From: Microbacterium phyllosphaerae
Lineage (GTDB): Bacteria; Actinomycetota; Actinomycetes; Actinomycetales; Microbacteriaceae
NCBI RefSeq assembly: GCF_017876435.1
Contig: NZ_JAGIOA010000001.1
Coordinates: 1 to 64,000 of the forward strand
Reading direction: 5' to 3'
Length of the DNA: 64,000 nt
The notes below the pieces were generated by a model. The model ran no database searches and was not told where the DNA came from. It worked only from the letters and a program-made list of their open reading frames with translations. Positions within the stretch are counted from its first letter, which is position 1, and each line of letters starts with the position of its first letter. The position numbers and the translations under genes are program-made. Below, one piece after another: positions 1-64,000 of the stretch.

Positions 1-117
1 TCCGGCGGTGTCCTACTCTCCCACAGGGTCCCCCCTGCAGTACCATCGGCGCTGTGAGGCTTAGCTTCCGGGTTCGGAATGTAACCGGGCGTTTCCCTCA
101 CGCTATGGCCGCCGAAA
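1..117 (-). rRNA. rrf: 5S ribosomal RNA (may lack its last base or two at the window edge)
   Basis: Read on the minus strand, this stretch begins near the GGCGGCC block and runs through the conserved CCGAACCCGGAAGC core to a closing ACACCGCCGGA at position 1, the layout of an actinobacterial 5S rRNA. It follows the 23S gene on the same strand after about 100 nt. The 3' terminus coincides with the window edge, so the last base or two may be missing. The operon terminator would lie outside the window. Confidence 0.93.
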
Positions 118-216
118 CACTATTGATGTTTCAATCAAACACATAACAAAGTCATTGTCATGCGGTTCTCGACCGTACATCGAGAACCACTCAGTGGACG
201 CGTAGCACCAACAAAC

Positions 217-5256
<5,040 letters not shown>

Positions 5257-5433
5257 AAAAGAAATGCATACGACACCGGGAAAACGGTGACGCAGCGAGT
5301 TTGATGCTGACCAAAGAGACAAATTCATTGCTGACTTCATCCGAATGCCAACCCCACAAGGAGGTTGGTCTTTGATCCAAAGGAATTCTCAACTAGCCGA
5401 AGCTAGACGAGGATAATTTGGCATTTGACAAGT

Positions 5434-5455
5434 GCACGCTGTTGAGTTCTCAAGG
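5434..5455 (-). promoter_or_regulatory. rRNA leader box (boxA-like antitermination/processing element)
   Basis: On the minus strand this reads CCTTGAGAACTCAACAGCG, matching the TTTGAGAACTCAA-type leader box of actinobacterial rRNA operons. It lies about 180 nt upstream of 16S and downstream of both candidate promoters. A related copy sits in the 16S-23S spacer, as expected for an element acting on both precursors. Confidence 0.6.
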
Positions 5456-5510
5456 ATCGGATGCTCCCACGACCCAGTCATCACAACCAGGCCCGAAGGG
5501 CAACTTCTCT

Positions 5511-5538
5511 ATCTTATCTGTGCTTTTCAGCCTGTCAA
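5511..5538 (-). promoter_or_regulatory. candidate rRNA promoter P2
   Basis: The minus strand carries TTGACA (5538-5533), a 16-nt spacer and TAAGAT (5516-5511). This is a perfect -35 and a 4/6 -10 box, about 250 nt upstream of 16S. The bases around the -35 repeat those of the upstream candidate at 5630-5635, consistent with tandem rRNA promoters. Confidence 0.6.
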
Positions 5539-5607
5539 ATCGACACGCCGTGCGGCTCAGAACCAGATCTGCAGCTCGGGGCTCAAGGCCGCCGAGCCAA
5601 CTTCACT

Positions 5608-5635
5608 AGCTTATCCGTTCCGGAGTCGCTGTCAA
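5608..5635 (-). promoter_or_regulatory. candidate rRNA promoter P1
   Basis: The minus strand carries TTGACA (5635-5630), a 16-nt spacer and TAAGCT (5613-5608). Both candidates share the block TCGATTTGACA or a close variant, which supports a duplicated promoter. The remaining leader (5257-5855) contains no gene that I can support. Confidence 0.5.
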
Positions 5636-5820
5636 ATCGACCGTTTCTCCGAAGTGGAAGCTCCAGGTCAGACAGAAGTGTGTCTGCGATCTGCTCCGAG
5701 GAGCTGATCGAGTGGAGGTGGTTCTCCGCTTGAGGGGGGTAAGGCTCTCGGCCTCTCCGCTTCCCTGTGGGGCGAACAAGTAATAAGTTACGTGGGTTCC
5801 GGGGTTCCGGCAAATCCGGG

Positions 5821-5852
5821 CTGTCCGCCGGGCGTGTCGGCCCGGCGGACAG
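5821..5852 (-). terminator. rocD terminator
   Basis: A perfect 13-bp GC-rich stem (5821-5833 with 5840-5852) and a 6-nt loop sit 3 nt after the rocD stop codon. No long U tract follows, which is common in high-GC actinobacteria. It would insulate the rRNA promoters from rocD transcription on the same strand. Confidence 0.75.
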
Positions 5853-5855
5853 GGC

Positions 5856-7061
5856 TCAGGACCCCAGGACCAGCTTCAGCTGCTCGACGGCCCAGTCGAG
5901 TTCCGTCGCCCGGATGACGAGCGGCGGAGCGATGCGGATGGTCTGACCGTGGGTGTCCTTCACCAGGACTCCACGATCGAGGAGCTTCTCGGCGATCTCG
6001 CGGCCGGTGCCCTTGGCCGGGTCGATGTCGACGCCCGCCCACAGGCCGGCGATGCGCACCTCAGTGACACCATGACCGATCAGAGGTTCGAGGCCGGCGG
6101 CCAGATGAGCACCCAGAGCGCGAGCGCGTTCCTGGAACTCCCCCGACTCGAGCATCTCGACCACGCGAAGACCGACGGCCGCCGCCAGTGGATTGCCTCC
6201 GAACGTCGACCCGTGCTCACCGGGACGGATCACGCCGAGCACATCGGTGTTCCCCACCACTGCCGAGACGGGAAGGATCCCCCCACCGAGCGCCTTGCCC
6301 AGCAGGTACAGGTCGGGCACGACGCCCTCGCGGTCGCAGGCGAACGTCTCACCGACACGGCCGAGACCAGACTGGATCTCGTCGGCGATGAACAGCACGT
6401 TCTTCTCGTCGCAGATCTCACGGATGCGACGCAGGTATCCCTCGGGTGGGATCACCACCCCGCCCTCACCCTGGATCGGTTCGATCAGCACGGCGGCGGT
6501 GTCTTCGGTGATCGCGGCGGCGACGGCATCCGCATCCCCGTAGGGGACCACGTCGAAACCCGGAGTGTACGGACCGAAGTCGGCCCGCGCCTGCTCGTCG
6601 TCACTGAAGCTGACGATCGTGGTGGTGCGCCCGTGGAAGTTGCCGGCGGCGACGATGATGCGCGCCTTGCCCTCGGCGATGCCCTTGACCCGGTACCCCC
6701 ATGCACGGGCGACCTTGATGCCCGTCTCGACGGCCTCGGCTCCCGTGTTCATCGGCAGCATCATGTCTTTGCCCGACAGTGCAGCGAGCGCCGCGGCGAA
6801 CGGCTCGAGACGATCGCTCATGAACGCGCGGCTCGTCAGGGTCACCCGGCCGAGCTGCTCGGTGAGCGCGGCCACGAGCGCCGGATGACGGTGCCCGAAG
6901 TTCACGGCCGAGTACGCGGCGAGCAGGTCGAGGTAGCGCTTGCCCTCGACATCCGTCACCCACGCACCCTCACCGCGGGCGATGTTGACCGGCAGCGGGT
7001 GGTAGTTGTGGGCGACGTGCGGCTCGGCCGTGACCTCGACACCGGGCTCGACGGCGGTCAT
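5856..7061 (-). CDS. rocD: ornithine--oxo-acid aminotransferase
   Basis: This 401-residue class III PLP-dependent aminotransferase transfers the delta-amino group of ornithine to 2-oxoglutarate, giving glutamate semialdehyde. The length matches ornithine aminotransferases. The N-terminal third has NYHPLPVNIARGEGAWVTDV and NFGHRHP. The cofactor-binding FIADEIQSGLGR motif precedes the Schiff-base lysine in LLGKALGGG. The ATG overlaps the ddaH stop by 4 bp, so the two are translationally coupled. Their pairing suggests use of arginine derivatives: the upstream enzyme yields citrulline, while rocD handles ornithine. A 13-bp hairpin ends the transcript. Confidence 0.92.
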   Translation of the reverse strand: MTAVEPGVEVTAEPHVAHNYHPLPVNIARGEGAWVTDVEGKRYLDLLAAYSAVNFGHRHPALVAALTEQLGRVTLTSRAFMSDRLEPFAAALAALSGKDMMLPMNTGAEAVETGIKVARAWGYRVKGIAEGKARIIVAAGNFHGRTTTIVSFSDDEQARADFGPYTPGFDVVPYGDADAVAAAITEDTAAVLIEPIQGEGGVVIPPEGYLRRIREICDEKNVLFIADEIQSGLGRVGETFACDREGVVPDLYLLGKALGGGILPVSAVVGNTDVLGVIRPGEHGSTFGGNPLAAAVGLRVVEMLESGEFQERARALGAHLAAGLEPLIGHGVTEVRIAGLWAGVDIDPAKGTGREIAEKLLDRGVLVKDTHGQTIRIAPPLVIRATELDWAVEQLKLVLGS

Positions 7062-7945
7062 GCCTCACCGCGCAGTTCGAGGGTGCAGCACTTGATGCCG
7101 CCGCCACCGAGCAGCAGCTCGGACAGGTCGACCATGATCGGGTTGTAGCCGCGCTCGCGCAACTGCACCTCGAAGCCCTTCGCCCGCGGCGAGATGATCA
7201 CGTTGTACCCGTCGCTGGCGGAGTTGAGGCCGAAGACCGAGCCGTCCTCATCGGACACGAGGATCGCGTCGGGGAAACGCTCTTCGAGGATCGCGCGGCT
7301 CTGGTCGTCGAACGCACCGGGCAGGTAGGCGATGTTGGCGCGCTCGGGTCCGCCGTGCTCGACGCCCTGCACCGGGTCGAGCACCGCGATGGCGGTGTCG
7401 AGGTGGTAGAAGCGCGGATCGACGAGGTTGAGAGAGACGACCTCGCGGCCGAAGACCTCACCGACCTCACGGTGGCTGTCGCCCGTGGAGCGGAAACCCG
7501 TGCCTGCGAGGATCACGTCGCCGACGAGCAGGAAGTCGCCCTCGCCCTCGTTGACCTCTTCGGGGATGACGGTGTCGTACCCGGCGCCGCGGAACCAGTC
7601 GGCGAACGCGGGTGCCTCACCCTGGCGCTCGACGAACCGGAACTTCGGGACGTACGCGCGGCCGTCGATCAGGAATCCGCCGTTCGCGGTGTAGACCATG
7701 TCGGGGTAGCCGGCGAGGGGTTCGATCAGCTCGACCTCGTGGCCGAGCTCGAGGTACAGGTCGTGCAGCTTCTGCCACTGCTCGACGGCCCTGGCCGTGT
7801 CGGTCGGCTTGGACGGCTCCATCCACGGGTTGATCGAGTAGTTCACGGTGAAGTGCGACGGCTTGCACATCAGGTAGTGACGGTGGTGTGCAGTGCGCAC
7901 CGGAGTGGCGGTCTCGGACGTCGACGCAGTGGTTTCGACAGACAT
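7058..7945 (-). CDS. ddaH: dimethylargininase (DDAH-type amidinohydrolase)
   Basis: A 295-residue guanidine-modifying hydrolase of the arginine deiminase/amidinotransferase fold. It is expected to convert N-omega-methylated arginines to citrulline and (di)methylamine in the cytoplasm. Signs are the N-terminal HYLMCKPSHF block with NPWM, the EGGD-like EGDFLL segment, and a C-terminal GGGGIKCCT containing the probable active cysteine (about residues 286-287). The start is the ATG at 7945, which follows a GAGGAG ribosome-binding site. The frame is open further upstream, but that part is unlike the family and overlaps an intergenic palindrome. Arginine deiminase activity cannot be excluded by sequence alone. 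Confidence 0.85.
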   Translation of the reverse strand: MSVETTASTSETATPVRTAHHRHYLMCKPSHFTVNYSINPWMEPSKPTDTARAVEQWQKLHDLYLELGHEVELIEPLAGYPDMVYTANGGFLIDGRAYVPKFRFVERQGEAPAFADWFRGAGYDTVIPEEVNEGEGDFLLVGDVILAGTGFRSTGDSHREVGEVFGREVVSLNLVDPRFYHLDTAIAVLDPVQGVEHGGPERANIAYLPGAFDDQSRAILEERFPDAILVSDEDGSVFGLNSASDGYNVIISPRAKGFEVQLRERGYNPIMVDLSELLLGGGGIKCCTLELRGEA

Positions 7946-8122
7946 GGGGCTCCTCGAACGGATGCGGCGGACGCTGTCCAGGGGCCCGGCGGTCCTTCGA
8001 CCCGCGCCGCTCGGTGAGAGTCGGCGCCCGGGGAAGATGCGACTCGGGCACGCCAGCATCCATTCTGTCACCCGCCCCTGAACGCCGCCAGAGCGCGAAC
8101 CGCCCTGCTTCGCTCCTCCCCT

Positions 8123-8181
8123 TTCGAATCGCTCACTTTGCAGCTTCGGGGCGGCTGATGCTGCAAAGTGCGCGATTCGAA
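8123..8181 (+). repeat. 59-bp intergenic palindrome, copy A1
   Basis: Two 21-bp arms (8123-8143 and 8161-8181) flank a 17-nt loop. The right arm contains CTGCAAAGTGCGCGATTCG and is identical in all four copies of this family. The left arm, TTCGAATCGCTCACTTTGC and onward, differs by one pairing mismatch. It lies between the stop of the oxidoreductase gene and the ddaH ribosome-binding site. No transposase or gene is associated here. Confidence 0.85.
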
Positions 8182-8222
8182 CGGGACTGGGGGTCGAACG
8201 GGGCTGGGGGCGAACGGGACTC

Positions 8223-8242
8223 GGGTCATTCACGCGATTCGA
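8223..8242 (+). repeat. single arm of the B-type palindrome, overlapping a gene end
   Basis: The 20 bases match the right arm of the 58-bp palindrome at 47756-47813 (GGGTCATTCACGCGATTCGA). On the opposite strand they supply the last codons (Glu-Ser-Arg-Glu, stop) of the oxidoreductase gene. Only one arm is present, so no hairpin forms from it alone. Confidence 0.7.
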
Positions 8243-9278
8243 GGGCGGCACGCACGACGACCTTGCCGACCGTGTGCCCTGCCTCGAGGTGCGCGAGCGC
8301 AGCGGATGCCTGATCGAAGCCGTACTCGTGCTCGATCACAGAGGTGATGCGACCCTCGGCCGTGAGCTCCAGAAGCTTCGCGAGGATTTCGGGGCGGGGC
8401 GTCGCCGCGAGCGGGCGGATGCGCCGACTCGACCCGACTGACAGGATGGCCGCCTTCAGCATCCGCGGGATGGGCCCCAGCACGTGCCCGCCGTCTCCCG
8501 TCACGAGCACGACCGAACCACCCGGCGCGACCAGTCGCTGCAGCTCCCGCAGGCCGATGCCGCCGGCGATGTCGATCACCGCGTCGAAGTGCCCCGCGGG
8601 CAGGGCCGACAGCGGCGAGCGGCGGTGATCGAGCGTGCGCACCGCGCCGAGGTGCTCGACGAGCCGCGCGTTGCGCTCCCCGCACGTCGCCCAGACCTCG
8701 GCCCCGCGCAGCGCGGCGAGCTGCACCGCGAACGTTCCGACTCCTCCGGACGCACCGATCACGAGCACCCGAGGCACCGCGTGCGCAGATCGTCGTCGGT
8801 CGGCGCGGAGTTCGGAGTGGATGCCGATGCCCGCGCGGTCGAGCGCCTGCCAGGCCGTACCCGCGGACACCGGCAGCGTGGCCGCGGTCACGGAGGACAC
8901 GTCGGGCGGGATCGGCACGAGTCGCGCGGCCGGGATCACGACGTGCGAGGCGAGGCCGCCGCCGCCGACGAGCTCGCCGACGACGCGCTCTCCGAGTTCG
9001 GCGCCGATCGCGTTCTCGCCCACGGCCACGACGGTGCCGGCGACCTCCATGCCCCGCACCGGATACTTGGGTCGCGTCAGGCCGAAGACCGGGCGCACGA
9101 GCAGCGGGTCACCGAGCATCAGTCGAACGTCTCCCGCGCTGAGAGCGGTCGCCTCGACCCGCAGCACGACCTCGCCCCGGCGCGGCACCGGCATCGGGAC
9201 GTGCTCGAGCCGGAACCCGTCGGCCGGGCCGTACGTCTCCCGCACCCAGGCGGGCATCATGTCGGTCATCTCAGGCAT
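8226..9278 (-). CDS. medium-chain NAD(P)-dependent alcohol dehydrogenase / quinone oxidoreductase family
   Basis: A 350-residue MDR-superfamily enzyme. The N-terminal GroES-like domain (about 20-130) starts [20 protein letters not shown]. The Rossmann domain has [18 protein letters not shown] (about residues 170-190). The zinc-ligand cysteine cluster of classical alcohol dehydrogenases is not seen, so it is more like quinone oxidoreductases that reduce activated double bonds with NADPH. The ATG overlaps the end of the upstream XRE regulator gene by 8 bp, making it the third gene of that operon. The final codons derive from a dispersed repeat arm. The substrate cannot be inferred. Confidence 0.82.
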
Positions 9279-9501
9279 CCTTCATCGAAGGTTCCGGGTA
9301 CTGGAACAGGTCGTCGAGCCCGACGCCGAAGGCGCGGGCGATCTGGAACGCGAGCTCGAGCGACGGGGAGTACTTCTCCTGCTCGATCGCGATGAGCGTC
9401 TGCCGGGTCACGCCGATGCTGCGCGCGAGCTCGGCCTGCGTGAGCCCCGCCTCTTCGCGGTGGGCGCGGATGCGGTTGGAGACGAGCGTCGGCTTGACCA
9501 T
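9271..9501 (-). CDS. small XRE-family transcriptional regulator
   Basis: A 76-residue protein made almost entirely of one helix-turn-helix (residues 8-62: [20 protein letters not shown] followed by [20 protein letters not shown]). This is the compact YozG/Xre type that commonly sits beside a small membrane protein. The ATG overlaps the stop of the membrane-protein gene by one base (TGATG). It probably represses its own operon through the paired operators at 9948-10009. Binding to those sites is inferred from symmetry and position. Confidence 0.88.
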
Positions 9502-9935
9502 CAGACGAGCCCCCGCCGGTAGGCGACGACGCGCGCGACGCTGCCGACGACGGCCGACACGGCGAAGCCCGCGAACATCGTGTTGGCGATCCAGAAGACA
9601 TCGGCCCCGACGGCGCACAGGGCGATCACGCCGAGCCCGGCGATCACGACGAAGGCCTGCTCGACGCGGGCGCCCATGCGGCTGATGTCGCGGTCGCGGA
9701 CGTCGGACCTGCCGACACCGTCGGGATCCTTCGCGCCGGCGATGATCCCCCAGACGATGCTGATCACGATCGTGGCCACGATGCCGGCACCGATCGTCCA
9801 CAGCATCGGCGGGAGCCAGTCGACCTCGGCCACCGCCCTGCCGGCAGCCTGCTGCAGCACGATGATGACGTACGCCGAGATCACGACGGCGCTGACGATC
9901 AGACCCGACCAGGCGTTGCGCTCCTCGTAGACCAT
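9501..9935 (-). CDS. four-helix membrane protein of the XRE-linked type
   Basis: A 144-residue protein with four predicted membrane helices near residues 10-30, 42-64, 92-110 and 116-136, separated by a charged cytoplasmic loop ([18 protein letters not shown]). Such proteins are often co-transcribed with a tiny XRE regulator; their biochemical role is unknown. Translation starts at ATG 9935 after GGAGGG. The promoter and operators lie directly upstream. It is the first gene of a three-gene operon with the regulator and the oxidoreductase. Confidence 0.82.
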
Positions 9936-9947
9936 GATGCCCTCCGA

Positions 9948-10009
9948 TGTAAAAGATTCTTGACACGAGAGTACGCCCGTGGCATCCGCCGTGTCAAGAA
10001 TTCTTTACA
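9948..10009 (-). promoter_or_regulatory. promoter with two palindromic operators for the XRE operon
   Basis: Two near-identical 18-bp palindromes, TGTAAAAGATTCTTGACA (9948-9965) and TGTCAAGAATTCTTTACA (9992-10009), lie 44 bp apart in inverted orientation. On the minus strand the upstream copy contains TTGACA (9997-9992), which pairs with TACTCT (9973-9968) over 18 nt. One operator thus covers the -35 box and the other lies just downstream of the -10 box, the arrangement expected for autorepression. Confidence 0.7.
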
Positions 10010-10041
10010 CGCTCGGTGGTGGCGGGGTCGCGTCGGCAGCG

Positions 10042-10125
10042 GTGGCCAAAAAAGCATCCGAATCGCGCGATTGCGATGCGCTTTTGACCACGCACCCGAG
10101 CTCACGTGCGCTTTTGACCACGCAC
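10042..10125 (+). repeat. D-type intergenic palindrome with a repeated arm
   Basis: An imperfect palindrome at 10042-10091 pairs GTGGCCAAAAAAGCATCCG with GATGCGCTTTTGACCAC. The segment GCGCTTTTGACCACGCAC is then repeated directly at 10108-10125. The sequence resembles the GCACTTTTGACCCCGCAC arms at 40547-40602. The gap 10010-10286 has no supportable gene. Confidence 0.7.
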
Positions 10126-10154
10126 TGGGAGATGGGTGTGGGAAGGGCAGCGGC

Positions 10155-10260
10155 GGGATGCCGGATGCGGCGGGATGCCGGATGCTGGATGCCGGATGCC
10201 GGATGCCGGATGCCGGATGCCGGATGCCGGATGCGGCGGGATGCTGGCGGATGCCGGGAC
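10155..10260 (+). repeat. GGATGCC heptamer tandem repeat
   Basis: About a dozen copies of GGATGCC or close variants (GGATGCGGC, GGATGCT), including six uninterrupted perfect 7-bp units near 10190-10235. The array lies just beyond the 3' end of the proline catabolism gene. Copy number is likely to vary between strains by slippage. Confidence 0.85.
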
Positions 10261-10286
10261 GGGACGGAAGGCGGGCCGAGGCGGCG

Positions 10287-13200
10287 TCAGATGGCCGAGG
10301 CGCTCCAGTCGTCGGGATTGCCGTAGCGATGCGCGGTGATCGCGATGGCCTGCTCGTGCACGAAGGGCAGCAGTTCGATGCGTCCGGCCGAGGTGACCTC
10401 GCCGTCGTACACCGCGAGGTCGGGGTCGCCGTCGACTGCCACGGCCAGCGCGCGATGCAGCGCCGCGACCGCGTCGCGCGATCCCACGAGCCGCACCCGA
10501 TTCGGCCGGGGCTCGGCGCCGAGCGATGCGAGCGCATCTCCGGAACCGGCCTCTCGCCGCCGCATCCGGTCGATCCACTCCTCGTCGCTCTCCATGAACA
10601 CGACCGCCCCGAGGGCTCCGAGCGCGCGACGCACCTCAGGCGGCAGCCCGACAGGGGTCGACAGCACGAACGCGGAACCGGCGCGGACCGCGGCGACCAC
10701 GACGCGCAGCAGCTCCTGCCACCCGGCATCCGCGGTCGCCCTGATCGCGACCGGCACGGGGCGGTAGCGGAAGAGGTTGCGCTCGATGCCGAGGCGCGAG
10801 ACGTCGCGCACCTGGCCGAACTCGCGGTCCCAGGCGAGGGCATCCGACAGCGCCGAGCGACGCAGCCATTCGAACGCCTCGTAGTCGAGGGACGGCTGGG
10901 CCGACTCGATCAGCTCGGTGATGCGCGAGTCCAGGCCCCGCAGGTGCAGCGTGCTCGACACGGGGCCCGATCCGCTCGAGCGCCAGGTTCCGAGTCCGAC
11001 GAGGTAGTTGGGGCCGCCGGCCTTGGTGCCCGGTCCGACCGATGAGCGCTTCCAGCCGCCGAACGGCTGACGCTGCACGATCGCGCCCGTGATGCCGCGG
11101 TTCACATAGAGGTTGCCCGCCTGCACCCGGTCGAGCCACAGCGAGAGCTCGGCGGGATCCTGCGTGTGCAGCCCCGCGGTCAGCCCGTAGGCCACGGCGT
11201 TCTGCATCTCGATCGCCCGCTCGAGGGTCGGCGCATGCATGATGCCGAGCACCGGCCCGAAGAACTCCTCGGTGTGGAAGCGCGACCCCGGCTGCACACC
11301 GACGCGGATGCCGGGGCGCCACAGCCGTCCGCTCTCGTCGTCGACCGAGACCGCGGGTTCGATGAGCCACTGCTCCTCGCCCTCGAGCTCGGTGAGCGCC
11401 CAGGCGAGCTTGCCCTGCGGCCTCTCGATCACGGGCCCGACCTCGGCGCGCGGATCGGTGGGCCAGCCGACATGCAGCGACCGCGTGGCATCCGCCAGCT
11501 GCCGGGCGAACCGCTTGGAGCGACCGACCGGCCCGACGAGGATCGCCAAGGACGCGGCCGAGCACTTCTGCCCCGCGTGCCCGAAGGCACTGCGCACCAG
11601 GTCCGAGACCGCGAGATCGAGGTCGGCCGAGGGCGTGATGATCATCGCGTTCTTGCCGCTGGTCTCGGCGAGCAGCGGCAGGTCGGGCCGCCACGAGCGG
11701 AACAGCGCGGCGGTCTCCCAGGAGCCGGTGAGGATGACACGGTCGACCGACTCGTGCGCGATCAGCGTGCGGCCGAGGTCGCCCTCCTCGATGTCGACGA
11801 GCGCGAGCACATCGCGAGGCACGCCCACCTCCCAGAGCGTCTCGGCGATCACGGCCGCACAGCGTCGGGACTGCGGGGCGGGCTTGAACACGACACCGGA
11901 TCCTGCGGCGAGCGCGGCGAGCACTCCGCCGGCGGGGATCGCGAGGGGGAAGTTCCACGGAGGGGTGACGACGGTCACGCGCGCAGGTTCGAAGGCGGCG
12001 CCGGCGACGGCATCCAGCTCTCGCGCCTTTGCGGCGTAGTAGCGGGCGAAGTCGACGGCTTCGCTGACCTCGATGTCGGCCTCGGCGAAGACCTTGCCCG
12101 TCTCGGCGGCGGCGACCTCGATGAGCTCCCCGCGCCGGGCCTCGAGCGCGGCAGCGGCGCGGAGCAGGACGTCGGCACGTTCCGCGGCGGGACGGGCTCC
12201 CCAGTGGGCTCCGGCATCCCGCACCCCGGCGATCGTGCTCTCGAGCACGGCGTCGTCGTCGATGCGGGCGGCCTCGATGGTCGCCGCACCCAGAGTCGAG
12301 TCGGCGATCCGCGCGTGGATCTCGCGCGCCCACTCGCGGTTGACCGGAAGCGACGGGTCGCTGTCTGCGGTGTTCTCGAACCCGGGGGCACCCCCCGTGC
12401 CCTCGTCGAGCTCGCGTGGGGCGTAGACAGCAGTCTCGAGGAACGGCTCGCCCGAGTCATCCGACCCCCTCGAGATGCCGAGGACGGCCTTGGTCAAGCC
12501 CTCTTCCGGCGCCACGGCCGCGGGTGCCGGGCGCACCGACTCGTGCACCGGGGCGAGCCGATCCTGGGTGCGCAGCGCCCCCACCTGCAGGGTCGGCGAG
12601 GTCGAGCGGTCGAGCGCGTCGAGGAACCTGTCCTGCTCGCGCACGAAGAGCGACTCGTCATCGCCGAGCCGGAACGCGGCGGAGAGGAAGTTGTCGTTCG
12701 AGGCGTTCTCCTCGAGCCGGCGCACGAGATAGCTGATCGCCACGTCGAACTCGTCGGGCTTCACGACCGGCACGTAGAGCAGCACCTCGCCGACCTCGCG
12801 CGAGACGGCCTGCACCTGCCCTTGGGCCATGCCGAGCAGCATCTCGAACTCGATCGGCGGCTGCCCGGCCGCCGTGCCGTCAGCCGCGAGACCACGCAGG
12901 CCCCGCTCCCCCGCGAGCAGCCACGCGTACGCGATGCCGAACAGGTTGTGCCCGGCGATGCCCAGGTGAACCGCGTCGATGTTCTCGGCGCGCAGCGCCC
13001 AGTCGAGGCAGCGCAGGTAGTTCGCATCGGTGTCGAGCTTGGTGTCGTAGGTCGCCTGCTCCCACCCGTGCATCTGCGACTCGACCCGCTCCATGGCGAG
13101 GTTGGCGCCCTTGACGAGCCGCACCTTGATCGGCGCGCCACCCCGGTCGACGCGGTCGCGCGCCCACGCGGTGAGCTGCTGCAGGGCGGGCAGGGCGTCG

Positions 13201-13982
13201 GGCAGATAGGCCTGCAGCACGATGCCCGCTTCGATGCCCTCCAGGCGCGGGTCCTCGAGGACGCGGGTGAACACCGCGATCGTCAGGTCGAGGTCGCGAT
13301 ACTCCTCCATGTCGAGGTTGATGAACGTGCGGTCGGACGCGGCCGTCAGATACAGCGGCAGCAGGCGCTCGACCACCGCGTCGACGACCTCGTCGAACGC
13401 CCACATCGAGATGTGGCTGATGATCGCCGACACCTTCACCGAGACGTAATCGACGTCGGGGCGACGGATCAGATCGTGGATGCCGTCGAGCCGCCGCTGC
13501 GCCTCGGCTTCGCCGAGCACCGCCTCACCGAGCAGGTTGAGGTTCAGACGCGCACCGGACTCACGGATCCTCTCGATCGCCGGACCCAGCTTGGCCGGAC
13601 GGGCGTCGACGACCAGGTGGCCGACCATGTCGCGCAGAACCCTGCGCGCGATGGGCACCACGGGGCTGGGCAGGATCTGTGCGACGCCGCCACCGAGCCG
13701 CACGGCGGAACGCAGGTACCAGGGCAGGAAGTCGGGCACGATCGGCGCGATGCGGTGCAGCTGCGATGCCGCGGCCCCCAGGCTCTCTGGGCGCATGACC
13801 CCATCGACGAACCCCAGCGTGAACGGCAGCCCGTTGGCATCCTGCAGCACTCCGGCGAGGCGCTCCGCCGCAGGGTCGACGTCGGCGGCCGCAGCCTCGA
13901 CCACCCAGCGGCGAGCGAGTTCCACCGCACGGTCCGCGAGAGAGGCGGATTCGGGATCCGTGGAGGGCGTCGGGTCGGCCAT
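10287..13982 (-). CDS. putA: bifunctional proline dehydrogenase / glutamate-semialdehyde dehydrogenase
   Basis: A 1,231-residue protein that oxidises proline to glutamate in two steps. The proline dehydrogenase domain (about 80-450) has VRLVKGANLAMERVESQM and AGHNLFGIAYAW. The aldehyde dehydrogenase domain (about 530-1000) has TPPWNFPLAIPAGG, the LLAETSGKNA glutamate motif and the GHAGQKCSAAS cysteine near residue 806. Some 230 residues follow as a C-terminal extension. No ribbon-helix-helix DNA-binding domain precedes the catalytic part, so it is unlikely to be a self-repressor. Translation begins at ATG 13982, 6 nt from a TAGGCT box, so the mRNA is probably leaderless. The product is glutamate, which links it to the nearby rocD pathway. 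Confidence 0.9.
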   Translation of the reverse strand: MADPTPSTDPESASLADRAVELARRWVVEAAAADVDPAAERLAGVLQDANGLPFTLGFVDGVMRPESLGAAASQLHRIAPIVPDFLPWYLRSAVRLGGGVAQILPSPVVPIARRVLRDMVGHLVVDARPAKLGPAIERIRESGARLNLNLLGEAVLGEAEAQRRLDGIHDLIRRPDVDYVSVKVSAIISHISMWAFDEVVDAVVERLLPLYLTAASDRTFINLDMEEYRDLDLTIAVFTRVLEDPRLEGIEAGIVLQAYLPDALPALQQLTAWARDRVDRGGAPIKVRLVKGANLAMERVESQMHGWEQATYDTKLDTDANYLRCLDWALRAENIDAVHLGIAGHNLFGIAYAWLLAGERGLRGLAADGTAAGQPPIEFEMLLGMAQGQVQAVSREVGEVLLYVPVVKPDEFDVAISYLVRRLEENASNDNFLSAAFRLGDDESLFVREQDRFLDALDRSTSPTLQVGALRTQDRLAPVHESVRPAPAAVAPEEGLTKAVLGISRGSDDSGEPFLETAVYAPRELDEGTGGAPGFENTADSDPSLPVNREWAREIHARIADSTLGAATIEAARIDDDAVLESTIAGVRDAGAHWGARPAAERADVLLRAAAALEARRGELIEVAAAETGKVFAEADIEVSEAVDFARYYAAKARELDAVAGAAFEPARVTVVTPPWNFPLAIPAGGVLAALAAGSGVVFKPAPQSRRCAAVIAETLWEVGVPRDVLALVDIEEGDLGRTLIAHESVDRVILTGSWETAALFRSWRPDLPLLAETSGKNAMIITPSADLDLAVSDLVRSAFGHAGQKCSAASLAILVGPVGRSKRFARQLADATRSLHVGWPTDPRAEVGPVIERPQGKLAWALTELEGEEQWLIEPAVSVDDESGRLWRPGIRVGVQPGSRFHTEEFFGPVLGIMHAPTLERAIEMQNAVAYGLTAGLHTQDPAELSLWLDRVQAGNLYVNRGITGAIVQRQPFGGWKRSSVGPGTKAGGPNYLVGLGTWRSSGSGPVSSTLHLRGLDSRITELIESAQPSLDYEAFEWLRRSALSDALAWDREFGQVRDVSRLGIERNLFRYRPVPVAIRATADAGWQELLRVVVAAVRAGSAFVLSTPVGLPPEVRRALGALGAVVFMESDEEWIDRMRRREAGSGDALASLGAEPRPNRVRLVGSRDAVAALHRALAVAVDGDPDLAVYDGEVTSAGRIELLPFVHEQAIAITAHRYGNPDDWSASAI

Positions 13983-13988
13983 GACCTC

Positions 13989-13994
13989 AGCCTA
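13989..13994 (-). promoter_or_regulatory. -10 box of a leaderless putA transcript
   Basis: TAGGCT on the minus strand is followed by exactly 6 nt and then the ATG of putA. In actinobacteria TANNNT at this distance typically gives transcripts starting at or next to the start codon. Confidence 0.55.
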
Positions 13995-14061
13995 AGACTG
14001 CGGTGAGCGCGCGGCCCTGAGCGACGGGCACTCAGTCGCCTCGGGCGCATCGGCAGCTCCG

Positions 14062-14238
14062 GTCGCACTTCGTGCCGTCGCATCGGGCGCATCGGCGGCT
14101 CCCGTCGCACTTCGTGCCGTCGAACGCGCGAGCGGACGGCACGAAGTGCGACCGGAGCCGGGCCTCCGCCGAGCCACACGGCACGAAGTGCGACCGCAAC
14201 CGAACCCACGCGAGCCACACGGCACGAAGTGCGACCGC
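14062..14238 (+). repeat. C-type repeat array (five 19-bp units)
   Basis: Five units of CGGCACGAAGTGCGACCG or its complement. Two are inverted (14062-14080, 14104-14122) and three direct (14137-14155, 14179-14197, 14220-14238). Units 4 and 5 are embedded in a longer 41-bp direct repeat beginning GAGCCACACGGCACG. Inverted and direct units can fold into long hairpins. The gap 13983-14254 contains no gene that I can support. Confidence 0.85.
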
Positions 14239-14254
14239 GACGCGGGCGAGCGAC

Positions 14255-15079
14255 TCAGCGCGCGGCGATCATCTCGTCGTAGCCCTCGCGGAAGGTCGGA
14301 TACTCGAGCGCACCCAGGAACTCCCGCAGCAGATGCCCGTCCAGAACCGTGCCGCCGCCGACCTCGGGGTCGAGGTGCGGAGGCGGTTCGACGCCGAGCC
14401 TCCTCGCGAGGTGCGAGACCACGTCGCCGAGCAGCACGGGCTCGGTGTCGACGGCATGGATCAGCGGGGGCGCCGAGTCCGCGCGCAGCATCGCCTCGAG
14501 CAGACGCACGAGGTCGGTCTCATGGATGCGGTTGGTGCGGCGCGAGTGATCGACGGCCGCCCCCTCGGTGACCCGACGGATCAGGAAGTCGCGGCCAGGC
14601 CCGTAGATGCCGGCCGGTCGCACGATCCGAGCGCCGAACAGCTCCATCGCCAGCTGCTCACCCTCGAGCAGGTCGCCGCCTCGCTCGCTCGACACCCGGG
14701 GCGCGTCGCGCTCGGTCAACGGCGTCTCGCCGGGGCGGCCTTCGAACACCCTGGTCGACGACACGAACACGACGCGCGACGGCATCGCCGGGAGAGCATC
14801 CGCGAGTCCGCGCAGCGCCGGCGGATAGATCGAGTCGCCCTCGGTGCTCGGCGGCAGCGTGATGACGACGGAGTCGTACGCCGGCAGCTCCCGGTCGAGC
14901 GGATGCCTCAGATCGGCCTCGATCGTCGGGAAGGGCAGGTCGCTCGCATGGCGCCGCATGGCCGTGACCTCCGCGCCCTGCGCGATCAGGCGCTCACCCA
15001 GGCGCGCGCCGAGCTTGCCGCATCCGACCAGCAGCACCGACCCAGGTGCGCGAGTCTCGAGTCCCCACGGATCGGTCAT
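14255..15079 (-). CDS. NAD(P)-binding epimerase/dehydratase (YeeZ-like)
   Basis: A 274-residue extended SDR-type protein with an N-terminal GSVLLVGCGKLGARLGERL dinucleotide-binding motif, VVFVSSTRVFEG in the middle, and a GIYGPGRDFL segment as in atypical epimerases. The YxxxK catalytic pair of classical SDRs is not obvious, so activity is uncertain. ATG 15079 is preferred; it is one base past the stop of the thioesterase gene, so the two are coupled. An upstream GTG in frame is possible. It could act on a sugar nucleotide or a metabolite repair substrate. Confidence 0.75.
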   Translation of the reverse strand: MTDPWGLETRAPGSVLLVGCGKLGARLGERLIAQGAEVTAMRRHASDLPFPTIEADLRHPLDRELPAYDSVVITLPPSTEGDSIYPPALRGLADALPAMPSRVVFVSSTRVFEGRPGETPLTERDAPRVSSERGGDLLEGEQLAMELFGARIVRPAGIYGPGRDFLIRRVTEGAAVDHSRRTNRIHETDLVRLLEAMLRADSAPPLIHAVDTEPVLLGDVVSHLARRLGVEPPPHLDPEVGGGTVLDGHLLREFLGALEYPTFREGYDEMIAAR

Positions 15080-15080
15080 C

Positions 15081-15641
15081 TCAGTTCCACACACTCGGTG
15101 CCGAGCTGCGCACGGGAGGCAGCGCGGATGCCGCGGCCCAGTCGTGCACCCACGAATCGATCTCGGGCACGCCCTCGGGCTTGCCGACCGCGGCGAACAG
15201 CTCTTCGTTGCTGACCGTGCCTCCGGTGCGACGCAGCATACGCGAGCGCACGATCGCCCGTGCGTAGATCTCGCCGCCGACGACGGCTCGGTGCTCGAGG
15301 AACACGGCCTTGTCGTCGTGCCCGATGAAGCGGGACTGCACCTCGAACCGCTGCCACAGCTGCAGGGACTTGCGGAAGGTCACGGTCTCGCTCGACACGA
15401 CGGCGTACCAGCCTCGCTCGGTCATCGCGTCGAACAGCCCCGTGCGGATCAGCAGATCCCAGCGGCCGAGGTCGAACAGCGACAGGTAGCGACCGTTGTT
15501 CATGTGGCGCAGGATGTCGATGTCCGTGGGGAGGGTCGTCAGTCTGATGCTGCTGACGGAGGCGGCATCGAGGGTCTTGCCCCGACGCACGCGACGACGG
15601 GCCGAGAGGATCACGAGGAGAGTGCGCCAGATCACGTTCAC
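15081..15641 (-). CDS. hotdog-fold acyl-CoA thioesterase family protein
   Basis: A 186-residue protein of the 4HBT/THEM6-like type. The family signature TDIDILRHMNNGRYLSLFDL appears near residues 38-58, followed by the VTFRKSLQLWQRFEV strand and HDDKAVFLEHRAVVGG. The first 20 residues are basic and hydrophobic, possibly a membrane-associating segment. It starts the operon with the NAD-binding gene downstream. The family hydrolyses acyl-CoA thioesters; the chain length is unknown. Confidence 0.8.
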   Translation of the reverse strand: MNVIWRTLLVILSARRRVRRGKTLDAASVSSIRLTTLPTDIDILRHMNNGRYLSLFDLGRWDLLIRTGLFDAMTERGWYAVVSSETVTFRKSLQLWQRFEVQSRFIGHDDKAVFLEHRAVVGGEIYARAIVRSRMLRRTGGTVSNEELFAAVGKPEGVPEIDSWVHDWAAASALPPVRSSAPSVWN

Positions 15642-15759
15642 GAGGATCGATCGTAGCCATCGATGAACGGATCACGAACATCGTTGTGCGAACCCTCCAG
15701 CACTGCACCGGGGGTTTGTGAGGGCATCCGCTCGATTTCCCGTTCGCGGAGGCCGCGCG

Positions 15760-15765
15760 TAGAGT
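15760..15765 (+). promoter_or_regulatory. -10 box of a leaderless GNAT transcript
   Basis: TAGAGT lies exactly 6 nt before ATG 15772, and no Shine-Dalgarno sequence is present. This supports both a leaderless transcript and the chosen start codon. Confidence 0.55.
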
Positions 15766-15771
15766 CACGAT

Positions 15772-16278
15772 ATGAGCGCCGAAGCCCAGCCTGAAGTCAT
15801 CGTCCGTCCGGTCCGTGATGTGGATGCGGAAGCCCTGGGTCGCGTGCACGCGCAGTGCTGGCACGAGACCTACGACCACCTGATCAGCAAGGCCGCGCTC
15901 GAGAAGGTCTCGCCCCGGCGCATGGCCGAGCTGTGGACGCACTGGGCCTCTCAGGGCCCCGAGTTCACGATGCGCGCAGCGCTCGTCGACGGCGAGATCG
16001 TCGGCTTCGTCGGCTCCGGCCCCGCCCGCGACAAGGATGCTCCCGCGTTCCGCGAGCTCTACTTCATCTACCTGCTCGACGCGTATCACTCGACCGGCAT
16101 CGGCCAGAAGCTGTTCGACGCCGCGGTCGAGAAGGACGAGTCGCTCTACCTCTGGGTCGCGGAGGACAACCCTCGCGCCCACCGCTTCTACACGCGCAAC
16201 GGCTTCACGCTCGACGGAGCCAGCCACACGGAGCCCTTCCTCGGCGAGACGCTCACCGAGGTGCGCTTCGTCCGCTGA
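15772..16278 (+). CDS. GNAT-family N-acetyltransferase
   Basis: A 168-residue acetyltransferase. VIVRPVRDVDAEALGRVHAQ forms the first beta-alpha unit, LYFIYLLDAYHSTGIGQKLF carries the acetyl-CoA pyrophosphate loop (Q/R-x-x-G-x-G/A variant STGIGQ), and NPRAHRFYTRNGF is the typical C-terminal motif. The acceptor substrate is not predictable. The gene is monocistronic on the plus strand, faces the cytochrome operon, and ends at a shared hairpin. Confidence 0.88.
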   Translation: MSAEAQPEVIVRPVRDVDAEALGRVHAQCWHETYDHLISKAALEKVSPRRMAELWTHWASQGPEFTMRAALVDGEIVGFVGSGPARDKDAPAFRELYFIYLLDAYHSTGIGQKLFDAAVEKDESLYLWVAEDNPRAHRFYTRNGFTLDGASHTEPFLGETLTEVRFVR

Positions 16279-16318
16279 GCCTCGGCGCGGTGAACCTCGT
16301 GTTCACCAGTCCGCATGA

Positions 16319-16349
16319 AACGGCCCCCTGCCATCGGCAGGGGGCCGTT
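16319..16349. terminator. bidirectional terminator
   Basis: A 14-bp perfect stem (16319-16332 with 16336-16349) and 3-nt loop in the gap between two convergent genes, with a TTCCT tail on the plus side. It can end both the acetyltransferase transcript and the ETF-cytochrome transcript. Confidence 0.8.
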
Positions 16350-16390
16350 CCTCTGCGTCGAGGTGCAGTCGGTGCTGAGCCGTGAACCGG

Positions 16391-18205
16391 TCAGCGCCCC
16401 GAGACGCTGCCGAAGAGCTTGGCGATCGGTGCGATCACGAGCGGGCGCGCGGCCACCCAGCCGATCGCGATGACCACGAGGGACGCCACGAAGACCCAGA
16501 ACCCTGTCCAGCCGACGGCATCCGACGACGCGTACATGTGGTTGAGGTTGCGCAGGAACCCGGTGAGGAACACCAGGGTGACGTGCCCGATGATGAACAC
16601 CACGAAGTAGATCATGACCGGGAAATGCAGCGCGCGGGCCCACTCGATCGGGTACGCCTTCGAGAGACGCTCGGCCTTCTTCGGCCACATCCCCGACATC
16701 CTGATGCCGGTCGCCGCAGCGAGCGGTGCCGCGATGAACACGGTGACGAAGTAGGCGAGCTGCTGCAGGCTGTTGTAGTTGACCCACCCGTGCTCGGTCG
16801 GCCAGTCGAACGAGATGTACTGCAGCGCGGCCGACAGCGCGTTGGGGATGACCTCCCAGCTCGTCGGCACGATGCGCGCCCAGTGCCCCGTGACGAACAG
16901 CAGCACCACGAAGATCACGCCGTTGACCAGCCACAGGATGTCGAGCGCCTGGTGGAACCAGATCGTCAGGCTGACTTTGCCCTTGGGGTCGCCCCGCGGG
17001 GTCCAGAAGGCCGTGGGGCGCTTCTCGTTGCGGATGCGGAGTCCCGACCGGATGATCAGCACCATCAGGAACACGTTGAAGAAGTGCGCCCAGTTGGTCC
17101 ACGGTGCGAAGCCGGGCTCGACGGCGACGGCCGGCTCGTATTCACCGGGGAACGCGGCGAGGAAGTCCTGCATGAACGGGAAGCTCAGCAGGGCGCGCAC
17201 GAACGCCACCGCGGCGGCGGCGAGGATGCCGAGGGCCGCGGCGCCGACCAGACCCGCGATCGCCTGGGTCCAGGTGGGACGAGGGCGACCGGACGCCGGA
17301 GCGACGGCCGGGATGCGCCGAGGAGCGCTGCCGTTCCACACGGTGCGCGGCGCCGACAGCGGGATGCTGGTGTCGCGGAGCGCGAGGGGTGCGGATGCCG
17401 GGGCCGCGGCCGCGGAGGGCGCCGATGCCGCGACGTCGGCGACCGGGGTGGCGACGGCAGGGGCGGGGGCGGCAGGGTTCGCGACGACTGGGGACGGCGC
17501 GGCGGTGTCTGCGACCGCGGCCGGCGCGCCGTCGGCGGCGACCAGGGGAACGGTGCCGGCCGGCGGCCACGAGTCCCCGCCGACCACCCGCGGCAGGCCG
17601 CGGCGTACGGAACCGGTCTGTGCGGCGACCGGGGCGGCGGTCGACTCGACCGCGGAGATCGCAGAGGTGGCGGACGATGCGACCGCGGGCACATCGATCG
17701 ACGACGCCGATGACGCGTGCTCGACCGCGAGCGCTGCTTCCGCCGGACCGCTCGACGAGGACCGAGGTGCGTTCTGCACACCCGACGCCACAGCGGCAGC
17801 ACCGGCCGCAGCGGCAGCACCGGTCGCAACGCCGCCGGGGGGCCAGGGTTCGCCGCCGCGCACACGCGGCAGTCCCCGGCGGAGCGATGCGCCAGTCGCG
17901 GCGGACGTCTCGTCTCGTCGCTGCACCCCACTCTCGACGACCGGAGACGCAGCAACCGGAGACGCAGCAACCGGAGAAGCGGCAACCGGAGAAGCAGAGA
18001 CCGGAGACGAGGAGTGCGTTTCGTCTCGTCGCTCCGCTCCTCGCTCGACGAGCGGGGAGTCAGAGACCGGGGAGGCACCCTCTCGCTCGACGATCGGCGA
18101 AGGAACGGCGCTCTCGTCGGTCGGCTCGTCGACCATGACCCCGGGAGGCCAGGGCTCCCCGCCGCGCACACGCGGCAGTCCGCGCCTCAGCATCCGCGTC
18201 GCCAT
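16391..18205 (-). CDS. cytochrome b561-like membrane protein with three N-terminal RRGLPR-type motifs
   Basis: A 604-residue protein in two parts. Residues 1-310 are a low-complexity Pro/Ala/Ser-rich, presumably cytoplasmic tail with three copies of [17 protein letters not shown] or a close variant (7-22, 108-123, 201-216) and a tandem ASPVA stretch (66-90). Residues 315-604 hold about six membrane helices, with histidines at 374, 418, 527 and 541 suited to bind haem b, as in the cytochrome b561/hydrogenase cytochrome b group. The start lies 2 bp after the ETF alpha stop, so it is the third gene of that operon. It may pass ETF electrons to the quinone pool. That role is inferred from context only. 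Confidence 0.78.
17938..17998. repeat. 15-bp coding tandem repeat
   Basis: Four units of about 15 bp (GCAACCGGAGACGCA and variants) encode the alternating Ala-Ser-Pro-Val stretch of the cytochrome tail. The units keep the reading frame, so repeat number could change tail length without breaking the gene. Confidence 0.7.
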
Positions 18206-18207
18206 GA

Positions 18208-19179
18208 CTACTTCTTCCGCGCCTCGAGAGCCGCGATCACCTGCGGCACCACCGTGAACAGGTCGCCGACGATGCCGAAGTCGGCGACGTCGAAGATCGG
18301 CGCCTCGCCGTCCTTGTTGATCGCGACGATGTTCTTCGCCGTCTGCATGCCGGCACGGTGCTGGATCGCGCCCGAGATGCCGAGAGCGATGTACAGCTGC
18401 GGCGACACCGAGACACCGGTCTGGCCGACCTGATGCGACTGCGGGATGTAGCCGGCGTCGACAGCGGCGCGCGACGCGCCGACGGCGGCACCGAGGGCAT
18501 CCGCCAGTTCCTCGACGAGCACGAACTTCTCCTTCGAGGCGAGACCACGCCCGCCCGAGACCACCCGGGTCGCGCCGCGCAGCTCCGGCCTCGACGACGT
18601 CGCCTCGACCGCCTCGACCGCGCCGACGGTCGCACCCGGAGCACCGGATGCCGCGACGCTCAGCGCCTCGACGGTCGGCGAGGCCACGGCCTCCGCCCTC
18701 GCGTCGACCGCACCCTGACGCACCGTGATGACCGCGGCGCCGTAGGTGGGCGCCGAATCGACGAGGTACGCGCCGCCGTAGACCGAGTGGTGCGCGATGA
18801 CGCCCTCGTCGTCGCGGGAGACGCCGACGGCGTCGACCGAGAGGGCGAGCTTCGCGCGCACGGCGAAACGACCGGCGACATCGCGGCCGGAGATCGAGTT
18901 CGAGATCAGCACGGCGTCCGGCTTCACCTGCGTGAATGCCGCCTGCAGCGCGTCGACGATCGGCACCGTGAGCGTCGCCTGGTCGGCGTCGGCCGTGAGC
19001 ACGACGGATGCTCCGGCTTCAGCGGCCTTCGATGCGGCATCCGCGGATCCGCCGACGATCAGCGCGATGGGCGATCCGATCGTCGACGCGGCGCCGATGA
19101 GGGCGGCCGTGCTGCTGGCCGGGTTGCCCGCCGGGTCGAGGTCGATCAGGACGAGGATCGGGTTCTCGGGGTAGGTCAT
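18208..19179 (-). CDS. etfA: electron transfer flavoprotein subunit alpha
   Basis: A 323-residue ETF alpha subunit, which binds FAD and accepts electrons from acyl-CoA dehydrogenases. The C-terminal FAD domain carries [27 protein letters not shown] and [21 protein letters not shown] 19179 is chosen because it lies one base past the ETF beta stop and gives the usual [14 protein letters not shown] start. The cytochrome gene follows 2 bp after its stop. The acyl-CoA dehydrogenase at 23397-24578 is a plausible electron donor. Confidence 0.93.
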
Positions 19180-19180
19180 G

Positions 19181-19957
19181 TCACACCAGCCTGTTCTGCA
19201 CGAGGTACTCCACCAGCTTCTCGGCGGCATCGCCCTCATCGACGATCTTCACGCCCGCCGCGCGCGGCGGCTTCTCGGCCACCGCGGTCATGATGGTGCG
19301 AGGAGCCGCGGCAGGGTCGGCGGAGACGCCGAGGTCGTCGAGGGTGAGCACCTCGAGCGGCTTCTTCTTGGCCGCCATGATGCCCTTGAAGTTCGGGAAA
19401 CGCGCATCCGGCAGCGCCTCCGTGATCGAGATGACGGCGGGAAGGGATGCCGAGATCGGCTGCGCCCCGGCATCCGCCCCTCGGGTTCCCGTGATGCCCT
19501 CGGGCGTGATCTCGACGCTCGTGAGTGCGGTCGCCTGAGCCCAGCCGAGGTGCTCGGCGAGCATCGCCGCCATGACGCCGCCTGAGCCGTCGGTCGACAG
19601 GTTGCCGGTGATCACGAGGTCGGGCTCGGCGCGGCGGATCGCCGCGGCCAGCGTCTCGGCGGTGAGTCCGAGATCGGCTCCGGCGAGCTTCTCGTCGGCG
19701 ATGTGCACGGCGGAGCCGGCTCCGATCGCGAGTGCCCGTCGCACCGACGCCGTCGAGCCGCCCGGGGCCATCGCGAGCGCCACCACCTCGGTGCCCTCGT
19801 TCTTGTCGGCATGGCTCAGCGCGACCTCGAGGGCCCGCTCGGTGATCTCATCGAGGACCACGTCACCGGCGCCGCGGTCGGCGAGCCCGGTCTCGAGGTC
19901 CAGCTTGCGATCGCCATAGGTGTCCGGCACCTCTTTGACCAGGACGAAGATCTTCAT
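19181..19957 (-). CDS. etfB: electron transfer flavoprotein subunit beta
   Basis: A 258-residue ETF beta subunit, the AMP-binding partner of ETF alpha. It starts [20 protein letters not shown], has the NEFDE-like [16 protein letters not shown] segment, and contains [20 protein letters not shown] in the middle. The start follows a GAGGAG site with a short leader; a TAGAAT -10 box lies on the minus strand at 19987-19982. It heads the operon etfB-etfA-cytochrome. Confidence 0.93.
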
Positions 19958-20073
19958 CGATTGCTCCTCACGACTGCGTCGATTCTAGCGCGTTGATACT
20001 GAGTCCCATCCGAGCAGCGACTGAGAACCATGCGGCTCGAGCGCCGCCTCCCCGCGCCTCGAAGCGGATGCCC

Positions 20074-20079
20074 TACCGT
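20074..20079 (+). promoter_or_regulatory. -10 box of a leaderless MarR-gene transcript
   Basis: TACCGT is followed by exactly 6 nt and GTG 20086. This favours the GTG over the in-frame ATG at 20068, which would lie upstream of the predicted transcript start. Confidence 0.5.
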
Positions 20080-20085
20080 AGAACC

Positions 20086-20622
20086 GTGGTCCGACCCCGC
20101 CCCCTGCCTGTGGATCCGCTCGCCGAGGCGAAGCGGCAGTGGCTCGCGCACGGGTGGACGGATGCCGCCGACGGCATGACCGTGGTCACCTCCGTCATGC
20201 GGGCCCAGCAGCTGCTGCTCGCACGGGTGGATGCCGCGCTGAAGCCCTTCGCACTCAGCTTCGCCCGATACGAGATGCTGCGACTGCTGGCATTCAGCCG
20301 ATCCGGGCGCCTGCCCCTGTCGAGTGTCGTCGCCCGACTGCAGGTCCATGCGACGACCGTCACGAGCACCGCCGAGCGACTGGTGCGTGACGGTCTGATC
20401 GTGCGGGAACCGCATCCGCACGACGGGCGCGCAGCCCTGCTCGCACTCACCGAAGCCGGTCGCGACCTCGTCGACCGCGCCACCGTGGCTCTGAACGACG
20501 ACGTCTTCGCCGACCCGGGCATCAGCAAGGCCGACGCCGCCGAGCTCGTCGCGATCGTGGCGCGCATGCGCAAGGCCGCCGGCGACTTCAGCGACCCCAG
20601 GCCGCAGCCGGACGCGCTCTGA
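20086..20622 (+). CDS. MarR-family transcriptional regulator
   Basis: A 178-residue winged-helix regulator. LSFARYEMLRLLAFSRSGRL leads into the wing region, where LQVHATTVTSTAERLVRDGL is the recognition helix and HPHDGRAALLALTEAG the beta wing with the conserved Asp-x-Arg. It is a dimeric DNA-binding protein that may respond to a small ligand. It is followed after one base by an SRPBCC gene, so it may control these neighbours. The GTG start is supported by the TANNNT spacing. Confidence 0.85.
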   Translation: MVRPRPLPVDPLAEAKRQWLAHGWTDAADGMTVVTSVMRAQQLLLARVDAALKPFALSFARYEMLRLLAFSRSGRLPLSSVVARLQVHATTVTSTAERLVRDGLIVREPHPHDGRAALLALTEAGRDLVDRATVALNDDVFADPGISKADAAELVAIVARMRKAAGDFSDPRPQPDAL

Positions 20623-20623
20623 C

Positions 20624-21094
20624 ATGGTCGAGTTCGTGCTCGAGCGAGTGATCTCCGCCGCGCCCGAGAACGTCTTCGCCGTCGCCCTCGACCCCGGCCT
20701 GCACCTGCGATCGATGGCGCGATATGGCGAGACGATGGTCGAGGCCCCGGCCGGTGGCACGTTCACCGAGGGAACGACCGTCACATGGCGTGCGCGGCAC
20801 TTCGGCATCCCGTTCCGACTGCGGTCGGTCGTGTACGACATCGACCCGCCCCACGGTTTCCGCGACCGGCAGATCTCGGGTCCCTTCGGCTCGTTCTGGC
20901 ACGAGCACGTCTTCGAGGAGCATCCGCGGGGCACGCTGATGCGCGACACGATCAGGTTCCGCTCGCCGTTCGGCCCGATCGGACGGCTCGTCGATCGCCT
21001 CGTGCTGGGCGAGTACATGCGGCGGCTGATCGAGGAGCGCAACGACCATGTGCAATCCGAGGCCGAGGAGCGCGGGCGTACACTGCCCGCATGA
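20624..21094 (+). CDS. SRPBCC-fold ligand-binding protein
   Basis: A 156-residue START/Bet v1-like protein (MVEFVLERVISAAPENVFAV at the N-terminus, GSFWHEHVFEEHPRGTLMRD in the middle and a long C-terminal helix). This fold has a hydrophobic cavity for a lipid or aromatic ligand. No enzyme activity can be assigned. ATG lies one base past the MarR stop, and its own stop overlaps the next ATG by 4 bp, giving a coupled three-gene unit. Confidence 0.8.
   Translation: MVEFVLERVISAAPENVFAVALDPGLHLRSMARYGETMVEAPAGGTFTEGTTVTWRARHFGIPFRLRSVVYDIDPPHGFRDRQISGPFGSFWHEHVFEEHPRGTLMRDTIRFRSPFGPIGRLVDRLVLGEYMRRLIEERNDHVQSEAEERGRTLPA
21079..21084 (+). promoter_or_regulatory. possible internal -10 box before the YdeI-like gene
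   Basis: TACACT is 6 nt before ATG 21091, inside the end of the SRPBCC gene. It fits the leaderless spacing seen elsewhere in the window and could give the third gene independent expression. Confidence 0.35.
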
Positions 21095-21534
21095 GCGAAC
21101 TGCGCCTGCACGCCACCCTCGAAGGCCGCGGCCCTGCGGCCGCCATCATCCTCACCGACGAGCAGGTCGCCTCGTTCGATGCCGGCAAGGCATTCCCGGT
21201 GGCTGTGACGATCGACGGACGCACCGCCCGGCTGCGCCTCGCCCGCATGGGCGGACAGAACATGATCGGCTTCAGCAAGGCCGTGCGCGCCGAGCTCGGC
21301 GTCGAGATCGACCAGGAGGTCGACGCGGTCATCCGGGTGGACTCGGCCGAACGCGAGGTCGAGGTCCCGCCCGCGCTCTCGGCCGCCCTCGACGCGGACC
21401 CCGCGCTGCGCGCCGCCTTCGACGCCCTGTCGTACTCGGCGCGCAAGGAGCACGCCCGCACGGTCGCCGAGGCCAAGCAGGTTGCGACCCGCGACCGCCG
21501 CGTCGAGAAGATCGTCGAGGCGCTGCGCGGCTGA
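21091..21534 (+). CDS. DUF1905/YdeI-like protein
   Basis: A 147-residue protein. The N-terminal 90 residues form the DUF1905 beta-rich domain (ELRLHATLEGRGPAAAIILT, KAFPVAVTIDGRTARLRLAR, GQNMIGFSKAVRAELGV). The C-terminal 45 match the YdeI/OmpD-associated helical segment (ADPALRAAFDALSYSARKEH and AKQVATRDRRVEKIVEAL). The function of this family is not established. The ATG overlaps the SRPBCC stop by 4 bp. Confidence 0.82.
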   Translation: MSELRLHATLEGRGPAAAIILTDEQVASFDAGKAFPVAVTIDGRTARLRLARMGGQNMIGFSKAVRAELGVEIDQEVDAVIRVDSAEREVEVPPALSAALDADPALRAAFDALSYSARKEHARTVAEAKQVATRDRRVEKIVEALRG

Positions 21535-21559
21535 GCCCCGAGGAGCCGCGTCGTGCGGC

Positions 21560-22336
21560 TCAGCGGTTTCGGAAGTCGGGCGCACGCTTCTCCCGGAAGG
21601 CCGACATGCCTTCCTTCTGATCGTCCGTGTCGAAGAGCGCGGCGAACGCCTTCTTCTCATGCGCCAGACCGTCGGCGAGCGTCGTCTCCATCGCCGCATC
21701 GAGGGCGGCCTTGGCGGCGAACACCGACGGCAGCGACTTCGAGGCGATCGTCTCGGCGAGCGTCGACGCCTCGGCGAGAAGGTCGGCTGCCGGCACGACG
21801 CGGGACACGAGGCCGGAGCGCTCCGCCTCCTCGGCACCCATGAAGCGACCAGACAGCACGAGCTCGGCCGCCTTGTAGTAGCCGACCGCACGGATCAGGC
21901 GCTGCGTGCCTCCCATCCCCGGGATCACGCCGAGGTTGATCTCGGGCTGCCCGAACTTCGCGGTGTCTGCGGCGAGGATGATGTCGCACATCATCGCGAG
22001 CTCGCATCCTCCCCCGAGCGCGAAGCCCGAGACGGCGGCGATCACGGGCGTGCGCACCGCCGCGAACTCGTGCCACACCCCGAAGTGGTCGGTCTCGAGC
22101 ATCTCGGCGGCCGACATGCCCTCCATCTCCTTGATGTCGGCGCCGGCGGCGAAGGCCTTCTCGGAGCCGGTGACGACGATCGCTCCGACGCCGTCGTCGA
22201 GATCGAACGCCACGGCCGCAGCGGTGACCTCTTCGGCGAGCCGACTGTTCAGGGCGTTCAACGCCTGCGGTCGGTTCAGGGTGATCCACCCGACGCGTCC
22301 GCGCTGCTCGACCAGGATCGTCTCGTACTCGGTCAT
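21560..22336 (-). CDS. echA: enoyl-CoA hydratase
   Basis: A 258-residue crotonase-fold hydratase. AAGADIKEM and [15 protein letters not shown] form the oxyanion hole with the first catalytic Glu, and [20 protein letters not shown] supplies the second Glu. It adds water to 2-enoyl-CoA, such as methacrylyl-CoA in valine breakdown. ATG 22336 follows GGAGAGG. The gene lies 161 nt downstream of mmsB; that gap holds a short repeat pair (22403-22480), so it may be read through or have its own promoter. Confidence 0.92.
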
Positions 22337-22402
22337 CGTGAAGCCCTCTCCGTCGTGGTCATCTCAGTATGTCGCGGGGTGTCCGGAATCCGCCCCGCCC
22401 GT

Positions 22403-22480
22403 CCTGCGGACGCCGGCACGTTCTGCGGACGGATTCGCGAGATGCGCCCGCAGATCGGGACAACATCCGCAGATCGGGAC
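22403..22480 (+). repeat. short direct repeats between mmsB and echA
   Basis: CTGCGGACG occurs at about 22404 and 22423, and CCGCAGATCGGGAC at 22448-22461 and 22467-22480. The two words share CTGCGG/CCGCAG in opposite orientations, so they can pair into a hairpin. This resembles the other intergenic arrays in style but not in sequence. Confidence 0.6.
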
Positions 22481-22497
22481 GGGATGCCGCGCGCGAG

Positions 22498-23400
22498 TCA
22501 CACAGACCCGTCGCGGATGTCGGTGATGATGCCCGAGAAGTCGCGGCTCGCGCCCTCGCCCGCGGCGAACGCGGCGTACAGCTGCTGCGCGAGGCGCCCC
22601 ATCCTGGCGTCGGTCGACGTCTGATCGATCGCCTGCAGCGCGAGGCCGAGGTCCTTGGCCATGAGCGCTCCCGCGAAGCCCGGCTGGTAGTCACGGTTCG
22701 CCGGACTCGTCGGAACCGGCCCCGGCACGGGGCAGTTCGTCGTGATCGACCAGCACTGACCGGATGCCTGCGACACGACGTCGAACAGCGCCTGATGCTC
22801 GAGTCCGAGCCGCTCTCCGAGCACGAACGCCTCGGCGACGGCGATCTGCGAGACGGCCAGCACCATGTTGTTGCAGACCTTCGCCGCCTGGCCGAGTCCG
22901 GGGCCGCCGCAATGCACGATGCGCTTTCCCATGACCTCGAGCACGGGCAGGGCTGCGGCGAAATCGTCGTCGGAGCCGCCGACCATGAAAGCGAGAGTGC
23001 CGTTCTCGGCGCCGACGACGCCGCCCGAGACCGGGGCATCGACATTGCGATGACCGGCGGCGAGAGCGAGCGCGTGGGCGGCTCGCGCCTCGTCGACCGC
23101 GATCGTCGAGGACTCGATGAACAGGGTGTCGGGGCGAGCCGCCGCGAGCAGCTCGGTGCGGTACGCGTCGATCACGTGCCTGCCCGCGGGGAACATCGTG
23201 ATGACGACGTCGGCGTCGGCGACCGCATCCGCTCCGCTCGCCGCGATCGGGATGCCGGCGGCCTGCGCCGCCTCGATCGCCGCCGGCACCAGGTCGAAGC
23301 CGTGCACCTCGTTCCCGGCTGCCACCAGGTTCTTCGCCATCGGCAGGCCCATGTGGCCGAGACCGAGGAAGGCGATCCGACTCTTCTGCGCCTCGGTCAT
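22498..23400 (-). CDS. mmsB: 3-hydroxyisobutyrate dehydrogenase
   Basis: A 300-residue beta-hydroxyacid dehydrogenase. The N-terminal IAFLGLGHMGLPMAKNLVAA binds NAD. VDAPVSGGVVGAENGTLAFM binds substrate, and GQAAKVCNNMVLAVSQIAVA contains the catalytic Lys. It oxidises 3-hydroxyisobutyrate to methylmalonate semialdehyde in valine degradation. The ATG at 23400 overlaps the acyl-CoA dehydrogenase stop by 4 bp. The reading frame extends upstream in an open but non-homologous way, so the ATG is preferred. Confidence 0.92.
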   Translation of the reverse strand: MTEAQKSRIAFLGLGHMGLPMAKNLVAAGNEVHGFDLVPAAIEAAQAAGIPIAASGADAVADADVVITMFPAGRHVIDAYRTELLAAARPDTLFIESSTIAVDEARAAHALALAAGHRNVDAPVSGGVVGAENGTLAFMVGGSDDDFAAALPVLEVMGKRIVHCGGPGLGQAAKVCNNMVLAVSQIAVAEAFVLGERLGLEHQALFDVVSQASGQCWSITTNCPVPGPVPTSPANRDYQPGFAGALMAKDLGLALQAIDQTSTDARMGRLAQQLYAAFAAGEGASRDFSGIITDIRDGSV

Positions 23401-24578
23401 GATGCGCTCCGCATGGAGGCCGACCCTGCGGGTCGCAGCATCTCGCGGCCGACGATGAGGCGCATGATCTCGTTCGTGCCCTCGAGGATCTGATGCACCC
23501 GCAGATCGCGGACGACCCTCTCGATGCCGTAGTCCTGCAGGTATCCGTATCCGCCGTGCAGCTGCAGCGCACGGTTCGCGACGTCGAAGCCCGCATCGGT
23601 CGCGAAGCGCTTGGCCATGGCGCAGCGCATCGTCGCATCCGGTGCCTGCTCGTCGACAGCCAGCGCGCCGTCGCGGACCATGAGACGCGCGGCCTGCAGA
23701 TCGGTGCGCATGTCGGCGATCGCGAAGAGGATCGACTGCTTCTCGGCCAGCGGCTCGCCGAAGGCCACCCGCTCGTGCACGTACTGCACCGCACGGTCGA
23801 GCGCCCACTGGGCACCGCCCAGCGAGCAGGCGGCGATGTTGAGGCGACCGCCGTTGAGCGCCGACATCGCGATCGCGAAGCCGCGGCCCTCGTCGCCGAG
23901 CATTCCGGATGCAGGGATGCGGACGCCGTCGAGGATGACCTGACGAGTGGGCTGCGCGTGCCAGCCCATCTTCTTCTCGGGGGCGCCGAAGCTGAGCCCC
24001 TCGGCGTCACCCGGAACGAGGAACGCACTGATGCCCCGTGCGCCCGGCTCGCCGGTGCGCGCCATGACCACGTAGACCGCGGCCTCTCCTGCGCCCGAGA
24101 TGAACTGCTTCACACCGGTGAGCAGGTAGTCGTCTCCATCGCGCACCGCGCTCGTGGCGACGTTCGCGGCATCCGATCCGACTCCCGGCTCGGTGAGGCA
24201 GTAGCCGCCGAACTCGTCCATCGCGGTGAGCTTCGGCAGCCACTCGCCGCGCTGCGCGTCGTCGCCGTAGGTGTCGATCATCCAGACCACCATGTTGTGG
24301 ATCGAGATGTAGGCGGCGACCGCAGGGTCGCCCTTGGCGAGCTCTTCGAAGATCGCGACCGTGTCGGAGCGGCTGAGTCCCGTGCCGCCGAAGTCCTCGC
24401 GCACGTATATGCCGCCGAGTCCGAGCTCGCCGGCCTTGCCCAGCGACTCGCGGGGGAAGATGTGCTTCTCGTCGCGCTCGGCGGCGAAGGGGGCGAGCTC
24501 GGTGTCGGCGAACTCCCGGACGGCATCGAGGATGGCCTCGCGCTCTTCGGCGGTGGTGGTGACGGTGGTCATGGTCAT
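23397..24578 (-). CDS. acyl-CoA dehydrogenase (probable isobutyryl-CoA dehydrogenase)
   Basis: A 393-residue flavoenzyme. YCLTEPGVGSDAANVATSAV is the FAD/substrate loop. KMGWHAQPTRQVILDGVRIP and the C-terminal RVHQILEGTNEIMRLIVGRE (catalytic Glu region) are typical. Its place between mmsA and mmsB suggests the isobutyryl-CoA to methacrylyl-CoA step of valine catabolism. Electrons would leave through the ETF at 18208-19957. ATG 24578 follows AAGGA. Short-chain specificity is inferred from context. Confidence 0.88.
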   Translation of the reverse strand: MTMTTVTTTAEEREAILDAVREFADTELAPFAAERDEKHIFPRESLGKAGELGLGGIYVREDFGGTGLSRSDTVAIFEELAKGDPAVAAYISIHNMVVWMIDTYGDDAQRGEWLPKLTAMDEFGGYCLTEPGVGSDAANVATSAVRDGDDYLLTGVKQFISGAGEAAVYVVMARTGEPGARGISAFLVPGDAEGLSFGAPEKKMGWHAQPTRQVILDGVRIPASGMLGDEGRGFAIAMSALNGGRLNIAACSLGGAQWALDRAVQYVHERVAFGEPLAEKQSILFAIADMRTDLQAARLMVRDGALAVDEQAPDATMRCAMAKRFATDAGFDVANRALQLHGGYGYLQDYGIERVVRDLRVHQILEGTNEIMRLIVGREMLRPAGSASMRSAS

Positions 24579-24607
24579 CGTGAGTCCTTGTGGGAGGTGA
24601 CGCGGGA

Positions 24608-26110
24608 TCAGTGCATGGTGGGGATCACGAAGCTGGCGCCCTCGCGGATCCCCGCAGATGGCCAGCGGCTCGTGACCGTCTTGGTCTTCGTGTAGAAGCG
24701 GAACGCGTCTGCACCGTGCTGGTTGAGGTCGCCGAAGCCGCTGCGCTTCCAGCCGCCGAACGTGTAATACGCGATCGGCACGGGGATAGGCACGTTCACT
24801 CCGACCATGCCGACCTCGACCCGGGCGGCGAAGTTGCGGGCAGCGTCGCCGTCGCGCGTGAAGATCGCGACGCCGTTGCCGTACTCGTGCTCCGACGCCA
24901 TGCGCAGCGCCTCTTCGTAGTCGGCGGCGCGTGCGATGACGAGCACCGGGCCGAAGATCTCCTCACGGTAGATCGCCATGTCAGTCGTGACGTGATCGAA
25001 CAGCGTCGGTCCGAGGTAGAAGCCCTGCTCGTGCCCCGGCACCGAGAAGCCTCGTCCGTCGGCGAGGAGCATCGCCCCTTCGTCGACACCCTGCTGGATG
25101 TACCCCTCGACGCGCTCGACCGCTGCGCGCGTGACAAGCGGCCCGTAGTCGACGTCGGCCGCGAGCGAGGGGCCGATCCGCAGCTGCGCCACGCGCTCGG
25201 TGAGCTTTGCGGCGAGAGCATCCGCCGTCTGCTGTCCCACCGGCACCGCGACCGAGATCGCCATGCACCGTTCGCCCGCCGAGCCGTACCCCGAACCGAT
25301 CAGTGCGTCGACGGCCTGATCGAGGTCGGCATCCGGCATCACGATCATGTGGTTCTTCGCGCCGCCGAAGCACTGCGCGCGCTTGCCGTGCGCGGCAGCC
25401 GTCGAGTAGATGTACTCGGCGATCGGCGTCGAGCCGACGAATCCGACGGCACGGATGCGGTCGTCGGTCAGCAGCGCGTCGACGGCCTCCTTGTCTCCGT
25501 GGACGACGTTCAGGACGCCGGCGGGGAGCCCCGCCTCGAGGAACAGCTCGGCGATGCGCACCGGCACCGAGGGGTCGCGCTCGCTGGGCTTGAGCACGAC
25601 CGCGTTGCCCGCGGCCAGCGCGGGGCCGGCCTTCCAGAGCGGGATCATGGCGGGGAAGTTGAACGGAGTGATGGCCGCGACGACACCGAGCGGCTGACGC
25701 ATCGAGTACACGTCGATGCCTGCTCCGGCGCCCGTGGAGTACTCGCCCTTCAACAGATGCGGGGCTCCGGCTGAGAACTCGATGACCTCGAGGCCGCGCT
25801 GGATGTCGCCCTTCGCGTCGTCGACCGTCTTGCCGTGCTCGCTCGCGAGGAGTTCGGCGAGGGACTGCATCTCGCGCTGCACCAGACCGAGGAACCGCAG
25901 CAGCACCCGAGCGCGCTTCTGCGGATTGGTGGCCGCCCACTCGACCTGCGCGGCCTCGGCATTCGCGATCACGTCGGCGACCTCGTCGGCGGATGCCAGC
26001 GGCACCCGCGCCTGCACGGAGCCGGTGCTCGGATCGAACACGTCGGCGAAGCGGCCACCCTCGGGGTTGAGGTGCGATCCGCCTACGAAATGGGGAATGG
26101 TACGAGTCAT
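24608..26110 (-). CDS. mmsA: CoA-acylating methylmalonate-semialdehyde dehydrogenase
   Basis: A 500-residue aldehyde dehydrogenase that converts methylmalonate semialdehyde to propionyl-CoA. It has ITPFNFPAMIPLWKAGPALA (NAD binding), FGGAKNHMIVMPDADLDQAV and GSGYGSAGERCMAISVAVPV with the catalytic Cys. The order MmsA - acyl-CoA dehydrogenase - MmsB is the classical valine set. ATG 26110 is chosen with AAGGGA 9 nt upstream; the frame is open further to 26164 but without family similarity. Confidence 0.93.
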   Translation of the reverse strand: MTRTIPHFVGGSHLNPEGGRFADVFDPSTGSVQARVPLASADEVADVIANAEAAQVEWAATNPQKRARVLLRFLGLVQREMQSLAELLASEHGKTVDDAKGDIQRGLEVIEFSAGAPHLLKGEYSTGAGAGIDVYSMRQPLGVVAAITPFNFPAMIPLWKAGPALAAGNAVVLKPSERDPSVPVRIAELFLEAGLPAGVLNVVHGDKEAVDALLTDDRIRAVGFVGSTPIAEYIYSTAAAHGKRAQCFGGAKNHMIVMPDADLDQAVDALIGSGYGSAGERCMAISVAVPVGQQTADALAAKLTERVAQLRIGPSLAADVDYGPLVTRAAVERVEGYIQQGVDEGAMLLADGRGFSVPGHEQGFYLGPTLFDHVTTDMAIYREEIFGPVLVIARAADYEEALRMASEHEYGNGVAIFTRDGDAARNFAARVEVGMVGVNVPIPVPIAYYTFGGWKRSGFGDLNQHGADAFRFYTKTKTVTSRWPSAGIREGASFVIPTMH

Positions 26111-26199
26111 TGTGCGATGTCCCTTCGCGCCGTCGTTGGCACTATGAGAATGGTACTTCGGCATCCTGAGATTTACTAGGGCGTCCTTGTATCTCCGCT

Positions 26200-26258
26200 T
26201 TCGGGTCGCTTACTTTGCAGTTTCCGGGGTTCGACTTCTGCAAAGTGCGCGATTCGAA
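26200..26258 (+). repeat. 59-bp intergenic palindrome, copy A2
   Basis: The right arm (26238-26258) is identical to those of copies A1, A3 and A4. The left arm begins TTCGGGTCGCTTACTTTGC, with a few changes from perfect pairing. The loop is 17 nt. This copy lies between divergent genes (mmsA and the ABC ATPase gene), so a terminator role alone cannot explain the family. Confidence 0.85.
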
Positions 26259-26280
26259 CATGTTCCGGCGAGAAAAGTCC

Positions 26281-26339
26281 TTGCCGGATCCGAAGATCCG
26301 GTTGTAGAGTCTGAAACGTTTTAAACACCTGAAACGTTT
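26281..26339 (+). promoter_or_regulatory. promoter with two LacI-type operators for the first sugar ABC operon
   Basis: TTGCCG (26281-26286), an 18-nt spacer and TAGAGT (26305-26310) form a candidate promoter. Directly downstream are two copies of TGAAACGTTT (26312-26321 and 26330-26339), each with an AAACGTTT palindrome core and spaced 18 bp apart. AAACGTTT cores are typical of LacI-family operators. The likely repressor is the LacI gene at 32507-33508 in the same cluster. Confidence 0.7.
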
Positions 26340-26377
26340 AAAGTCGACGTTCCAGCCCTTCGACAATGAGGTTGATC

Positions 26378-27187
26378 ATGGCACTCGCTGCTGACCAGGA
26401 CCTGGTCCTCCACGCTCGCAACATCTCGCGCCGCTACGGCGCGGTCACGGCCCTCGCCGACGCGTCGCTCACCCTGCGCCGCGGAGAGGTCATGGGCCTC
26501 GTCGGCGACAACGGAGCCGGCAAGTCGACGCTGCTGAAGGTGCTCTCCGGAGCCGTGATCCCCGACGGCGGCACGATCGAGGTCGAGGGCGCACCCGTGG
26601 ACTTCCGCCGCCCGACCGACGCCCTCGCCGCCGGGATCGAGACGGTGTATCAGGATCTCGCGCTCGTCGACACGATGTCGGCCGTGCAGAACGTGTACCT
26701 CGGTCGTGAAGAGCTCTCGACCAACCCGTTCCTCAAGGCGCTGAACATCGTGAACGACCGCGGCATGCGCGCCAGGTCTCGCGAGGTGCTCGCCGAGCTC
26801 GGCGTCGGCATCCAGTCGGTCAACGTGTCGGTCAAGGGCATGTCGGGCGGACAGCGCCAGTGCCTCGCGATCGCCCGCGCACTGCTCTGGGGTCGCAGCA
26901 TCGTGATCCTCGACGAACCCACCGCCGCCCTGGGCGTGCGCGAGTCGCAGCAGGTGCTCGACCTGATCGGCCGCCTGCGCGAGCACGGCGTGAGCGTGAT
27001 CCTGGTCAGCCACAACATGCAGCAGCTGCACACGGTCGCCGACCGCGTGACGGTGATGCGCCTCGGACGCTCGGTCGCCGTGCGCGACATCGCCGACGTC
27101 ACCGCGCAGGACATCGTCGGCCTGATCACCGGAGCGATCCCGGCAGACGTGCCCACCCCGGAAGACACCGAGACCCTCGTCAGCTGA
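26378..27187 (+). CDS. ribose-type sugar ABC transporter ATP-binding protein
   Basis: A 269-residue single-domain ATPase (Walker A GDNGAGKST, signature SGGQRQ, Walker B VILDEP, switch His in VSHNM). The single ABC domain, rather than the doubled RbsA/MglA form, is that of FrcA-type transporters. ATG 26378 follows GAGG with good spacing; the ATG at 26366 lacks a ribosome-binding site. It heads an operon with a binding protein, two permeases and catabolic genes, under LacI-type operators. Confidence 0.9.
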   Translation: MALAADQDLVLHARNISRRYGAVTALADASLTLRRGEVMGLVGDNGAGKSTLLKVLSGAVIPDGGTIEVEGAPVDFRRPTDALAAGIETVYQDLALVDTMSAVQNVYLGREELSTNPFLKALNIVNDRGMRARSREVLAELGVGIQSVNVSVKGMSGGQRQCLAIARALLWGRSIVILDEPTAALGVRESQQVLDLIGRLREHGVSVILVSHNMQQLHTVADRVTVMRLGRSVAVRDIADVTAQDIVGLITGAIPADVPTPEDTETLVS

Positions 27188-27199
27188 CGACGACCAGAC

Positions 27200-27270
27200 T
27201 TCACCACCCGCACCACCCGAAAACCGCACCACCCGAACACCGCACCACCCGCACCACCCGAACACACCCA
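27200..27270 (+). repeat. CACCACCCG direct repeats in the intercistronic gap
   Basis: Seven or more units of CACCACCCG with short variable linkers lie between the ATPase stop (27187) and the ribosome-binding site of the binding-protein gene. Their purpose is unknown. They contain no G-rich stem on the coding strand, so a terminator is unlikely. Confidence 0.75.
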
Positions 27271-27288
27271 TTCAAGAGGAGCACTGCA

Positions 27289-28371
27289 ATGACGCATCAC
27301 TCACCCCGCACCGCCCTGCGCCTTCTCGGCGCCGGCGTGGCACTCGTCGCCGGAATCTCGATGGTCGGTTGCGCCGATCAGCCCGCGGGCGGATCCGCAG
27401 GCGGCGACGACGACACCTTCACCCTCGGGTTCGCCGTCGGCGGCCAGGCCGACGCCGATTGGCAGGACTACCAGGGCGACGTCGCCCAGGCCCTGGCCGA
27501 GCAGCGCGGCTGGAAGTACGTCGAACTCAGCAACGACGGCGACGAGGCCACGGCCGTCAAGAACGCCGACCTCTTCGTGCAGCAGGGCGTCGACGCCGTG
27601 ATGATGTTCAACGGCCGCCCCGAGGCGAACCCCGTCATCGCGAAGAAGTACAAGGATGCCGACATCCCGGTCATCACGTTCGACATCGCCCAGGAGGGCT
27701 GGTACTTCGTCGGCATCGACAACGCCGCGGCCGGCACCGAGGGCGGTACGGCTCTCGGTGAGCTCGCCAAGAGCGAGTGGGACTGCGATGTCGACCTCGT
27801 CATCTCGGCGCAGGGCACCGCAGCCGGACAGATCGACACCTGGCGCACCGGCAACGCCGCGACCGCCGTCGGCGAGGTCTGCCCCGACATCCCCGAAGAC
27901 GCATACGTCGCTTACGAGGCCGACGGCAACCTCACCACCTCGCTGCAGAACGCGCCCGGCGTCTTCGCCGCGCACCCGGATGCCGAGAACATCCTCGTCG
28001 TCGGACTCAACGACCAGGCGGTCGTCGGCGCCCTGCAGGCGGCGACGCAGCTCGGTCGCGACGCGCACATCATGGGCTGGGGCCAGGACGGCGGCCTGAT
28101 CACGGGCGACAACGTCGACCCGAACCTCGCCGGCAGCGTCATGTACTTCCTCGAGGGGTACGCGGCCTACGCCTTCGAGATCGCGGATGCCATCGCCGCC
28201 GGCGACCCGCCCGCAGTCAAGGACTCCGGCGACGACGCGGCCGTGAGCGTGCAGCCCTGCGCCGTCACCCAGGAGCAGGCCGCGGCCATCCCCGGCATCG
28301 AGGAGCGCGTCGCCGCGATCTCCGAGGCCGACGAGGGCACCACGCTCTACGACCTCTACTGCAAGAACTAA
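27289..28371 (+). CDS. sugar-binding lipoprotein of the ABC transporter
   Basis: A 360-residue periplasmic-binding-protein type I (ribose/xylose-like). The signal peptide ends in SMVGC with the lipidated Cys at residue 28. FTLGFAVGGQADADWQDYQG starts the mature fold, and ITFDIAQEGWYFVGIDNAAA lies in the hinge region. ATG 27289 follows AGAGGAG. A short hairpin (28389-28407) lies after the stop before the permease gene. The ligand is probably a pentose or hexose and cannot be named. Confidence 0.88.
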   Translation: MTHHSPRTALRLLGAGVALVAGISMVGCADQPAGGSAGGDDDTFTLGFAVGGQADADWQDYQGDVAQALAEQRGWKYVELSNDGDEATAVKNADLFVQQGVDAVMMFNGRPEANPVIAKKYKDADIPVITFDIAQEGWYFVGIDNAAAGTEGGTALGELAKSEWDCDVDLVISAQGTAAGQIDTWRTGNAATAVGEVCPDIPEDAYVAYEADGNLTTSLQNAPGVFAAHPDAENILVVGLNDQAVVGALQAATQLGRDAHIMGWGQDGGLITGDNVDPNLAGSVMYFLEGYAAYAFEIADAIAAGDPPAVKDSGDDAAVSVQPCAVTQEQAAAIPGIEERVAAISEADEGTTLYDLYCKN

Positions 28372-28388
28372 CCGTTCCTCCCGGATCG

Positions 28389-28407
28389 GTCTCGAGAAGA
28401 ACGAGAC
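28389..28407 (+). terminator. weak intercistronic hairpin after the binding-protein gene
   Basis: GTCTCG (28389-28394) pairs with CGAGAC (28402-28407) over a 7-nt loop. It is short, but it occupies the same place (just after the binding-protein stop) as stronger hairpins in the two other sugar ABC operons here, where it may reduce downstream expression or protect the upstream mRNA. Confidence 0.4.
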
Positions 28408-28411
28408 TCTC

Positions 28412-29422
28412 ATGACGACTCCCACCCTCACGGCCGATCCGGCCGCCCCGCGTCCGAGCGTGCGCACGTCGCGCTCGGACGCGGGGAGCCGCACCACGCT
28501 GCGGGATGCCCTGAGCATCGCCGCCGTGTGGTTCCTCCTCGCGGCGGCGACCACGATCGTCCGCCCCGACTTCCTGTCGAGCCAGTCCCTGCTGGCCATC
28601 ACGTTCACCATGGCGATCTCGGGTGTGCTCTCCGTCGCCCAGGGCATCGTCGTCATCGGCGGCGGCCTGCTCGACCTCAGCCTCCCGGTCTCGCTGGTGG
28701 TCAGCGCCTGGGCCACCGTGACCCTGCTCGCCGCGGGCGTGCCCGACCTCCTCGCGGTGGTCGCCGGCATCGTCGCGGGTGCCGCGTGGGGCCTGCTCAA
28801 CGGCCTCATCATCGTCTTCGGCAAGCTGAACCCCATCATCGTGACGCTCGCCACCGGCTTCGGCGGCCTCGCGATCATGATGATCGGGTTCAAGTCGGCG
28901 CAGATCCCCTCGGGGTCCGCGCTCCGGGCCTTCGGCCTGGGGCAGTTCCTCGGACTCCCCAACATCTTCTGGCCCATGCTCGCGATCGTCGTGCTCGCCG
29001 GCCTCGCGATCGCGTGGACTCGCTGGGGCCGGCGGCTCACCGCAGTCGGCGGCAACCCGCAGGCCGCCCGCGCTCGTGGTGTCTCGCTGCGTCGCGTCCG
29101 CCTGGCCACGTTCTCGGGCGCCGGCGCGGTGGCGGGACTCGCCGGAGTGCTGTTCGCCTCGGTGACGCCGAGCTTCACCCCCAACGCCGGAGCGAGCTAC
29201 CAGCTGATCGTGATCGCCGCGGTGATCCTCGCGGGCATCAGCCTCTCCGGCGGCAAGGGCAACTTCCTCGTGCTGCTGCTGAGCGTCGGATTCCTCTCGA
29301 CCATCCCGGTGTCGATCGCCTTCTTCGGACTCCCGCCGGCATTCGCGCTGATCTTCCAGGGCGCTCTCCTCATCATCGCCGTCGGCATCGACGGCTTCCG
29401 CATCAAGAGAGGTGCACGATGA
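28412..29422 (+). CDS. sugar ABC transporter permease (first of two)
   Basis: A 336-residue permease of the ribose/xylose family with about eight to ten membrane helices. It has IVVIGGGLLDLSLPVSLVVS and ALRAFGLG-type loops. The cytoplasmic coupling segment RRLTAVGGNPQAARARGVSL is the EAA-like site that contacts the ATPase. It overlaps the next permease by 4 bp. Together they form a heterodimeric channel. Confidence 0.9.
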   Translation: MTTPTLTADPAAPRPSVRTSRSDAGSRTTLRDALSIAAVWFLLAAATTIVRPDFLSSQSLLAITFTMAISGVLSVAQGIVVIGGGLLDLSLPVSLVVSAWATVTLLAAGVPDLLAVVAGIVAGAAWGLLNGLIIVFGKLNPIIVTLATGFGGLAIMMIGFKSAQIPSGSALRAFGLGQFLGLPNIFWPMLAIVVLAGLAIAWTRWGRRLTAVGGNPQAARARGVSLRRVRLATFSGAGAVAGLAGVLFASVTPSFTPNAGASYQLIVIAAVILAGISLSGGKGNFLVLLLSVGFLSTIPVSIAFFGLPPAFALIFQGALLIIAVGIDGFRIKRGAR

Positions 29423-30420
29423 CCACGGCATTCGCCCCGGCATCCGACGTCGAGTCGCCCCGGGCTCTCCCCCAAGTGCTCTCGTACCTCAAGGGCCCCG
29501 TCGGCAGCATCGGCCTGATGCTCGCGGCCGTCATCATCATCGGTGCGATCGCGGTCGGCCCCGCCTTCTTCTCGGTCTCGAACGTGCGCATCGTCGGCGT
29601 CGCGGTCGCGATCCCCCTCATCGTCGGCGTGCTCGCCTCGTTCGCGCTGCTCGCCGGTGTGGTCGACCTGTCGATCGGATCGATGGTCGGATTCGGCGCG
29701 GTCGCGTTCAACCAGCTCGTCGCGTCGGGGATCGATCCGTGGATGGCCGCGGGGGTCACCATCCTGCTCGGCATCGTCGTCGGCTCGATCAATGCGTTCG
29801 TGATCGTCGGCCTCGGCGCCGAACCGCTCGCCGTCACCCTGGGCATGCTGACGCTGCTGCGCGGCGTGTGCCAGGCGATCGTCGTGCAGGCTCCGCCGAC
29901 CACGCTCATCGAGCCGCTCTACGACGTCACGCAGGGCACCACGTTCGGCATCCCGACCCTGCTGCTGATCGGCGTCGGCCTGACGCTCGTCGCGGCGGGC
30001 GTGGTCTCGAAGACCCGGGTCGGACGCAAGATCCAGGCCGTCGGCGGCGACCCGCGGGCCGCCCAGCGCGCCGGCATCTCGGTCGTCAGGGTGCGCACGG
30101 TCGCGCTCATCGTGAGCGCGGTGGGAGCCGCGATCGGCGGCATCTTCTATGTGGGGCAGCTCGGCTCGGCATCCAACATCCTCGGCACCGGACTGGAGTT
30201 CCAGATCTACGCGGCGCTGATGATCGGCGGATACTCGATCACCCGAGGCGGCGTCGGCAACCCGATCGGTGCGCTTCTGGGCCTGCTGGTCGTGGCGGGC
30301 ATCACGAACATCCTGAACGTGAGCTTCATCGACCCCGACTACCTCGACCTCATCGTCGCGGTGATCCTGCTGGCCGCCGTGCTGGTCGACCGCTTCCGCG
30401 GAGGGGACGCCTTCGAATGA
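29419..30420 (+). CDS. sugar ABC transporter permease (second of two)
   Basis: A 333-residue RbsC-like permease. IVGVLASFALLAGVVDLSIG is the conserved helix pair, and RKIQAVGGDPRAAQRAGISV the ATPase-coupling loop. ATG 29419 overlaps the first permease stop by 4 bp (ATGA), and the last codons overlap the aldo/keto reductase gene by 4 bp. The tight coupling suggests equimolar permease subunits. Confidence 0.9.
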   Translation: MTTAFAPASDVESPRALPQVLSYLKGPVGSIGLMLAAVIIIGAIAVGPAFFSVSNVRIVGVAVAIPLIVGVLASFALLAGVVDLSIGSMVGFGAVAFNQLVASGIDPWMAAGVTILLGIVVGSINAFVIVGLGAEPLAVTLGMLTLLRGVCQAIVVQAPPTTLIEPLYDVTQGTTFGIPTLLLIGVGLTLVAAGVVSKTRVGRKIQAVGGDPRAAQRAGISVVRVRTVALIVSAVGAAIGGIFYVGQLGSASNILGTGLEFQIYAALMIGGYSITRGGVGNPIGALLGLLVVAGITNILNVSFIDPDYLDLIVAVILLAAVLVDRFRGGDAFE

Positions 30421-31382
30421 GCACCGACCATCCGCTCACGCTCCAGAGCACGATCCTGGGCCGCACCGGCCTCGCGGTCTCGCCGATCTGCATCGGCACC
30501 GCGGCGTGGGGAGTGTCCTCCCCCGTGCACGGCCTGACGGTGCCCGAGGAGGATGCAGTGCAGCTGACGCTGGCCGCGTTCGAGAGCCCCGTCACCTTCA
30601 TCGACACCTCGAACAACTACGGCGACGGCGAGAGCGAGCGGCGGATCGGTCTGGCGGTTCGTCGAGCGGGAGGCGTGCCCGAGGGTTTCGTGATCCAGAC
30701 GAAACTCGACCGCGATCCCGAGACCGACTCGTTCGACCCCGACCGCATGCGTCGCTCGCTCGACGAGAGCCTCGAGCGGCTCGGCATCGACCGGGTGCCG
30801 ATCCTGCACCTGCACGACCCCGAGCACATCGGCTTCGACGCGGCGATGGCACCGGGCGGCCCCGTCGAGGTGCTGCAGTCACTGCGCGATCAGGGATACG
30901 CCGACTTCATCGGCATCTCGGGAGGGCCGGCGCGGATGCTGACGCGATTCGTCGAGACGGACGTCTTCGACGTGCTCATCACGCACAACCGGGCCACACT
31001 GGTCGACCGCACCGCGGATGCTCTGCTCGACGCCGCCGCCGCGGCGGACATCGGCGTGGTGAATGCGGCGATCTACGGAGGCGGGATCCTCGCGAGCTGG
31101 CCCCGCACCTCTGACCGCTATCACTACGCCCCCGCGTCAGCCGAGATGCTCGCAGCGATCGACGCGATGGGCGCGGCGTGCGAACGCCACGGAGTGCCCC
31201 TGATCGTGGCGGCGCTGCAGAGCTCGCTGCGCGATCCGCGCATCCACTCCACCGTGTGCGGGCTGGTCACGCCGCAGCAGCTCGACGAGACTGTGCGCAT
31301 GGCTGAGACCGAGATTCCCGACGCCCTCTGGGAGGAGCTCGACGCGCTCCGCCCCTCACGGGACTCGTGGATCGATGACTGA
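30417..31382 (+). CDS. aldo/keto reductase, aldose dehydrogenase-like
   Basis: A 321-residue TIM-barrel oxidoreductase. The catalytic DTSNNYGDGESERRIG contains Asp and Tyr. VIQTKLDRD holds the Lys and ILHLHDPEHIGFD the His. This GESERRIG form resembles D-threo-aldose 1-dehydrogenase and L-fucose dehydrogenase, which oxidise free sugars to lactones. It overlaps the permease gene by 4 bp, so it likely acts on the imported sugar. The exact substrate is not known. Confidence 0.85.
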   Translation: MSTDHPLTLQSTILGRTGLAVSPICIGTAAWGVSSPVHGLTVPEEDAVQLTLAAFESPVTFIDTSNNYGDGESERRIGLAVRRAGGVPEGFVIQTKLDRDPETDSFDPDRMRRSLDESLERLGIDRVPILHLHDPEHIGFDAAMAPGGPVEVLQSLRDQGYADFIGISGGPARMLTRFVETDVFDVLITHNRATLVDRTADALLDAAAAADIGVVNAAIYGGGILASWPRTSDRYHYAPASAEMLAAIDAMGAACERHGVPLIVAALQSSLRDPRIHSTVCGLVTPQQLDETVRMAETEIPDALWEELDALRPSRDSWIDD

Positions 31383-32514
31383 CCGACCCGCCCTGCTCGT
31401 CACCGGCGTCGGCGCGCACGCCGACCCGTGGCACGGACTCGCAGCGACCAGCGAGGCGCTCGCGGACGTGCTCGCCGAGCGGATGCCGGTGCGCCGCCTC
31501 GACACCGACGACGTGGCCGACGGAGCGACTCTGACGGATGCCGCACTGCTCGTCGTGAACATCAGCGGCGATCTGGGCGCGGAGGCCGCTGCGGCGAGAG
31601 CCGTGCTCGATCCTCTGCTCGACGCCGTGGCCTCGGGCATCCCGCTGCTCGCGGTGCACTCCTCGGCTCTCGCCTTCCGTGACGACCCCCGCTGGGCCGA
31701 GCTGCTGGGTGGGCGATGGGTGCCGGGCGTGACGATGCATCCGCAGATCGGCTGGAGCGTGGTGCAGCCGGCCGCTCCACTCCCCCCGTTCCGGGTGTAC
31801 GACGAGCGGTACTCGCACCTCGAGGTCGGCGACGGTTCCGCGGTGCGGGCGATCCACACCGACGACGGCATCACCCACGCTCTCGCCTGGTCACGCCACG
31901 GCGCTGACGGACACGGCGGCGTCGCGTACTCGGCACTCGGCCACGGCGTCGAGGCCTATCGGGCCGACGGCACGCGCGCGCTGCTGCATGCGCTGATCGA
32001 CGAACTGGTCGGTACCGAACATGCGCTGGACCCGGCCCCGTCGGCGATCCCGCCGGTACCGGCGTTCGAGGCCGCCGCGCTCGACTACGAACTCATCGCG
32101 ATCGCACCGCGCGGCGGCGATGTGGGAGTGGCCGGCTTCGCCGATCACTTCGACGACGGCGAGCTGCTGGCATCCGGATACCTCCTGCTCGAGCGCCTGC
32201 CCGCCGGCGGTGCCGCCCTGCACAGCCACGGCCGCGAGGTCGGTCGACTCGCGTCCGTCGACGGCGGTCTGCGTGTCGACCTGCCCGGAGCCGCGATCGA
32301 CGGACGGATGCTGCGTTCCGCCGACGCGGGGATCGCGCTGGTCGCCGAACACGGGCGATGGCAGGGCGGCGACGGCGGATCTGCCATCCTGCTCGGAGAC
32401 GACTGGCGCGTCGCCGTGGTGCACGGCCCGGCGCGCGTCAAGCTCGATAATCGCGTCCGACTGCTCGACGACCTGCGGGCTCTGTCTCGGACGCAGGAGG
32501 AGCGGCATGCCTGA
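31375..32514 (+). CDS. ThuA-like domain protein with an extra C-terminal domain
   Basis: A 379-residue protein. Residues 5-215 resemble the ThuA/class I amidotransferase-like fold linked to trehalose and other sugar utilisation (ALLVTGVGAHADPWHGLAAT, LLVVNISGDLG, PLLAVHSSALAF, VTMHPQIGW, ITHALAWSRHG). Residues 220-379 form a second, unrecognised domain (PALDYELIAI through WRVAVVHGPARVKLDNRVRL). ThuA proteins are usually near 220-250 residues. It overlaps the aldo/keto reductase by 8 bp and the LacI gene by 8 bp. The reaction is unknown. Confidence 0.7.
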   Translation: MTDRPALLVTGVGAHADPWHGLAATSEALADVLAERMPVRRLDTDDVADGATLTDAALLVVNISGDLGAEAAAARAVLDPLLDAVASGIPLLAVHSSALAFRDDPRWAELLGGRWVPGVTMHPQIGWSVVQPAAPLPPFRVYDERYSHLEVGDGSAVRAIHTDDGITHALAWSRHGADGHGGVAYSALGHGVEAYRADGTRALLHALIDELVGTEHALDPAPSAIPPVPAFEAAALDYELIAIAPRGGDVGVAGFADHFDDGELLASGYLLLERLPAGGAALHSHGREVGRLASVDGGLRVDLPGAAIDGRMLRSADAGIALVAEHGRWQGGDGGSAILLGDDWRVAVVHGPARVKLDNRVRLLDDLRALSRTQEERHA

Positions 32515-33508
32515 CATCGGCCTCCGAGACGTCGCCGAGCGCGCCGGGGTCTCGATCGGAACCGTCTCGAACGCGCTGAATCGACCGGAGCTCGTCTCTG
32601 AGTCTGCGGCCGCCCGCGTCGCCGAGGCCGTCGACGAGCTCGGCTACGTGCCCAACATCGCCGCCCGACAGCTCAAGGCCGGCCGCAGCGACGCGATCGG
32701 GTTCTCGGTGATCAACATCACCAACCCGTTCTTCGCCGACCTCGCGTTCGGCGCCGAGGAGCAGGCGCTGACCGCCGGCTACTCCGTGCTCGTGGGCAAC
32801 GGCTTCGACTCGGCCGAGCGCGAGTCCCGCTACCTCGACCTGTTCGAGCGGCAGCGCGTCGACGGCGTGCTCATCGCCCCGGTCGAGTACCACGAGGAGT
32901 ACCTGCAGCGCTTCCGCCGCCGAGGGGTGCCCGTCGTCCTCGTCGACCAGCGGCATCCGCGCGGCGAGTTCTCCTCCGTGTCGGTCGACAACAGGCTCGG
33001 CGGACGCATCGCGGCTCAGGCGCTCCTCGACGGCGGATGCCGGCACCTGGCGTTCATCGGCGGACCGAAGTCGCGCGAGCAGATGAACGAGCGTCTCACC
33101 GGACTGCACGAGGTGGCGGATGCCGCCGGTGTGCGCACCACGCTCATCGAGACGACCACGCTGAACACTGGCCTCGGCCGTGAGATCGGCGAGCAGATCG
33201 CCGAGCTGCCCGCAGCGGACCGCCCCGACGGGATCTTCGCCGGTAACGACCACCTCGCCCTCGGCCTGCTGCAGGGGCTCGTCGGGCGGGGCCTGCGCGT
33301 GCCCGAGGACATCTCGCTGGTCGGCTACGACGACATCGAGTTCGCCGGCGCCGCGGTCGTGCCGTTGACCTCGGTGCGCCAACCCGCCCGAGAGATGGGC
33401 GCGAGGGCCGTCGAGCTGCTCATGCACCACCTCGCAGGCTCCGACGATCCGATCGAGGCGCGCTTCGTGCCCGAGCTCGTGATTCGGGCCTCGACCCGCT
33501 CCCACTGA
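32507..33508 (+). CDS. LacI-family transcriptional regulator
   Basis: A 333-residue repressor. The N-terminal helix-turn-helix (IGLRDVAERAGVSIGTVSNA, hinge helix AARQLKAGRSDAIG) precedes a sugar-binding core (FSVINITNPFFADLAFGAEE through DISLVGYDDIEFAGAAVVPL). It overlaps the ThuA-like gene by 8 bp and follows AGGAGG. It is the likely repressor for the AAACGTTT operators at 26312-26339 upstream of the operon. The GH42 and second aldo/keto reductase genes follow after 46 bp. Confidence 0.9.
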   Translation: MPDIGLRDVAERAGVSIGTVSNALNRPELVSESAAARVAEAVDELGYVPNIAARQLKAGRSDAIGFSVINITNPFFADLAFGAEEQALTAGYSVLVGNGFDSAERESRYLDLFERQRVDGVLIAPVEYHEEYLQRFRRRGVPVVLVDQRHPRGEFSSVSVDNRLGGRIAAQALLDGGCRHLAFIGGPKSREQMNERLTGLHEVADAAGVRTTLIETTTLNTGLGREIGEQIAELPAADRPDGIFAGNDHLALGLLQGLVGRGLRVPEDISLVGYDDIEFAGAAVVPLTSVRQPAREMGARAVELLMHHLAGSDDPIEARFVPELVIRASTRSH

Positions 33509-33554
33509 CCTTCCCCACCCATCCGGTCCTCGCGACCACCGACCCAGGAGATCC

Positions 33555-35648
33555 ATGCATTACGGCGCCGACTACAACCCCGAGCAGTGGCCACGAGAGG
33601 TGTGGCCCGAAGACGTGCGGCTCATGCGCGAAGCGGGTGTGACGCTCGTGAGCCTCGGGATCTTCTCGTGGTCGCGGATCCAGCCCGCCGAGGGCGAGTT
33701 CGACTGGGAGTGGCTCGACGAGATCATCGGGCTGCTGCACGAGGGCGGCATCCAGGTCGACCTCGCCACCGCCACCGCATCCCCGCCACCGTGGGCCTCC
33801 GCCGCGTATCCCGAGATGCTGCCGCAGGATGCCGACGGATCGACCTTCTGGCCGGGCAGCCGCCAGGCGTACGCGCCCGCCTCGCCCGTCTACCGTCGCC
33901 TCGCGTCGGAGCTCGTCACCGCCCTCGCGGAGCGCTACGCGCAGCATCCGGCCGTCGTGCTCTGGCACGTCAACAACGAGTACGGATGCCACCTGCACTA
34001 CGACTACTCCGACGCGGCGCGCGACGCGTTCCGCGTGTGGCTCGAGCGCAAGTACGCGACGATCGACGCCCTCAACCACGCCTGGGGCACGGACTTCTGG
34101 TCGCAGCGCTACACCGCGTTCGACCAGATCGTGCCGCCGCGCAAGGCGCCGTACAGCATCAACCCCACCAGCGTGCTCGACTTCAAGCGGTTCACCTCCG
34201 ACACCCTGCTCGAGCTGTACGTGATGGAGCGCGACATCATCCGCGCCTCCGGGGCGACGCAGCCGATCACCACGAACTTCATGGGCGCGTTCCCGCCGGC
34301 CGACTACTGGAAGTGGGCGGACGAGGTCGACGTGATCTGCGACGACAACTACCCCGACCCCAACGACCCCGAGTCGTTCCGCGGCGCGGCGTTCGCCCGT
34401 GAGCTCATGCGCGGGCTCAAGCCGGGCGTGCCGTGGATCCTCACCGAGCAGTCGACGAACGCGCTGAACTGGCGCCCGACCAACGCGCCGAAGGCGCCGG
34501 GTCAGATGGCGGCGATCAGCGCCCAGGCGGTCGGGCGCGGTGCCGACGGCATCATGTTCTTCCAGTGGCGCCAGTCCCGCCGCGGCAGCGAGAAGTTCCA
34601 CTCGGCGATGGTGCCGCAGGCCGGGCTCGACACACGTACGTGGCGGGAGGTCGTCGACCTCGGCGGCCGGCTCGCACAGCTGCCCGAGCTGCCGGACGTG
34701 ACCTCGGGAGCGAAGATCGCGCTCGTGTTCGACTGGGAGAACTGGTGGGCCATCGACGGCCGCGACCACCCGATCGTGCTCGACTATCTCACGCTCTCGC
34801 ACCGCTGGCATGCGGCTCTGCACCGTCAGAACCTCGCCGTCGACATCGTGAACACGACCAGTGACCTGAGCGCGTACTCGCTCGTCGTCGCACCTCAGCA
34901 GTACCTGCTGAGCGACGAGGGCGCGGCCAACCTCTCGGCCTACGTGCACCGAGGTGGCAACCTGTTCGTCTCGGCGTTCAGCGACGTCGTCGACCAGGAC
35001 GACGCCTTCCGTGACGGCGGGTTCATCGTCTCGCTGCGCGACGCGCTCGGCGTCGCCCTCGAGGACTTCGGTGCGCTCGTTCCGCCCGAGTCCGTGCGCT
35101 CGGCCGACTCGGCCGGCGAGGTCGCCCTGCACGCGGTGCCCGACGGGCCCGGTCAGTCGGAGGCCCCGCTCGACGGGCCCGCCGGCCGGATCGTCGGCCA
35201 GTACTTCGCCGAGGAGCTGCTGGTGCAGGATGCCGAGGTGCTCGGCCGCTTCACCGAGGGCCGCACCGAGGGCCGGGCGGCATTCACCCGCAAGGACTTC
35301 GGCGCAGGTCACGGCTACTATCTCGCGACGATCCCCGACGACGCGGGCATGACCGCGGTGCTCGGCTGGCTCGCGGCCGAGGCCGGAGTGACGGCCGAGA
35401 TCGAAGGACTGCCCGCGCACGTCGAGATCGCCCGCCGCGGCGGCATCCTCACCGTCATCAACCACAGCGCCGAGCCGTTCGCGGTCGAGGTGGCCGGTAC
35501 CGATGTGCTCACCGGCTCGACGGACGCGCGCCGCGAGCTCGGGGCGTTCGGATGGGCGTTCGTGGACACGAGCGACTCGCCGTCGTCGGTTTCGCAGGAC
35601 TCGCGGGACTCGCAGGATTCGCAGAACTCTCAGAAGGAGAACAGCTGA
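33555..35648 (+). CDS. GH42 beta-galactosidase
   Basis: A 697-residue glycoside hydrolase of family 42. The N-terminal MHYGADYNPEQWPREVWPED and IFSWSRIQPAEGEFDWEWLD are typical. Glu142 in HVNNEYG is the acid/base, and Glu298 in PWILTEQSTNAL the nucleophile. The C-terminal 40 residues are rich in Asp/Gln/Ser and look disordered. No signal peptide is visible, so it acts on imported galactosides. It follows the LacI gene and is coupled (1-bp overlap) to the next aldo/keto reductase. Arabinosidase activity occurs in some GH42 enzymes. Confidence 0.93.
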   Translation: MHYGADYNPEQWPREVWPEDVRLMREAGVTLVSLGIFSWSRIQPAEGEFDWEWLDEIIGLLHEGGIQVDLATATASPPPWASAAYPEMLPQDADGSTFWPGSRQAYAPASPVYRRLASELVTALAERYAQHPAVVLWHVNNEYGCHLHYDYSDAARDAFRVWLERKYATIDALNHAWGTDFWSQRYTAFDQIVPPRKAPYSINPTSVLDFKRFTSDTLLELYVMERDIIRASGATQPITTNFMGAFPPADYWKWADEVDVICDDNYPDPNDPESFRGAAFARELMRGLKPGVPWILTEQSTNALNWRPTNAPKAPGQMAAISAQAVGRGADGIMFFQWRQSRRGSEKFHSAMVPQAGLDTRTWREVVDLGGRLAQLPELPDVTSGAKIALVFDWENWWAIDGRDHPIVLDYLTLSHRWHAALHRQNLAVDIVNTTSDLSAYSLVVAPQQYLLSDEGAANLSAYVHRGGNLFVSAFSDVVDQDDAFRDGGFIVSLRDALGVALEDFGALVPPESVRSADSAGEVALHAVPDGPGQSEAPLDGPAGRIVGQYFAEELLVQDAEVLGRFTEGRTEGRAAFTRKDFGAGHGYYLATIPDDAGMTAVLGWLAAEAGVTAEIEGLPAHVEIARRGGILTVINHSAEPFAVEVAGTDVLTGSTDARRELGAFGWAFVDTSDSPSSVSQDSRDSQDSQNSQKENS

Positions 35649-36613
35649 TGCAGTACACACGTCTCGGACGAGCGGGCGCCCGGGTGAGCCGTCTGGCCCT
35701 CGGCACCATGAACTTCGGTCCCGTGATCGACGAGGAGGCCTCGCGCGCCATCCTGGACCGCGCGGTCGACGCCGGCATCGACTTCATCGACACCGCCGAC
35801 GTCTACGGCGGCGGCCGGTGGGGCGACCACCCCGGGCAGTCGGAAGAGATCCTCGGTCGCTGGATGAAGGACCGCGGCAACCGCGACGACCTGATCGTCG
35901 CCACGAAGGTGTTCGGCGCGATGGGGCCTCGGTCGAACGATCGAGGGCTGTCGGCGGTGCACATCCGCGCCTCGGTCGACGCGTCGCTGCGACGACTCGG
36001 CACCGACCACCTCGACCTGTACCAGATGCACCACATCGACCGCGATGTGCCGCTCGACGAGACGCTCAGCGCCTTCGTGACGCTGCGCGAGCAGGGCAAG
36101 ATCACCTACCTCGGCAGCTCGAACTTCGCCGGGTGGCACCTCGCGCGCGTGCACGAGATCGCCGCGGCATCCGGCTATCCGGCCCCGGTGACCGAGCAGT
36201 CGCTGTACAACCTCACCGAGCGCACGGTCGAGCTCGAGGTCGTGCCCGCCGCGGAGCAGTACGGCATGGGGCTGCTGCCCTGGTCGCCGCTCGCCAGCGG
36301 ACAGCTCGGCGGGGTGCTGCAGAAGACCGACCGCTCGCGGTCGAGCCTCGACGCCCTCGGAGACCGGCGCCCCGCGATCGAGCGCTACGAGGAGTTCTGC
36401 GCCGAGCTCGGCATCCGCCCCGGTGTCGTCGCGATCGCCTGGCTGCTGCACCAGCCGACCGTGACCGCCCCGGTGATCGGTCCGCGCACGATCGACCAGC
36501 TCGACTCTGCCGTCGAGGCGCTCGACGTGACGCTCGATGCCGACACGCTCGCCGAACTCGACCGCATCTGGCCCGGGCCCGGCGGCACCGCCCCCGAGGC
36601 GTACGCCTGGTGA
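35648..36613 (+). CDS. aldo/keto reductase
   Basis: A 321-residue aldo/keto reductase. It starts MQYTRLGRAGARVSRLALGT and contains FIDTADVYGGGRWGDHPGQS (Asp, Tyr), ATKVFG (Lys) and YQMHHIDRDVPLDE (His). LGSSNFAGW and the WSPLASGQL cofactor region complete the family pattern. It is closer to YghZ/GrdA-type reductases than to the first paralogue at 30417. ATG follows AGAAGGAGAAC. A rho-independent hairpin lies about 155 nt downstream. Confidence 0.9.
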   Translation: MQYTRLGRAGARVSRLALGTMNFGPVIDEEASRAILDRAVDAGIDFIDTADVYGGGRWGDHPGQSEEILGRWMKDRGNRDDLIVATKVFGAMGPRSNDRGLSAVHIRASVDASLRRLGTDHLDLYQMHHIDRDVPLDETLSAFVTLREQGKITYLGSSNFAGWHLARVHEIAAASGYPAPVTEQSLYNLTERTVELEVVPAAEQYGMGLLPWSPLASGQLGGVLQKTDRSRSSLDALGDRRPAIERYEEFCAELGIRPGVVAIAWLLHQPTVTAPVIGPRTIDQLDSAVEALDVTLDADTLAELDRIWPGPGGTAPEAYAW

Positions 36614-36768
36614 CCGTCCCGAACCGGTGTTCGCCGGTCGTTCACCGTTCGTACACGTCGACCGACTACAACTACAGGTGCGCGGACACAGACTCAGACC
36701 GGATCGGGTAGTCACGTCATCCGCGCACCACGGTGAGCGTCTGCTCCCGTTGCGGTGACACACCGCGA

Positions 36769-36802
36769 AAGACCCCCGCCGAATCGGGTCGGCGGGGGTC
36801 TT
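36769..36802 (+). terminator. terminator after the GH42 operon
   Basis: A 14-bp stem (36769-36782 with 36789-36802), 6-nt loop and a short T-rich tail. It would end the transcript that begins at the ABC promoter or at an internal promoter. The rest of 36614-36967 holds only the 59-bp palindrome described next. Confidence 0.8.
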
Positions 36803-36837
36803 CTCTGCCTTGCGGTCGTCCCGGCCCTGCTTTCGCT

Positions 36838-36896
36838 TTCGAATCGCGCACTTGGCAGATCTCGGGTCGTTGGTTCTGCAAAGTGCGCGATTCGAA
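36838..36896 (+). repeat. 59-bp intergenic palindrome, copy A3 (left flank of DUF559 gene)
   Basis: The left arm begins TTCGAATCGCGCACTTGGC and pairs with the invariant right arm (36876-36896), leaving a 17-nt loop. It lies 72 nt upstream of the DUF559-type start and in the same orientation as the copy that follows that gene. Confidence 0.88.
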
Positions 36897-36967
36897 GCCA
36901 GTGGGAACCGGCCAGGGCTGTGGACAACCGCATCCGTCGAGCGCCGGGGCATGCCACGGTGTGGACC

Positions 36968-37948
36968 ATGACGCCACGCGAGAACCTTCCGGACGAGATC
37001 CGCGGCATCGGCTTCTCGGTGCACATCGCACGACTGCACGGTGTGAGCCGCAACCGACTGCGCAGCGTCGACCTCGAAGCCCCTTTCTTCGGCGTGCGTG
37101 CACCCGCCGGAACAGTGCCGACGTTCGACGACATCGTGGATCCCCATGAACGGCAGCGCCGCGCGCGGGCCCGCCGCGCACACGTCTACGCCCCGCGACT
37201 GCACAACGGCCATTTCTTCAGCCATCAGACGGCCGCGTCGATCTGGGGTGCGCCGTTGCCTCTCGAATTCACCGACGACGACCAGATCGCCGCCTACAGC
37301 GACCTTCATCTGCACGTCAGCGCCGCGGGGCACACGCCCTTCCCCCGCGCGAGCGGTATCGTCGGTCACCGGACACTGTCGAGCTTGACGGAGATCACAG
37401 TGCACGACGGCTTGCGAGTCACCTCGCCCGCCGCGACCTGGGCGTCGCTCGGCGGACTTCCGCTCTTCGACGTCGTCGCCATCGGCGATCACATGTGCCG
37501 CGTGTGGCGAAGCGGGAGGGGCAGACCGGCCCCCGGACGCGCACCCCTCTCGACTCGGGCAGATCTGCGGACGATGCTGGAAGCAGGGCGACGACGCGGA
37601 GCGGCACGGCTCAGGGATGCACTCGAGCTCGTTCGCGAGGACTCCTGGTCGCCGCGTGAGACGCGAGTGCGCTGCATCCTGCTCGCCGGCGGGCTGCCGG
37701 AACCGGAGCTCAACGTGGACATCCACGACGAGCGCGGGCGCTTCCTCGGATGCGTCGACATGGTCTACCGCGAGGCTCGTGTCGTCATCGAGTATCTCGG
37801 CATGCTGCATGGGGAGCAGTGGGCGGCGGACGTGGAGAGACTCGAACGCCTCCGCGCCGCCGGGTGGGTCGTCATCGAGGTCACCTCACCTCTGCTGCGT
37901 CGGCCCGAGGAGCTGGTGCGGCGCGTATCGGCAGCTCTCGGCGCCTAA
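36968..37948 (+). CDS. AbiEi/DUF559-type protein with an endonuclease-like C-terminus
   Basis: A 326-residue protein of a family common in Microbacterium. The N-terminal part (IRGIGFSVHIARLHGVSRNR, HNGHFFSHQTAASIWGAPLP) resembles the AbiEi-like winged-helix/antitoxin region. The C-terminal part (SPRETRVRCILLAGGLPEPE, GCVDMVYREARVVIEYLGML) has the E...D...E spacing of DUF559/Vsr-like restriction-fold domains. No cognate AbiEii toxin gene is adjacent. It is directly bracketed by two 59-bp palindromes in the same orientation. Function is unproven; nuclease activity is inferred from fold. Confidence 0.7.
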   Translation: MTPRENLPDEIRGIGFSVHIARLHGVSRNRLRSVDLEAPFFGVRAPAGTVPTFDDIVDPHERQRRARARRAHVYAPRLHNGHFFSHQTAASIWGAPLPLEFTDDDQIAAYSDLHLHVSAAGHTPFPRASGIVGHRTLSSLTEITVHDGLRVTSPAATWASLGGLPLFDVVAIGDHMCRVWRSGRGRPAPGRAPLSTRADLRTMLEAGRRRGAARLRDALELVREDSWSPRETRVRCILLAGGLPEPELNVDIHDERGRFLGCVDMVYREARVVIEYLGMLHGEQWAADVERLERLRAAGWVVIEVTSPLLRRPEELVRRVSAALGA

Positions 37949-37953
37949 CCCCC

Positions 37954-38012
37954 TTCGAATCGCCTACTTTGCAGTTTTCCAGACGGCCTTTCTGCAAAGT
38001 GCGCGATTCGAA
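37954..38012 (+). repeat. 59-bp intergenic palindrome, copy A4 (right flank of DUF559 gene)
   Basis: It begins 6 nt after the DUF559 stop. The left arm starts TTCGAATCGCCTACTTTGC, and the right arm (37992-38012) is invariant. It lies between convergent genes, so it may also act as a terminator. Confidence 0.88.
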
Positions 38013-38043
38013 AGAGATTGATGCCGGATGCCGGGTGCCGGGC

Positions 38044-39237
38044 CTACAGCCGCTCGATGATCGTGGCGTTCGCCATGCCGCCGCCCTCGCACATGGTCTG
38101 CAAGCCGAACCGGCCGTCGACGGCGTCGAGCTGGTCGACGAGCGTCCCGAGCAGGCGGGTGCCGGACGAGCCGAGGGCGTGCCCGAGGGCGATCGCCCCT
38201 CCTCGGGGGTTGAGCTTCTCGGCATCCGCCCCGACCTCGGCGGCCCAGGCCAGCGGCACCGACGCGAACGCCTCGTTGACCTCGTAGGCATCGAGGTCGT
38301 CGATCGTGAGTCCGGTGCGTTCGAGGATGCGCCGCGTCGCGGGGATCGGCCCCGTGAGCATCATCAGCGGGTCGTCTCCGACCACCGTGAACGCGTGGAA
38401 CCTTGCCCGCGGTGTGAGCCCCAGCGCGTCGGCGCGTTCAGCGCTCATCAGCAGCGCGGCGGATGCTCCGTCGGTGAGCGGCGAGGAGTTGCCGGGGGTG
38501 ATGCGCCAGTCGACGTCGGGGAACCGCGCGGCGAGCGCATCCGTGCGGAAGGCCGGGTGAAGTCCCGCCAGCCCCTCGGCCGTCGTGCCCGCACGGACGG
38601 TCTCGTCGTCGACGGCATCCGGAGCCTCCGTCACCGGGATGACCGTGCGGTCGAAGAATCCGTCGGTCCACGCGGCCGCGGCGCGACGGTGCGATTCTGC
38701 CGCATAGGCGTCGAGGGCAGCGCGGTCGAGGTTCCAGCGCTGGGCGATCAGCTCGGCCGAGACGCCCTGGTTCACGAGCCCGTCCGGATACCGCTCGCGC
38801 AGACGCGGCGACATCGGCGAGCCACCCGCGGCGGATGACCCGAGGGGCACTCGGCTCATCGACTCGACACCACCGACGATCACCGCGTCATAGGCGCCGG
38901 CGATGATGCCCTGCGCGGCGAAGTGCACGGCCTGCTGGCTCGACCCGCACTGACGGTCGATCGTCGCCCCGGGGATCGACTCATCGAATCCGGCCGCGAG
39001 CACAGCCTGCCTGGCGATGTTCGACGATTGGTCGCCCACCTGGCTCACGCAGCCGAGCAGCACGTCGTCGATCTGTCGCGAATCGAGCCCGCTGCGCTCG
39101 AGGATCGCGGCGAGCGCTCCGGCAGCGAGATCGACCGGATGCACCCCCGACAGGGCTCCGCCCGGCTTGCCCCGCCCGACGGGGGTCCGGACGACATCGA
39201 TCAGGACGGCTTCGCTGCGCGTGCTCATGCGTCCCAT
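38044..39237 (-). CDS. acetyl-CoA C-acyltransferase (thiolase)
   Basis: A 397-residue thiolase that cleaves 3-oxoacyl-CoA. It has Cys97 in IDRQCGSSQQAV, His353 in GGAIALGHALGSSG and Cys383 in TMCEGGGMANA, the full catalytic set. DEIxR-like DPLMMLTGPIPATRRILERT and NEAFASVPLAW fit the acetyl-CoA acyltransferase group. ATG 39237 is preferred with GGGGAGAG before it; an ATG three codons in is possible. Pentamer and heptamer repeat arrays lie directly upstream and may influence expression. Confidence 0.92.
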   Translation of the reverse strand: MGRMSTRSEAVLIDVVRTPVGRGKPGGALSGVHPVDLAAGALAAILERSGLDSRQIDDVLLGCVSQVGDQSSNIARQAVLAAGFDESIPGATIDRQCGSSQQAVHFAAQGIIAGAYDAVIVGGVESMSRVPLGSSAAGGSPMSPRLRERYPDGLVNQGVSAELIAQRWNLDRAALDAYAAESHRRAAAAWTDGFFDRTVIPVTEAPDAVDDETVRAGTTAEGLAGLHPAFRTDALAARFPDVDWRITPGNSSPLTDGASAALLMSAERADALGLTPRARFHAFTVVGDDPLMMLTGPIPATRRILERTGLTIDDLDAYEVNEAFASVPLAWAAEVGADAEKLNPRGGAIALGHALGSSGTRLLGTLVDQLDAVDGRFGLQTMCEGGGMANATIIERL

Positions 39238-39281
39238 TCTCTCCCCGTCACGGAGTTCGGGACGGATGCCGCTTCGCTTCG

Positions 39282-39353
39282 CTGCCCTGCCCTGCCCTGC
39301 CCTGCCCTGGCCCAGCCCTGCCCTGACCTGCCCTGCCCTGCCCTGCCCTGCCT
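39282..39353. repeat. CCCTG pentamer tandem repeat upstream of the thiolase gene
   Basis: About fourteen near-perfect CCCTG units. The array ends about 45 bp from the thiolase ATG on the minus strand, within its leader or promoter region. Such arrays are prone to slippage. Confidence 0.85.
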
Positions 39354-39450
39354 CGGCCATACGCACCCGCGAAGGCCGAATTCCCGGCATCCGGCCTTCC
39401 CAGGCGCATTCGACCGTCGGAAGCACCGAGTATCCGGCCTCCGGCATCCG

Positions 39451-39543
39451 GCACCCAGCACCCAGCACCCAGCACCCAGCACCCAGCACCCAGCACCGCG
39501 CACCGCGCACCGCGCACCGAGCACCGAGCACCGAGCACCGAGC
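39451..39543. repeat. GCACC-type heptamer tandem repeat
   Basis: Six copies of GCACCCA, three GCACCGC and about four GCACCGA, all 7 bp, form one graded array. Together with the pentamers it fills most of 39238-39640. No open frame here has coding character, and the region is best seen as non-coding. Confidence 0.85.
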
Positions 39544-39640
39544 ATTCGAACTCCGGCATCCGGCCTCACGCGCGCCGACGGAACCACGGATGCCGTCTTC
39601 GCGCGTCGCGAAAACAGGGCGGCGACCCCGGCATCCGAAA

Positions 39641-39646
39641 TACAAT
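39641..39646 (+). promoter_or_regulatory. -10 box of the ABM-domain gene
   Basis: TACAAT at 39641-39646 is a good -10 element. Transcription would begin near 39653, giving a leader of about 75 nt before ATG 39729. The -35 region is not clear because of the repeats. Confidence 0.45.
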
Positions 39647-39728
39647 CGTTGATGCGCCCGCACCTTGGCGCATCCCCCACCGTCGAGGCGCCCGTGACCC
39701 GGGCGACCGCAGTCTCCGAGGACCCACC

Positions 39729-40316
39729 ATGTCCAGCGAACCCATCACCGTCTCCATCCGCCGCGAGGTCGACCCCGAGCATGTGGCCGCAGCCACCGCC
39801 TGGGTGCAGACCGGCGTGAACCTCGCCCACCGGTATCCGGGATTCCTCGGCTCCGGATGGGTGCGCGACGGCGAGGACTCGCACGTCTGGCACATGCTCT
39901 ACCGGTTCTCCGACGAGAAGTCGCTGATCGCCTGGGAGCAGTCCGGCGAGCGGGAGTGGTGGAAGTCGACCGGCGACCAGTTCGTGCGCAGCGAGCGTGT
40001 ACGCCGACGCAGCGGCATCGAGGGCTGGTTCGACGAGCCGACCACCGACACGATCACGCTGCCGCGGGCGGACGGATCGACGACCACGGTCGCGATGGTC
40101 AGCACTCCCCCGCGGTGGAAACAGGCCGTGTCGATCTGGCTCGGATTCTTCCCGCTGAACGTCGCCCTCACCTACGCTCTGAGCCCCGTGCCCGGCTGGA
40201 ACGAGCTGCCGATCTGGCTGCGGGTGCTCGCGACGACGGTCGTGCTCACGCCGATCATGACCTACTGGGTGCTGCCTTTCGTCACGCGGTCGCTGCGCAC
40301 CTGGCTCAACCGCTGA
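39729..40316 (+). CDS. antibiotic biosynthesis monooxygenase-domain membrane protein
   Basis: A 195-residue protein. Residues 5-95 form an ABM ferredoxin-like domain (ITVSIRREVDPEHVAAATAW, WHMLYRFSDEKSLIAWEQS). After a linker, two membrane helices follow (about 137-155 and 163-185). The combination is known as an ABM domain with a C-terminal membrane anchor. The function is unknown; many such domains are small monooxygenases. The stop is followed by GCCTG-rich short repeats and D-type palindromes. Confidence 0.8.
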   Translation: MSSEPITVSIRREVDPEHVAAATAWVQTGVNLAHRYPGFLGSGWVRDGEDSHVWHMLYRFSDEKSLIAWEQSGEREWWKSTGDQFVRSERVRRRSGIEGWFDEPTTDTITLPRADGSTTTVAMVSTPPRWKQAVSIWLGFFPLNVALTYALSPVPGWNELPIWLRVLATTVVLTPIMTYWVLPFVTRSLRTWLNR

Positions 40317-40319
40317 CGC

Positions 40320-40388
40320 CTGGCCTCCCTGCCTGCTGGCCTGCCTACTGGCCTGCGTGCTGGCCTGCCTACTGGCCTGCGTGCTGGC
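40320..40388 (+). repeat. CTGGCCTGC short tandem repeats
   Basis: Alternating ACTGGCCTGC and GTGCTGGCCTGC units (about 11-12 bp period) lie between the ABM stop and the first D-type palindrome. They contain no coding signal. Confidence 0.7.
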
Positions 40389-40440
40389 GGGGTCAGTAAC
40401 GCATCGGATTCGGACGTTTCCGGTGCGAAACTGACCCCCC
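40388..40440 (+). repeat. D-type palindrome 1
   Basis: GGGGTCAGTAACGCATCGG pairs with CCGGTGCGAAACTGACCCC around an 11-nt centre. Single arms of the same type follow at about 40452-40495 (GATGCGAAAGTGACCCCGC and GTGCGAATCGACCCC). Confidence 0.8.
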
Positions 40441-40546
40441 ACAAGCGAACGGATGCGAAAGTGACCCCGCACCGGCGGGCGGGTGCGAATCGACCCCGAG
40501 CCCCTGAGACAACAGCCCGCGGCACCAGCCCGACACCCAGCCACTA

Positions 40547-40602
40547 TGCGGGGTCAAGAAAGCATCGGAATCGGTCGTTTACGGTGCACTTTTGACCCCG
40601 CA
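40547..40602 (+). repeat. D-type palindrome 2
   Basis: TGCGGGGTCA (40547-40556) pairs with TGACCCCGCA (40593-40602), and inner GCA/TGC bases extend the stem imperfectly. A further arm, GATGCGAGAGTGACCCCGC, follows. The gap 40317-40674 lies between convergent genes and contains only these repeats. Confidence 0.8.
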
Positions 40603-40674
40603 CCGACGACCCGGATGCGAGAGTGACCCCGCACCGCCCCCCGCGCAGCAAAAGGCGGCGCAGGCTCGCCACCC

Positions 40675-41634
40675 TCAGACGGCGGAGATCCTCCAGGATG
40701 CCGCGTGCGCAGCGCCCGGTTCGAGCACGAAGAGGTCGGTTCCCGAGTTGAACGCGTCCGGCGGGCAGGTCATGGGCTCGACCGCGAGGCCGATGCGGTG
40801 GATCGCGTCGATCTCGGGGTTGTCGGCCGTGTGCACCTGCACCCACGGGCAGCGCTCGTCGAACGTCATCGCGACGCCGGTTCCGGCATCCGTCACCAGT
40901 CGCACCTCGGCGACACCGCCCTCGCGCGTGAGCCCGGTGAAGGCGTGGTCGATGAACACGTCGGAGATCGGGCGCGCAGCGCGGAAGTCCCACTGCGGAT
41001 GCTCCGCCACCCCCTCGAGAGCCACGGGGCTCAGCCGGTCGTCGGTGACGGTGAGCACCTCGGATGCCGGCAGCGTCAGCGTCCAGTCGTCCACGCGTCC
41101 GTCGGGCCCGGCGACGAGATAGGGATGCGGTCCGGTGCCCCACGGCGCAGCATCCGCCCCGAGGTTGTGCGCGGTCACGGTCTGACGCAGTCCGTCGGCG
41201 TCGATGCGGTACTCCGTCTCGACCTCGACGCGGAAGGGGTACCCGGTCTGCGGCTCGATCACGGCCGCGAGCACGACCCGGTCGTCGAGCACGAGACGGT
41301 CCTCGAACTCGGCCCACGCGAGCAGGCCGTGCAGCGCCTGACCACGGGCGGGCTCGGTGAGGGCCAACTGGTGCTCGACGCCGCCGAACGTGTAGCGGCC
41401 GTCGACGATGCGGTTGGGCCACGGCGCGAGAGTGGTGCCGCGGTATCCGGGCCGCACCTCGTCGGCGTCGAACGGCACGACCAGGTCGCGGCCCTCGAAG
41501 GTGAGCACGCGCAGCGATGCGCCGACGCTGGCGATCACGGCCTCGTAGCCGTGTCCGGCGATGCGCAGCTGCCGACCCGAGCGGGGGCGCGCGGCGGTCG
41601 CGACCTCCACGGTGACCGAAGAGACGTCAGTCAT
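40675..41634 (-). CDS. aldose 1-epimerase family protein
   Basis: A 319-residue galactose-mutarotase-like enzyme. APWPNRIVDGRYTFGGVEHQ, ALHGLLAWAEF (His) and WGTGPHPYLVAGP (His) are the characteristic segments, and a late FNSGTDLFVLEPG has the catalytic Glu. It interconverts alpha and beta anomers of aldoses. The ATG overlaps the araA stop by one base (TGATG), so it is the last gene of the ara operon. It probably supplies arabinose or galactose in the form that AraA or other enzymes use. Confidence 0.88.
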   Translation of the reverse strand: MTDVSSVTVEVATAARPRSGRQLRIAGHGYEAVIASVGASLRVLTFEGRDLVVPFDADEVRPGYRGTTLAPWPNRIVDGRYTFGGVEHQLALTEPARGQALHGLLAWAEFEDRLVLDDRVVLAAVIEPQTGYPFRVEVETEYRIDADGLRQTVTAHNLGADAAPWGTGPHPYLVAGPDGRVDDWTLTLPASEVLTVTDDRLSPVALEGVAEHPQWDFRAARPISDVFIDHAFTGLTREGGVAEVRLVTDAGTGVAMTFDERCPWVQVHTADNPEIDAIHRIGLAVEPMTCPPDAFNSGTDLFVLEPGAAHAASWRISAV

Positions 41635-43157
41635 CACAGCCCCTGAGCGAGTCGGTAGTACGCCTGGTTCCAGCGCACCTGCTTCTGGAACTCGGGCAGC
41701 GTGGTCGCATCGTCGATCACGAGCAGCTCGACCTCAGCTATCTCGGCGAAGTCGCGGAACGCCTCGAGCCCCACGGCCGTCGACATCACGGTGTGGTGCG
41801 CGGCACCCGCAGTCAGCCAGGCGGCGGCGGAGGTGTTGAAGTCGGGCTGCGGCTTCCAGACGGCGCGGCCGACCGGCAGCTTCGGCAGCGACTGACGCGG
41901 CGGCACGTTCTCGACCACGTTCGCGGTGAGGCGGAACCGGTCGCGCATGTCGCTGAGTGCGACGACGATCGCGGGGCCGGGGTCGGCCGTGAAGACCAGG
42001 CGCACCGGGTCGTCCTTGCCGCCGATGCCGAGCGGGTGGATCTCGAGCGTCGGCTTCGCGGTGGTGAGCGATGGCGAGACCTCGAGCATGTGCGCCCCGA
42101 GGATCAGCTCGTCGCCGGGGGTCATGTCGTAGGTGTAGTCCTCCATGAGGCTCGCACCACCCGGCAGCCCCGCGCCCATCACGTTGGCGACGCGCACGAG
42201 GATCGCCGTCTTCCAGTCGCCCTCGGCACCGAAGCCGTAGCCCTCGGCCATCAGGCGCTGCACCGCGAGACCCGGCAGCTGCTTCAGGGCGCCGAGATCC
42301 TCGAACGAGGTGGTGAAGGCGCCGAAGCCGCCCTCCTCGAGGAACGTCCGCAGACCGATCTCGATCGCGGCCCCATCGCGCAGCGACTGGTGGCGGTCGC
42401 CTCCGCGACGAAGCTCGGGGACGACCTCGTACAGCTCTTCGTACTCGGCCACGAGGGCGTCGATCTCGGATTCGGATGCCGCGGCGACCGCATCCGCCAG
42501 ATCGTTCACGCCCCACGTGTTGACCTGCACACCGAAGCGCAGCTCAGCCTCGGTCTTGTCGCCCTCGGTGACGGCGACGAAGCGCATGTTGTCACCGAAG
42601 CGGGCGAGCTTGAGCGAACGGGAGGCCGCGAGGCCTGCGGCCGCACGCTGCCACGTCGCGATCTCCTGACGCACCCGCGGGTCGCTCGCGTGACCGACGA
42701 CGGTCTTGCGCGGCACCCCGAGACGCGTCTGGATGTAGCCGAACTCGCGGTCGCCGTGCGCCGCCTGGTTCAGGTTCATGAAGTCGAAGTCGATGTCGGC
42801 CCACGGCAGCTCGACGTTCGCCTGCGTGTGCAGGTGCGCGAGCGGCTTCTGCAGCGCGTCGAGACCGGCGATCCACATCTTCGCGGGGCTGAACGTGTGC
42901 ATCCACGCGATCAGGCCGATGACGCGGTCGTCGGCGTTCGCCTCGAGCGCGGTGCGCTTGATGGCCGCGGCATCCGTCAGCACCGGCTTCCAGACGATCT
43001 TCACGGGCACCTCGCCGGCCTCGTCGAGGATGCGGGCGATCTCCTGCGATTGGTCGGCGACCTGGGCGAGCGTCTCGGGGCCGTAGAGGTGCTGGCTGCC
43101 GGTGAGGAACCAGACCTCGTAGCCGTCGAGCGAGGTGGTGAGCGGGGTGCGGGGCAT
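41634..43157 (-). CDS. araA: L-arabinose isomerase
   Basis: A 507-residue isomerase that converts L-arabinose to L-ribulose. It begins with the family signature [20 protein letters not shown]. Other markers are [57 protein letters not shown] and the C-terminal [10 protein letters not shown], which contain the metal-binding Glu and His residues. ATG 43157 follows GAAGGA. It lies between the kinase gene and the epimerase gene in a single minus-strand operon. Confidence 0.96.
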
Positions 43158-43195
43158 GAGTGGTCCTTCGGTGTTCCGGTATCAGCGGGAAGAGT

Positions 43196-44815
43196 TCAGA
43201 GAGCCGTGGTCGCGGCGGCTTCGATGGCGAGGCCCGCGCGGTAGCGGTCGAGATAGGCGGTGAAGCCGGCGACGTCGTCGGGGTCGGGGTCGGCGACCGC
43301 GAGGGATGCCGAGGCGAAGACGTCGCTCTCGAGATACTCCCCCAGTGTCTGCCCCTCGGCGCGTGCGAGGTACGACGCGAGCACCGCGATGCCCCACGCC
43401 CCACCCTCGGAGGCCAGTTCGCCCACCGCGACCGGCGCGCCGAGCGCTCCGGCCAGGAAGCGCTGTGCCACCCCGGCGGTGCGGAACATGCCTCCGTGGG
43501 CGAACATGCGGTCGAGCTCGACGCCCTCGGCGGCGAGCACCTGCATCCCCAGCGCCAGCGTGCCGAACACGCCGTACAGCTGTGAGCGCATGAAGTTCGC
43601 GAGGGTGAAGGCGCTGTCGGGGGTGCGCACGAACAGCGGGCGCCCCTCGGTCAGGCCGGCGATGGGCTCGCCGGCGAGGTGGTTGTAGGCGAGCAGCCCA
43701 CCGGCATCCGCCTCACCGTCGAGAGCCTCACGGAAGAGGGCGTCGAAGACCGCGTCGTCACTCAGCGGCTGACCCGCCGCGGCCGAGAAGCGGGTGAAGA
43801 GCCCCGCCCAGGCGGCGAGCTCGCTCGCACCGTTGTTGCAGTGCACCATCGCCACGGCGTCACCGGCGGGAGTCGTCACGAGGTCGAGTTCGTGATGCAC
43901 CTCGGCCAGCGGGCGCTCGAGAACGACCATCGCGAAGATGCTCGTTCCGGCCGAGACGTTGCCCGTGCGCGGAGACACGGAGTTCGTCGCCACCATGCCG
44001 GTGCCGGCGTCGCCCTCAGGCGGGCAGAGCGGGATGCCGGATGCCAGCGCACCGGTCGGATCGAGCAGGGCCGCACCCTCCTCGGTGAGCTTGCCGGCGG
44101 CGGCACCTGCGGGACGGACGGTCGGGAGCAGATCCTTGGCGCTTGCGGGGAGGCGGTCTGCGGCGAGAGCGTCGTAGGCCTGCAGCATCCGCGCGTCGTA
44201 GTCTCCGGTGGCCGAGTCGATCGGGAACATGCCGGACGCATCGCCGACGCCGAGCACGCGCTCGCCCGTCAGCTTCGCATGCACGTATCCGGCGAGGGTC
44301 GTGACGAAGTCGAGCTGCGGCACGTGGGCCTCGCCGTCGAGCACCGCCTGATGCAGGTGCGCGATCGACCAGCGGAGCGGGATGTTCACGCCGAGCAGGT
44401 CGGTCAGCTCCGCCGCGGCCACTCCCGTGTTCGTGTTGCGCCACGTGCGGAACGGCGTGAGCAGCTCGCCCTTCGCGTCGAAGGCGAGGTACCCGTGCAT
44501 CATGGCCGAGATGCCGATCGCACCGAACGTCTCGGGGCGCACGCCATGGCGGTTCTCCGCGTCGGCGACGAGCGCGGCGTAGGCGGCCTGCAGGCCTGTC
44601 CAGACCTCGTCGATCGCGTACGTCCAGAGTCCGTCTTCGAGCCGGTTCTCCCACGCGAACGACCCGGTGGCGAGCACATCGGTGGCGTTCGGTCCGATCA
44701 GGCAGGCCTTGATGCGGGTCGAGCCGAGCTCGATGCCGAGGCTCGTGCGACCGGCGGTGATGTCGTCGCGCGCGGTCGTGGTGGTCGTGTCGCTGGTGGT
44801 GGCCGTGTCGCTCAT
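43196..44815 (-). CDS. araB: FGGY-family carbohydrate kinase, probable L-ribulokinase
   Basis: A 539-residue sugar kinase. GIELGSTRIKACLIG is the N-terminal phosphate loop, GISAMMHGYLAFDAKGELLT and FRTWRNTN lie in the first lobe, and TGNVSAGTSIFAMVVL and GGMFRTAGVAQRFLAGALGA in the second. The first 25 residues are Thr/Ser-rich and disordered. Its place between araD and araA suggests phosphorylation of L-ribulose, although it resembles xylulokinases as well. ATG overlaps the araD stop by 4 bp. Confidence 0.87.
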   Translation of the reverse strand: MSDTATTSDTTTTTARDDITAGRTSLGIELGSTRIKACLIGPNATDVLATGSFAWENRLEDGLWTYAIDEVWTGLQAAYAALVADAENRHGVRPETFGAIGISAMMHGYLAFDAKGELLTPFRTWRNTNTGVAAAELTDLLGVNIPLRWSIAHLHQAVLDGEAHVPQLDFVTTLAGYVHAKLTGERVLGVGDASGMFPIDSATGDYDARMLQAYDALAADRLPASAKDLLPTVRPAGAAAGKLTEEGAALLDPTGALASGIPLCPPEGDAGTGMVATNSVSPRTGNVSAGTSIFAMVVLERPLAEVHHELDLVTTPAGDAVAMVHCNNGASELAAWAGLFTRFSAAAGQPLSDDAVFDALFREALDGEADAGGLLAYNHLAGEPIAGLTEGRPLFVRTPDSAFTLANFMRSQLYGVFGTLALGMQVLAAEGVELDRMFAHGGMFRTAGVAQRFLAGALGAPVAVGELASEGGAWGIAVLASYLARAEGQTLGEYLESDVFASASLAVADPDPDDVAGFTAYLDRYRAGLAIEAAATTAL

Positions 44816-45549
44816 CGTCGGGCGTCCGAGTTCTGTCCGTAGATGTTCTGGTATCGGTTGAAGAGGCTGTCGATCGCCTCCTGCGGAATCGGGATCAGCG
44901 GGCCGGCCTCGCGGGCGTAGTGCACGGTGCGGGCGACGTCCTCGACCATGACGGCGGCCTTGACGGCATCCTTCGCGTCGACTCCGATGGTGAACGGGCC
45001 GTGGTTCTGCATGAGCACCGCGCGGCTGCGGTGACCGCTGAGGGTCTGCACGATGCCGCGGCCGATCGAGTCGTCGCCGATGATCGCGAACGGGCCGACC
45101 GGGATCGGTCCGCCGAACTCGTCAGCCATGGCCGTGATGACGCAGGGGATCTCCTCGCCGCGGGCGGCCCAGGCGACCGCGAACGTCGAGTGCGTGTGCA
45201 CGACGCCGCCGACCTCGGGCATGTGGCGGTAGACGTAGGCGTGGGCTGCGGTGTCGCTCGAGGGCGAGCGCTCGCTGCCGGGGGTGCCGGGGATCACCGC
45301 GCCGTCGAGGTCGCACAGGATCATGTTCTCGGGGGCGAGGTCGTCGTAGCTCACGCCTGAGGGCTTGATGACGAAGAGGTCGGCGCCGGGCACGCGGCCG
45401 GAGACATTGCCGCCGGTCCAGACGATGAGGTCATAGCGGACCAGCTCGCCGTGCAGACGGGCGACGTCCTCGCGGACGGCCTGGATGGCGGCGGCGATCT
45501 CCGGGGAGAAGGCATTCTCGTCAGAGAAGGCAGGGGCTTCGTTGCTCAC
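44812..45549 (-). CDS. araD: L-ribulose-5-phosphate 4-epimerase
   Basis: A 245-residue class II aldolase-fold epimerase giving D-xylulose 5-phosphate. It has WTGGNVSGRVPG, IKPSGVSYDDL, PSSDTAAHAYVYRHMPEVGG and VVHTHSTFAVAWA (zinc-binding His pair), then LMQNHGPFTIG with a third His. GTG 45549 is chosen because GAGGT lies 5 nt before it; the GTG at 45576 overlaps the operator and lacks a ribosome-binding site. It opens the ara operon, preceded by a palindromic operator. Confidence 0.92.
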   Translation of the reverse strand: MSNEAPAFSDENAFSPEIAAAIQAVREDVARLHGELVRYDLIVWTGGNVSGRVPGADLFVIKPSGVSYDDLAPENMILCDLDGAVIPGTPGSERSPSSDTAAHAYVYRHMPEVGGVVHTHSTFAVAWAARGEEIPCVITAMADEFGGPIPVGPFAIIGDDSIGRGIVQTLSGHRSRAVLMQNHGPFTIGVDAKDAVKAAVMVEDVARTVHYAREAGPLIPIPQEAIDSLFNRYQNIYGQNSDARR

Positions 45550-45576
45550 GGGTACCTCGGGGTCGGCGGTGGTCAC

Positions 45577-45622
45577 TGTGACCGGTCACAGCAGTGTGTC
45601 ACGGAGGTCGGCGGACCGTCAA
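45577..45622 (-). promoter_or_regulatory. ara promoter with palindromic operator
   Basis: On the minus strand TTGACG (45622-45617), an 18-nt spacer and CACACT (45598-45593) form a candidate promoter. Directly downstream is the perfect 14-bp palindrome TGTGACCGGTCACA (45577-45590), covering the expected transcript start. An ACCGGT centre is typical of LacI-family operators. The LacI gene at 45825-46838 just upstream is the likely regulator. Confidence 0.65.
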
Positions 45623-45650
45623 GACGCCGGCGCCCGCTCGGCGCCGCGGT

Positions 45651-45798
45651 GTGCGGGGCCACTTTCGCATCTCCCGTCTCGTGCGGGGTCACTTTCGCAT
45701 CGGATACGGCGTATTCACGTGCAGAACTGACCCCGCACCGCGCCGCACATGCAGAATCGACCCCGCACCGCGCCGCACGTGCAGAACTGACCCCGCAC
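45651..45798 (+). repeat. D-type repeat array between lacI and araD
   Basis: Two arms reading GTGCGGGGTCACTTTCGCAT or close (45651-45671, 45681-45701) face three arms of GCAGAACTGACCCCGCAC type (45721-45738, 45751-45768, 45781-45798). The last three are a perfect 30-bp tandem repeat apart from two or three changes. The inverted arms can form one or more stable hairpins. Confidence 0.85.
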
Positions 45799-45824
45799 CG
45801 CGCCGGCACACACCCGGGCGCGGC

Positions 45825-46838
45825 TCAGCGCGGCGGGGCGACCGAGGCGCGGGTCACGAGCAGGGGCGCCACAGGCGGGAGGTCGGATGCCGCCTCGCCG
45901 GAGATCCCCGCCAGCACCGCCGCCACCGCGCGGCGGGCGAGCTCCGAGAAGTCCTGTCGCACGGTCGTGAGCTTCGGCCAGTAGTACGCGGCGTCCGGAG
46001 TGTCGTCGAAACCGACCACGCTGATGTCGCCCGGCACCGCGAGCCCGGCCTCGTGCAGGCCGCCGAGCAGGCCGAGCGCCATCTGGTCGTTCGCCGCGAA
46101 CACGGCCGTGACCCCCGATCGCCGCACGGCGTCGGCCGCCGCGTAGCCCGAACCCGCGGTCCAGTCGCCCTCGAACACGGGTCCGGCGGCAAGCCCTCGG
46201 GCGGCGAGCTCGGCGGCGAATCCCTGGGTGCGCGACTCCGCTTCGAGCCAGTCGGCGGGTCCGGCGAGATGGGCGATGTGCGTGTGCCCGGCATCGGCGA
46301 GCGCCGCGACGGCGAGCCTGGCGCCGGCCGCCTGGTCGACCGAGAGTCCGCGTGCACCCCGGTCGGCCGCGTGCAGCGTCACCACGGGAACGCCGATGCG
46401 CACCTCATCGAGGGCGTCGAGGGTATGGGCGTGGGGTGCGACGACGACGATGCCCTCGACTCCCTGCATCACGAGGTGGTCGACCGCGGCGACGACGGCA
46501 TCGGCATCGCCTGCATCCGCGAAGGCCGCACTCAGCCAGTAGCCGACCTCGCGGGCCGACGCCTCGAGCGCGGCGATGCTGCGCGAGGGTCCGTAGTGCA
46601 GGGCGTCGGTGGCCAGCACCCCGAGGGTGCGGGATCGCCGGGTGCCCAACGCTCTGGCGGCGTTGTTCATGCGGTAGCCGAGCTCGGCCATCGCGGCGAG
46701 GACGCGCTCGCGGGTCTCGACCGCGACCTCGGGGTGGTCGTTGAGCACGCGCGACACGGTCTGCCGGGAGACCCCCGCGAGCACAGCGACATCGCGCACG
46801 CCGACGGTGCGGCGGGGCTCGCTGCTCGTGTCACTCAC
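45825..46838 (-). CDS. LacI-family transcriptional regulator (likely arabinose repressor)
   Basis: A 337-residue regulator with the helix-turn-helix VGVRDVAVLAGVSRQTVSRV, the hinge NNAARALGTRRSRT and a periplasmic-binding-protein-like core ending DISVVGFDDTPDAAYYWPKL and TTVRQDFSELARRAV. GTG 46838 is supported by TACACT 7 nt upstream on the minus strand. It lies directly upstream of the ara operon on the same strand and probably binds TGTGACCGGTCACA. Divergent to it is an NAD epimerase gene. Confidence 0.9.
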   Translation of the reverse strand: MSDTSSEPRRTVGVRDVAVLAGVSRQTVSRVLNDHPEVAVETRERVLAAMAELGYRMNNAARALGTRRSRTLGVLATDALHYGPSRSIAALEASAREVGYWLSAAFADAGDADAVVAAVDHLVMQGVEGIVVVAPHAHTLDALDEVRIGVPVVTLHAADRGARGLSVDQAAGARLAVAALADAGHTHIAHLAGPADWLEAESRTQGFAAELAARGLAAGPVFEGDWTAGSGYAAADAVRRSGVTAVFAANDQMALGLLGGLHEAGLAVPGDISVVGFDDTPDAAYYWPKLTTVRQDFSELARRAVAAVLAGISGEAASDLPPVAPLLVTRASVAPPR

Positions 46839-46845
46839 GCCGACG

Positions 46846-46851
46846 AGTGTA
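46846..46851 (-). promoter_or_regulatory. -10 box of the LacI gene (leaderless)
   Basis: TACACT on the minus strand lies 7 nt before GTG 46838, with no Shine-Dalgarno. On the plus strand CACCCT lies 6 nt before the divergent ATG 46896 and may act as its -10 element. Confidence 0.45.
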
Positions 46852-46895
46852 TGCCGAGCGGCCCCGACACCTCGTCGTCGTGCCACCCTGGTGAC

Positions 46896-47741
46896 ATGCG
46901 CATCGCACTCACAGGATCATCGGGCAAGCTCGGCAGCGTCGTCGCGCGGGAACTCCGCGCCCACGGCCACGAGGTCATCGGCATGGACGTCGCGGGGGTC
47001 CGCGGGCCCGACTTCGTGCAGGTCGACCTCACGGATTACGGCCAGGTCGTGGATGCTTTCACAGCCGTCGGCGACCGGCACGACGGCATCGACGCCGTGG
47101 TGCATCTGGGCGCGATCCCGGCCCCCGGCATCCGCAGCGATGTCGCCACGTTCCACAACAACATGCCGGCCACGTTCAACGTGTTCTGGGCGGCGGTGCG
47201 CCTCGGCATCCGGCGCGTCGTCTACGCGTCGAGCGAGACCGTGCTGGGCCTGCCGTTCGATGTGCCGCCGCCCTACGTGCCCGTCGACGAGGACTACCCC
47301 GCCCGCCCCGAATCGGTGTACTCGCTGGTCAAGACGCTCGAGGAGCAGCTGGCGAGGGAGCTCGTGCGCTGGCATCCCGATCTCTCGATCACGGCGCTGC
47401 GCTTCTCGAACGTGATGAACCCGGAGGACTACGCCGAGTTCCCCGACTTCGACGCCGACGCCCTGCGCCGCAAGTGGAACCTCTGGGGCTACATCGACGC
47501 GCGCGACGGCGCACAGGCCGTGGAGCGCGCGCTCGAGGTGGCGGCCCCCGGGTTCGACAACTTCATCATCGCGGCGGCCGACACGGTGATGTCCCGCCCG
47601 AACGCCGAGCTGCTCGCCGAGGTCTTCCCCGATGTGCCGGTCGCCCACGAGTTCGGCCCGAACGAGACGCTGCTGTCGATCGACAAGGCCCGCCGCATCC
47701 TGGGGTTCGACCCGCAGCACTCCTGGCGCGACCACGTCTGA
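46896..47741 (+). CDS. NAD-dependent epimerase/dehydratase (extended SDR)
   Basis: A 281-residue SDR protein. MRIALTGSSGKLGSVVAREL binds NAD, VVHLGAIPAP is the central strand, and VYASSETVLGLP precedes YSLVK, the catalytic Tyr-x-x-x-Lys. Such proteins include uronate dehydrogenases and sugar-nucleotide epimerases. It is divergent from the arabinose regulator, with only 57 bp between, so the two may share control. The exact substrate is not clear. Confidence 0.82.
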   Translation: MRIALTGSSGKLGSVVARELRAHGHEVIGMDVAGVRGPDFVQVDLTDYGQVVDAFTAVGDRHDGIDAVVHLGAIPAPGIRSDVATFHNNMPATFNVFWAAVRLGIRRVVYASSETVLGLPFDVPPPYVPVDEDYPARPESVYSLVKTLEEQLARELVRWHPDLSITALRFSNVMNPEDYAEFPDFDADALRRKWNLWGYIDARDGAQAVERALEVAAPGFDNFIIAAADTVMSRPNAELLAEVFPDVPVAHEFGPNETLLSIDKARRILGFDPQHSWRDHV

Positions 47742-47755
47742 TCGGACGGACCGCA

Positions 47756-47813
47756 TTCGAATCGCGTGAATGACCCTGTTTCGCGAGGAAACGGGGTCAT
47801 TCACGCGATTCGA
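47756..47813 (+). repeat. 58-bp B-type palindrome
   Basis: TTCGAATCGCGTGAATGACC pairs with its complement at 47793-47813, and the stem continues inward as GTTTC/GGAAAC to about 27 bp with a 4-nt GCGA loop and one mismatch. It lies between convergent genes. Its outer ten bases (GCGATTCGAA) are shared with the 59-bp A-type copies; the inner part differs. One arm recurs at 8223-8242. Confidence 0.9.
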
Positions 47814-47830
47814 AGACGCGAGGGGCGGCC

Positions 47831-48853
47831 TCAGCGTCGGGCGATCGTCGACCCGCGGATCACGAGGCGCACCGGCAGGTGGTGCGACCCCTCTCCGATG
47901 TCGATCCCGTCGATCGCGTCGAACACCCGAAGCGCCGCCTGACGACCCAGCTGCTGCAGGTTGGCGTCGATGCTGGTGAGCTCGGGTCGCGCGTTCGTCG
48001 CGAGCACTTCCCAGTTGTCGTAGCCGATCACCGCGAGGTCGTCGGGAACAGTGCGTCCGAGATCCCGCGCCGAGTCGAGCACGCCGCGAGCGATCTGGTC
48101 CGAGCCGCAGAACACGGCGTCGATGTCGGGATGCCGGTTCAGCAGCATCGCCGCGGCATCCCGCCCCCAGTGCTCGGTCCACTCCGAGAACATCGGCTCG
48201 CCGACGAGTTCGAGGCCGGCTTCGGCGAGCGCGGCCCTGGCCCCGGCGAGGCGGTCCTGCGCTGCGGCATAGGTCGGGTCACCCGAGATGTGCGCGATGC
48301 GCCGGCGTCCACAGGCGAGCAGATGCTCGATCGCGAGGCGTCCACCCGCGTAGTTGTCCGGCGTCAATGACAGGTCGCGCGGGTCGTCGGACGGCGCGTA
48401 CGCGTAGACGACGGGCACGGGGATCTCCTGCCCGAGCGAGGGGCGGGCATCCGTCTGGCGACCGACGACGATGATTCCGTCGACCCGGCGACTGAGCAGC
48501 TCGCGCAGGTGGTGCTGCTCGCGGATCGCGTCACCGCGCGCGTCGCAGAGGAAGACGTTGATGCGGCCCGCCCCGAAGGCGTCCTCGGCTCCCATCAGGA
48601 TCGGGATCATGAAACGGCCTTCGAGGTCGCTCGTGAGCAGGCCGACGGTTCCGGTGCGTCCGGCGAGGAGCCCTCGTGCCATGGCGTTGGGCGTGAAGGC
48701 CAGCTCCTCCGCGATCGCCCGCACCTTGGCCCTCGTCGCGGCAGAGACGTCTCCCCGGTCATTCAGCGCCTTCGACGCCGTCGAGATCGACACCCCGGCG
48801 CGCGCGGCGACGTCGCCGAGGGTCACCGCCCTTGTTCCCGTCGTGTCGCTCAT
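47831..48853 (-). CDS. LacI-family transcriptional regulator
   Basis: A 340-residue repressor: VTLGDVAARAGVSISTASKA is the helix-turn-helix, NAMARGLLAGRTGTVGLLTS the hinge and start of the core, and DDLAVIGYDNWEVLATNARP a typical C-terminal signature. It is divergent from the CUT1 sugar operon and likely controls it through the sites at 48875-48930. ATG follows AGGGAG. Confidence 0.9.
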   Translation of the reverse strand: MSDTTGTRAVTLGDVAARAGVSISTASKALNDRGDVSAATRAKVRAIAEELAFTPNAMARGLLAGRTGTVGLLTSDLEGRFMIPILMGAEDAFGAGRINVFLCDARGDAIREQHHLRELLSRRVDGIIVVGRQTDARPSLGQEIPVPVVYAYAPSDDPRDLSLTPDNYAGGRLAIEHLLACGRRRIAHISGDPTYAAAQDRLAGARAALAEAGLELVGEPMFSEWTEHWGRDAAAMLLNRHPDIDAVFCGSDQIARGVLDSARDLGRTVPDDLAVIGYDNWEVLATNARPELTSIDANLQQLGRQAALRVFDAIDGIDIGEGSHHLPVRLVIRGSTIARR

Positions 48854-48874
48854 CCCGCTCCCTGTTGCTGAAAG

Positions 48875-48930
48875 GTTATCGGAACGAGGGTTGACGCCCC
48901 CGCCGAAACCACGCTATACCTTTTCGAAAG
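48875..48930 (+). promoter_or_regulatory. promoter and operators of the CUT1-GH127 operon
   Basis: TTGACG (48891-48896), an 18-nt spacer and TATACC (48915-48920) form a good plus-strand promoter. GTTATCGGAAC (48875-48885) and CTTTTCGAAAG (about 48920-48930) are partly palindromic with CG centres. One sits upstream of the -35 and the other downstream of the -10, as expected for LacI-type repression by the divergent gene. Confidence 0.6.
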
Positions 48931-49044
48931 GGTTTTCGTAGATTTCGGAGAACCCGATCTCCACCTCATCTCCACACCCGGCGCTGCACTGTCGAAGCGC
49001 CACACCGCACCCGCTCGAGGACGAGCCCAGAGGAGCCCCCGCCC

Positions 49045-50343
49045 ATGAACACCACCCGTACACACGCCGCACGCCGGGCAGCAGCCGCCGTGATCGCGGC
49101 AGGCCTGCTCGTCGGCGGTCTCGCCGCCTGCGCGCCCGCCGCCGACGACAACGCATCCGACGAACCCATCCCCGCCGAGGGCACGGATGACGGCACCACG
49201 CTGACGCTGTGGACCCGCGCTCCGATCGAGCGCCAGGCCAAGCTGCTGGTCGACGCCTACAACGAGAGCCACGAGAACCAGGTCGAGCTCACGGTCGTCC
49301 CCAACGACGACTACGTCGCCAAGGTCGGCGCCGCCGCAGGGTCGGGCGGGCTGCCCGACCTGTTCGCCGCCGACATCGTCTACGTGCCCAACTGGGCGCA
49401 GCAGGGCCTGTTCCAGGACATGTCCGAGCAGATCGACGCGCTCGACTTCAAGGACGAGATCAACCCCGGTCACCTCTCGGCGGGCACCGTCGACGGCGCC
49501 GAGTACGTGCTGCCCTTCGCGCTCGACCTCTCGATGCTGTTCTGGAACAAGGAGCTCTTCGCCGAGGCCGGCCTCGACCCCGAGAAGGCACCCGCCACGC
49601 TCGAGGAGTTCGCCGAGGCGGCCATGGCCGTGCAGGCGCTGAACAAGCCCGACACGTACGGCACGGCGACCGGCCTCAACTGCGGCGGATGCCTGGTCTT
49701 CACCTGGTTCCCCTCGATCTGGGCGTCCGGCGACGAGGTCATGAGCGACGACGGCACCGAGTCCCTGCTCGACGGCGACTCCGCCCAGGCCGTGTACGAC
49801 ACGTGGGCCGAGCTGCAGGACGCCGGAGCCATCCTCCCCAGCTCGACCGACGAGGCCGGCCCCACCTGGACCGCCGCGTTCAGCGAGGGCAAGGTCGGCG
49901 TGATGCCGTTCCCGGCGACGCTGCTCCCCTCCCTCGAGTTCGACGCAGGAGTCGCCGGCATCCCCGGTGTCGACGGCGGCGCCTCGACCTTCGTCGGCGG
50001 CGACGGCATCGGCATCTCGAAGGACTCGAAGAAGTCCGCACAGGCGTGGAACTTCCTCAACTGGATGATGTCGGAGGACGCCCAGGTCGAGGTCCTCGCG
50101 AAGGACGGCAACGCCGTCTCGCGCGGCGACCTCGCCGACAACGAGTATGCGGCGGCCGACCCGCGTCTGGTCACGATCAACGAGGTCGCCGCCCAGGGCG
50201 ACACCCCGGTGGCGCTGAACTTCCAGCAGGCGTTCAACGCACCGGGGAGCCCGTGGCTCACGCTCGTCCGCAACGCGGTGCTGAACGGCGACGACTCGGT
50301 CCCCGCCGACAACGAGGAGATCACCGCGATCCTGTCGCAGTGA
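49045..50343 (+). CDS. CUT1 sugar-binding lipoprotein
   Basis: A 432-residue extracellular solute-binding protein type 1. The signal peptide ends LAAC (Cys29), followed by an acidic linker and TTLTLWTRAPIERQAKLLVD. YVLPFALDLSMLFWNKELFA and AWNFLNWMMSEDAQVEVLAK are typical of oligosaccharide-binding proteins. ATG follows AGAGGAG. A 10-bp hairpin comes straight after its stop. With the downstream GH127, the ligand is probably an arabinose-containing oligosaccharide. That is inferred. Confidence 0.9.
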   Translation: MNTTRTHAARRAAAAVIAAGLLVGGLAACAPAADDNASDEPIPAEGTDDGTTLTLWTRAPIERQAKLLVDAYNESHENQVELTVVPNDDYVAKVGAAAGSGGLPDLFAADIVYVPNWAQQGLFQDMSEQIDALDFKDEINPGHLSAGTVDGAEYVLPFALDLSMLFWNKELFAEAGLDPEKAPATLEEFAEAAMAVQALNKPDTYGTATGLNCGGCLVFTWFPSIWASGDEVMSDDGTESLLDGDSAQAVYDTWAELQDAGAILPSSTDEAGPTWTAAFSEGKVGVMPFPATLLPSLEFDAGVAGIPGVDGGASTFVGGDGIGISKDSKKSAQAWNFLNWMMSEDAQVEVLAKDGNAVSRGDLADNEYAAADPRLVTINEVAAQGDTPVALNFQQAFNAPGSPWLTLVRNAVLNGDDSVPADNEEITAILSQ

Positions 50344-50348
50344 TCTCG

Positions 50349-50381
50349 TGCGGGGGCGCCGCGCATCGCGTCGCCCCCGCA
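50349..50381 (+). terminator. intercistronic hairpin after the CUT1 binding-protein gene
   Basis: TGCGGGGGCG (50349-50358) pairs with CGCCCCCGCA (50372-50381), giving a 10-bp stem and 13-nt loop that starts 5 nt after the stop. It has no U tail. It may stabilise the upstream mRNA or partly stop transcription, keeping the binding protein above the permeases. Confidence 0.65.
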
Positions 50382-50422
50382 TCCTCCCGCACGCCCCGCA
50401 CTCCCGATCGGAAGAGAACGAG

Positions 50423-51328
50423 ATGACCCAGGCCGCACCCCCGCTGCCTCGCCGCAGACCGCGCACCGGCTTCGGAGGCCCCGTGCAGGGCTGGCTGTAT
50501 GCCGCCCCGACCGCGATCTTCGTCGCCCTGCTGTTCATCGTGCCGCTGGTGCTCGTCGTTCAGATGTCGGCCTCGGACTGGCCGCTGCTGAGCGGCAACC
50601 GGGGCATCAACTTCCCCGAGAACTACACGGATGCCGTCACGCACCGCCTCTTCTGGGACTCGATCCGCTTCACCCTGCTCTACACCGTCATCACGACCGT
50701 CATCCTGATCGGACTCGGACTCGGACTCGCCCTGCTCGTGCAGGAGTCGACCCGGTGGAAGGGGTTCCTGCGCACGGCGTTCCTGATCCCGAGCGCCCTG
50801 GGACTCGCATCCGCCTCGCTGCTCTTCTACGTGCTGTACTCCCCCATCGCCGGCCCGTTCGCGAACCTCATGAAGTCGTGGGGAATCACCTTCCTCGGCA
50901 CCCCGGAGGGGGCGCTGTGGTCGACGATCTTCCTGATCGTCTGGCGCTACGCGGGCTTCTACATGCTGCTGATGCTCGTGGGACTCCAGGGCATCCCCGA
51001 CGACGTCTACGAGGCCGCGCGCATCGACGGCGCGAACCGGTGGCAGACGTTCCGCGACATCACGGTGCCGCTGCTCAAGCCGACCTTCGCCCTCACGACC
51101 GTGATGTGCGTGACCGGGTCGCTGCTCGCGTTCGAGCAGTTCTACATCCTCACCAAGGGCGGCCCCGACAACAGCACCATGACCGTCGTGCAGCTGATCT
51201 ACAACGTCGCCTTCCAGGGGCAGAACAGCCTCGGGATCGCCGGCGCCCTCTCGGTGATCGTGCTGCTCGCGCTCATCGTCATCAACGTCTTCCAGCTGCG
51301 CGCGTTCCGCCGCACGGATGAGAACTGA
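50423..51328 (+). CDS. CUT1 sugar ABC transporter permease (MalF/UgpA type)
   Basis: A 301-residue permease with six membrane helices. GWLYAAPTAIFVALLFIVPL is the first helix. The EAA loop is the YEAARIDGANRWQTFRDITV segment that contacts the ATPase. FYILTKGGPDNSTMT is the typical MalF/UgpA motif. No ATPase gene is in this operon, so it must be served by a shared MsiK-type ATPase elsewhere. Confidence 0.93.
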   Translation: MTQAAPPLPRRRPRTGFGGPVQGWLYAAPTAIFVALLFIVPLVLVVQMSASDWPLLSGNRGINFPENYTDAVTHRLFWDSIRFTLLYTVITTVILIGLGLGLALLVQESTRWKGFLRTAFLIPSALGLASASLLFYVLYSPIAGPFANLMKSWGITFLGTPEGALWSTIFLIVWRYAGFYMLLMLVGLQGIPDDVYEAARIDGANRWQTFRDITVPLLKPTFALTTVMCVTGSLLAFEQFYILTKGGPDNSTMTVVQLIYNVAFQGQNSLGIAGALSVIVLLALIVINVFQLRAFRRTDEN

Positions 51329-51338
51329 GCTGAGAATC

Positions 51339-52229
51339 ATGTCCCAGACACTGACACGCACCATCGTCGCCCCGAATCATCAGCCCACCGCGCCCCGGTA
51401 CCGCTCGAAGGCCGCCCGCGTCGTCTTCGGCATCCCGTACTGGGTGTTCACGACCGCCCTCGCGGTGATCTTCCTCTACCCGCTCATCTGGACCGGAGTC
51501 TCGTCGGTCAGCCCGATGGCGGGCACCAGCCAGACCGACGGTTGGGGCTTCGGCAACTACGCCGCCCTCGGCGAGTACCAGGCGGGCATCTGGGTGTACC
51601 TCGGCAACTCGCTGTTCGTCTCGGTGCTCACCGTGGCGCTCACGCTGTTCATCTCGCTGCTGGGCGGCTACGCGTTCGCGCGCTTCTCGTTCCCCGGCAA
51701 GAACGCCCTGTTCCTGCTGACGCTCGCGATCCTGATGGTGCCGTACGCGACGCTGCTCATTCCGCTCTACGTGATCCTCAACGCGGTCGGCCTGCAGAAC
51801 TCGCTCGTCGGCGTCGCACTCGTGATCACCATGTTCCAGTTGCCGTTCTCGATGTTCATGATGCGCATCTCGTTCGAGTCGATCCCGCGCGAGATGGACG
51901 AGGCCGCGATGGTCGACGGATGCTCCAGCTGGGGCGCCCTGTGGCGGGTGCTGCTCCCTGCCGTCAAGCCGGGACTCGTCACTGTCGGCCTGTTCGCGTT
52001 CCTCACCGCGTGGAACGACTTCATGGCCCCGCTGATCCTCATCAACGACACCAACCGCATGACGCTGCCGCTCGCGGTCGCGAACCTCCGAGGGCAGGTG
52101 CAGGGCGTCGTCGACTACGGCGCCACCGAGGCGGGGGTCGTCGTGCTGGCGCTCCCCTGCATCCTGCTCTTCCTGATCCTGCAACGACACTACGTGCGCG
52201 GCTTCATGTCCGGCGCTTTCAAGGGATGA
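51339..52229 (+). CDS. CUT1 sugar ABC transporter permease (MalG/UgpE type)
   Basis: A 296-residue permease. VFTTALAVIFLYPLIWTGVS is the first helix, and the EAA loop reads MDEAAMVDGCSSWGALWRVL. FLTAWNDFMAPLILINDTNR is the MalG/UgpE signature. ATG 51339 lies 10 bp past the previous stop; an ATG at 51318 would overlap it. The stop is within the coding overlap of the GH127 gene. Confidence 0.92.
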   Translation: MSQTLTRTIVAPNHQPTAPRYRSKAARVVFGIPYWVFTTALAVIFLYPLIWTGVSSVSPMAGTSQTDGWGFGNYAALGEYQAGIWVYLGNSLFVSVLTVALTLFISLLGGYAFARFSFPGKNALFLLTLAILMVPYATLLIPLYVILNAVGLQNSLVGVALVITMFQLPFSMFMMRISFESIPREMDEAAMVDGCSSWGALWRVLLPAVKPGLVTVGLFAFLTAWNDFMAPLILINDTNRMTLPLAVANLRGQVQGVVDYGATEAGVVVLALPCILLFLILQRHYVRGFMSGAFKG

Positions 52230-52231
52230 CC

Positions 52232-54097
52232 ATGTTCGACACCACCACACCGGCCGCTCCGGTGGTTCCCACGCGCGGACGCCTGCGCCCCCTCGGCCTC
52301 GACGAGGTGCGCATCACGGGAGGCTTCTGGGGCGATCGCCAAGCCGTCAACGGCACGGCCACGCTCACGCACATCGAGTCGCGTCTGGAGTCGGAGGGCT
52401 GGCTGCCGAACTTCGACCTCGCCGCCGCCGGCACGCTTCCCGCCGGGCGCCGGGGGCGCGAGTTCGCCGACTCCGAGATCTACAAGTACCTCGAGGCTCT
52501 CGCGTGGGAGATCGGACGCACGGATGCCGCGGCCGACGATGACCTCGAGCGGCGGTTCCGCCGCGTGGTCGACCGGGTCGCCGCCGCGCAGGAATCCGAC
52601 GGATACCTCAACACGATGTTCGGGCGCGAGGGTCAGGGCGAGCGCTGGTCGGCCCTGCAGTGGGGGCACGAGCTCTACTGCCTCGGACACCTGTTCCAGG
52701 CGGCCGTCGCCCGGGTGCGCACGAGACCGGACGCCGGCGACGGGCTGATCGACATCGCCCGCCGCGCCGCCGACCTCGTCTGCCGTGAGTTCGGCGCCGA
52801 CGGGCGCGACGCGATCTGCGGGCACGCCGAGGTCGAGGTCGGTCTCGCGGAGCTCGGCAGGGCCCTCGGCGAGCAGCGCTATGTCGACCAGGCCGCCCTC
52901 TTCGTCGAACGCCACGGCCGAGGGTCTCTGGGCGAGATCGAATGGGGTCGCAGCTACTTCCAGGACGACGTGTCGGTGCGAGACGCCGAGGCGCTGCGCG
53001 GGCACTCCGTGCGGGCCAACTACCTGTCCTCCGCCGCGGTCGACGTCGCTGCGGAGCTGTCGGACGAGTCGCTGCTCGCCGCGCTCCGGTCGCAGTGGGA
53101 CCGCACGGTCGAACGTCGCACCTACGTCACGGGCGGCCAGGGGTCGCACCATCAGGACGAGGCGTTCGGCGACGACTGGGAGCTGCCGCCGGATCGCGCC
53201 TACTCCGAGACCTGCGCAGGCATCGGCTCGATCATGTTCTCGTGGAGGCTGCTGCTCGCGACCGGCGAGGCGCAGTACGCCGACCTGATCGAGCGCACCC
53301 TGTTCAACGTCGTCGCGACCTCGCCCGGCGACGATGGCCGCTCTTTCTTCTACGCCAACACGCTGCACCAGCGCACACCCGGCATCCCCGCGGATCCGGA
53401 TGCCACGTCGCCGCGCGCCTCGTCGTCGCTGCGGGCCCCGTGGTTCGAGGTGTCGTGCTGCCCGCCGAATGTGGCCCGCACCTTCGCGAGTCTCGCGGCC
53501 TATCTGGCCACGGCGGATGACGACGGCGTGCAGGTGCACCAGTACGCGCCGTCGGCCGTCCGCACGACGCTCCCCGACGGCCGGGTCGTGGCGTTCGACG
53601 TCGAGACGGGGTATCCGGCCGATGGCGGCATCCGCATCACCCTCCGCGCGGATGCCGAGTTCACTCTGACGCTGCGCGTGCCGGCATGGGCCGAGGGAGC
53701 GACAGTGCGCGTGCACAGCGGTGGCGAGGTCGAGTCGTCGGAGGCGGCCCCGGTCGGCTCCGTGTCGGTGACGCGCGCGTTCCGCGCCGGCGACATCGTC
53801 GACCTGCACCTGCCGATCGTCGCGCGCGCCACCGCACCGCATCCGATGGTGGATGCCGTGCGCGGCAGTGTGGTGATCGAGCGCGGGCCGGAGGTCCTGG
53901 CCCTCGAGTCGATCGATCTCGGAGCCGACGTCGGCGACGCGGTCGTGGTCGGCGATCCCGTCGAACGCGACGGTCACGTCGTGCTGCCGGTGCGGCATCG
54001 CTCGACCGGCGACACGGTCGATACGCCGCTCATCGCCTATCACGACTGGGCCAGGCGCGGCCCGTCGACCATGCGGGTCTGGATCCCGACGACCTGA
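52232..54097 (+). CDS. GH127 beta-L-arabinofuranosidase
   Basis: A 621-residue glycoside hydrolase of family 127. The TGGFWGDR start of the domain, QWGHELYCLGHLFQAAVA and HHQDEAFGDDWELPPDRAYS are typical. Glu326 and Cys328 in YSETCAG, with Cys409-Cys410 in EVSCCPPN, match the zinc site and the nucleophilic Cys of the HypBA1 type. It removes terminal beta-L-arabinofuranosyl units. No signal peptide is seen, so it acts after import. ATG 52232 is preferred over 52226, which has no spacing for AAGGG. A bidirectional terminator follows. Confidence 0.9.
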   Translation: MFDTTTPAAPVVPTRGRLRPLGLDEVRITGGFWGDRQAVNGTATLTHIESRLESEGWLPNFDLAAAGTLPAGRRGREFADSEIYKYLEALAWEIGRTDAAADDDLERRFRRVVDRVAAAQESDGYLNTMFGREGQGERWSALQWGHELYCLGHLFQAAVARVRTRPDAGDGLIDIARRAADLVCREFGADGRDAICGHAEVEVGLAELGRALGEQRYVDQAALFVERHGRGSLGEIEWGRSYFQDDVSVRDAEALRGHSVRANYLSSAAVDVAAELSDESLLAALRSQWDRTVERRTYVTGGQGSHHQDEAFGDDWELPPDRAYSETCAGIGSIMFSWRLLLATGEAQYADLIERTLFNVVATSPGDDGRSFFYANTLHQRTPGIPADPDATSPRASSSLRAPWFEVSCCPPNVARTFASLAAYLATADDDGVQVHQYAPSAVRTTLPDGRVVAFDVETGYPADGGIRITLRADAEFTLTLRVPAWAEGATVRVHSGGEVESSEAAPVGSVSVTRAFRAGDIVDLHLPIVARATAPHPMVDAVRGSVVIERGPEVLALESIDLGADVGDAVVVGDPVERDGHVVLPVRHRSTGDTVDTPLIAYHDWARRGPSTMRVWIPTT

Positions 54098-54123
54098 ACC
54101 GGCACCCCCGCACGCGGAACAGG

Positions 54124-54159
54124 CGAACGGCCCCCTCTCGATCGAGAGGGGGCCGTTCG
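54124..54159. terminator. bidirectional terminator between convergent operons
   Basis: A perfect 17-bp stem (54124-54140 with 54143-54159) around AT. It lies between the GH127 gene and the ytf-type permease gene, which converge here, and can end both transcripts. Confidence 0.88.
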
Positions 54160-54179
54160 TCGCTGCCGTTCGACCGGAG

Positions 54180-55223
54180 CTACTCGCGTCTTCGGGTCAC
54201 GGCTCGCTGCAGCAGCACGAACACGAGCAGGATGCCGCCGGTGATGATGGTCGTCATCTCGGGCGGAATGCCCCCGTCGCGGGTGATCAGCACGTTCATC
54301 AGACCGAGCACCAGCGCACCGACGACCGACCCGAGCACGTAGCCGTAGGCGCCGGTGAGCACAGTGCCTCCGATCACCGCGGCGGCGATCGCGTCGAGCT
54401 CCCAGCCGATGCCGGTGATGTTCTGAGCGGTGCCGAGTCGCGCGGTGTACAGCACCGCGGCGAGACCGGCGAGAGCGCCGCTGATCACATACACGAGCAC
54501 CTTCGTGCGGTGCACCGGCAGCCCCATCAGCAGCGCCGAGCTCTCGGAGCCGCCGATGGCGTAGACGGTGCGCCCGGTGCGGGTGCGGTGCAGCACGAAG
54601 AACGCGGCAGCCACGACGATGACCGCGACGAGCACCGCGGGAGTGATCACCAGGTCGTTCACCTTGGGGCCGTCGATGATCTTCAGCTGCGTGCCGATCC
54701 AGCGGATGGGTGAATCCTCGCCGAGCCGCTCGGGCTTGGTGCTGAGCAGCGAGGCGAGGCCCCGCCCGAGGAACATCATCGCCAGCGTCGCGATGAACGG
54801 CTGCACGTTGAAATACCGGATCAGCACGCCGGACATGATGCCGAAGAGCACGCCGATGCCGATCATCGCGACAATCACGGCGACGGCGTTCCACCCGGCG
54901 TTCGAGAGCATGACGCCCGCGACCGACGACACCGCGATGATCGAGCCCACCGAGAGGTCGATGCCCCCGGTGAGGATCACGAAGGTCAGCGCGACGGCGA
55001 GCACGATGAGGTGCGCGTTGTTGATGAGCAGGTTCGACAGCGTGTTGAACTGCAGGATGCGGCCGTAGGCCACCTCGCCGAAGATCACCATGCCGACGAA
55101 GATGACCACCGAGGCGATGGTCGGCAGCACCGACGGATTCGCCCTGATCATGCGGCGCACGCGGTCGGCGATCGTCTCGGCCGGGCGCACGGTGGGGCTG
55201 GGGCTGACGGTCAGGGCGCTCAT
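54180..55223 (-). CDS. yjfF: galactofuranose/arabinose-type ABC permease, YjfF-like
   Basis: A 347-residue permease with about ten helices. VVIFVGMVIFGEVAYGRILQ, LTGGIDLSVGSIIAVSSVAG and RTVYAIGGSESSALLMGLPV (coupling loop) are typical. The order binding protein, ATPase, YtfT-like and YjfF-like matches the galactofuranose transporter of Escherichia coli. ATG 55223 overlaps the upstream permease stop by 4 bp. Confidence 0.88.
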   Translation of the reverse strand: MSALTVSPSPTVRPAETIADRVRRMIRANPSVLPTIASVVIFVGMVIFGEVAYGRILQFNTLSNLLINNAHLIVLAVALTFVILTGGIDLSVGSIIAVSSVAGVMLSNAGWNAVAVIVAMIGIGVLFGIMSGVLIRYFNVQPFIATLAMMFLGRGLASLLSTKPERLGEDSPIRWIGTQLKIIDGPKVNDLVITPAVLVAVIVVAAAFFVLHRTRTGRTVYAIGGSESSALLMGLPVHRTKVLVYVISGALAGLAAVLYTARLGTAQNITGIGWELDAIAAAVIGGTVLTGAYGYVLGSVVGALVLGLMNVLITRDGGIPPEMTTIITGGILLVFVLLQRAVTRRRE

Positions 55224-56287
55224 GCCGACACCTCTTCCTTCTGCAGCAGCTGTTCGACCGGTCGGGCTGTGCGGCGCCGGCGGAACCAGCTGCGCACCCG
55301 CTGCGACTGCAGCAGGCAGAGCACGACGATCACGATGGCCTTGAAGGCAGGGGTCGCCGACGACGAGACGCCGAGATACAGCACGGTCTTGTCGAGCGTG
55401 GCGATCAGCAGCGCTCCGACGAACGCCCCGCTGAGCGAGAACTTTCCGCCCGCCAGCGAGGCACCGCCGATGACGACCGCGAGGATCGCATCGAGCTCGA
55501 GCTGATACCCGGTGCGCGAGATGTCGACGGTCATGACGCTGCCGACCGACATGATGCCCGCGATGCCCGCAAGGATGCCGCTCATGATGTACGCCGTGAG
55601 CAGCAGGCCCTTCGGCTTGATGCCCGCCATGCGGCTGGCGCGCGGGTTGATGCCGATCGCCTCGATCATGAGCCCCAGCGCACTGCGTCTCACGACCCAG
55701 CCGACGGCGAGCACGATGAGCACGGCGAGGATGAACACCACGGGGATGCCGATCACGAAGCCGTTCGCGATCCAGCGGAAGGCGTCGTTCGAGGCCGTGG
55801 TGTTCTGTCCGCCCGTGATCACCTTGGCGATGCCGCGGCCGGCGAGCATGAGCACGAGGGTGGCGATGAACGGCTGCAGCCCGACGTAGGCGACGAGCAG
55901 TCCGTTCACCGCCCCGAGGATGCCGGTGATCACCAGCGCGAGTCCGACCGCGGCGAGCGCCGCGCCGAAGGAGTCGCCGGCGGCGCTGAGGAACTCCATC
56001 GAGACGGCCCCGGCGACCGCCATCAGCGAGCCGACCGAGAGGTCGATGCCGCCGGTCGCGATGACCAGCGACATCCCGATCGCGATCATCATCACGGGCG
56101 CCGCTTGGCGCAGGATGTCGATGAGGTTGCCGACGAGGTTGCCGTTGTTCGGGTTGATCGAGAGCGCGAGGTACGTCGGATCCTTGATGACGTTCAGGGC
56201 GAGCAGCGCGAGGATCGCGACGATGCCCCAGAAGAACGGCTTGTGGATCAGATCCCGCCAGATGGTGGTGCCGGCTGCGGCGGTCAT
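55220..56287 (-). CDS. ytfT: galactofuranose/arabinose-type ABC permease, YtfT-like
   Basis: A 355-residue permease. VMMIAIGMSLVIATGGIDLS, LQPFIATLVLMLAGRGIAKV and GLMIEAIGINPRASRMAGIK (coupling loop) are the key segments. ATG overlaps the ATPase stop by 4 bp and its stop overlaps the YjfF-like start by 4 bp. It forms a heterodimer with the YjfF-like protein. The substrate is either galactofuranose or an arabinose form. Confidence 0.88.
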   Translation of the reverse strand: MTAAAGTTIWRDLIHKPFFWGIVAILALLALNVIKDPTYLALSINPNNGNLVGNLIDILRQAAPVMMIAIGMSLVIATGGIDLSVGSLMAVAGAVSMEFLSAAGDSFGAALAAVGLALVITGILGAVNGLLVAYVGLQPFIATLVLMLAGRGIAKVITGGQNTTASNDAFRWIANGFVIGIPVVFILAVLIVLAVGWVVRRSALGLMIEAIGINPRASRMAGIKPKGLLLTAYIMSGILAGIAGIMSVGSVMTVDISRTGYQLELDAILAVVIGGASLAGGKFSLSGAFVGALLIATLDKTVLYLGVSSSATPAFKAIVIVVLCLLQSQRVRSWFRRRRTARPVEQLLQKEEVSA

Positions 56288-57891
56288 CGCGCTGCCTCCT
56301 TGTCAGTCGTGTGGCCGATGGTATCCGGCAGCGCGCCGTCGGCGTCGTCGAGGGTCTCGGCGGCGGCCTCGACCCCGTGGGCGGCGATCACGTCGACGAT
56401 CACCTGGGCGGTGACGTCGGGGCCGTTCTGGATCTCGCCGATCTTGCGGTGGTCCTTCAGCACGACGATCCGCTCCGACAGTCGCACCACCTCTTCGAGC
56501 TCCGACGAGATGAAGACGACGGCGACGCCGTCTTCGGCCAGCTCTGCGACCGCCTCCTGGATCTCGGCCTTCGCGCCCACGTCGATGCCGCGGGTCGGCT
56601 CGTCGAGGATCAACAGCTCGGGCTGCGTGGCGAGCCAACGCCCGAGGAGCACCTTCTGCTGGTTCCCGCCGGAGAGGTTCTTGATCATCCGATCGGGGTC
56701 GGCGGGGCGCACGTTCAGCTGCTCGATGTAGCGGTCGACGATGGCATCCTGCTCCTTGCGGCTCATCGGCCGCGCCCACCCGCGCTCGGCCTGCACCGCG
56801 AGGACGATGTTCTCGCGCACCGTCAGGTCGCCGATGATCCCCTCGTCGCGTCGGTTCTCGGTCGAGAAGGCGATCTTCTTCGGCAGCGCGTCGGACGGCG
56901 ATCGCAGATCGATCCGGCGTCCGTGCAACTCGATCGCACCCTGGTCGGTGCGGTCGGCACCGTAGAGGAGACGAGCGAGCTCGGTGCGACCCGAACCCAG
57001 AAGGCCCGCGAAACCGACGACCTCACCGGGGCGGATGTCGAGGTCGGTCGCCTCGACGGCACCCCGCCTGGCGATGCCGACTGCAGACAGCAGCGGCTTC
57101 TCGTCGGTGTCTCTCGGGGCGCGGCGGCGATTGCCGCCGAGGGACTTCAGTGCGTCGAGGTCCTTGCCGATCATGGTCGAGATGAGGGCGTGTCGGTCGA
57201 GGTCGCGGGTGAGGTACTCGCCCTGGTACCGGCCGTTTCGAAGCACGGTGAGTCGGTCGCTGATCGCGTAGACCTGATCGAGGAAGTGCGAGACGAAGAG
57301 GATCGCGACCCCCTGGTCGCGCAGCGAGCGGATGACGGTGAAGAGCCCCTCGACCTCGGCGGCGTCGAGGCTCGAGGTCGGCTCGTCGAGGATGAGCACC
57401 TTGGCCTTGATGGCCATCGCACGGCTGATGGCGACGAGCTGCTGCAGCGCGATCGAGAGGGTCGAGAGCGGCTTGCGGGTGTCGAGGTGGCCGAGCCCGA
57501 GGCGGCCGAGGGCCTCGGTCGCGGCGCGATGGGTGGCCGTCCAGTTGATGCCGAACACGCCCCTGCGCTCATGACCGAGCATCACGTTCTCGCCGATCGA
57601 GAGGTTGGGTGCGAGGTTGACCTCCTGGTACACCGTCGAGATCCCGGCATCCTGCGCATCTTCGGCACCGCCGAAGCTGCGTTCGGCTCCCGTGACGACG
57701 ATCGATCCGGAGTCGATCGGATAGACGCCGGTCAGCGCCTTGATGAGGGTCGATTTGCCGGCGCCGTTCTCGCCCATGAGCGCATGCACCTCGCCCGGGA
57801 AGAGTCGGAAGTCGACTCCGTCGAGGGCTTTCACCCCGGGGAACTCGATCGAGATGCCCCGCATCTCGACGATGGGCAGTTCTTCGTTCAT
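56284..57891 (-). CDS. ytfR: ABC transporter ATPase with two ABC domains, YtfR-like
   Basis: A 535-residue double ATPase. The first domain has Walker A GENGAGKST, STLSIALQQLVAISRAMA as its signature region and Walker B LILDEPTSSLD. The second has VVGFAGLLGSGRTELARLLY, LSGGNQQKVLLGRWLAT and LILDEPTRGIDVGAKAEIQE. It powers the YtfT/YjfF permeases. ATG 57891 follows GGAGAGAC. The upstream open frame to 58077 is not homologous. A hairpin separates it from the binding-protein gene. Confidence 0.9.
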   Translation of the reverse strand: MNEELPIVEMRGISIEFPGVKALDGVDFRLFPGEVHALMGENGAGKSTLIKALTGVYPIDSGSIVVTGAERSFGGAEDAQDAGISTVYQEVNLAPNLSIGENVMLGHERRGVFGINWTATHRAATEALGRLGLGHLDTRKPLSTLSIALQQLVAISRAMAIKAKVLILDEPTSSLDAAEVEGLFTVIRSLRDQGVAILFVSHFLDQVYAISDRLTVLRNGRYQGEYLTRDLDRHALISTMIGKDLDALKSLGGNRRRAPRDTDEKPLLSAVGIARRGAVEATDLDIRPGEVVGFAGLLGSGRTELARLLYGADRTDQGAIELHGRRIDLRSPSDALPKKIAFSTENRRDEGIIGDLTVRENIVLAVQAERGWARPMSRKEQDAIVDRYIEQLNVRPADPDRMIKNLSGGNQQKVLLGRWLATQPELLILDEPTRGIDVGAKAEIQEAVAELAEDGVAVVFISSELEEVVRLSERIVVLKDHRKIGEIQNGPDVTAQVIVDVIAAHGVEAAAETLDDADGALPDTIGHTTDKEAAR

Positions 57892-57911
57892 GTCTGTCTC
57901 TCCGTCCGGGA

Positions 57912-57948
57912 GAGCCCGGGTGGCACAGGATCTGCCCCACCCGGGCTC
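57912..57948 (-). terminator. intercistronic hairpin between ytfQ-like and ytfR-like genes
   Basis: GAGCCCGGGTGG (57912-57923) pairs with CCACCCGGGCTC (57937-57948), a perfect 12-bp stem with a 13-nt loop, in the 94-bp gap. It may act as a partial terminator or mRNA stabiliser so that the binding protein is made in excess. Confidence 0.7.
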
Positions 57949-57985
57949 GCTGCCGGATCGCTCCGGCGTCGGCGTCGGTGCTCGG

Positions 57986-58987
57986 TCAGTACTTGCGGTC
58001 TGCGAGCACGGCCTGCGCGGCTTCGGCGGAGTCGAACGCTTCGCTCGGGACGACGATGTACGACTCGACGTCTTCACCCGCGAGGGCCTTCTCGACGACC
58101 TCGAGCGCGGTCTCGCCGAACAGCGGGTTGTACTCGTGGACGTAGCTGAGCTGACCGTCGGCGAGCGCCTGCATCGCGTTCTTGGTGCCGTCGATGGTGG
58201 CGATCTTCACGTCTTCACCGACGACGAGACCGGCTTCCTCGGCGGCCTGCGCCGCACCGAGGCCCATTTCGTCATTCTGCGCGAACACGAGCTGAATGTC
58301 GTTGTTCGAGGCCTTCAGCATGGTCTCGAAGACACTCTTGCCCTCTTCGGCCGACCAGTTCGCGGTCTGCGCGTCGAGCTTCTCCAGCGACGAGTCGCCG
58401 AGGCCCTCGTCGAAGCCCGTGTTGCGCTCGTTCACGACACCGACGCCCGCCGGCCCCTCGAGCACGACGTAGTTGCCGCCGTCGGGGAAGGTGGCGGCGG
58501 CCCACGTGCCGACCTCCTTCGCGACCTCGACATTGTCGGGAGCGATGCGGGTCACATACAGGCTGTCGTCGTCGGGCTCGATGCCGCGGTCGAGCAGGAT
58601 GACGGGGATCTCCGCCTCCTGTGCACGCTTGAGCGAGTCCTCCCAGCCGGAGGCCTCGGTGGCCGACAGCAGGATCACATCGACGCCCTCGTCGACGAAC
58701 GATGTGAAGGCGTCGATCTGCGACTTCTGGTCGAGGTTGGTGGCGGGGGCGTACTTCAGGTCGTATCCGGCTTCCTCCGTGAAGGTGTCCTGGATGTTCT
58801 GCTCGTTCGCCTCGCGCCAGGCGCCCTCGGGGCCGACGGCGACGAATCCGACGGTGGTGATCTCGTCGGAGCCCCCATCACCGCCGTCGCCGCCCGAGCC
58901 TCCGGTCGAGCAGGCTGCGAGGCCGATGGTGAGTGCGCCGACTGCTGCCAGGCCGAAGGCGATGCGGATGCGCTTCTTCGCGGACAT
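57986..58987 (-). CDS. ytfQ: sugar-binding lipoprotein, YtfQ-like
   Basis: A 333-residue binding protein. The signal ends IGLAAC (Cys26), and the mature part begins with a Gly/Ser/Asp-rich linker then ITTVGFVAVGPEGAWREANE. EAEIPVILLDRGIEPDDDSL and LVFAQNDEMGLGAAQAAEEA are typical of YtfQ-type galactofuranose-binding proteins. ATG follows GAGGAG. Its promoter carries a LacI-type operator at 59088-59103. Confidence 0.9.
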   Translation of the reverse strand: MSAKKRIRIAFGLAAVGALTIGLAACSTGGSGGDGGDGGSDEITTVGFVAVGPEGAWREANEQNIQDTFTEEAGYDLKYAPATNLDQKSQIDAFTSFVDEGVDVILLSATEASGWEDSLKRAQEAEIPVILLDRGIEPDDDSLYVTRIAPDNVEVAKEVGTWAAATFPDGGNYVVLEGPAGVGVVNERNTGFDEGLGDSSLEKLDAQTANWSAEEGKSVFETMLKASNNDIQLVFAQNDEMGLGAAQAAEEAGLVVGEDVKIATIDGTKNAMQALADGQLSYVHEYNPLFGETALEVVEKALAGEDVESYIVVPSEAFDSAEAAQAVLADRKY

Positions 58988-59087
58988 TTCTTCTCCTCAT
59001 TGAGATGCCGGTGGTCACTCCGGCAATGGTGGACCCGTCATGGTCCTGTCGTGATTGCAGGACACCTGCACCGCATGTCCTGCGGTG

Positions 59088-59117
59088 ATGTTACCGGGAA
59101 CATTTTCTGGAACACAA
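59088..59117 (-). promoter_or_regulatory. ytfQ-type promoter with LacI-type operator
   Basis: On the minus strand TTGTGT (59117-59112), an 18-nt spacer and TAACAT (59093-59088) form the promoter. The plus-strand operator ATGTTACCGGGAACAT (59088-59103), with only two mismatches from a perfect palindrome, covers the -10 box. The same design and 14 of the first 15 operator bases recur before the nearby LacI gene. A third, weaker match (TGTTACCGATCACA) lies at 59159-59172. Confidence 0.7.
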
Positions 59118-59167
59118 GGCTTCATCGCAAAGTCGGTCGAATCAGCGCGCCTGAACCTTGTTACCGA

Positions 59168-60715
59168 TCACAGTTCGGCACTGTGACTCAGTTCGGCGGC
59201 GATCATCTCGACCACCGTGTCGACGGTGACGCCCGGCCCGTTGCTGAGCTCGCCGATCTTCTCGCGGTCTTTCAGCACGATGATCCGGTCGCTCAGCCGC
59301 ACGACCTCTTCGAGCTCCGACGAGATGAAGACCACCGCGACGCCGTCACCCGCCAGCTGGCTGATGCGCCTCTGCACGTCGAGTTTCGCGGCGATGTCGA
59401 TGCCGCGCGTCGGCTCGTCGAGGATCAGGACGTGCGGACGCACGGCCAGCGCCCTCGCGAGAAGAACCTTCTGCTGGGTGCCGCCGGAGAGCAGCCCGAC
59501 CGGGCGGTCCAGATCCGCGGGGTCCAGGTGCAGCGCTTCGACGTAGGTCTCCACCAGTGCCGACTCCTCCGCCTGCGCGAGGGGACGCGACCATCCGCGC
59601 AGAGCCTGCAGCGAGAGGATCATGTTCTGTCTCGCCGTGAGCTCGCCGATGATCCCCTGCGTGCCCCGGTTCTCGGCCGACAGAGCGATGCGATGCCGCA
59701 GCGCGACCGACGGGTTGCGCAGCTGCACCTGCTCACCATCGATCCAGAGCACGCCGCTGTCGGCGCGGACGGTGCCGCTCAGAAGCGAGGCCACCTCGGT
59801 CCGCCCGGATCCCCGCAGGCCCGCGAGCCCCACGATCTCGCCCCGCTGGATCTCGATGTCCATCTGTTCCAGCTCACCCCGCCGACCGATGTCGGACGCC
59901 TGCAGCGCGGGCTGCCCGTCTGTCGAGTAGTGGTGCGCCTTGCGCTCCGAGCCGAGCGCTCTGAGGCTGTCGATGTCCTTGCCGAGCATCTTCGAGATCA
60001 GATCGGCGCGATCCAGGTCGCGAGTGGCGTATTCGCCGACCCGGCTGCCGCCGCGCAGCACCGTCATACGGTCGCTGATCGTGAACGCCTGCTCGAGGAA
60101 GTGCGAGATGAACAGGATCGCGACGCCCCGCTGCCGGAGCCCGCGGATGACCCGCATGAGCGTTGCGACCTCGGCGACGTCGAGGCTCGATGTCGGCTCG
60201 TCGAGCACCAGTACCCGTGGTTCGTCGACGACCGCCCGCGCGAGCGCGACGAGCTGCTTCTGCGCGGGGGTGAGCATCGACAGCGGCGTCTTGGGGTCGA
60301 GATCGTCGAGCCCGAGATGGGTCAGCGCCTCGGCCGCATCCGCTCTCGTACGCTTCCAGTCGATGCCGAAGCGCCCGCGGCGCTCGCGTCCGAGCATCAC
60401 GTTCTCGGCGACGCTGAGATTCGGGCTCAGCTGCGCCTCTTGGAACACCGTGGCGATGCCGGCCGCCCGACTGTCGGCCACCCCCGAGAACCGGCGCGGT
60501 TCGCCGTCGACGAAGACCGTGCCCGCCTCGGGTGTATGAGTACCGGTGATCACGCCGACGAGGGTCGACTTGCCCGCCGCGTTCTCTCCCATGACGGCAT
60601 GCACCTCGCCGGCGAACAGACGGAAGTCGACGTCGTCGAGCGCACGCGCCCCAGGGAACTCGACCGTGATGCCCTCGAGCCGCACGACCGGCTCGGCATC
60701 ACGCTCGGGAGTCAT
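59168..60715 (-). CDS. second YtfR-like sugar ABC ATPase (orphan)
   Basis: A 515-residue double ABC protein similar to the ATPase at 56284-57891. Domain 1 Walker A is GENAAGKST, in which the usual second Gly is Ala. Its signature region is LSMLTPAQKQLVALARAVVD, and Walker B is LVLDEPTSSLD. Domain 2 has LLSGGTQQKVLLARALAV and LILDEPTRGIDIAAKLDVQR. No permease or binding-protein gene accompanies it. ATG overlaps the LacI stop by 4 bp. It may be a spare energiser for the ytf-type permeases or a diverged duplicate. Confidence 0.87.
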   Translation of the reverse strand: MTPERDAEPVVRLEGITVEFPGARALDDVDFRLFAGEVHAVMGENAAGKSTLVGVITGTHTPEAGTVFVDGEPRRFSGVADSRAAGIATVFQEAQLSPNLSVAENVMLGRERRGRFGIDWKRTRADAAEALTHLGLDDLDPKTPLSMLTPAQKQLVALARAVVDEPRVLVLDEPTSSLDVAEVATLMRVIRGLRQRGVAILFISHFLEQAFTISDRMTVLRGGSRVGEYATRDLDRADLISKMLGKDIDSLRALGSERKAHHYSTDGQPALQASDIGRRGELEQMDIEIQRGEIVGLAGLRGSGRTEVASLLSGTVRADSGVLWIDGEQVQLRNPSVALRHRIALSAENRGTQGIIGELTARQNMILSLQALRGWSRPLAQAEESALVETYVEALHLDPADLDRPVGLLSGGTQQKVLLARALAVRPHVLILDEPTRGIDIAAKLDVQRRISQLAGDGVAVVFISSELEEVVRLSDRIIVLKDREKIGELSNGPGVTVDTVVEMIAAELSHSAEL

Positions 60716-61731
60716 CGCACCTCCCGCGGCGCGGCCGACGATGCACGGGGCACGAGTTCGGTCGGGATGCGGGTGAGAGCCGGGATGTCGCGGCCCTCGA
60801 TCGCCGCCCGCAGCATCTCGACGACCGAGACCCCCAGTGCGCCGAAGTCCTGTCGAACGGTCGTGAGCGGCGGCAGAAAGTGGCGCGCGAGCGGGATGTC
60901 GTCGAACCCGACGACGCTGAGGTCGGTCGGCACCTCGAAGCCCCGGTCGTGCAGCCCGTGGATGAGGCCGATCGCCATGTCATCGTTGGCGGCGAAGATC
61001 GCCGTGTAGTCGGGCAGCCGGGTGAGGCCTTTGGCGAAGTCGTAGGCGAAGTCGGCAGACCAGTCGCCCACCACGATCGGGCGCTCGCGGATGCCCCACG
61101 ATTTCGCCCTCGAGTGGAAGGCGCGCTCCCTGGCCCGGGCATCGAGCCAGTCCAGCGGACCGGAGAGATGCAGGATGTCGCGGTGGCCGAGTGCGACGAG
61201 ATGGTCGACGACGAGAGTCGTGCCGGCGTGCTGGTCGATCGACACGGTGAGGAAGGTCGGGTCGGCGTCAGCCTTGACGACGAGCATCGGCACCGTGATC
61301 GCGATGCGGCGGAGGGCCGCCACCGACGACGAGCGCGGCGCGATCACGCAGAGCGCATCGACCCCCTGAGTGACCAGGTTGTCGACGGCCTCCTGCGGCG
61401 ACAGCGCATCGCCCTCGTGCAACGCGATCGGCGTGACCGAATACCCCGCCGCGCGCGCCGAGAGTTCGACCGCGCGCAGAATGCTCGTGGGGCCATGCGC
61501 CACCGCGCTCTCGACGATCACGCCGATGCGGCGGGTGCGCTGCGTCGCCAGCGCTCGGGCGACGAGGTTGGGCCGGTAGTCGAGCTCTTCGATGGCCTCG
61601 AGCACACGGCGTTTGGTGTCGGGTTTGATGTTCGGGTGATCGTTGAGCACCCGCGACACGGTCATGTGCGAGACGCCCGCGATGGTCGCGACCTGACGGA
61701 TGTTGGGCTTGTCGGAACCGACGTTCACCAT
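60712..61731 (-). CDS. LacI-family regulator of the ytf-type locus
   Basis: A 339-residue regulator: IRQVATIAGVSHMTVSRVLN is the helix-turn-helix, RPNLVARALATQRTRRIGV the hinge and core start, and TDLSVVGFDDIPLARHFLPP the C-terminal signature. ATG 61731 follows GGAGGT. It is closely related in style to the regulator at 45825. It heads an operon with the orphan ATPase, and the same operator lies before it and before ytfQ, so it is probably autoregulated and represses the transporter. Confidence 0.92.
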   Translation of the reverse strand: MVNVGSDKPNIRQVATIAGVSHMTVSRVLNDHPNIKPDTKRRVLEAIEELDYRPNLVARALATQRTRRIGVIVESAVAHGPTSILRAVELSARAAGYSVTPIALHEGDALSPQEAVDNLVTQGVDALCVIAPRSSSVAALRRIAITVPMLVVKADADPTFLTVSIDQHAGTTLVVDHLVALGHRDILHLSGPLDWLDARARERAFHSRAKSWGIRERPIVVGDWSADFAYDFAKGLTRLPDYTAIFAANDDMAIGLIHGLHDRGFEVPTDLSVVGFDDIPLARHFLPPLTTVRQDFGALGVSVVEMLRAAIEGRDIPALTRIPTELVPRASSAAPREVR

Positions 61732-61760
61732 GCGCACCTCCGTCGGCCGAGCCTCGGAGA

Positions 61761-61790
61761 ATGTTACCGAGAACAACCACGGTGGTGCAA
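61761..61790 (-). promoter_or_regulatory. promoter of the LacI gene with matching operator
   Basis: On the minus strand TTGCAC (61790-61785), an 18-nt spacer and TAACAT (61766-61761) form the promoter. The plus-strand operator ATGTTACCGAGAACA covers the -10 box, the same arrangement as before ytfQ at 59088-59117. Confidence 0.7.
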
Positions 61791-61799
61791 TGAATCGCG

Positions 61800-63059
61800 C
61801 TACAGCCCGAGGCGCTCGAGGTACGGGTTCACGAGCCGGCGCTCGGGGTCGAACCGGGCGGCGAGCGCGGCGAAGTCGTCCCACCGCTGGTAGCGAGAGC
61901 GCACCTCGGCGGCGTCGAGCGTGAACACCTTGCCCCAGTGCGGGCGGGCGGTCGCCGGCAGCAGGGCTTCGAGCGTCGGCAGGAACTCGCGCACCGCCGC
62001 CTCGTCGGGCTTCCAGGTGAAGTGGATGCCGACGGCATCCGTGTCGTGCGACGAGCTCAGCCACAGCTGATCGGCGGCGACCGTGCGGATCTCGTTCACG
62101 AGCAGCAACGGGGCGATCTGACCTGCGAGCGTGCGCACGGCCTGGATCGCGGCGACCGCATCGGCACGCGGCACGAGGTACTCGCTCTGGATCTCGGCGC
62201 CGGCCGACGGCGTGAACTCGAGCTTGAAGTGGGCGAGGCGCTCGAACCACGGCCCCGGCTCGCCGAGCTGCTCGGTGCAGGCGACGGGGTCGACGCCGAG
62301 GATCGGATGCCGTTTGCTCGCCGCCGGCTCCGCACCGAGCCGCTCGAAGAGGTCGTCTCGCACGAGCTCGTGCGCCTCGGGGTGGCGCTGCTTGACCCAG
62401 ATCTGGTCGGCGATGTCGGTGCGGGTCCAGGTCGAGAAGATGCTGACACTCGTCCCGATGCCCGTGACCTCGTCGAAGTCGGCGAGGATCGCATCCCATG
62501 ACGGATGCTCGAACACGTGCTGCGCGACGTAGTAGGTCGGCTCGACGTCGAGAGTGACGTCGACCACCGCGCCGAGGGCGCCGAGGCTCACCACCGCACC
62601 GTCGAAGTCCGCATCGCCTCGCGAGAGCGTCCGCGTCTCGCCGGCGGGGGTGATGATCGTGAGCGCACGCACCGCGGTCGCCAGCGATCCCGTCACGTCG
62701 CCCGACCCGTGCGTCCCGGTGGCGACGGCTCCCGCGATCGAGATATGCGGCAGCGAGGCGAGATTCGCGAGAGCCAGCCCCTCCGCCCCGAGTCGCGGGG
62801 CGATGTCGCCGTACCGCAGACCCCCCGAGACGCGCACCGCGTCGCGGGCGTCGTTGATCTCGAACACGACGGGGAGCCGGTCGAGGGCGATGAGCACCCC
62901 GTCGGTGTCGGCGATGTCGTTGAAGCAGTGGCGCGAACCGAGGATGCGCACCGCACCGCCCTGAGCGAGCAGTGCCTTCAGCTCCTCGATCGAGGCCGGA
63001 TGCTCGACGGAGGTCGCGCTGTACGTGAGGTTGCCTGCCCAGTTGCGTTCGATGGTCAT
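61800..63059 (-). CDS. alditol oxidase-like FAD-dependent oxidase
   Basis: A 419-residue flavoprotein very similar in layout to Streptomyces alditol oxidase. It has NWAGNLTYSA at the N-terminus. RILGSRHCFNDIAD carries the probable covalent FAD His44. SLPHISIAGAVATGTHGSGD is present, as are the C-terminal EIRTVAADQLWLSSSHDTDA and PHWGKVFTLDAAEVRSRYQR. The family oxidises alditols such as xylitol or sorbitol at C1, releasing hydrogen peroxide. ATG 63059 has TAACAT 6 nt before it. It follows the sugar genes and may act on a reduced pentose. Confidence 0.87.
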   Translation of the reverse strand: MTIERNWAGNLTYSATSVEHPASIEELKALLAQGGAVRILGSRHCFNDIADTDGVLIALDRLPVVFEINDARDAVRVSGGLRYGDIAPRLGAEGLALANLASLPHISIAGAVATGTHGSGDVTGSLATAVRALTIITPAGETRTLSRGDADFDGAVVSLGALGAVVDVTLDVEPTYYVAQHVFEHPSWDAILADFDEVTGIGTSVSIFSTWTRTDIADQIWVKQRHPEAHELVRDDLFERLGAEPAASKRHPILGVDPVACTEQLGEPGPWFERLAHFKLEFTPSAGAEIQSEYLVPRADAVAAIQAVRTLAGQIAPLLLVNEIRTVAADQLWLSSSHDTDAVGIHFTWKPDEAAVREFLPTLEALLPATARPHWGKVFTLDAAEVRSRYQRWDDFAALAARFDPERRLVNPYLERLGL

Positions 63060-63065
63060 GGCGCC

Positions 63066-63071
63066 ATGTTA
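63066..63071 (-). promoter_or_regulatory. -10 box of the leaderless alditol oxidase transcript
   Basis: TAACAT on the minus strand is followed by exactly 6 nt and ATG 63059. No ribosome-binding site is present. Confidence 0.55.
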
Positions 63072-63124
63072 GTCAGCGCTCCCGCGCGTACAACGATGTA
63101 GTGACCGCTGCACGGTGTGATGGA

Positions 63125-63130
63125 TAGGCT
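63125..63130 (+). promoter_or_regulatory. -10 box of the leaderless LacI transcript at the window end
   Basis: TAGGCT lies exactly 6 nt before ATG 63137. A GTGACC element 18 nt upstream may serve as the -35. Two divergent leaderless genes thus share 77 bp. Confidence 0.55.
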
Positions 63131-63136
63131 GACCGG

Positions 63137-64000
63137 ATGACAGCGACGATGCCGCCCCGCGCGACGATGAAAGACGTCGCCGCTCTGGCAGGCGTCTCGC
63201 CCAAGACCGTCTCGAACGTCGTCACCGGCACCGTCGCCGTGCGCGAGGAGACACGCGTCAGGGTCGAGGCGGCGATGGCGCAGCTCGACTTCGTGCCCAA
63301 CCTCAGTGCGCGTGGCCTCCGCAAGGGCCGCTCCGGGATCATCGCCGTGGCTCTTCCCGACCTCGCCACCGCGTTCTCGGCCGAGCTCATGCATCGCCTG
63401 GTCGATGCGGCTCACGAGCGAGGACTCGCCGTGCAGATCGAGGAGACCGCGACCGATCCCGATCGCGAGAAGGAGCTCGTCTCCCGTGCGCGAGCCCACC
63501 TCGTCGACGGCCTGATCCTCAACCCCATCCGTCTCGAAGACAGCGTGCTGAAGTATGCCGACCGCCTGCCGCCGCTCGTCGTGCTCGGCGAGGTCGAGCA
63601 GAACAGGGCCGACCACGTGCGCATCGACAGCCGTCGGGCAGCCGCCGATGTGACGCGGCACGTGCTCTCTCGCGGGGCGACTCGCATCGCGGTGATCGGC
63701 GCCGACGACGACCCGTCGGTCGCCACGGCGACAAGCCGTCTGCGCCTCGAGGGAGTGCACGACGCGCTTCGCGAGGCCGGCATCCCGCGCGACACCGCGC
63801 TCGAGATCAACCCGATGCCCTGGTCGATGACCGGTGGGGCGGATGGCGTCGAGACGCTGTTCCGACGGGGCGTGGCCTTCGACGCCATCGTCGCCTTCAC
63901 CGATTCGCTGGCGCTCGGCGCCCTGCACGCCCTGCACGACCACGGCGTGAGCGTGCCCGGCGACGTGATCGTGACGGGCTTCGACGACGTCGAGTTCTCG
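63137..64000 (+). CDS. LacI-family transcriptional regulator (3' end beyond the window)
   Basis: The first 288 codons of a regulator that continues past the window edge. ATMKDVAALAGVSPKTVSNV is the helix-turn-helix, NLSARGLRKGRSGIIAVALP the hinge and core start. The reading reaches a DVIVTGFDDVEFS signature before the edge, so only some 40-50 residues are probably missing. It is divergent from the alditol oxidase gene and may control it. Its ATG has TAGGCT 6 nt upstream. Confidence 0.9.
   Translation, partial: MTATMPPRATMKDVAALAGVSPKTVSNVVTGTVAVREETRVRVEAAMAQLDFVPNLSARGLRKGRSGIIAVALPDLATAFSAELMHRLVDAAHERGLAVQIEETATDPDREKELVSRARAHLVDGLILNPIRLEDSVLKYADRLPPLVVLGEVEQNRADHVRIDSRRAAADVTRHVLSRGATRIAVIGADDDPSVATATSRLRLEGVHDALREAGIPRDTALEINPMPWSMTGGADGVETLFRRGVAFDAIVAFTDSLALGALHALHDHGVSVPGDVIVTGFDDVEFS

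Follow-up and report, generated by a model that had tools for sequence, protein, structure and literature searches.

A DUF559 nuclease-like gene bracketed by 59-bp palindromes in Microbacterium phyllosphaerae: a possible two-part system

Intergenic palindromes are common in bacteria, and the cause of many of them is unexplained. In Microbacterium phyllosphaerae, the first 64,000 nucleotides of contig NZ_JAGIOA010000001.1 (the whole stretch analysed, hereafter the window) raise the question of what holds dispersed palindromes at one fixed length. The original prediction described four elements of exactly 59 bp, with 21-bp arms and a 17-nt loop, and this is accurate for all four; their right arm, CTGCAAAGTGCGCGATTCGAA, is invariant in 4/4 copies, whereas the left arms vary (1, 4, 1 and 2 differing bases) and the loops are unrelated. 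A fifth 59-bp member had been overlooked, as had the bracketing of a gene by the copies at 36838-36896 and 37954-38012. The 59-bp elements and the bracketed gene are as follows.

8123..8181, + strand: dispersed 59-bp palindrome in a same-strand gap
14099..14157, + strand: single 59-bp palindrome of a third type, CTCCCGTCGC...GCGACCGGAG
26200..26258, + strand: dispersed 59-bp palindrome in the divergent gap between an MMSDH gene and an ABC transporter gene
36838..36896, + strand: 59-bp palindrome, upstream bracket of the DUF559 gene, ending 62 bp 5' of the GTG start at 36959
36959..37948, + strand: DUF559 protein gene, 329 aa from GTG 36959 or 326 aa from ATG 36968, with TAA at 37946
37954..38012, + strand: 59-bp palindrome, downstream bracket of the DUF559 gene, starting 5 bp past the stop codon
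47756..47814, + strand: fifth 59-bp palindrome, with 27-bp arms, in a convergent gap

The CTGCAAAGTGCGCGATTCGAA arm has seven matches with up to three mismatches in the window, as against a mean of 0.02 and a maximum of 1 in 100 dinucleotide shuffles, and the four copies fold as single-stranded DNA with z-scores of -9.0, -4.8, -8.1 and -6.5. The 47756-47814 copy shares its outer 11 bp with the other four and has different inner arms. Two combined searches, the pattern of one of which permitted 53-61 bp, recovered 18 full elements in the genome, each exactly 59 bp, and this length is kept in nearly all matches listed across the genus Microbacterium. The constant length and variable loop had been read as a sign that structure is under selection or that an enzyme gauges the length of the element. 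This reading fits well: the 59 bp are kept, the inner arms covary in a hairpin-like manner and two copies bracket a nuclease-like gene. The attC sites ('59-base elements') were dropped as a candidate on sight of the sequence.

Genomes that carry the 59-bp palindromes hold 1-34 copies each. According to an approximate gene caller, which misplaced at least one window copy (the element at 36838 was called convergent and is really same-strand), 29 of 33 sampled copies are intergenic, two were called inside genes and two lie at a gene edge, and 24 of 35 flanking gene 3' ends are 6-27 bp from a dispersed copy. The common polarity reported for the four copies holds within the window, where all are on the + strand, but not genome-wide, where six exact arms are on the + strand and three on the - strand. 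The reading of polarity as a sign of replication direction is not supported; it is position that relates to replication, as 18/18 copies found sit within 832 kb of dnaA.

Hairpins acting as RNA, in transcription termination or mRNA stability, would account for stable predicted folds located right after stop codons. RNA would favour G.U pairs, and the near-equal counts of G.T and A.C mismatches in gene-oriented copies (33 versus 35 downstream, 39 versus 31 upstream) therefore argue against such a role. The palindromes are also found upstream of genes, their link to a protein would be left unexplained, and no T-run follows the hairpin in the flanks of the four window copies on either strand. The earlier statement that termination alone is insufficient is thus borne out, there being neither a T-run after the arms nor an excess of G.T over A.C, and an RNA function appears very improbable. 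An Rfam gathering scan of the window returned rRNA only.

The bracketed gene, whose neighbours encode an aldo/keto reductase (AKR) and a thiolase, specifies a protein that matches Pfam PF04480 barely above the cut-off; NCBIfam gave no family for it, with one weak match among 29 proteins. In its AlphaFold2 model (pLDDT 92.8), the C-terminal part is predicted to adopt a Vsr/EDxHD-like nuclease fold, fold matches to the model including likeness to an EDxHD homing endonuclease, and the nuclease residues are invariant. The N-terminal two thirds bear a weak likeness to AbiEi/Rv2827c, with few VIA-align matches listed for this part, so that likeness to some other family is possible. Phage or plasmid origin was rejected on the absence of matches in 50,697 phage records, the presence of only three, all distant, in 72,556 plasmid records, and the lack of any PHROG match at E<=0.1.

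The gene and the palindromes are paired well beyond this locus. Among 80 named loci picked by protein similarity, a long palindrome lies on at least one side of the gene in 71 of 76 testable loci and on both sides in 50; a shuffle control gave 3/780, and the displaced control windows, being mostly coding, are a weaker control than the flanks of other genes. A downstream copy is present in 63/79 loci, in many cases no more than 15 bp from the stop codon. The palindromes vary widely from locus to locus, and the two at one gene match each other. Palindrome and protein sequences change together across Microbacterium and beyond, the divergence of the palindromes tracking the N-terminal two thirds of the protein and not the nuclease once the N-terminal part is controlled for. 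Bracketing also occurs in three distant Arthrobacter relatives. A phylum scan of 119 genomes found PF04480 in 37, and 15 of 29 loci inspected were without a palindrome; because the longest frame at the locus centre was used, some of the loci were read at the wrong gene.

Further palindrome types are present in the window. Elsewhere in Microbacterium, palindromes of the CTCCCGTCGC...GCGACCGGAG type at 14099..14157 flank DUF559 genes, and a second family in the window comprises three exact 50-bp palindromes and one degenerate copy.

10042..10091, + strand: degenerate 50-bp copy, GTGGCCA...TGACCAC, folding z -1.7
40389..40438, + strand: 50-bp palindrome, GGGGTCA...TGACCCC
40550..40599, + strand: 50-bp palindrome of the same family
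45685..45734, + strand: 50-bp palindrome of the same family

This family is of the same type as the palindromes around a second DUF559-type gene (G000:C1:~3,633,924-3,634,874), for whose protein NCBIfam likewise has no family.

Related genomes differ in which copies they carry. In G302 and G305 the orthologous site lacks the 8123..8181 copy along with more sequence; the 26200..26258 copy is common to the source genome and G302 and missing in G305; and the 47756..47814 copy is cleanly absent in G304 and present in G302 with two adjacent compensated changes. Such clean 59-bp presence or absence between species could be expected if the palindromes were MITEs belonging to an ordinary DDE insertion sequence and had landed beside the gene by chance. 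The clean site nevertheless shows no target duplication, and different palindromes stand in the same arrangement at orthologues and distant homologues, which excludes chance landing and makes this explanation scarcely credible.

The palindrome-gene-palindrome unit is missing as a whole from G001, between the same neighbour genes. Together with the likeness to EDxHD homing endonucleases and the position of the gene, which was seen next to an AKR, MMSDH or thiolase gene in 13 of the 80 loci but in none of the remaining 67, this would suit a homing cassette, in which the nuclease cuts lone palindromes and repair copies the unit in, the lone copies being targets or leftovers. However, there are far more lone copies than genes, the loops of the lone copies resemble those of neither bracket, the brackets are complete palindromes rather than halves of an interrupted target, and the near absence of the protein from phage and plasmid records also speaks against homing, which is considered improbable.

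A regulon offers a further explanation, in which the protein is a DNA-binding regulator, the palindromes serve as its operators, at its own gene as well as at others, and the nuclease part is secondary. AbiEi antitoxins, which bind inverted repeats, repress the operon that encodes them, and the AbiEi-like signal, the copy upstream of the gene and the tracking of palindrome divergence by the N-terminal part are all compatible with this. Operators would not readily explain the frequent copy just past the stop codon, the closeness of dispersed copies to gene 3' ends, the hairpin-like covariation of the inner arms, a feature not required of a dimer operator, or the invariance of the nuclease residues; a regulon is thus unlikely. 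Nor is the gene arranged as in AbiE toxin-antitoxin loci, since no AbiEii nucleotidyltransferase is adjacent, the aldo/keto reductase and thiolase genes standing there instead.

The best reading is a previously unrecognised REPIN/RAYT-like system with an unrelated enzyme. The nuclease-like protein and its cognate palindromes would form a two-part system, to which a probability of about 0.6 is assigned; the pairing of gene and palindrome is considered almost certain, the palindrome is probably the DNA target of the protein, and the chances that the enzyme also spreads the palindromes are even. Binding, cutting and spreading are here inferred. Copies of the same type are scattered in the genome of the bracketed gene, often just past gene ends. 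A protein dimer would use its N-terminal two thirds to read the fixed outermost ~10 bp of each arm, and reading of both arms would fix the total length. The C-terminal nuclease may then act on the palindrome, as double-stranded DNA or an extruded hairpin, and breakage and repair would now and then copy or remove palindromes. In this way the palindromes would survive as short non-autonomous repeats, and the gene would remain at low copy number, mostly on the chromosome. Counting against this reading, no cognate gene was found in some genomes that carry palindrome copies, and the copies in the source genome include no recent duplicates.

The available text of PMC3116915 and PMC8049555 describes REPIN/RAYT systems as a mostly chromosomal enzyme gene flanked by repeats of its own type, with dispersed intergenic copies that are inverted pairs of characteristic length and variable spacer. 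Repeats of one type flanking the enzyme gene and dispersed non-autonomous copies outside genes are found here as well. The enzyme, however, differs. The suggested REP-associated transposase (Y1/HUH, PF01797) was found in 0/27 genomes, 13 of them with at least ten palindromes (controls matched in 5/14), and was rejected as the enzyme of the 59-bp palindromes, the DUF559 protein family taking its place. No GTAG tetranucleotide adjoins the four window copies, and copies number 1-34 per carrying genome rather than hundreds. REP doublets are described, in the portions available, as random in extragenic space, unlike the origin-proximal copies of G000.

Among the closest known systems is the EDxHD homing endonuclease I-Bth0305I; the 59-bp dyad may be analogous to the ~60-bp dimer target of such enzymes, whose genes lie in an intron or interrupt their own target, in contrast to the whole palindromes on both sides here. 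The Vsr mismatch endonuclease and VsrA of Caulobacter (DUF559) are also close, although a scan of 3.6 kb at the Vsr gene of G000 itself (TIGR00632, 827 kb) showed no palindrome. CGTC-tagged REPs of Proteobacteria and four other phyla, in the available part of PMC3733652, are likewise palindromic dimers and 'apparently lack a dedicated transposase', so that a non-Y1 palindrome enzyme would fill a stated gap; unlike the 59-bp palindromes, they have 8-9-bp stems and a CGTC tag. The TTCGACAAGCTCAG palindrome seen in G005 had no literature match, and nothing on a DUF559-palindrome system was found in the accessible portions of the literature searched.

More tentatively, such DUF559 proteins may serve as dedicated enzymes for a large and so far unrecognised class of bacterial palindromic repeats. 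Each gene would have its own palindrome pair, whose length a protein dimer would measure, and would drive the gain and loss of dispersed copies, in a manner convergent with REPIN/RAYT. The class might extend across Actinomycetota (Microbacteriaceae, Arthrobacter, Flexivirga and further families are named in its range), with several independent pairs possible per genome, and may own REP-like families now without an enzyme. To our knowledge, as far as the sources available to us extend, Y1 transposases of GTAG-type REPs are the dedicated palindrome enzymes reported to date. A Vsr/EDxHD-like nuclease coupled to its own palindromes would be a second, independent solution. If true, this would give DUF559 proteins of unknown function a role, provide a natural set of matched enzyme/target pairs of many specificities and open to testing the reason for the long persistence of short palindromes in compact genomes.

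The features of the window taken up here are as follows.

1-5257, minus strand: contig-initial rRNA operon (5S, 23S, 16S)
8123-8181: 59-bp palindrome
10042-10091: degenerate 50-bp palindrome of the GGGGTCA...TGACCCC family
26200-26258: 59-bp palindrome
36838-36896: 59-bp palindrome, upstream bracket of the first DUF559 gene
about 36959-37948, plus strand: first DUF559 gene
37954-38012: 59-bp palindrome, downstream bracket of the same gene
40389-40438: 50-bp palindrome, GGGGTCA...TGACCCC
40550-40599: 50-bp palindrome, GGGGTCA...TGACCCC
45685-45734: 50-bp palindrome, GGGGTCA...TGACCCC
47756-47814: fifth 59-bp palindrome

The first four 59-bp palindromes are exactly as the original prediction described them and far exceed chance expectation; the fifth shares their outer 11 bp and differs in its inner arms. 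The whole-genome search that had been proposed was run once with the arm, at up to three mismatches, and once with the outer ends, at any length of 53-61, and together the two runs yielded 18 full elements in the Microbacterium phyllosphaerae genome (G000; one contig of 3,728,650 bases, of which the window is bases 1-64000), each 59 bp without exception, with the ten outermost bases of each end almost invariant and the inner arms variable. No loop was shared between any two of 13 aligned copies from this genome, which leaves recent copying unproven here. Among 33 sampled copies, 24 of 35 flanking gene 3' ends lay 6-27 bp from the element by approximate gene calls. The 18 full copies of G000 span 8123 to 1402168, plus one at 3621842, and all lie at most 832 kb from dnaA (569,884), in a region that makes up 45 % of chromosome length (KS test, p 1.9e-6; p 9e-5 after thinning to 14 neighbourhoods), the other 55 % holding only two lone 11-base half matches (1,951,586 and 2,596,542). 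Among other genomes, all five copies in G186 are within 823 kb of dnaA, and in G166 two of three are near it, the third being 1.49 Mb away.

Across the genus, the length of the element is nearly fixed. The pattern TTCGAATCGC-N24..54-GCGATTCGAA occurs in 48 of 295 genomes, with up to 34 copies, and almost all of the matches listed are 59 bp, the exceptions being 58 (two), 60 (two), 64 (one) and 74 (one). The 36 genus elements that align over 59 columns without gaps covary in the manner of a hairpin: paired cells (82.9 % vs 74.1), cells changed on both sides (127 vs 70.5) and the covariation score (0.298 vs 0.159 +/- 0.011) each exceed all 500 shuffles, while the count of pairs in which a two-sided change occurs at all does not (17 of 29 vs 15.8; 118/500). 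As kinship among sequences can beat shuffles without structure, slid-register controls also count, and these pair in just 26-45 % of cells. At the site orthologous to 47756, genome G302 differs from G000 by two adjacent compensated changes. In gene-oriented copies, G.T mismatches are about as numerous as A.C mismatches, which speaks for DNA rather than RNA as the form under selection.

Palindrome bracketing of DUF559 genes is general. Among 30 genus loci picked by protein similarity, 22 have palindromes on both sides, seven on one side or unclearly, and only L073 (G124) on neither; the palindromes vary between genomes, and the two at the same gene agree. Palindromes on at least one side were also present in 18 of 20 further genus stretches fetched for a protein match, and none was found at G209 (where the gene match is partial) or G099. 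A named set, the best 80 of 87 loci picked by protein only and partly repeating the same species, includes Humibacter, Okibacterium, Mycetocola, Leucobacter, Plantibacter and Flexivirga, the nearest named relatives of the G000 protein being from Microbacterium. With a palindrome of at least 46 bp and a score of at least 12 required, brackets were called upstream at 61/77 and downstream at 63/79 of these loci, compared with 2/385 and 1/395 in dinucleotide shuffles and 6/307 in displaced windows. Both sides were bracketed at 50 of the 76 testable loci, one at 21 and neither at five; one or both palindromes are missing at 26 of them. Bracket arms at one gene match by 0.90 on average in the 50 two-sided loci vs 0.56 between loci with proteins less than 70 % identical, and 44 of the 50 exceed the 95th percentile. 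The phylum sample comprised 15 of 29 DUF559 loci without a palindrome and two with a matching pair. Far outside the genus, DUF559 genes of other families of the phylum (L232 and L235) carry near-perfect palindromes on both sides, with arms of about 22-25 bp at L232 and a compensated 41-bp pair at L235.

Three predictions from the pairing of gene and palindrome held. The 50-bp family was expected to belong to another DUF559 gene, and it brackets a second G000 gene (about 3,633,924-3,634,874), whose DUF559 score of 18.1 bits is below the Pfam cut-off of 20.6 and whose product shares 33 % identity with that of the first gene across 320 columns (E 4e-31). The TTCAWAGMGCGC type, defined from the brackets of G061, G075, G265, G039 and G213 and expected to be rare elsewhere, is present in these five by construction and in one of 290 others (G111, whose own bracket is different); dispersed extra copies occur in G061, G075 and G265, and bracket copies only in G039 and G213, the matches listed being 59 bp each though 51-69 was permitted. 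Bracketing was also predicted for distant Arthrobacter megaplasmid homologues (28-33 % identity), of which two are bracketed on both sides and one downstream only. Palindromes of the CGGGAGGAGAACTGC type also bracket a third G000 DUF559 gene (within L191, G000:C1:332700-336500), and on either side they look like overlapping inverted repeats. In G005 (L179), a palindrome of about 50 bp, CTTCGACAAGCTCAGG...CCTGTCGAAG, is present instead of the 59-bp element at the site orthologous to 47756.

Palindrome and protein have coevolved. Over 47 loci, with near-duplicates removed, the distance between palindromes rises with that between the proteins (Mantel r 0.53, with p at its floor of 5e-4); common ancestry inflates such p-values, but the domain contrast stands. 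With the C-terminal part held fixed, residues 1-60 give a partial correlation of 0.45 and residues 61-220 one of 0.41, whereas the C-terminal part gives -0.004 (p 0.55) with 61-220 fixed, and this contrast puts the predicted specificity in the N-terminal two thirds. A thiolase gene was seen next to the DUF559 gene at eight loci, seven of which carry TTCGAATCGC palindromes (two seen downstream only); at the eighth, L109 of M. ihumii, both palindromes are of the TTCAAGTAACGC type, the simplest reading being that the type switched in place. G228 and G042 each carry a pair of subfamily genes whose palindromes are of different types.

Presence/absence comparisons with close relatives show gain or loss of elements at single sites. 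The empty sites that were to be looked for in close strains do exist: in G304 the 47756 element is cleanly missing, flush with both 59-bp ends and without target duplication. The 26200 element is missing in G305 (58 bp shorter), that at 8123 in G302 and G305, with more sequence there, and the entire palindrome-gene-palindrome unit in G001 between the same neighbours. The interval at window 36611-38044 measures 8963 and 7685 bases in the close relatives G303 and G305 vs 1432 and 1420, an extra 6-7.5 kb or so at the first DUF559 gene's locus.

In 12 genomes the TTCGAATCGC type was seen next to the gene, in 10 of them on both sides and in G130 and G287 on the downstream side alone. These 12 have 1-34 copies, median 15, counts that include bracket copies, so that the lowest (1, 2, 3) may represent brackets alone; copies occur in 36 of the other 283 genomes, with a mean of 0.7. 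Among the seven candidates scored per genome (E<=1e-10), no cognate gene was found in G083 (23 copies), G253 (26), G209 (22), G036 (12), G040 (10) or G230 (8); subfamily genes with other palindromes are present in G083, G253 and G036. These genomes, the unshared loops, the incomplete brackets and the phylum sample are results against a gene-palindrome system.

Among the listings screened in PMC (mainly open-access and largely by title), none dealt with this pairing. No paper came up for actinobacterial nucleases combined with either REP or DUF559, and papers linking AbiEi to endonucleases and inverted repeats gave nothing on it by title, nor did a passage of PMC12907096, on DUF559. In the mechanism proposed here, a dimer of the DUF559 protein would bind the palindrome, gauging its 59 bp, and might cleave, and repair would then copy or remove palindromes. 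Since two defining features of the REPIN/RAYT family are lacking, the DUF559-palindrome system is not placed in it, although by this mechanism it would work alike.
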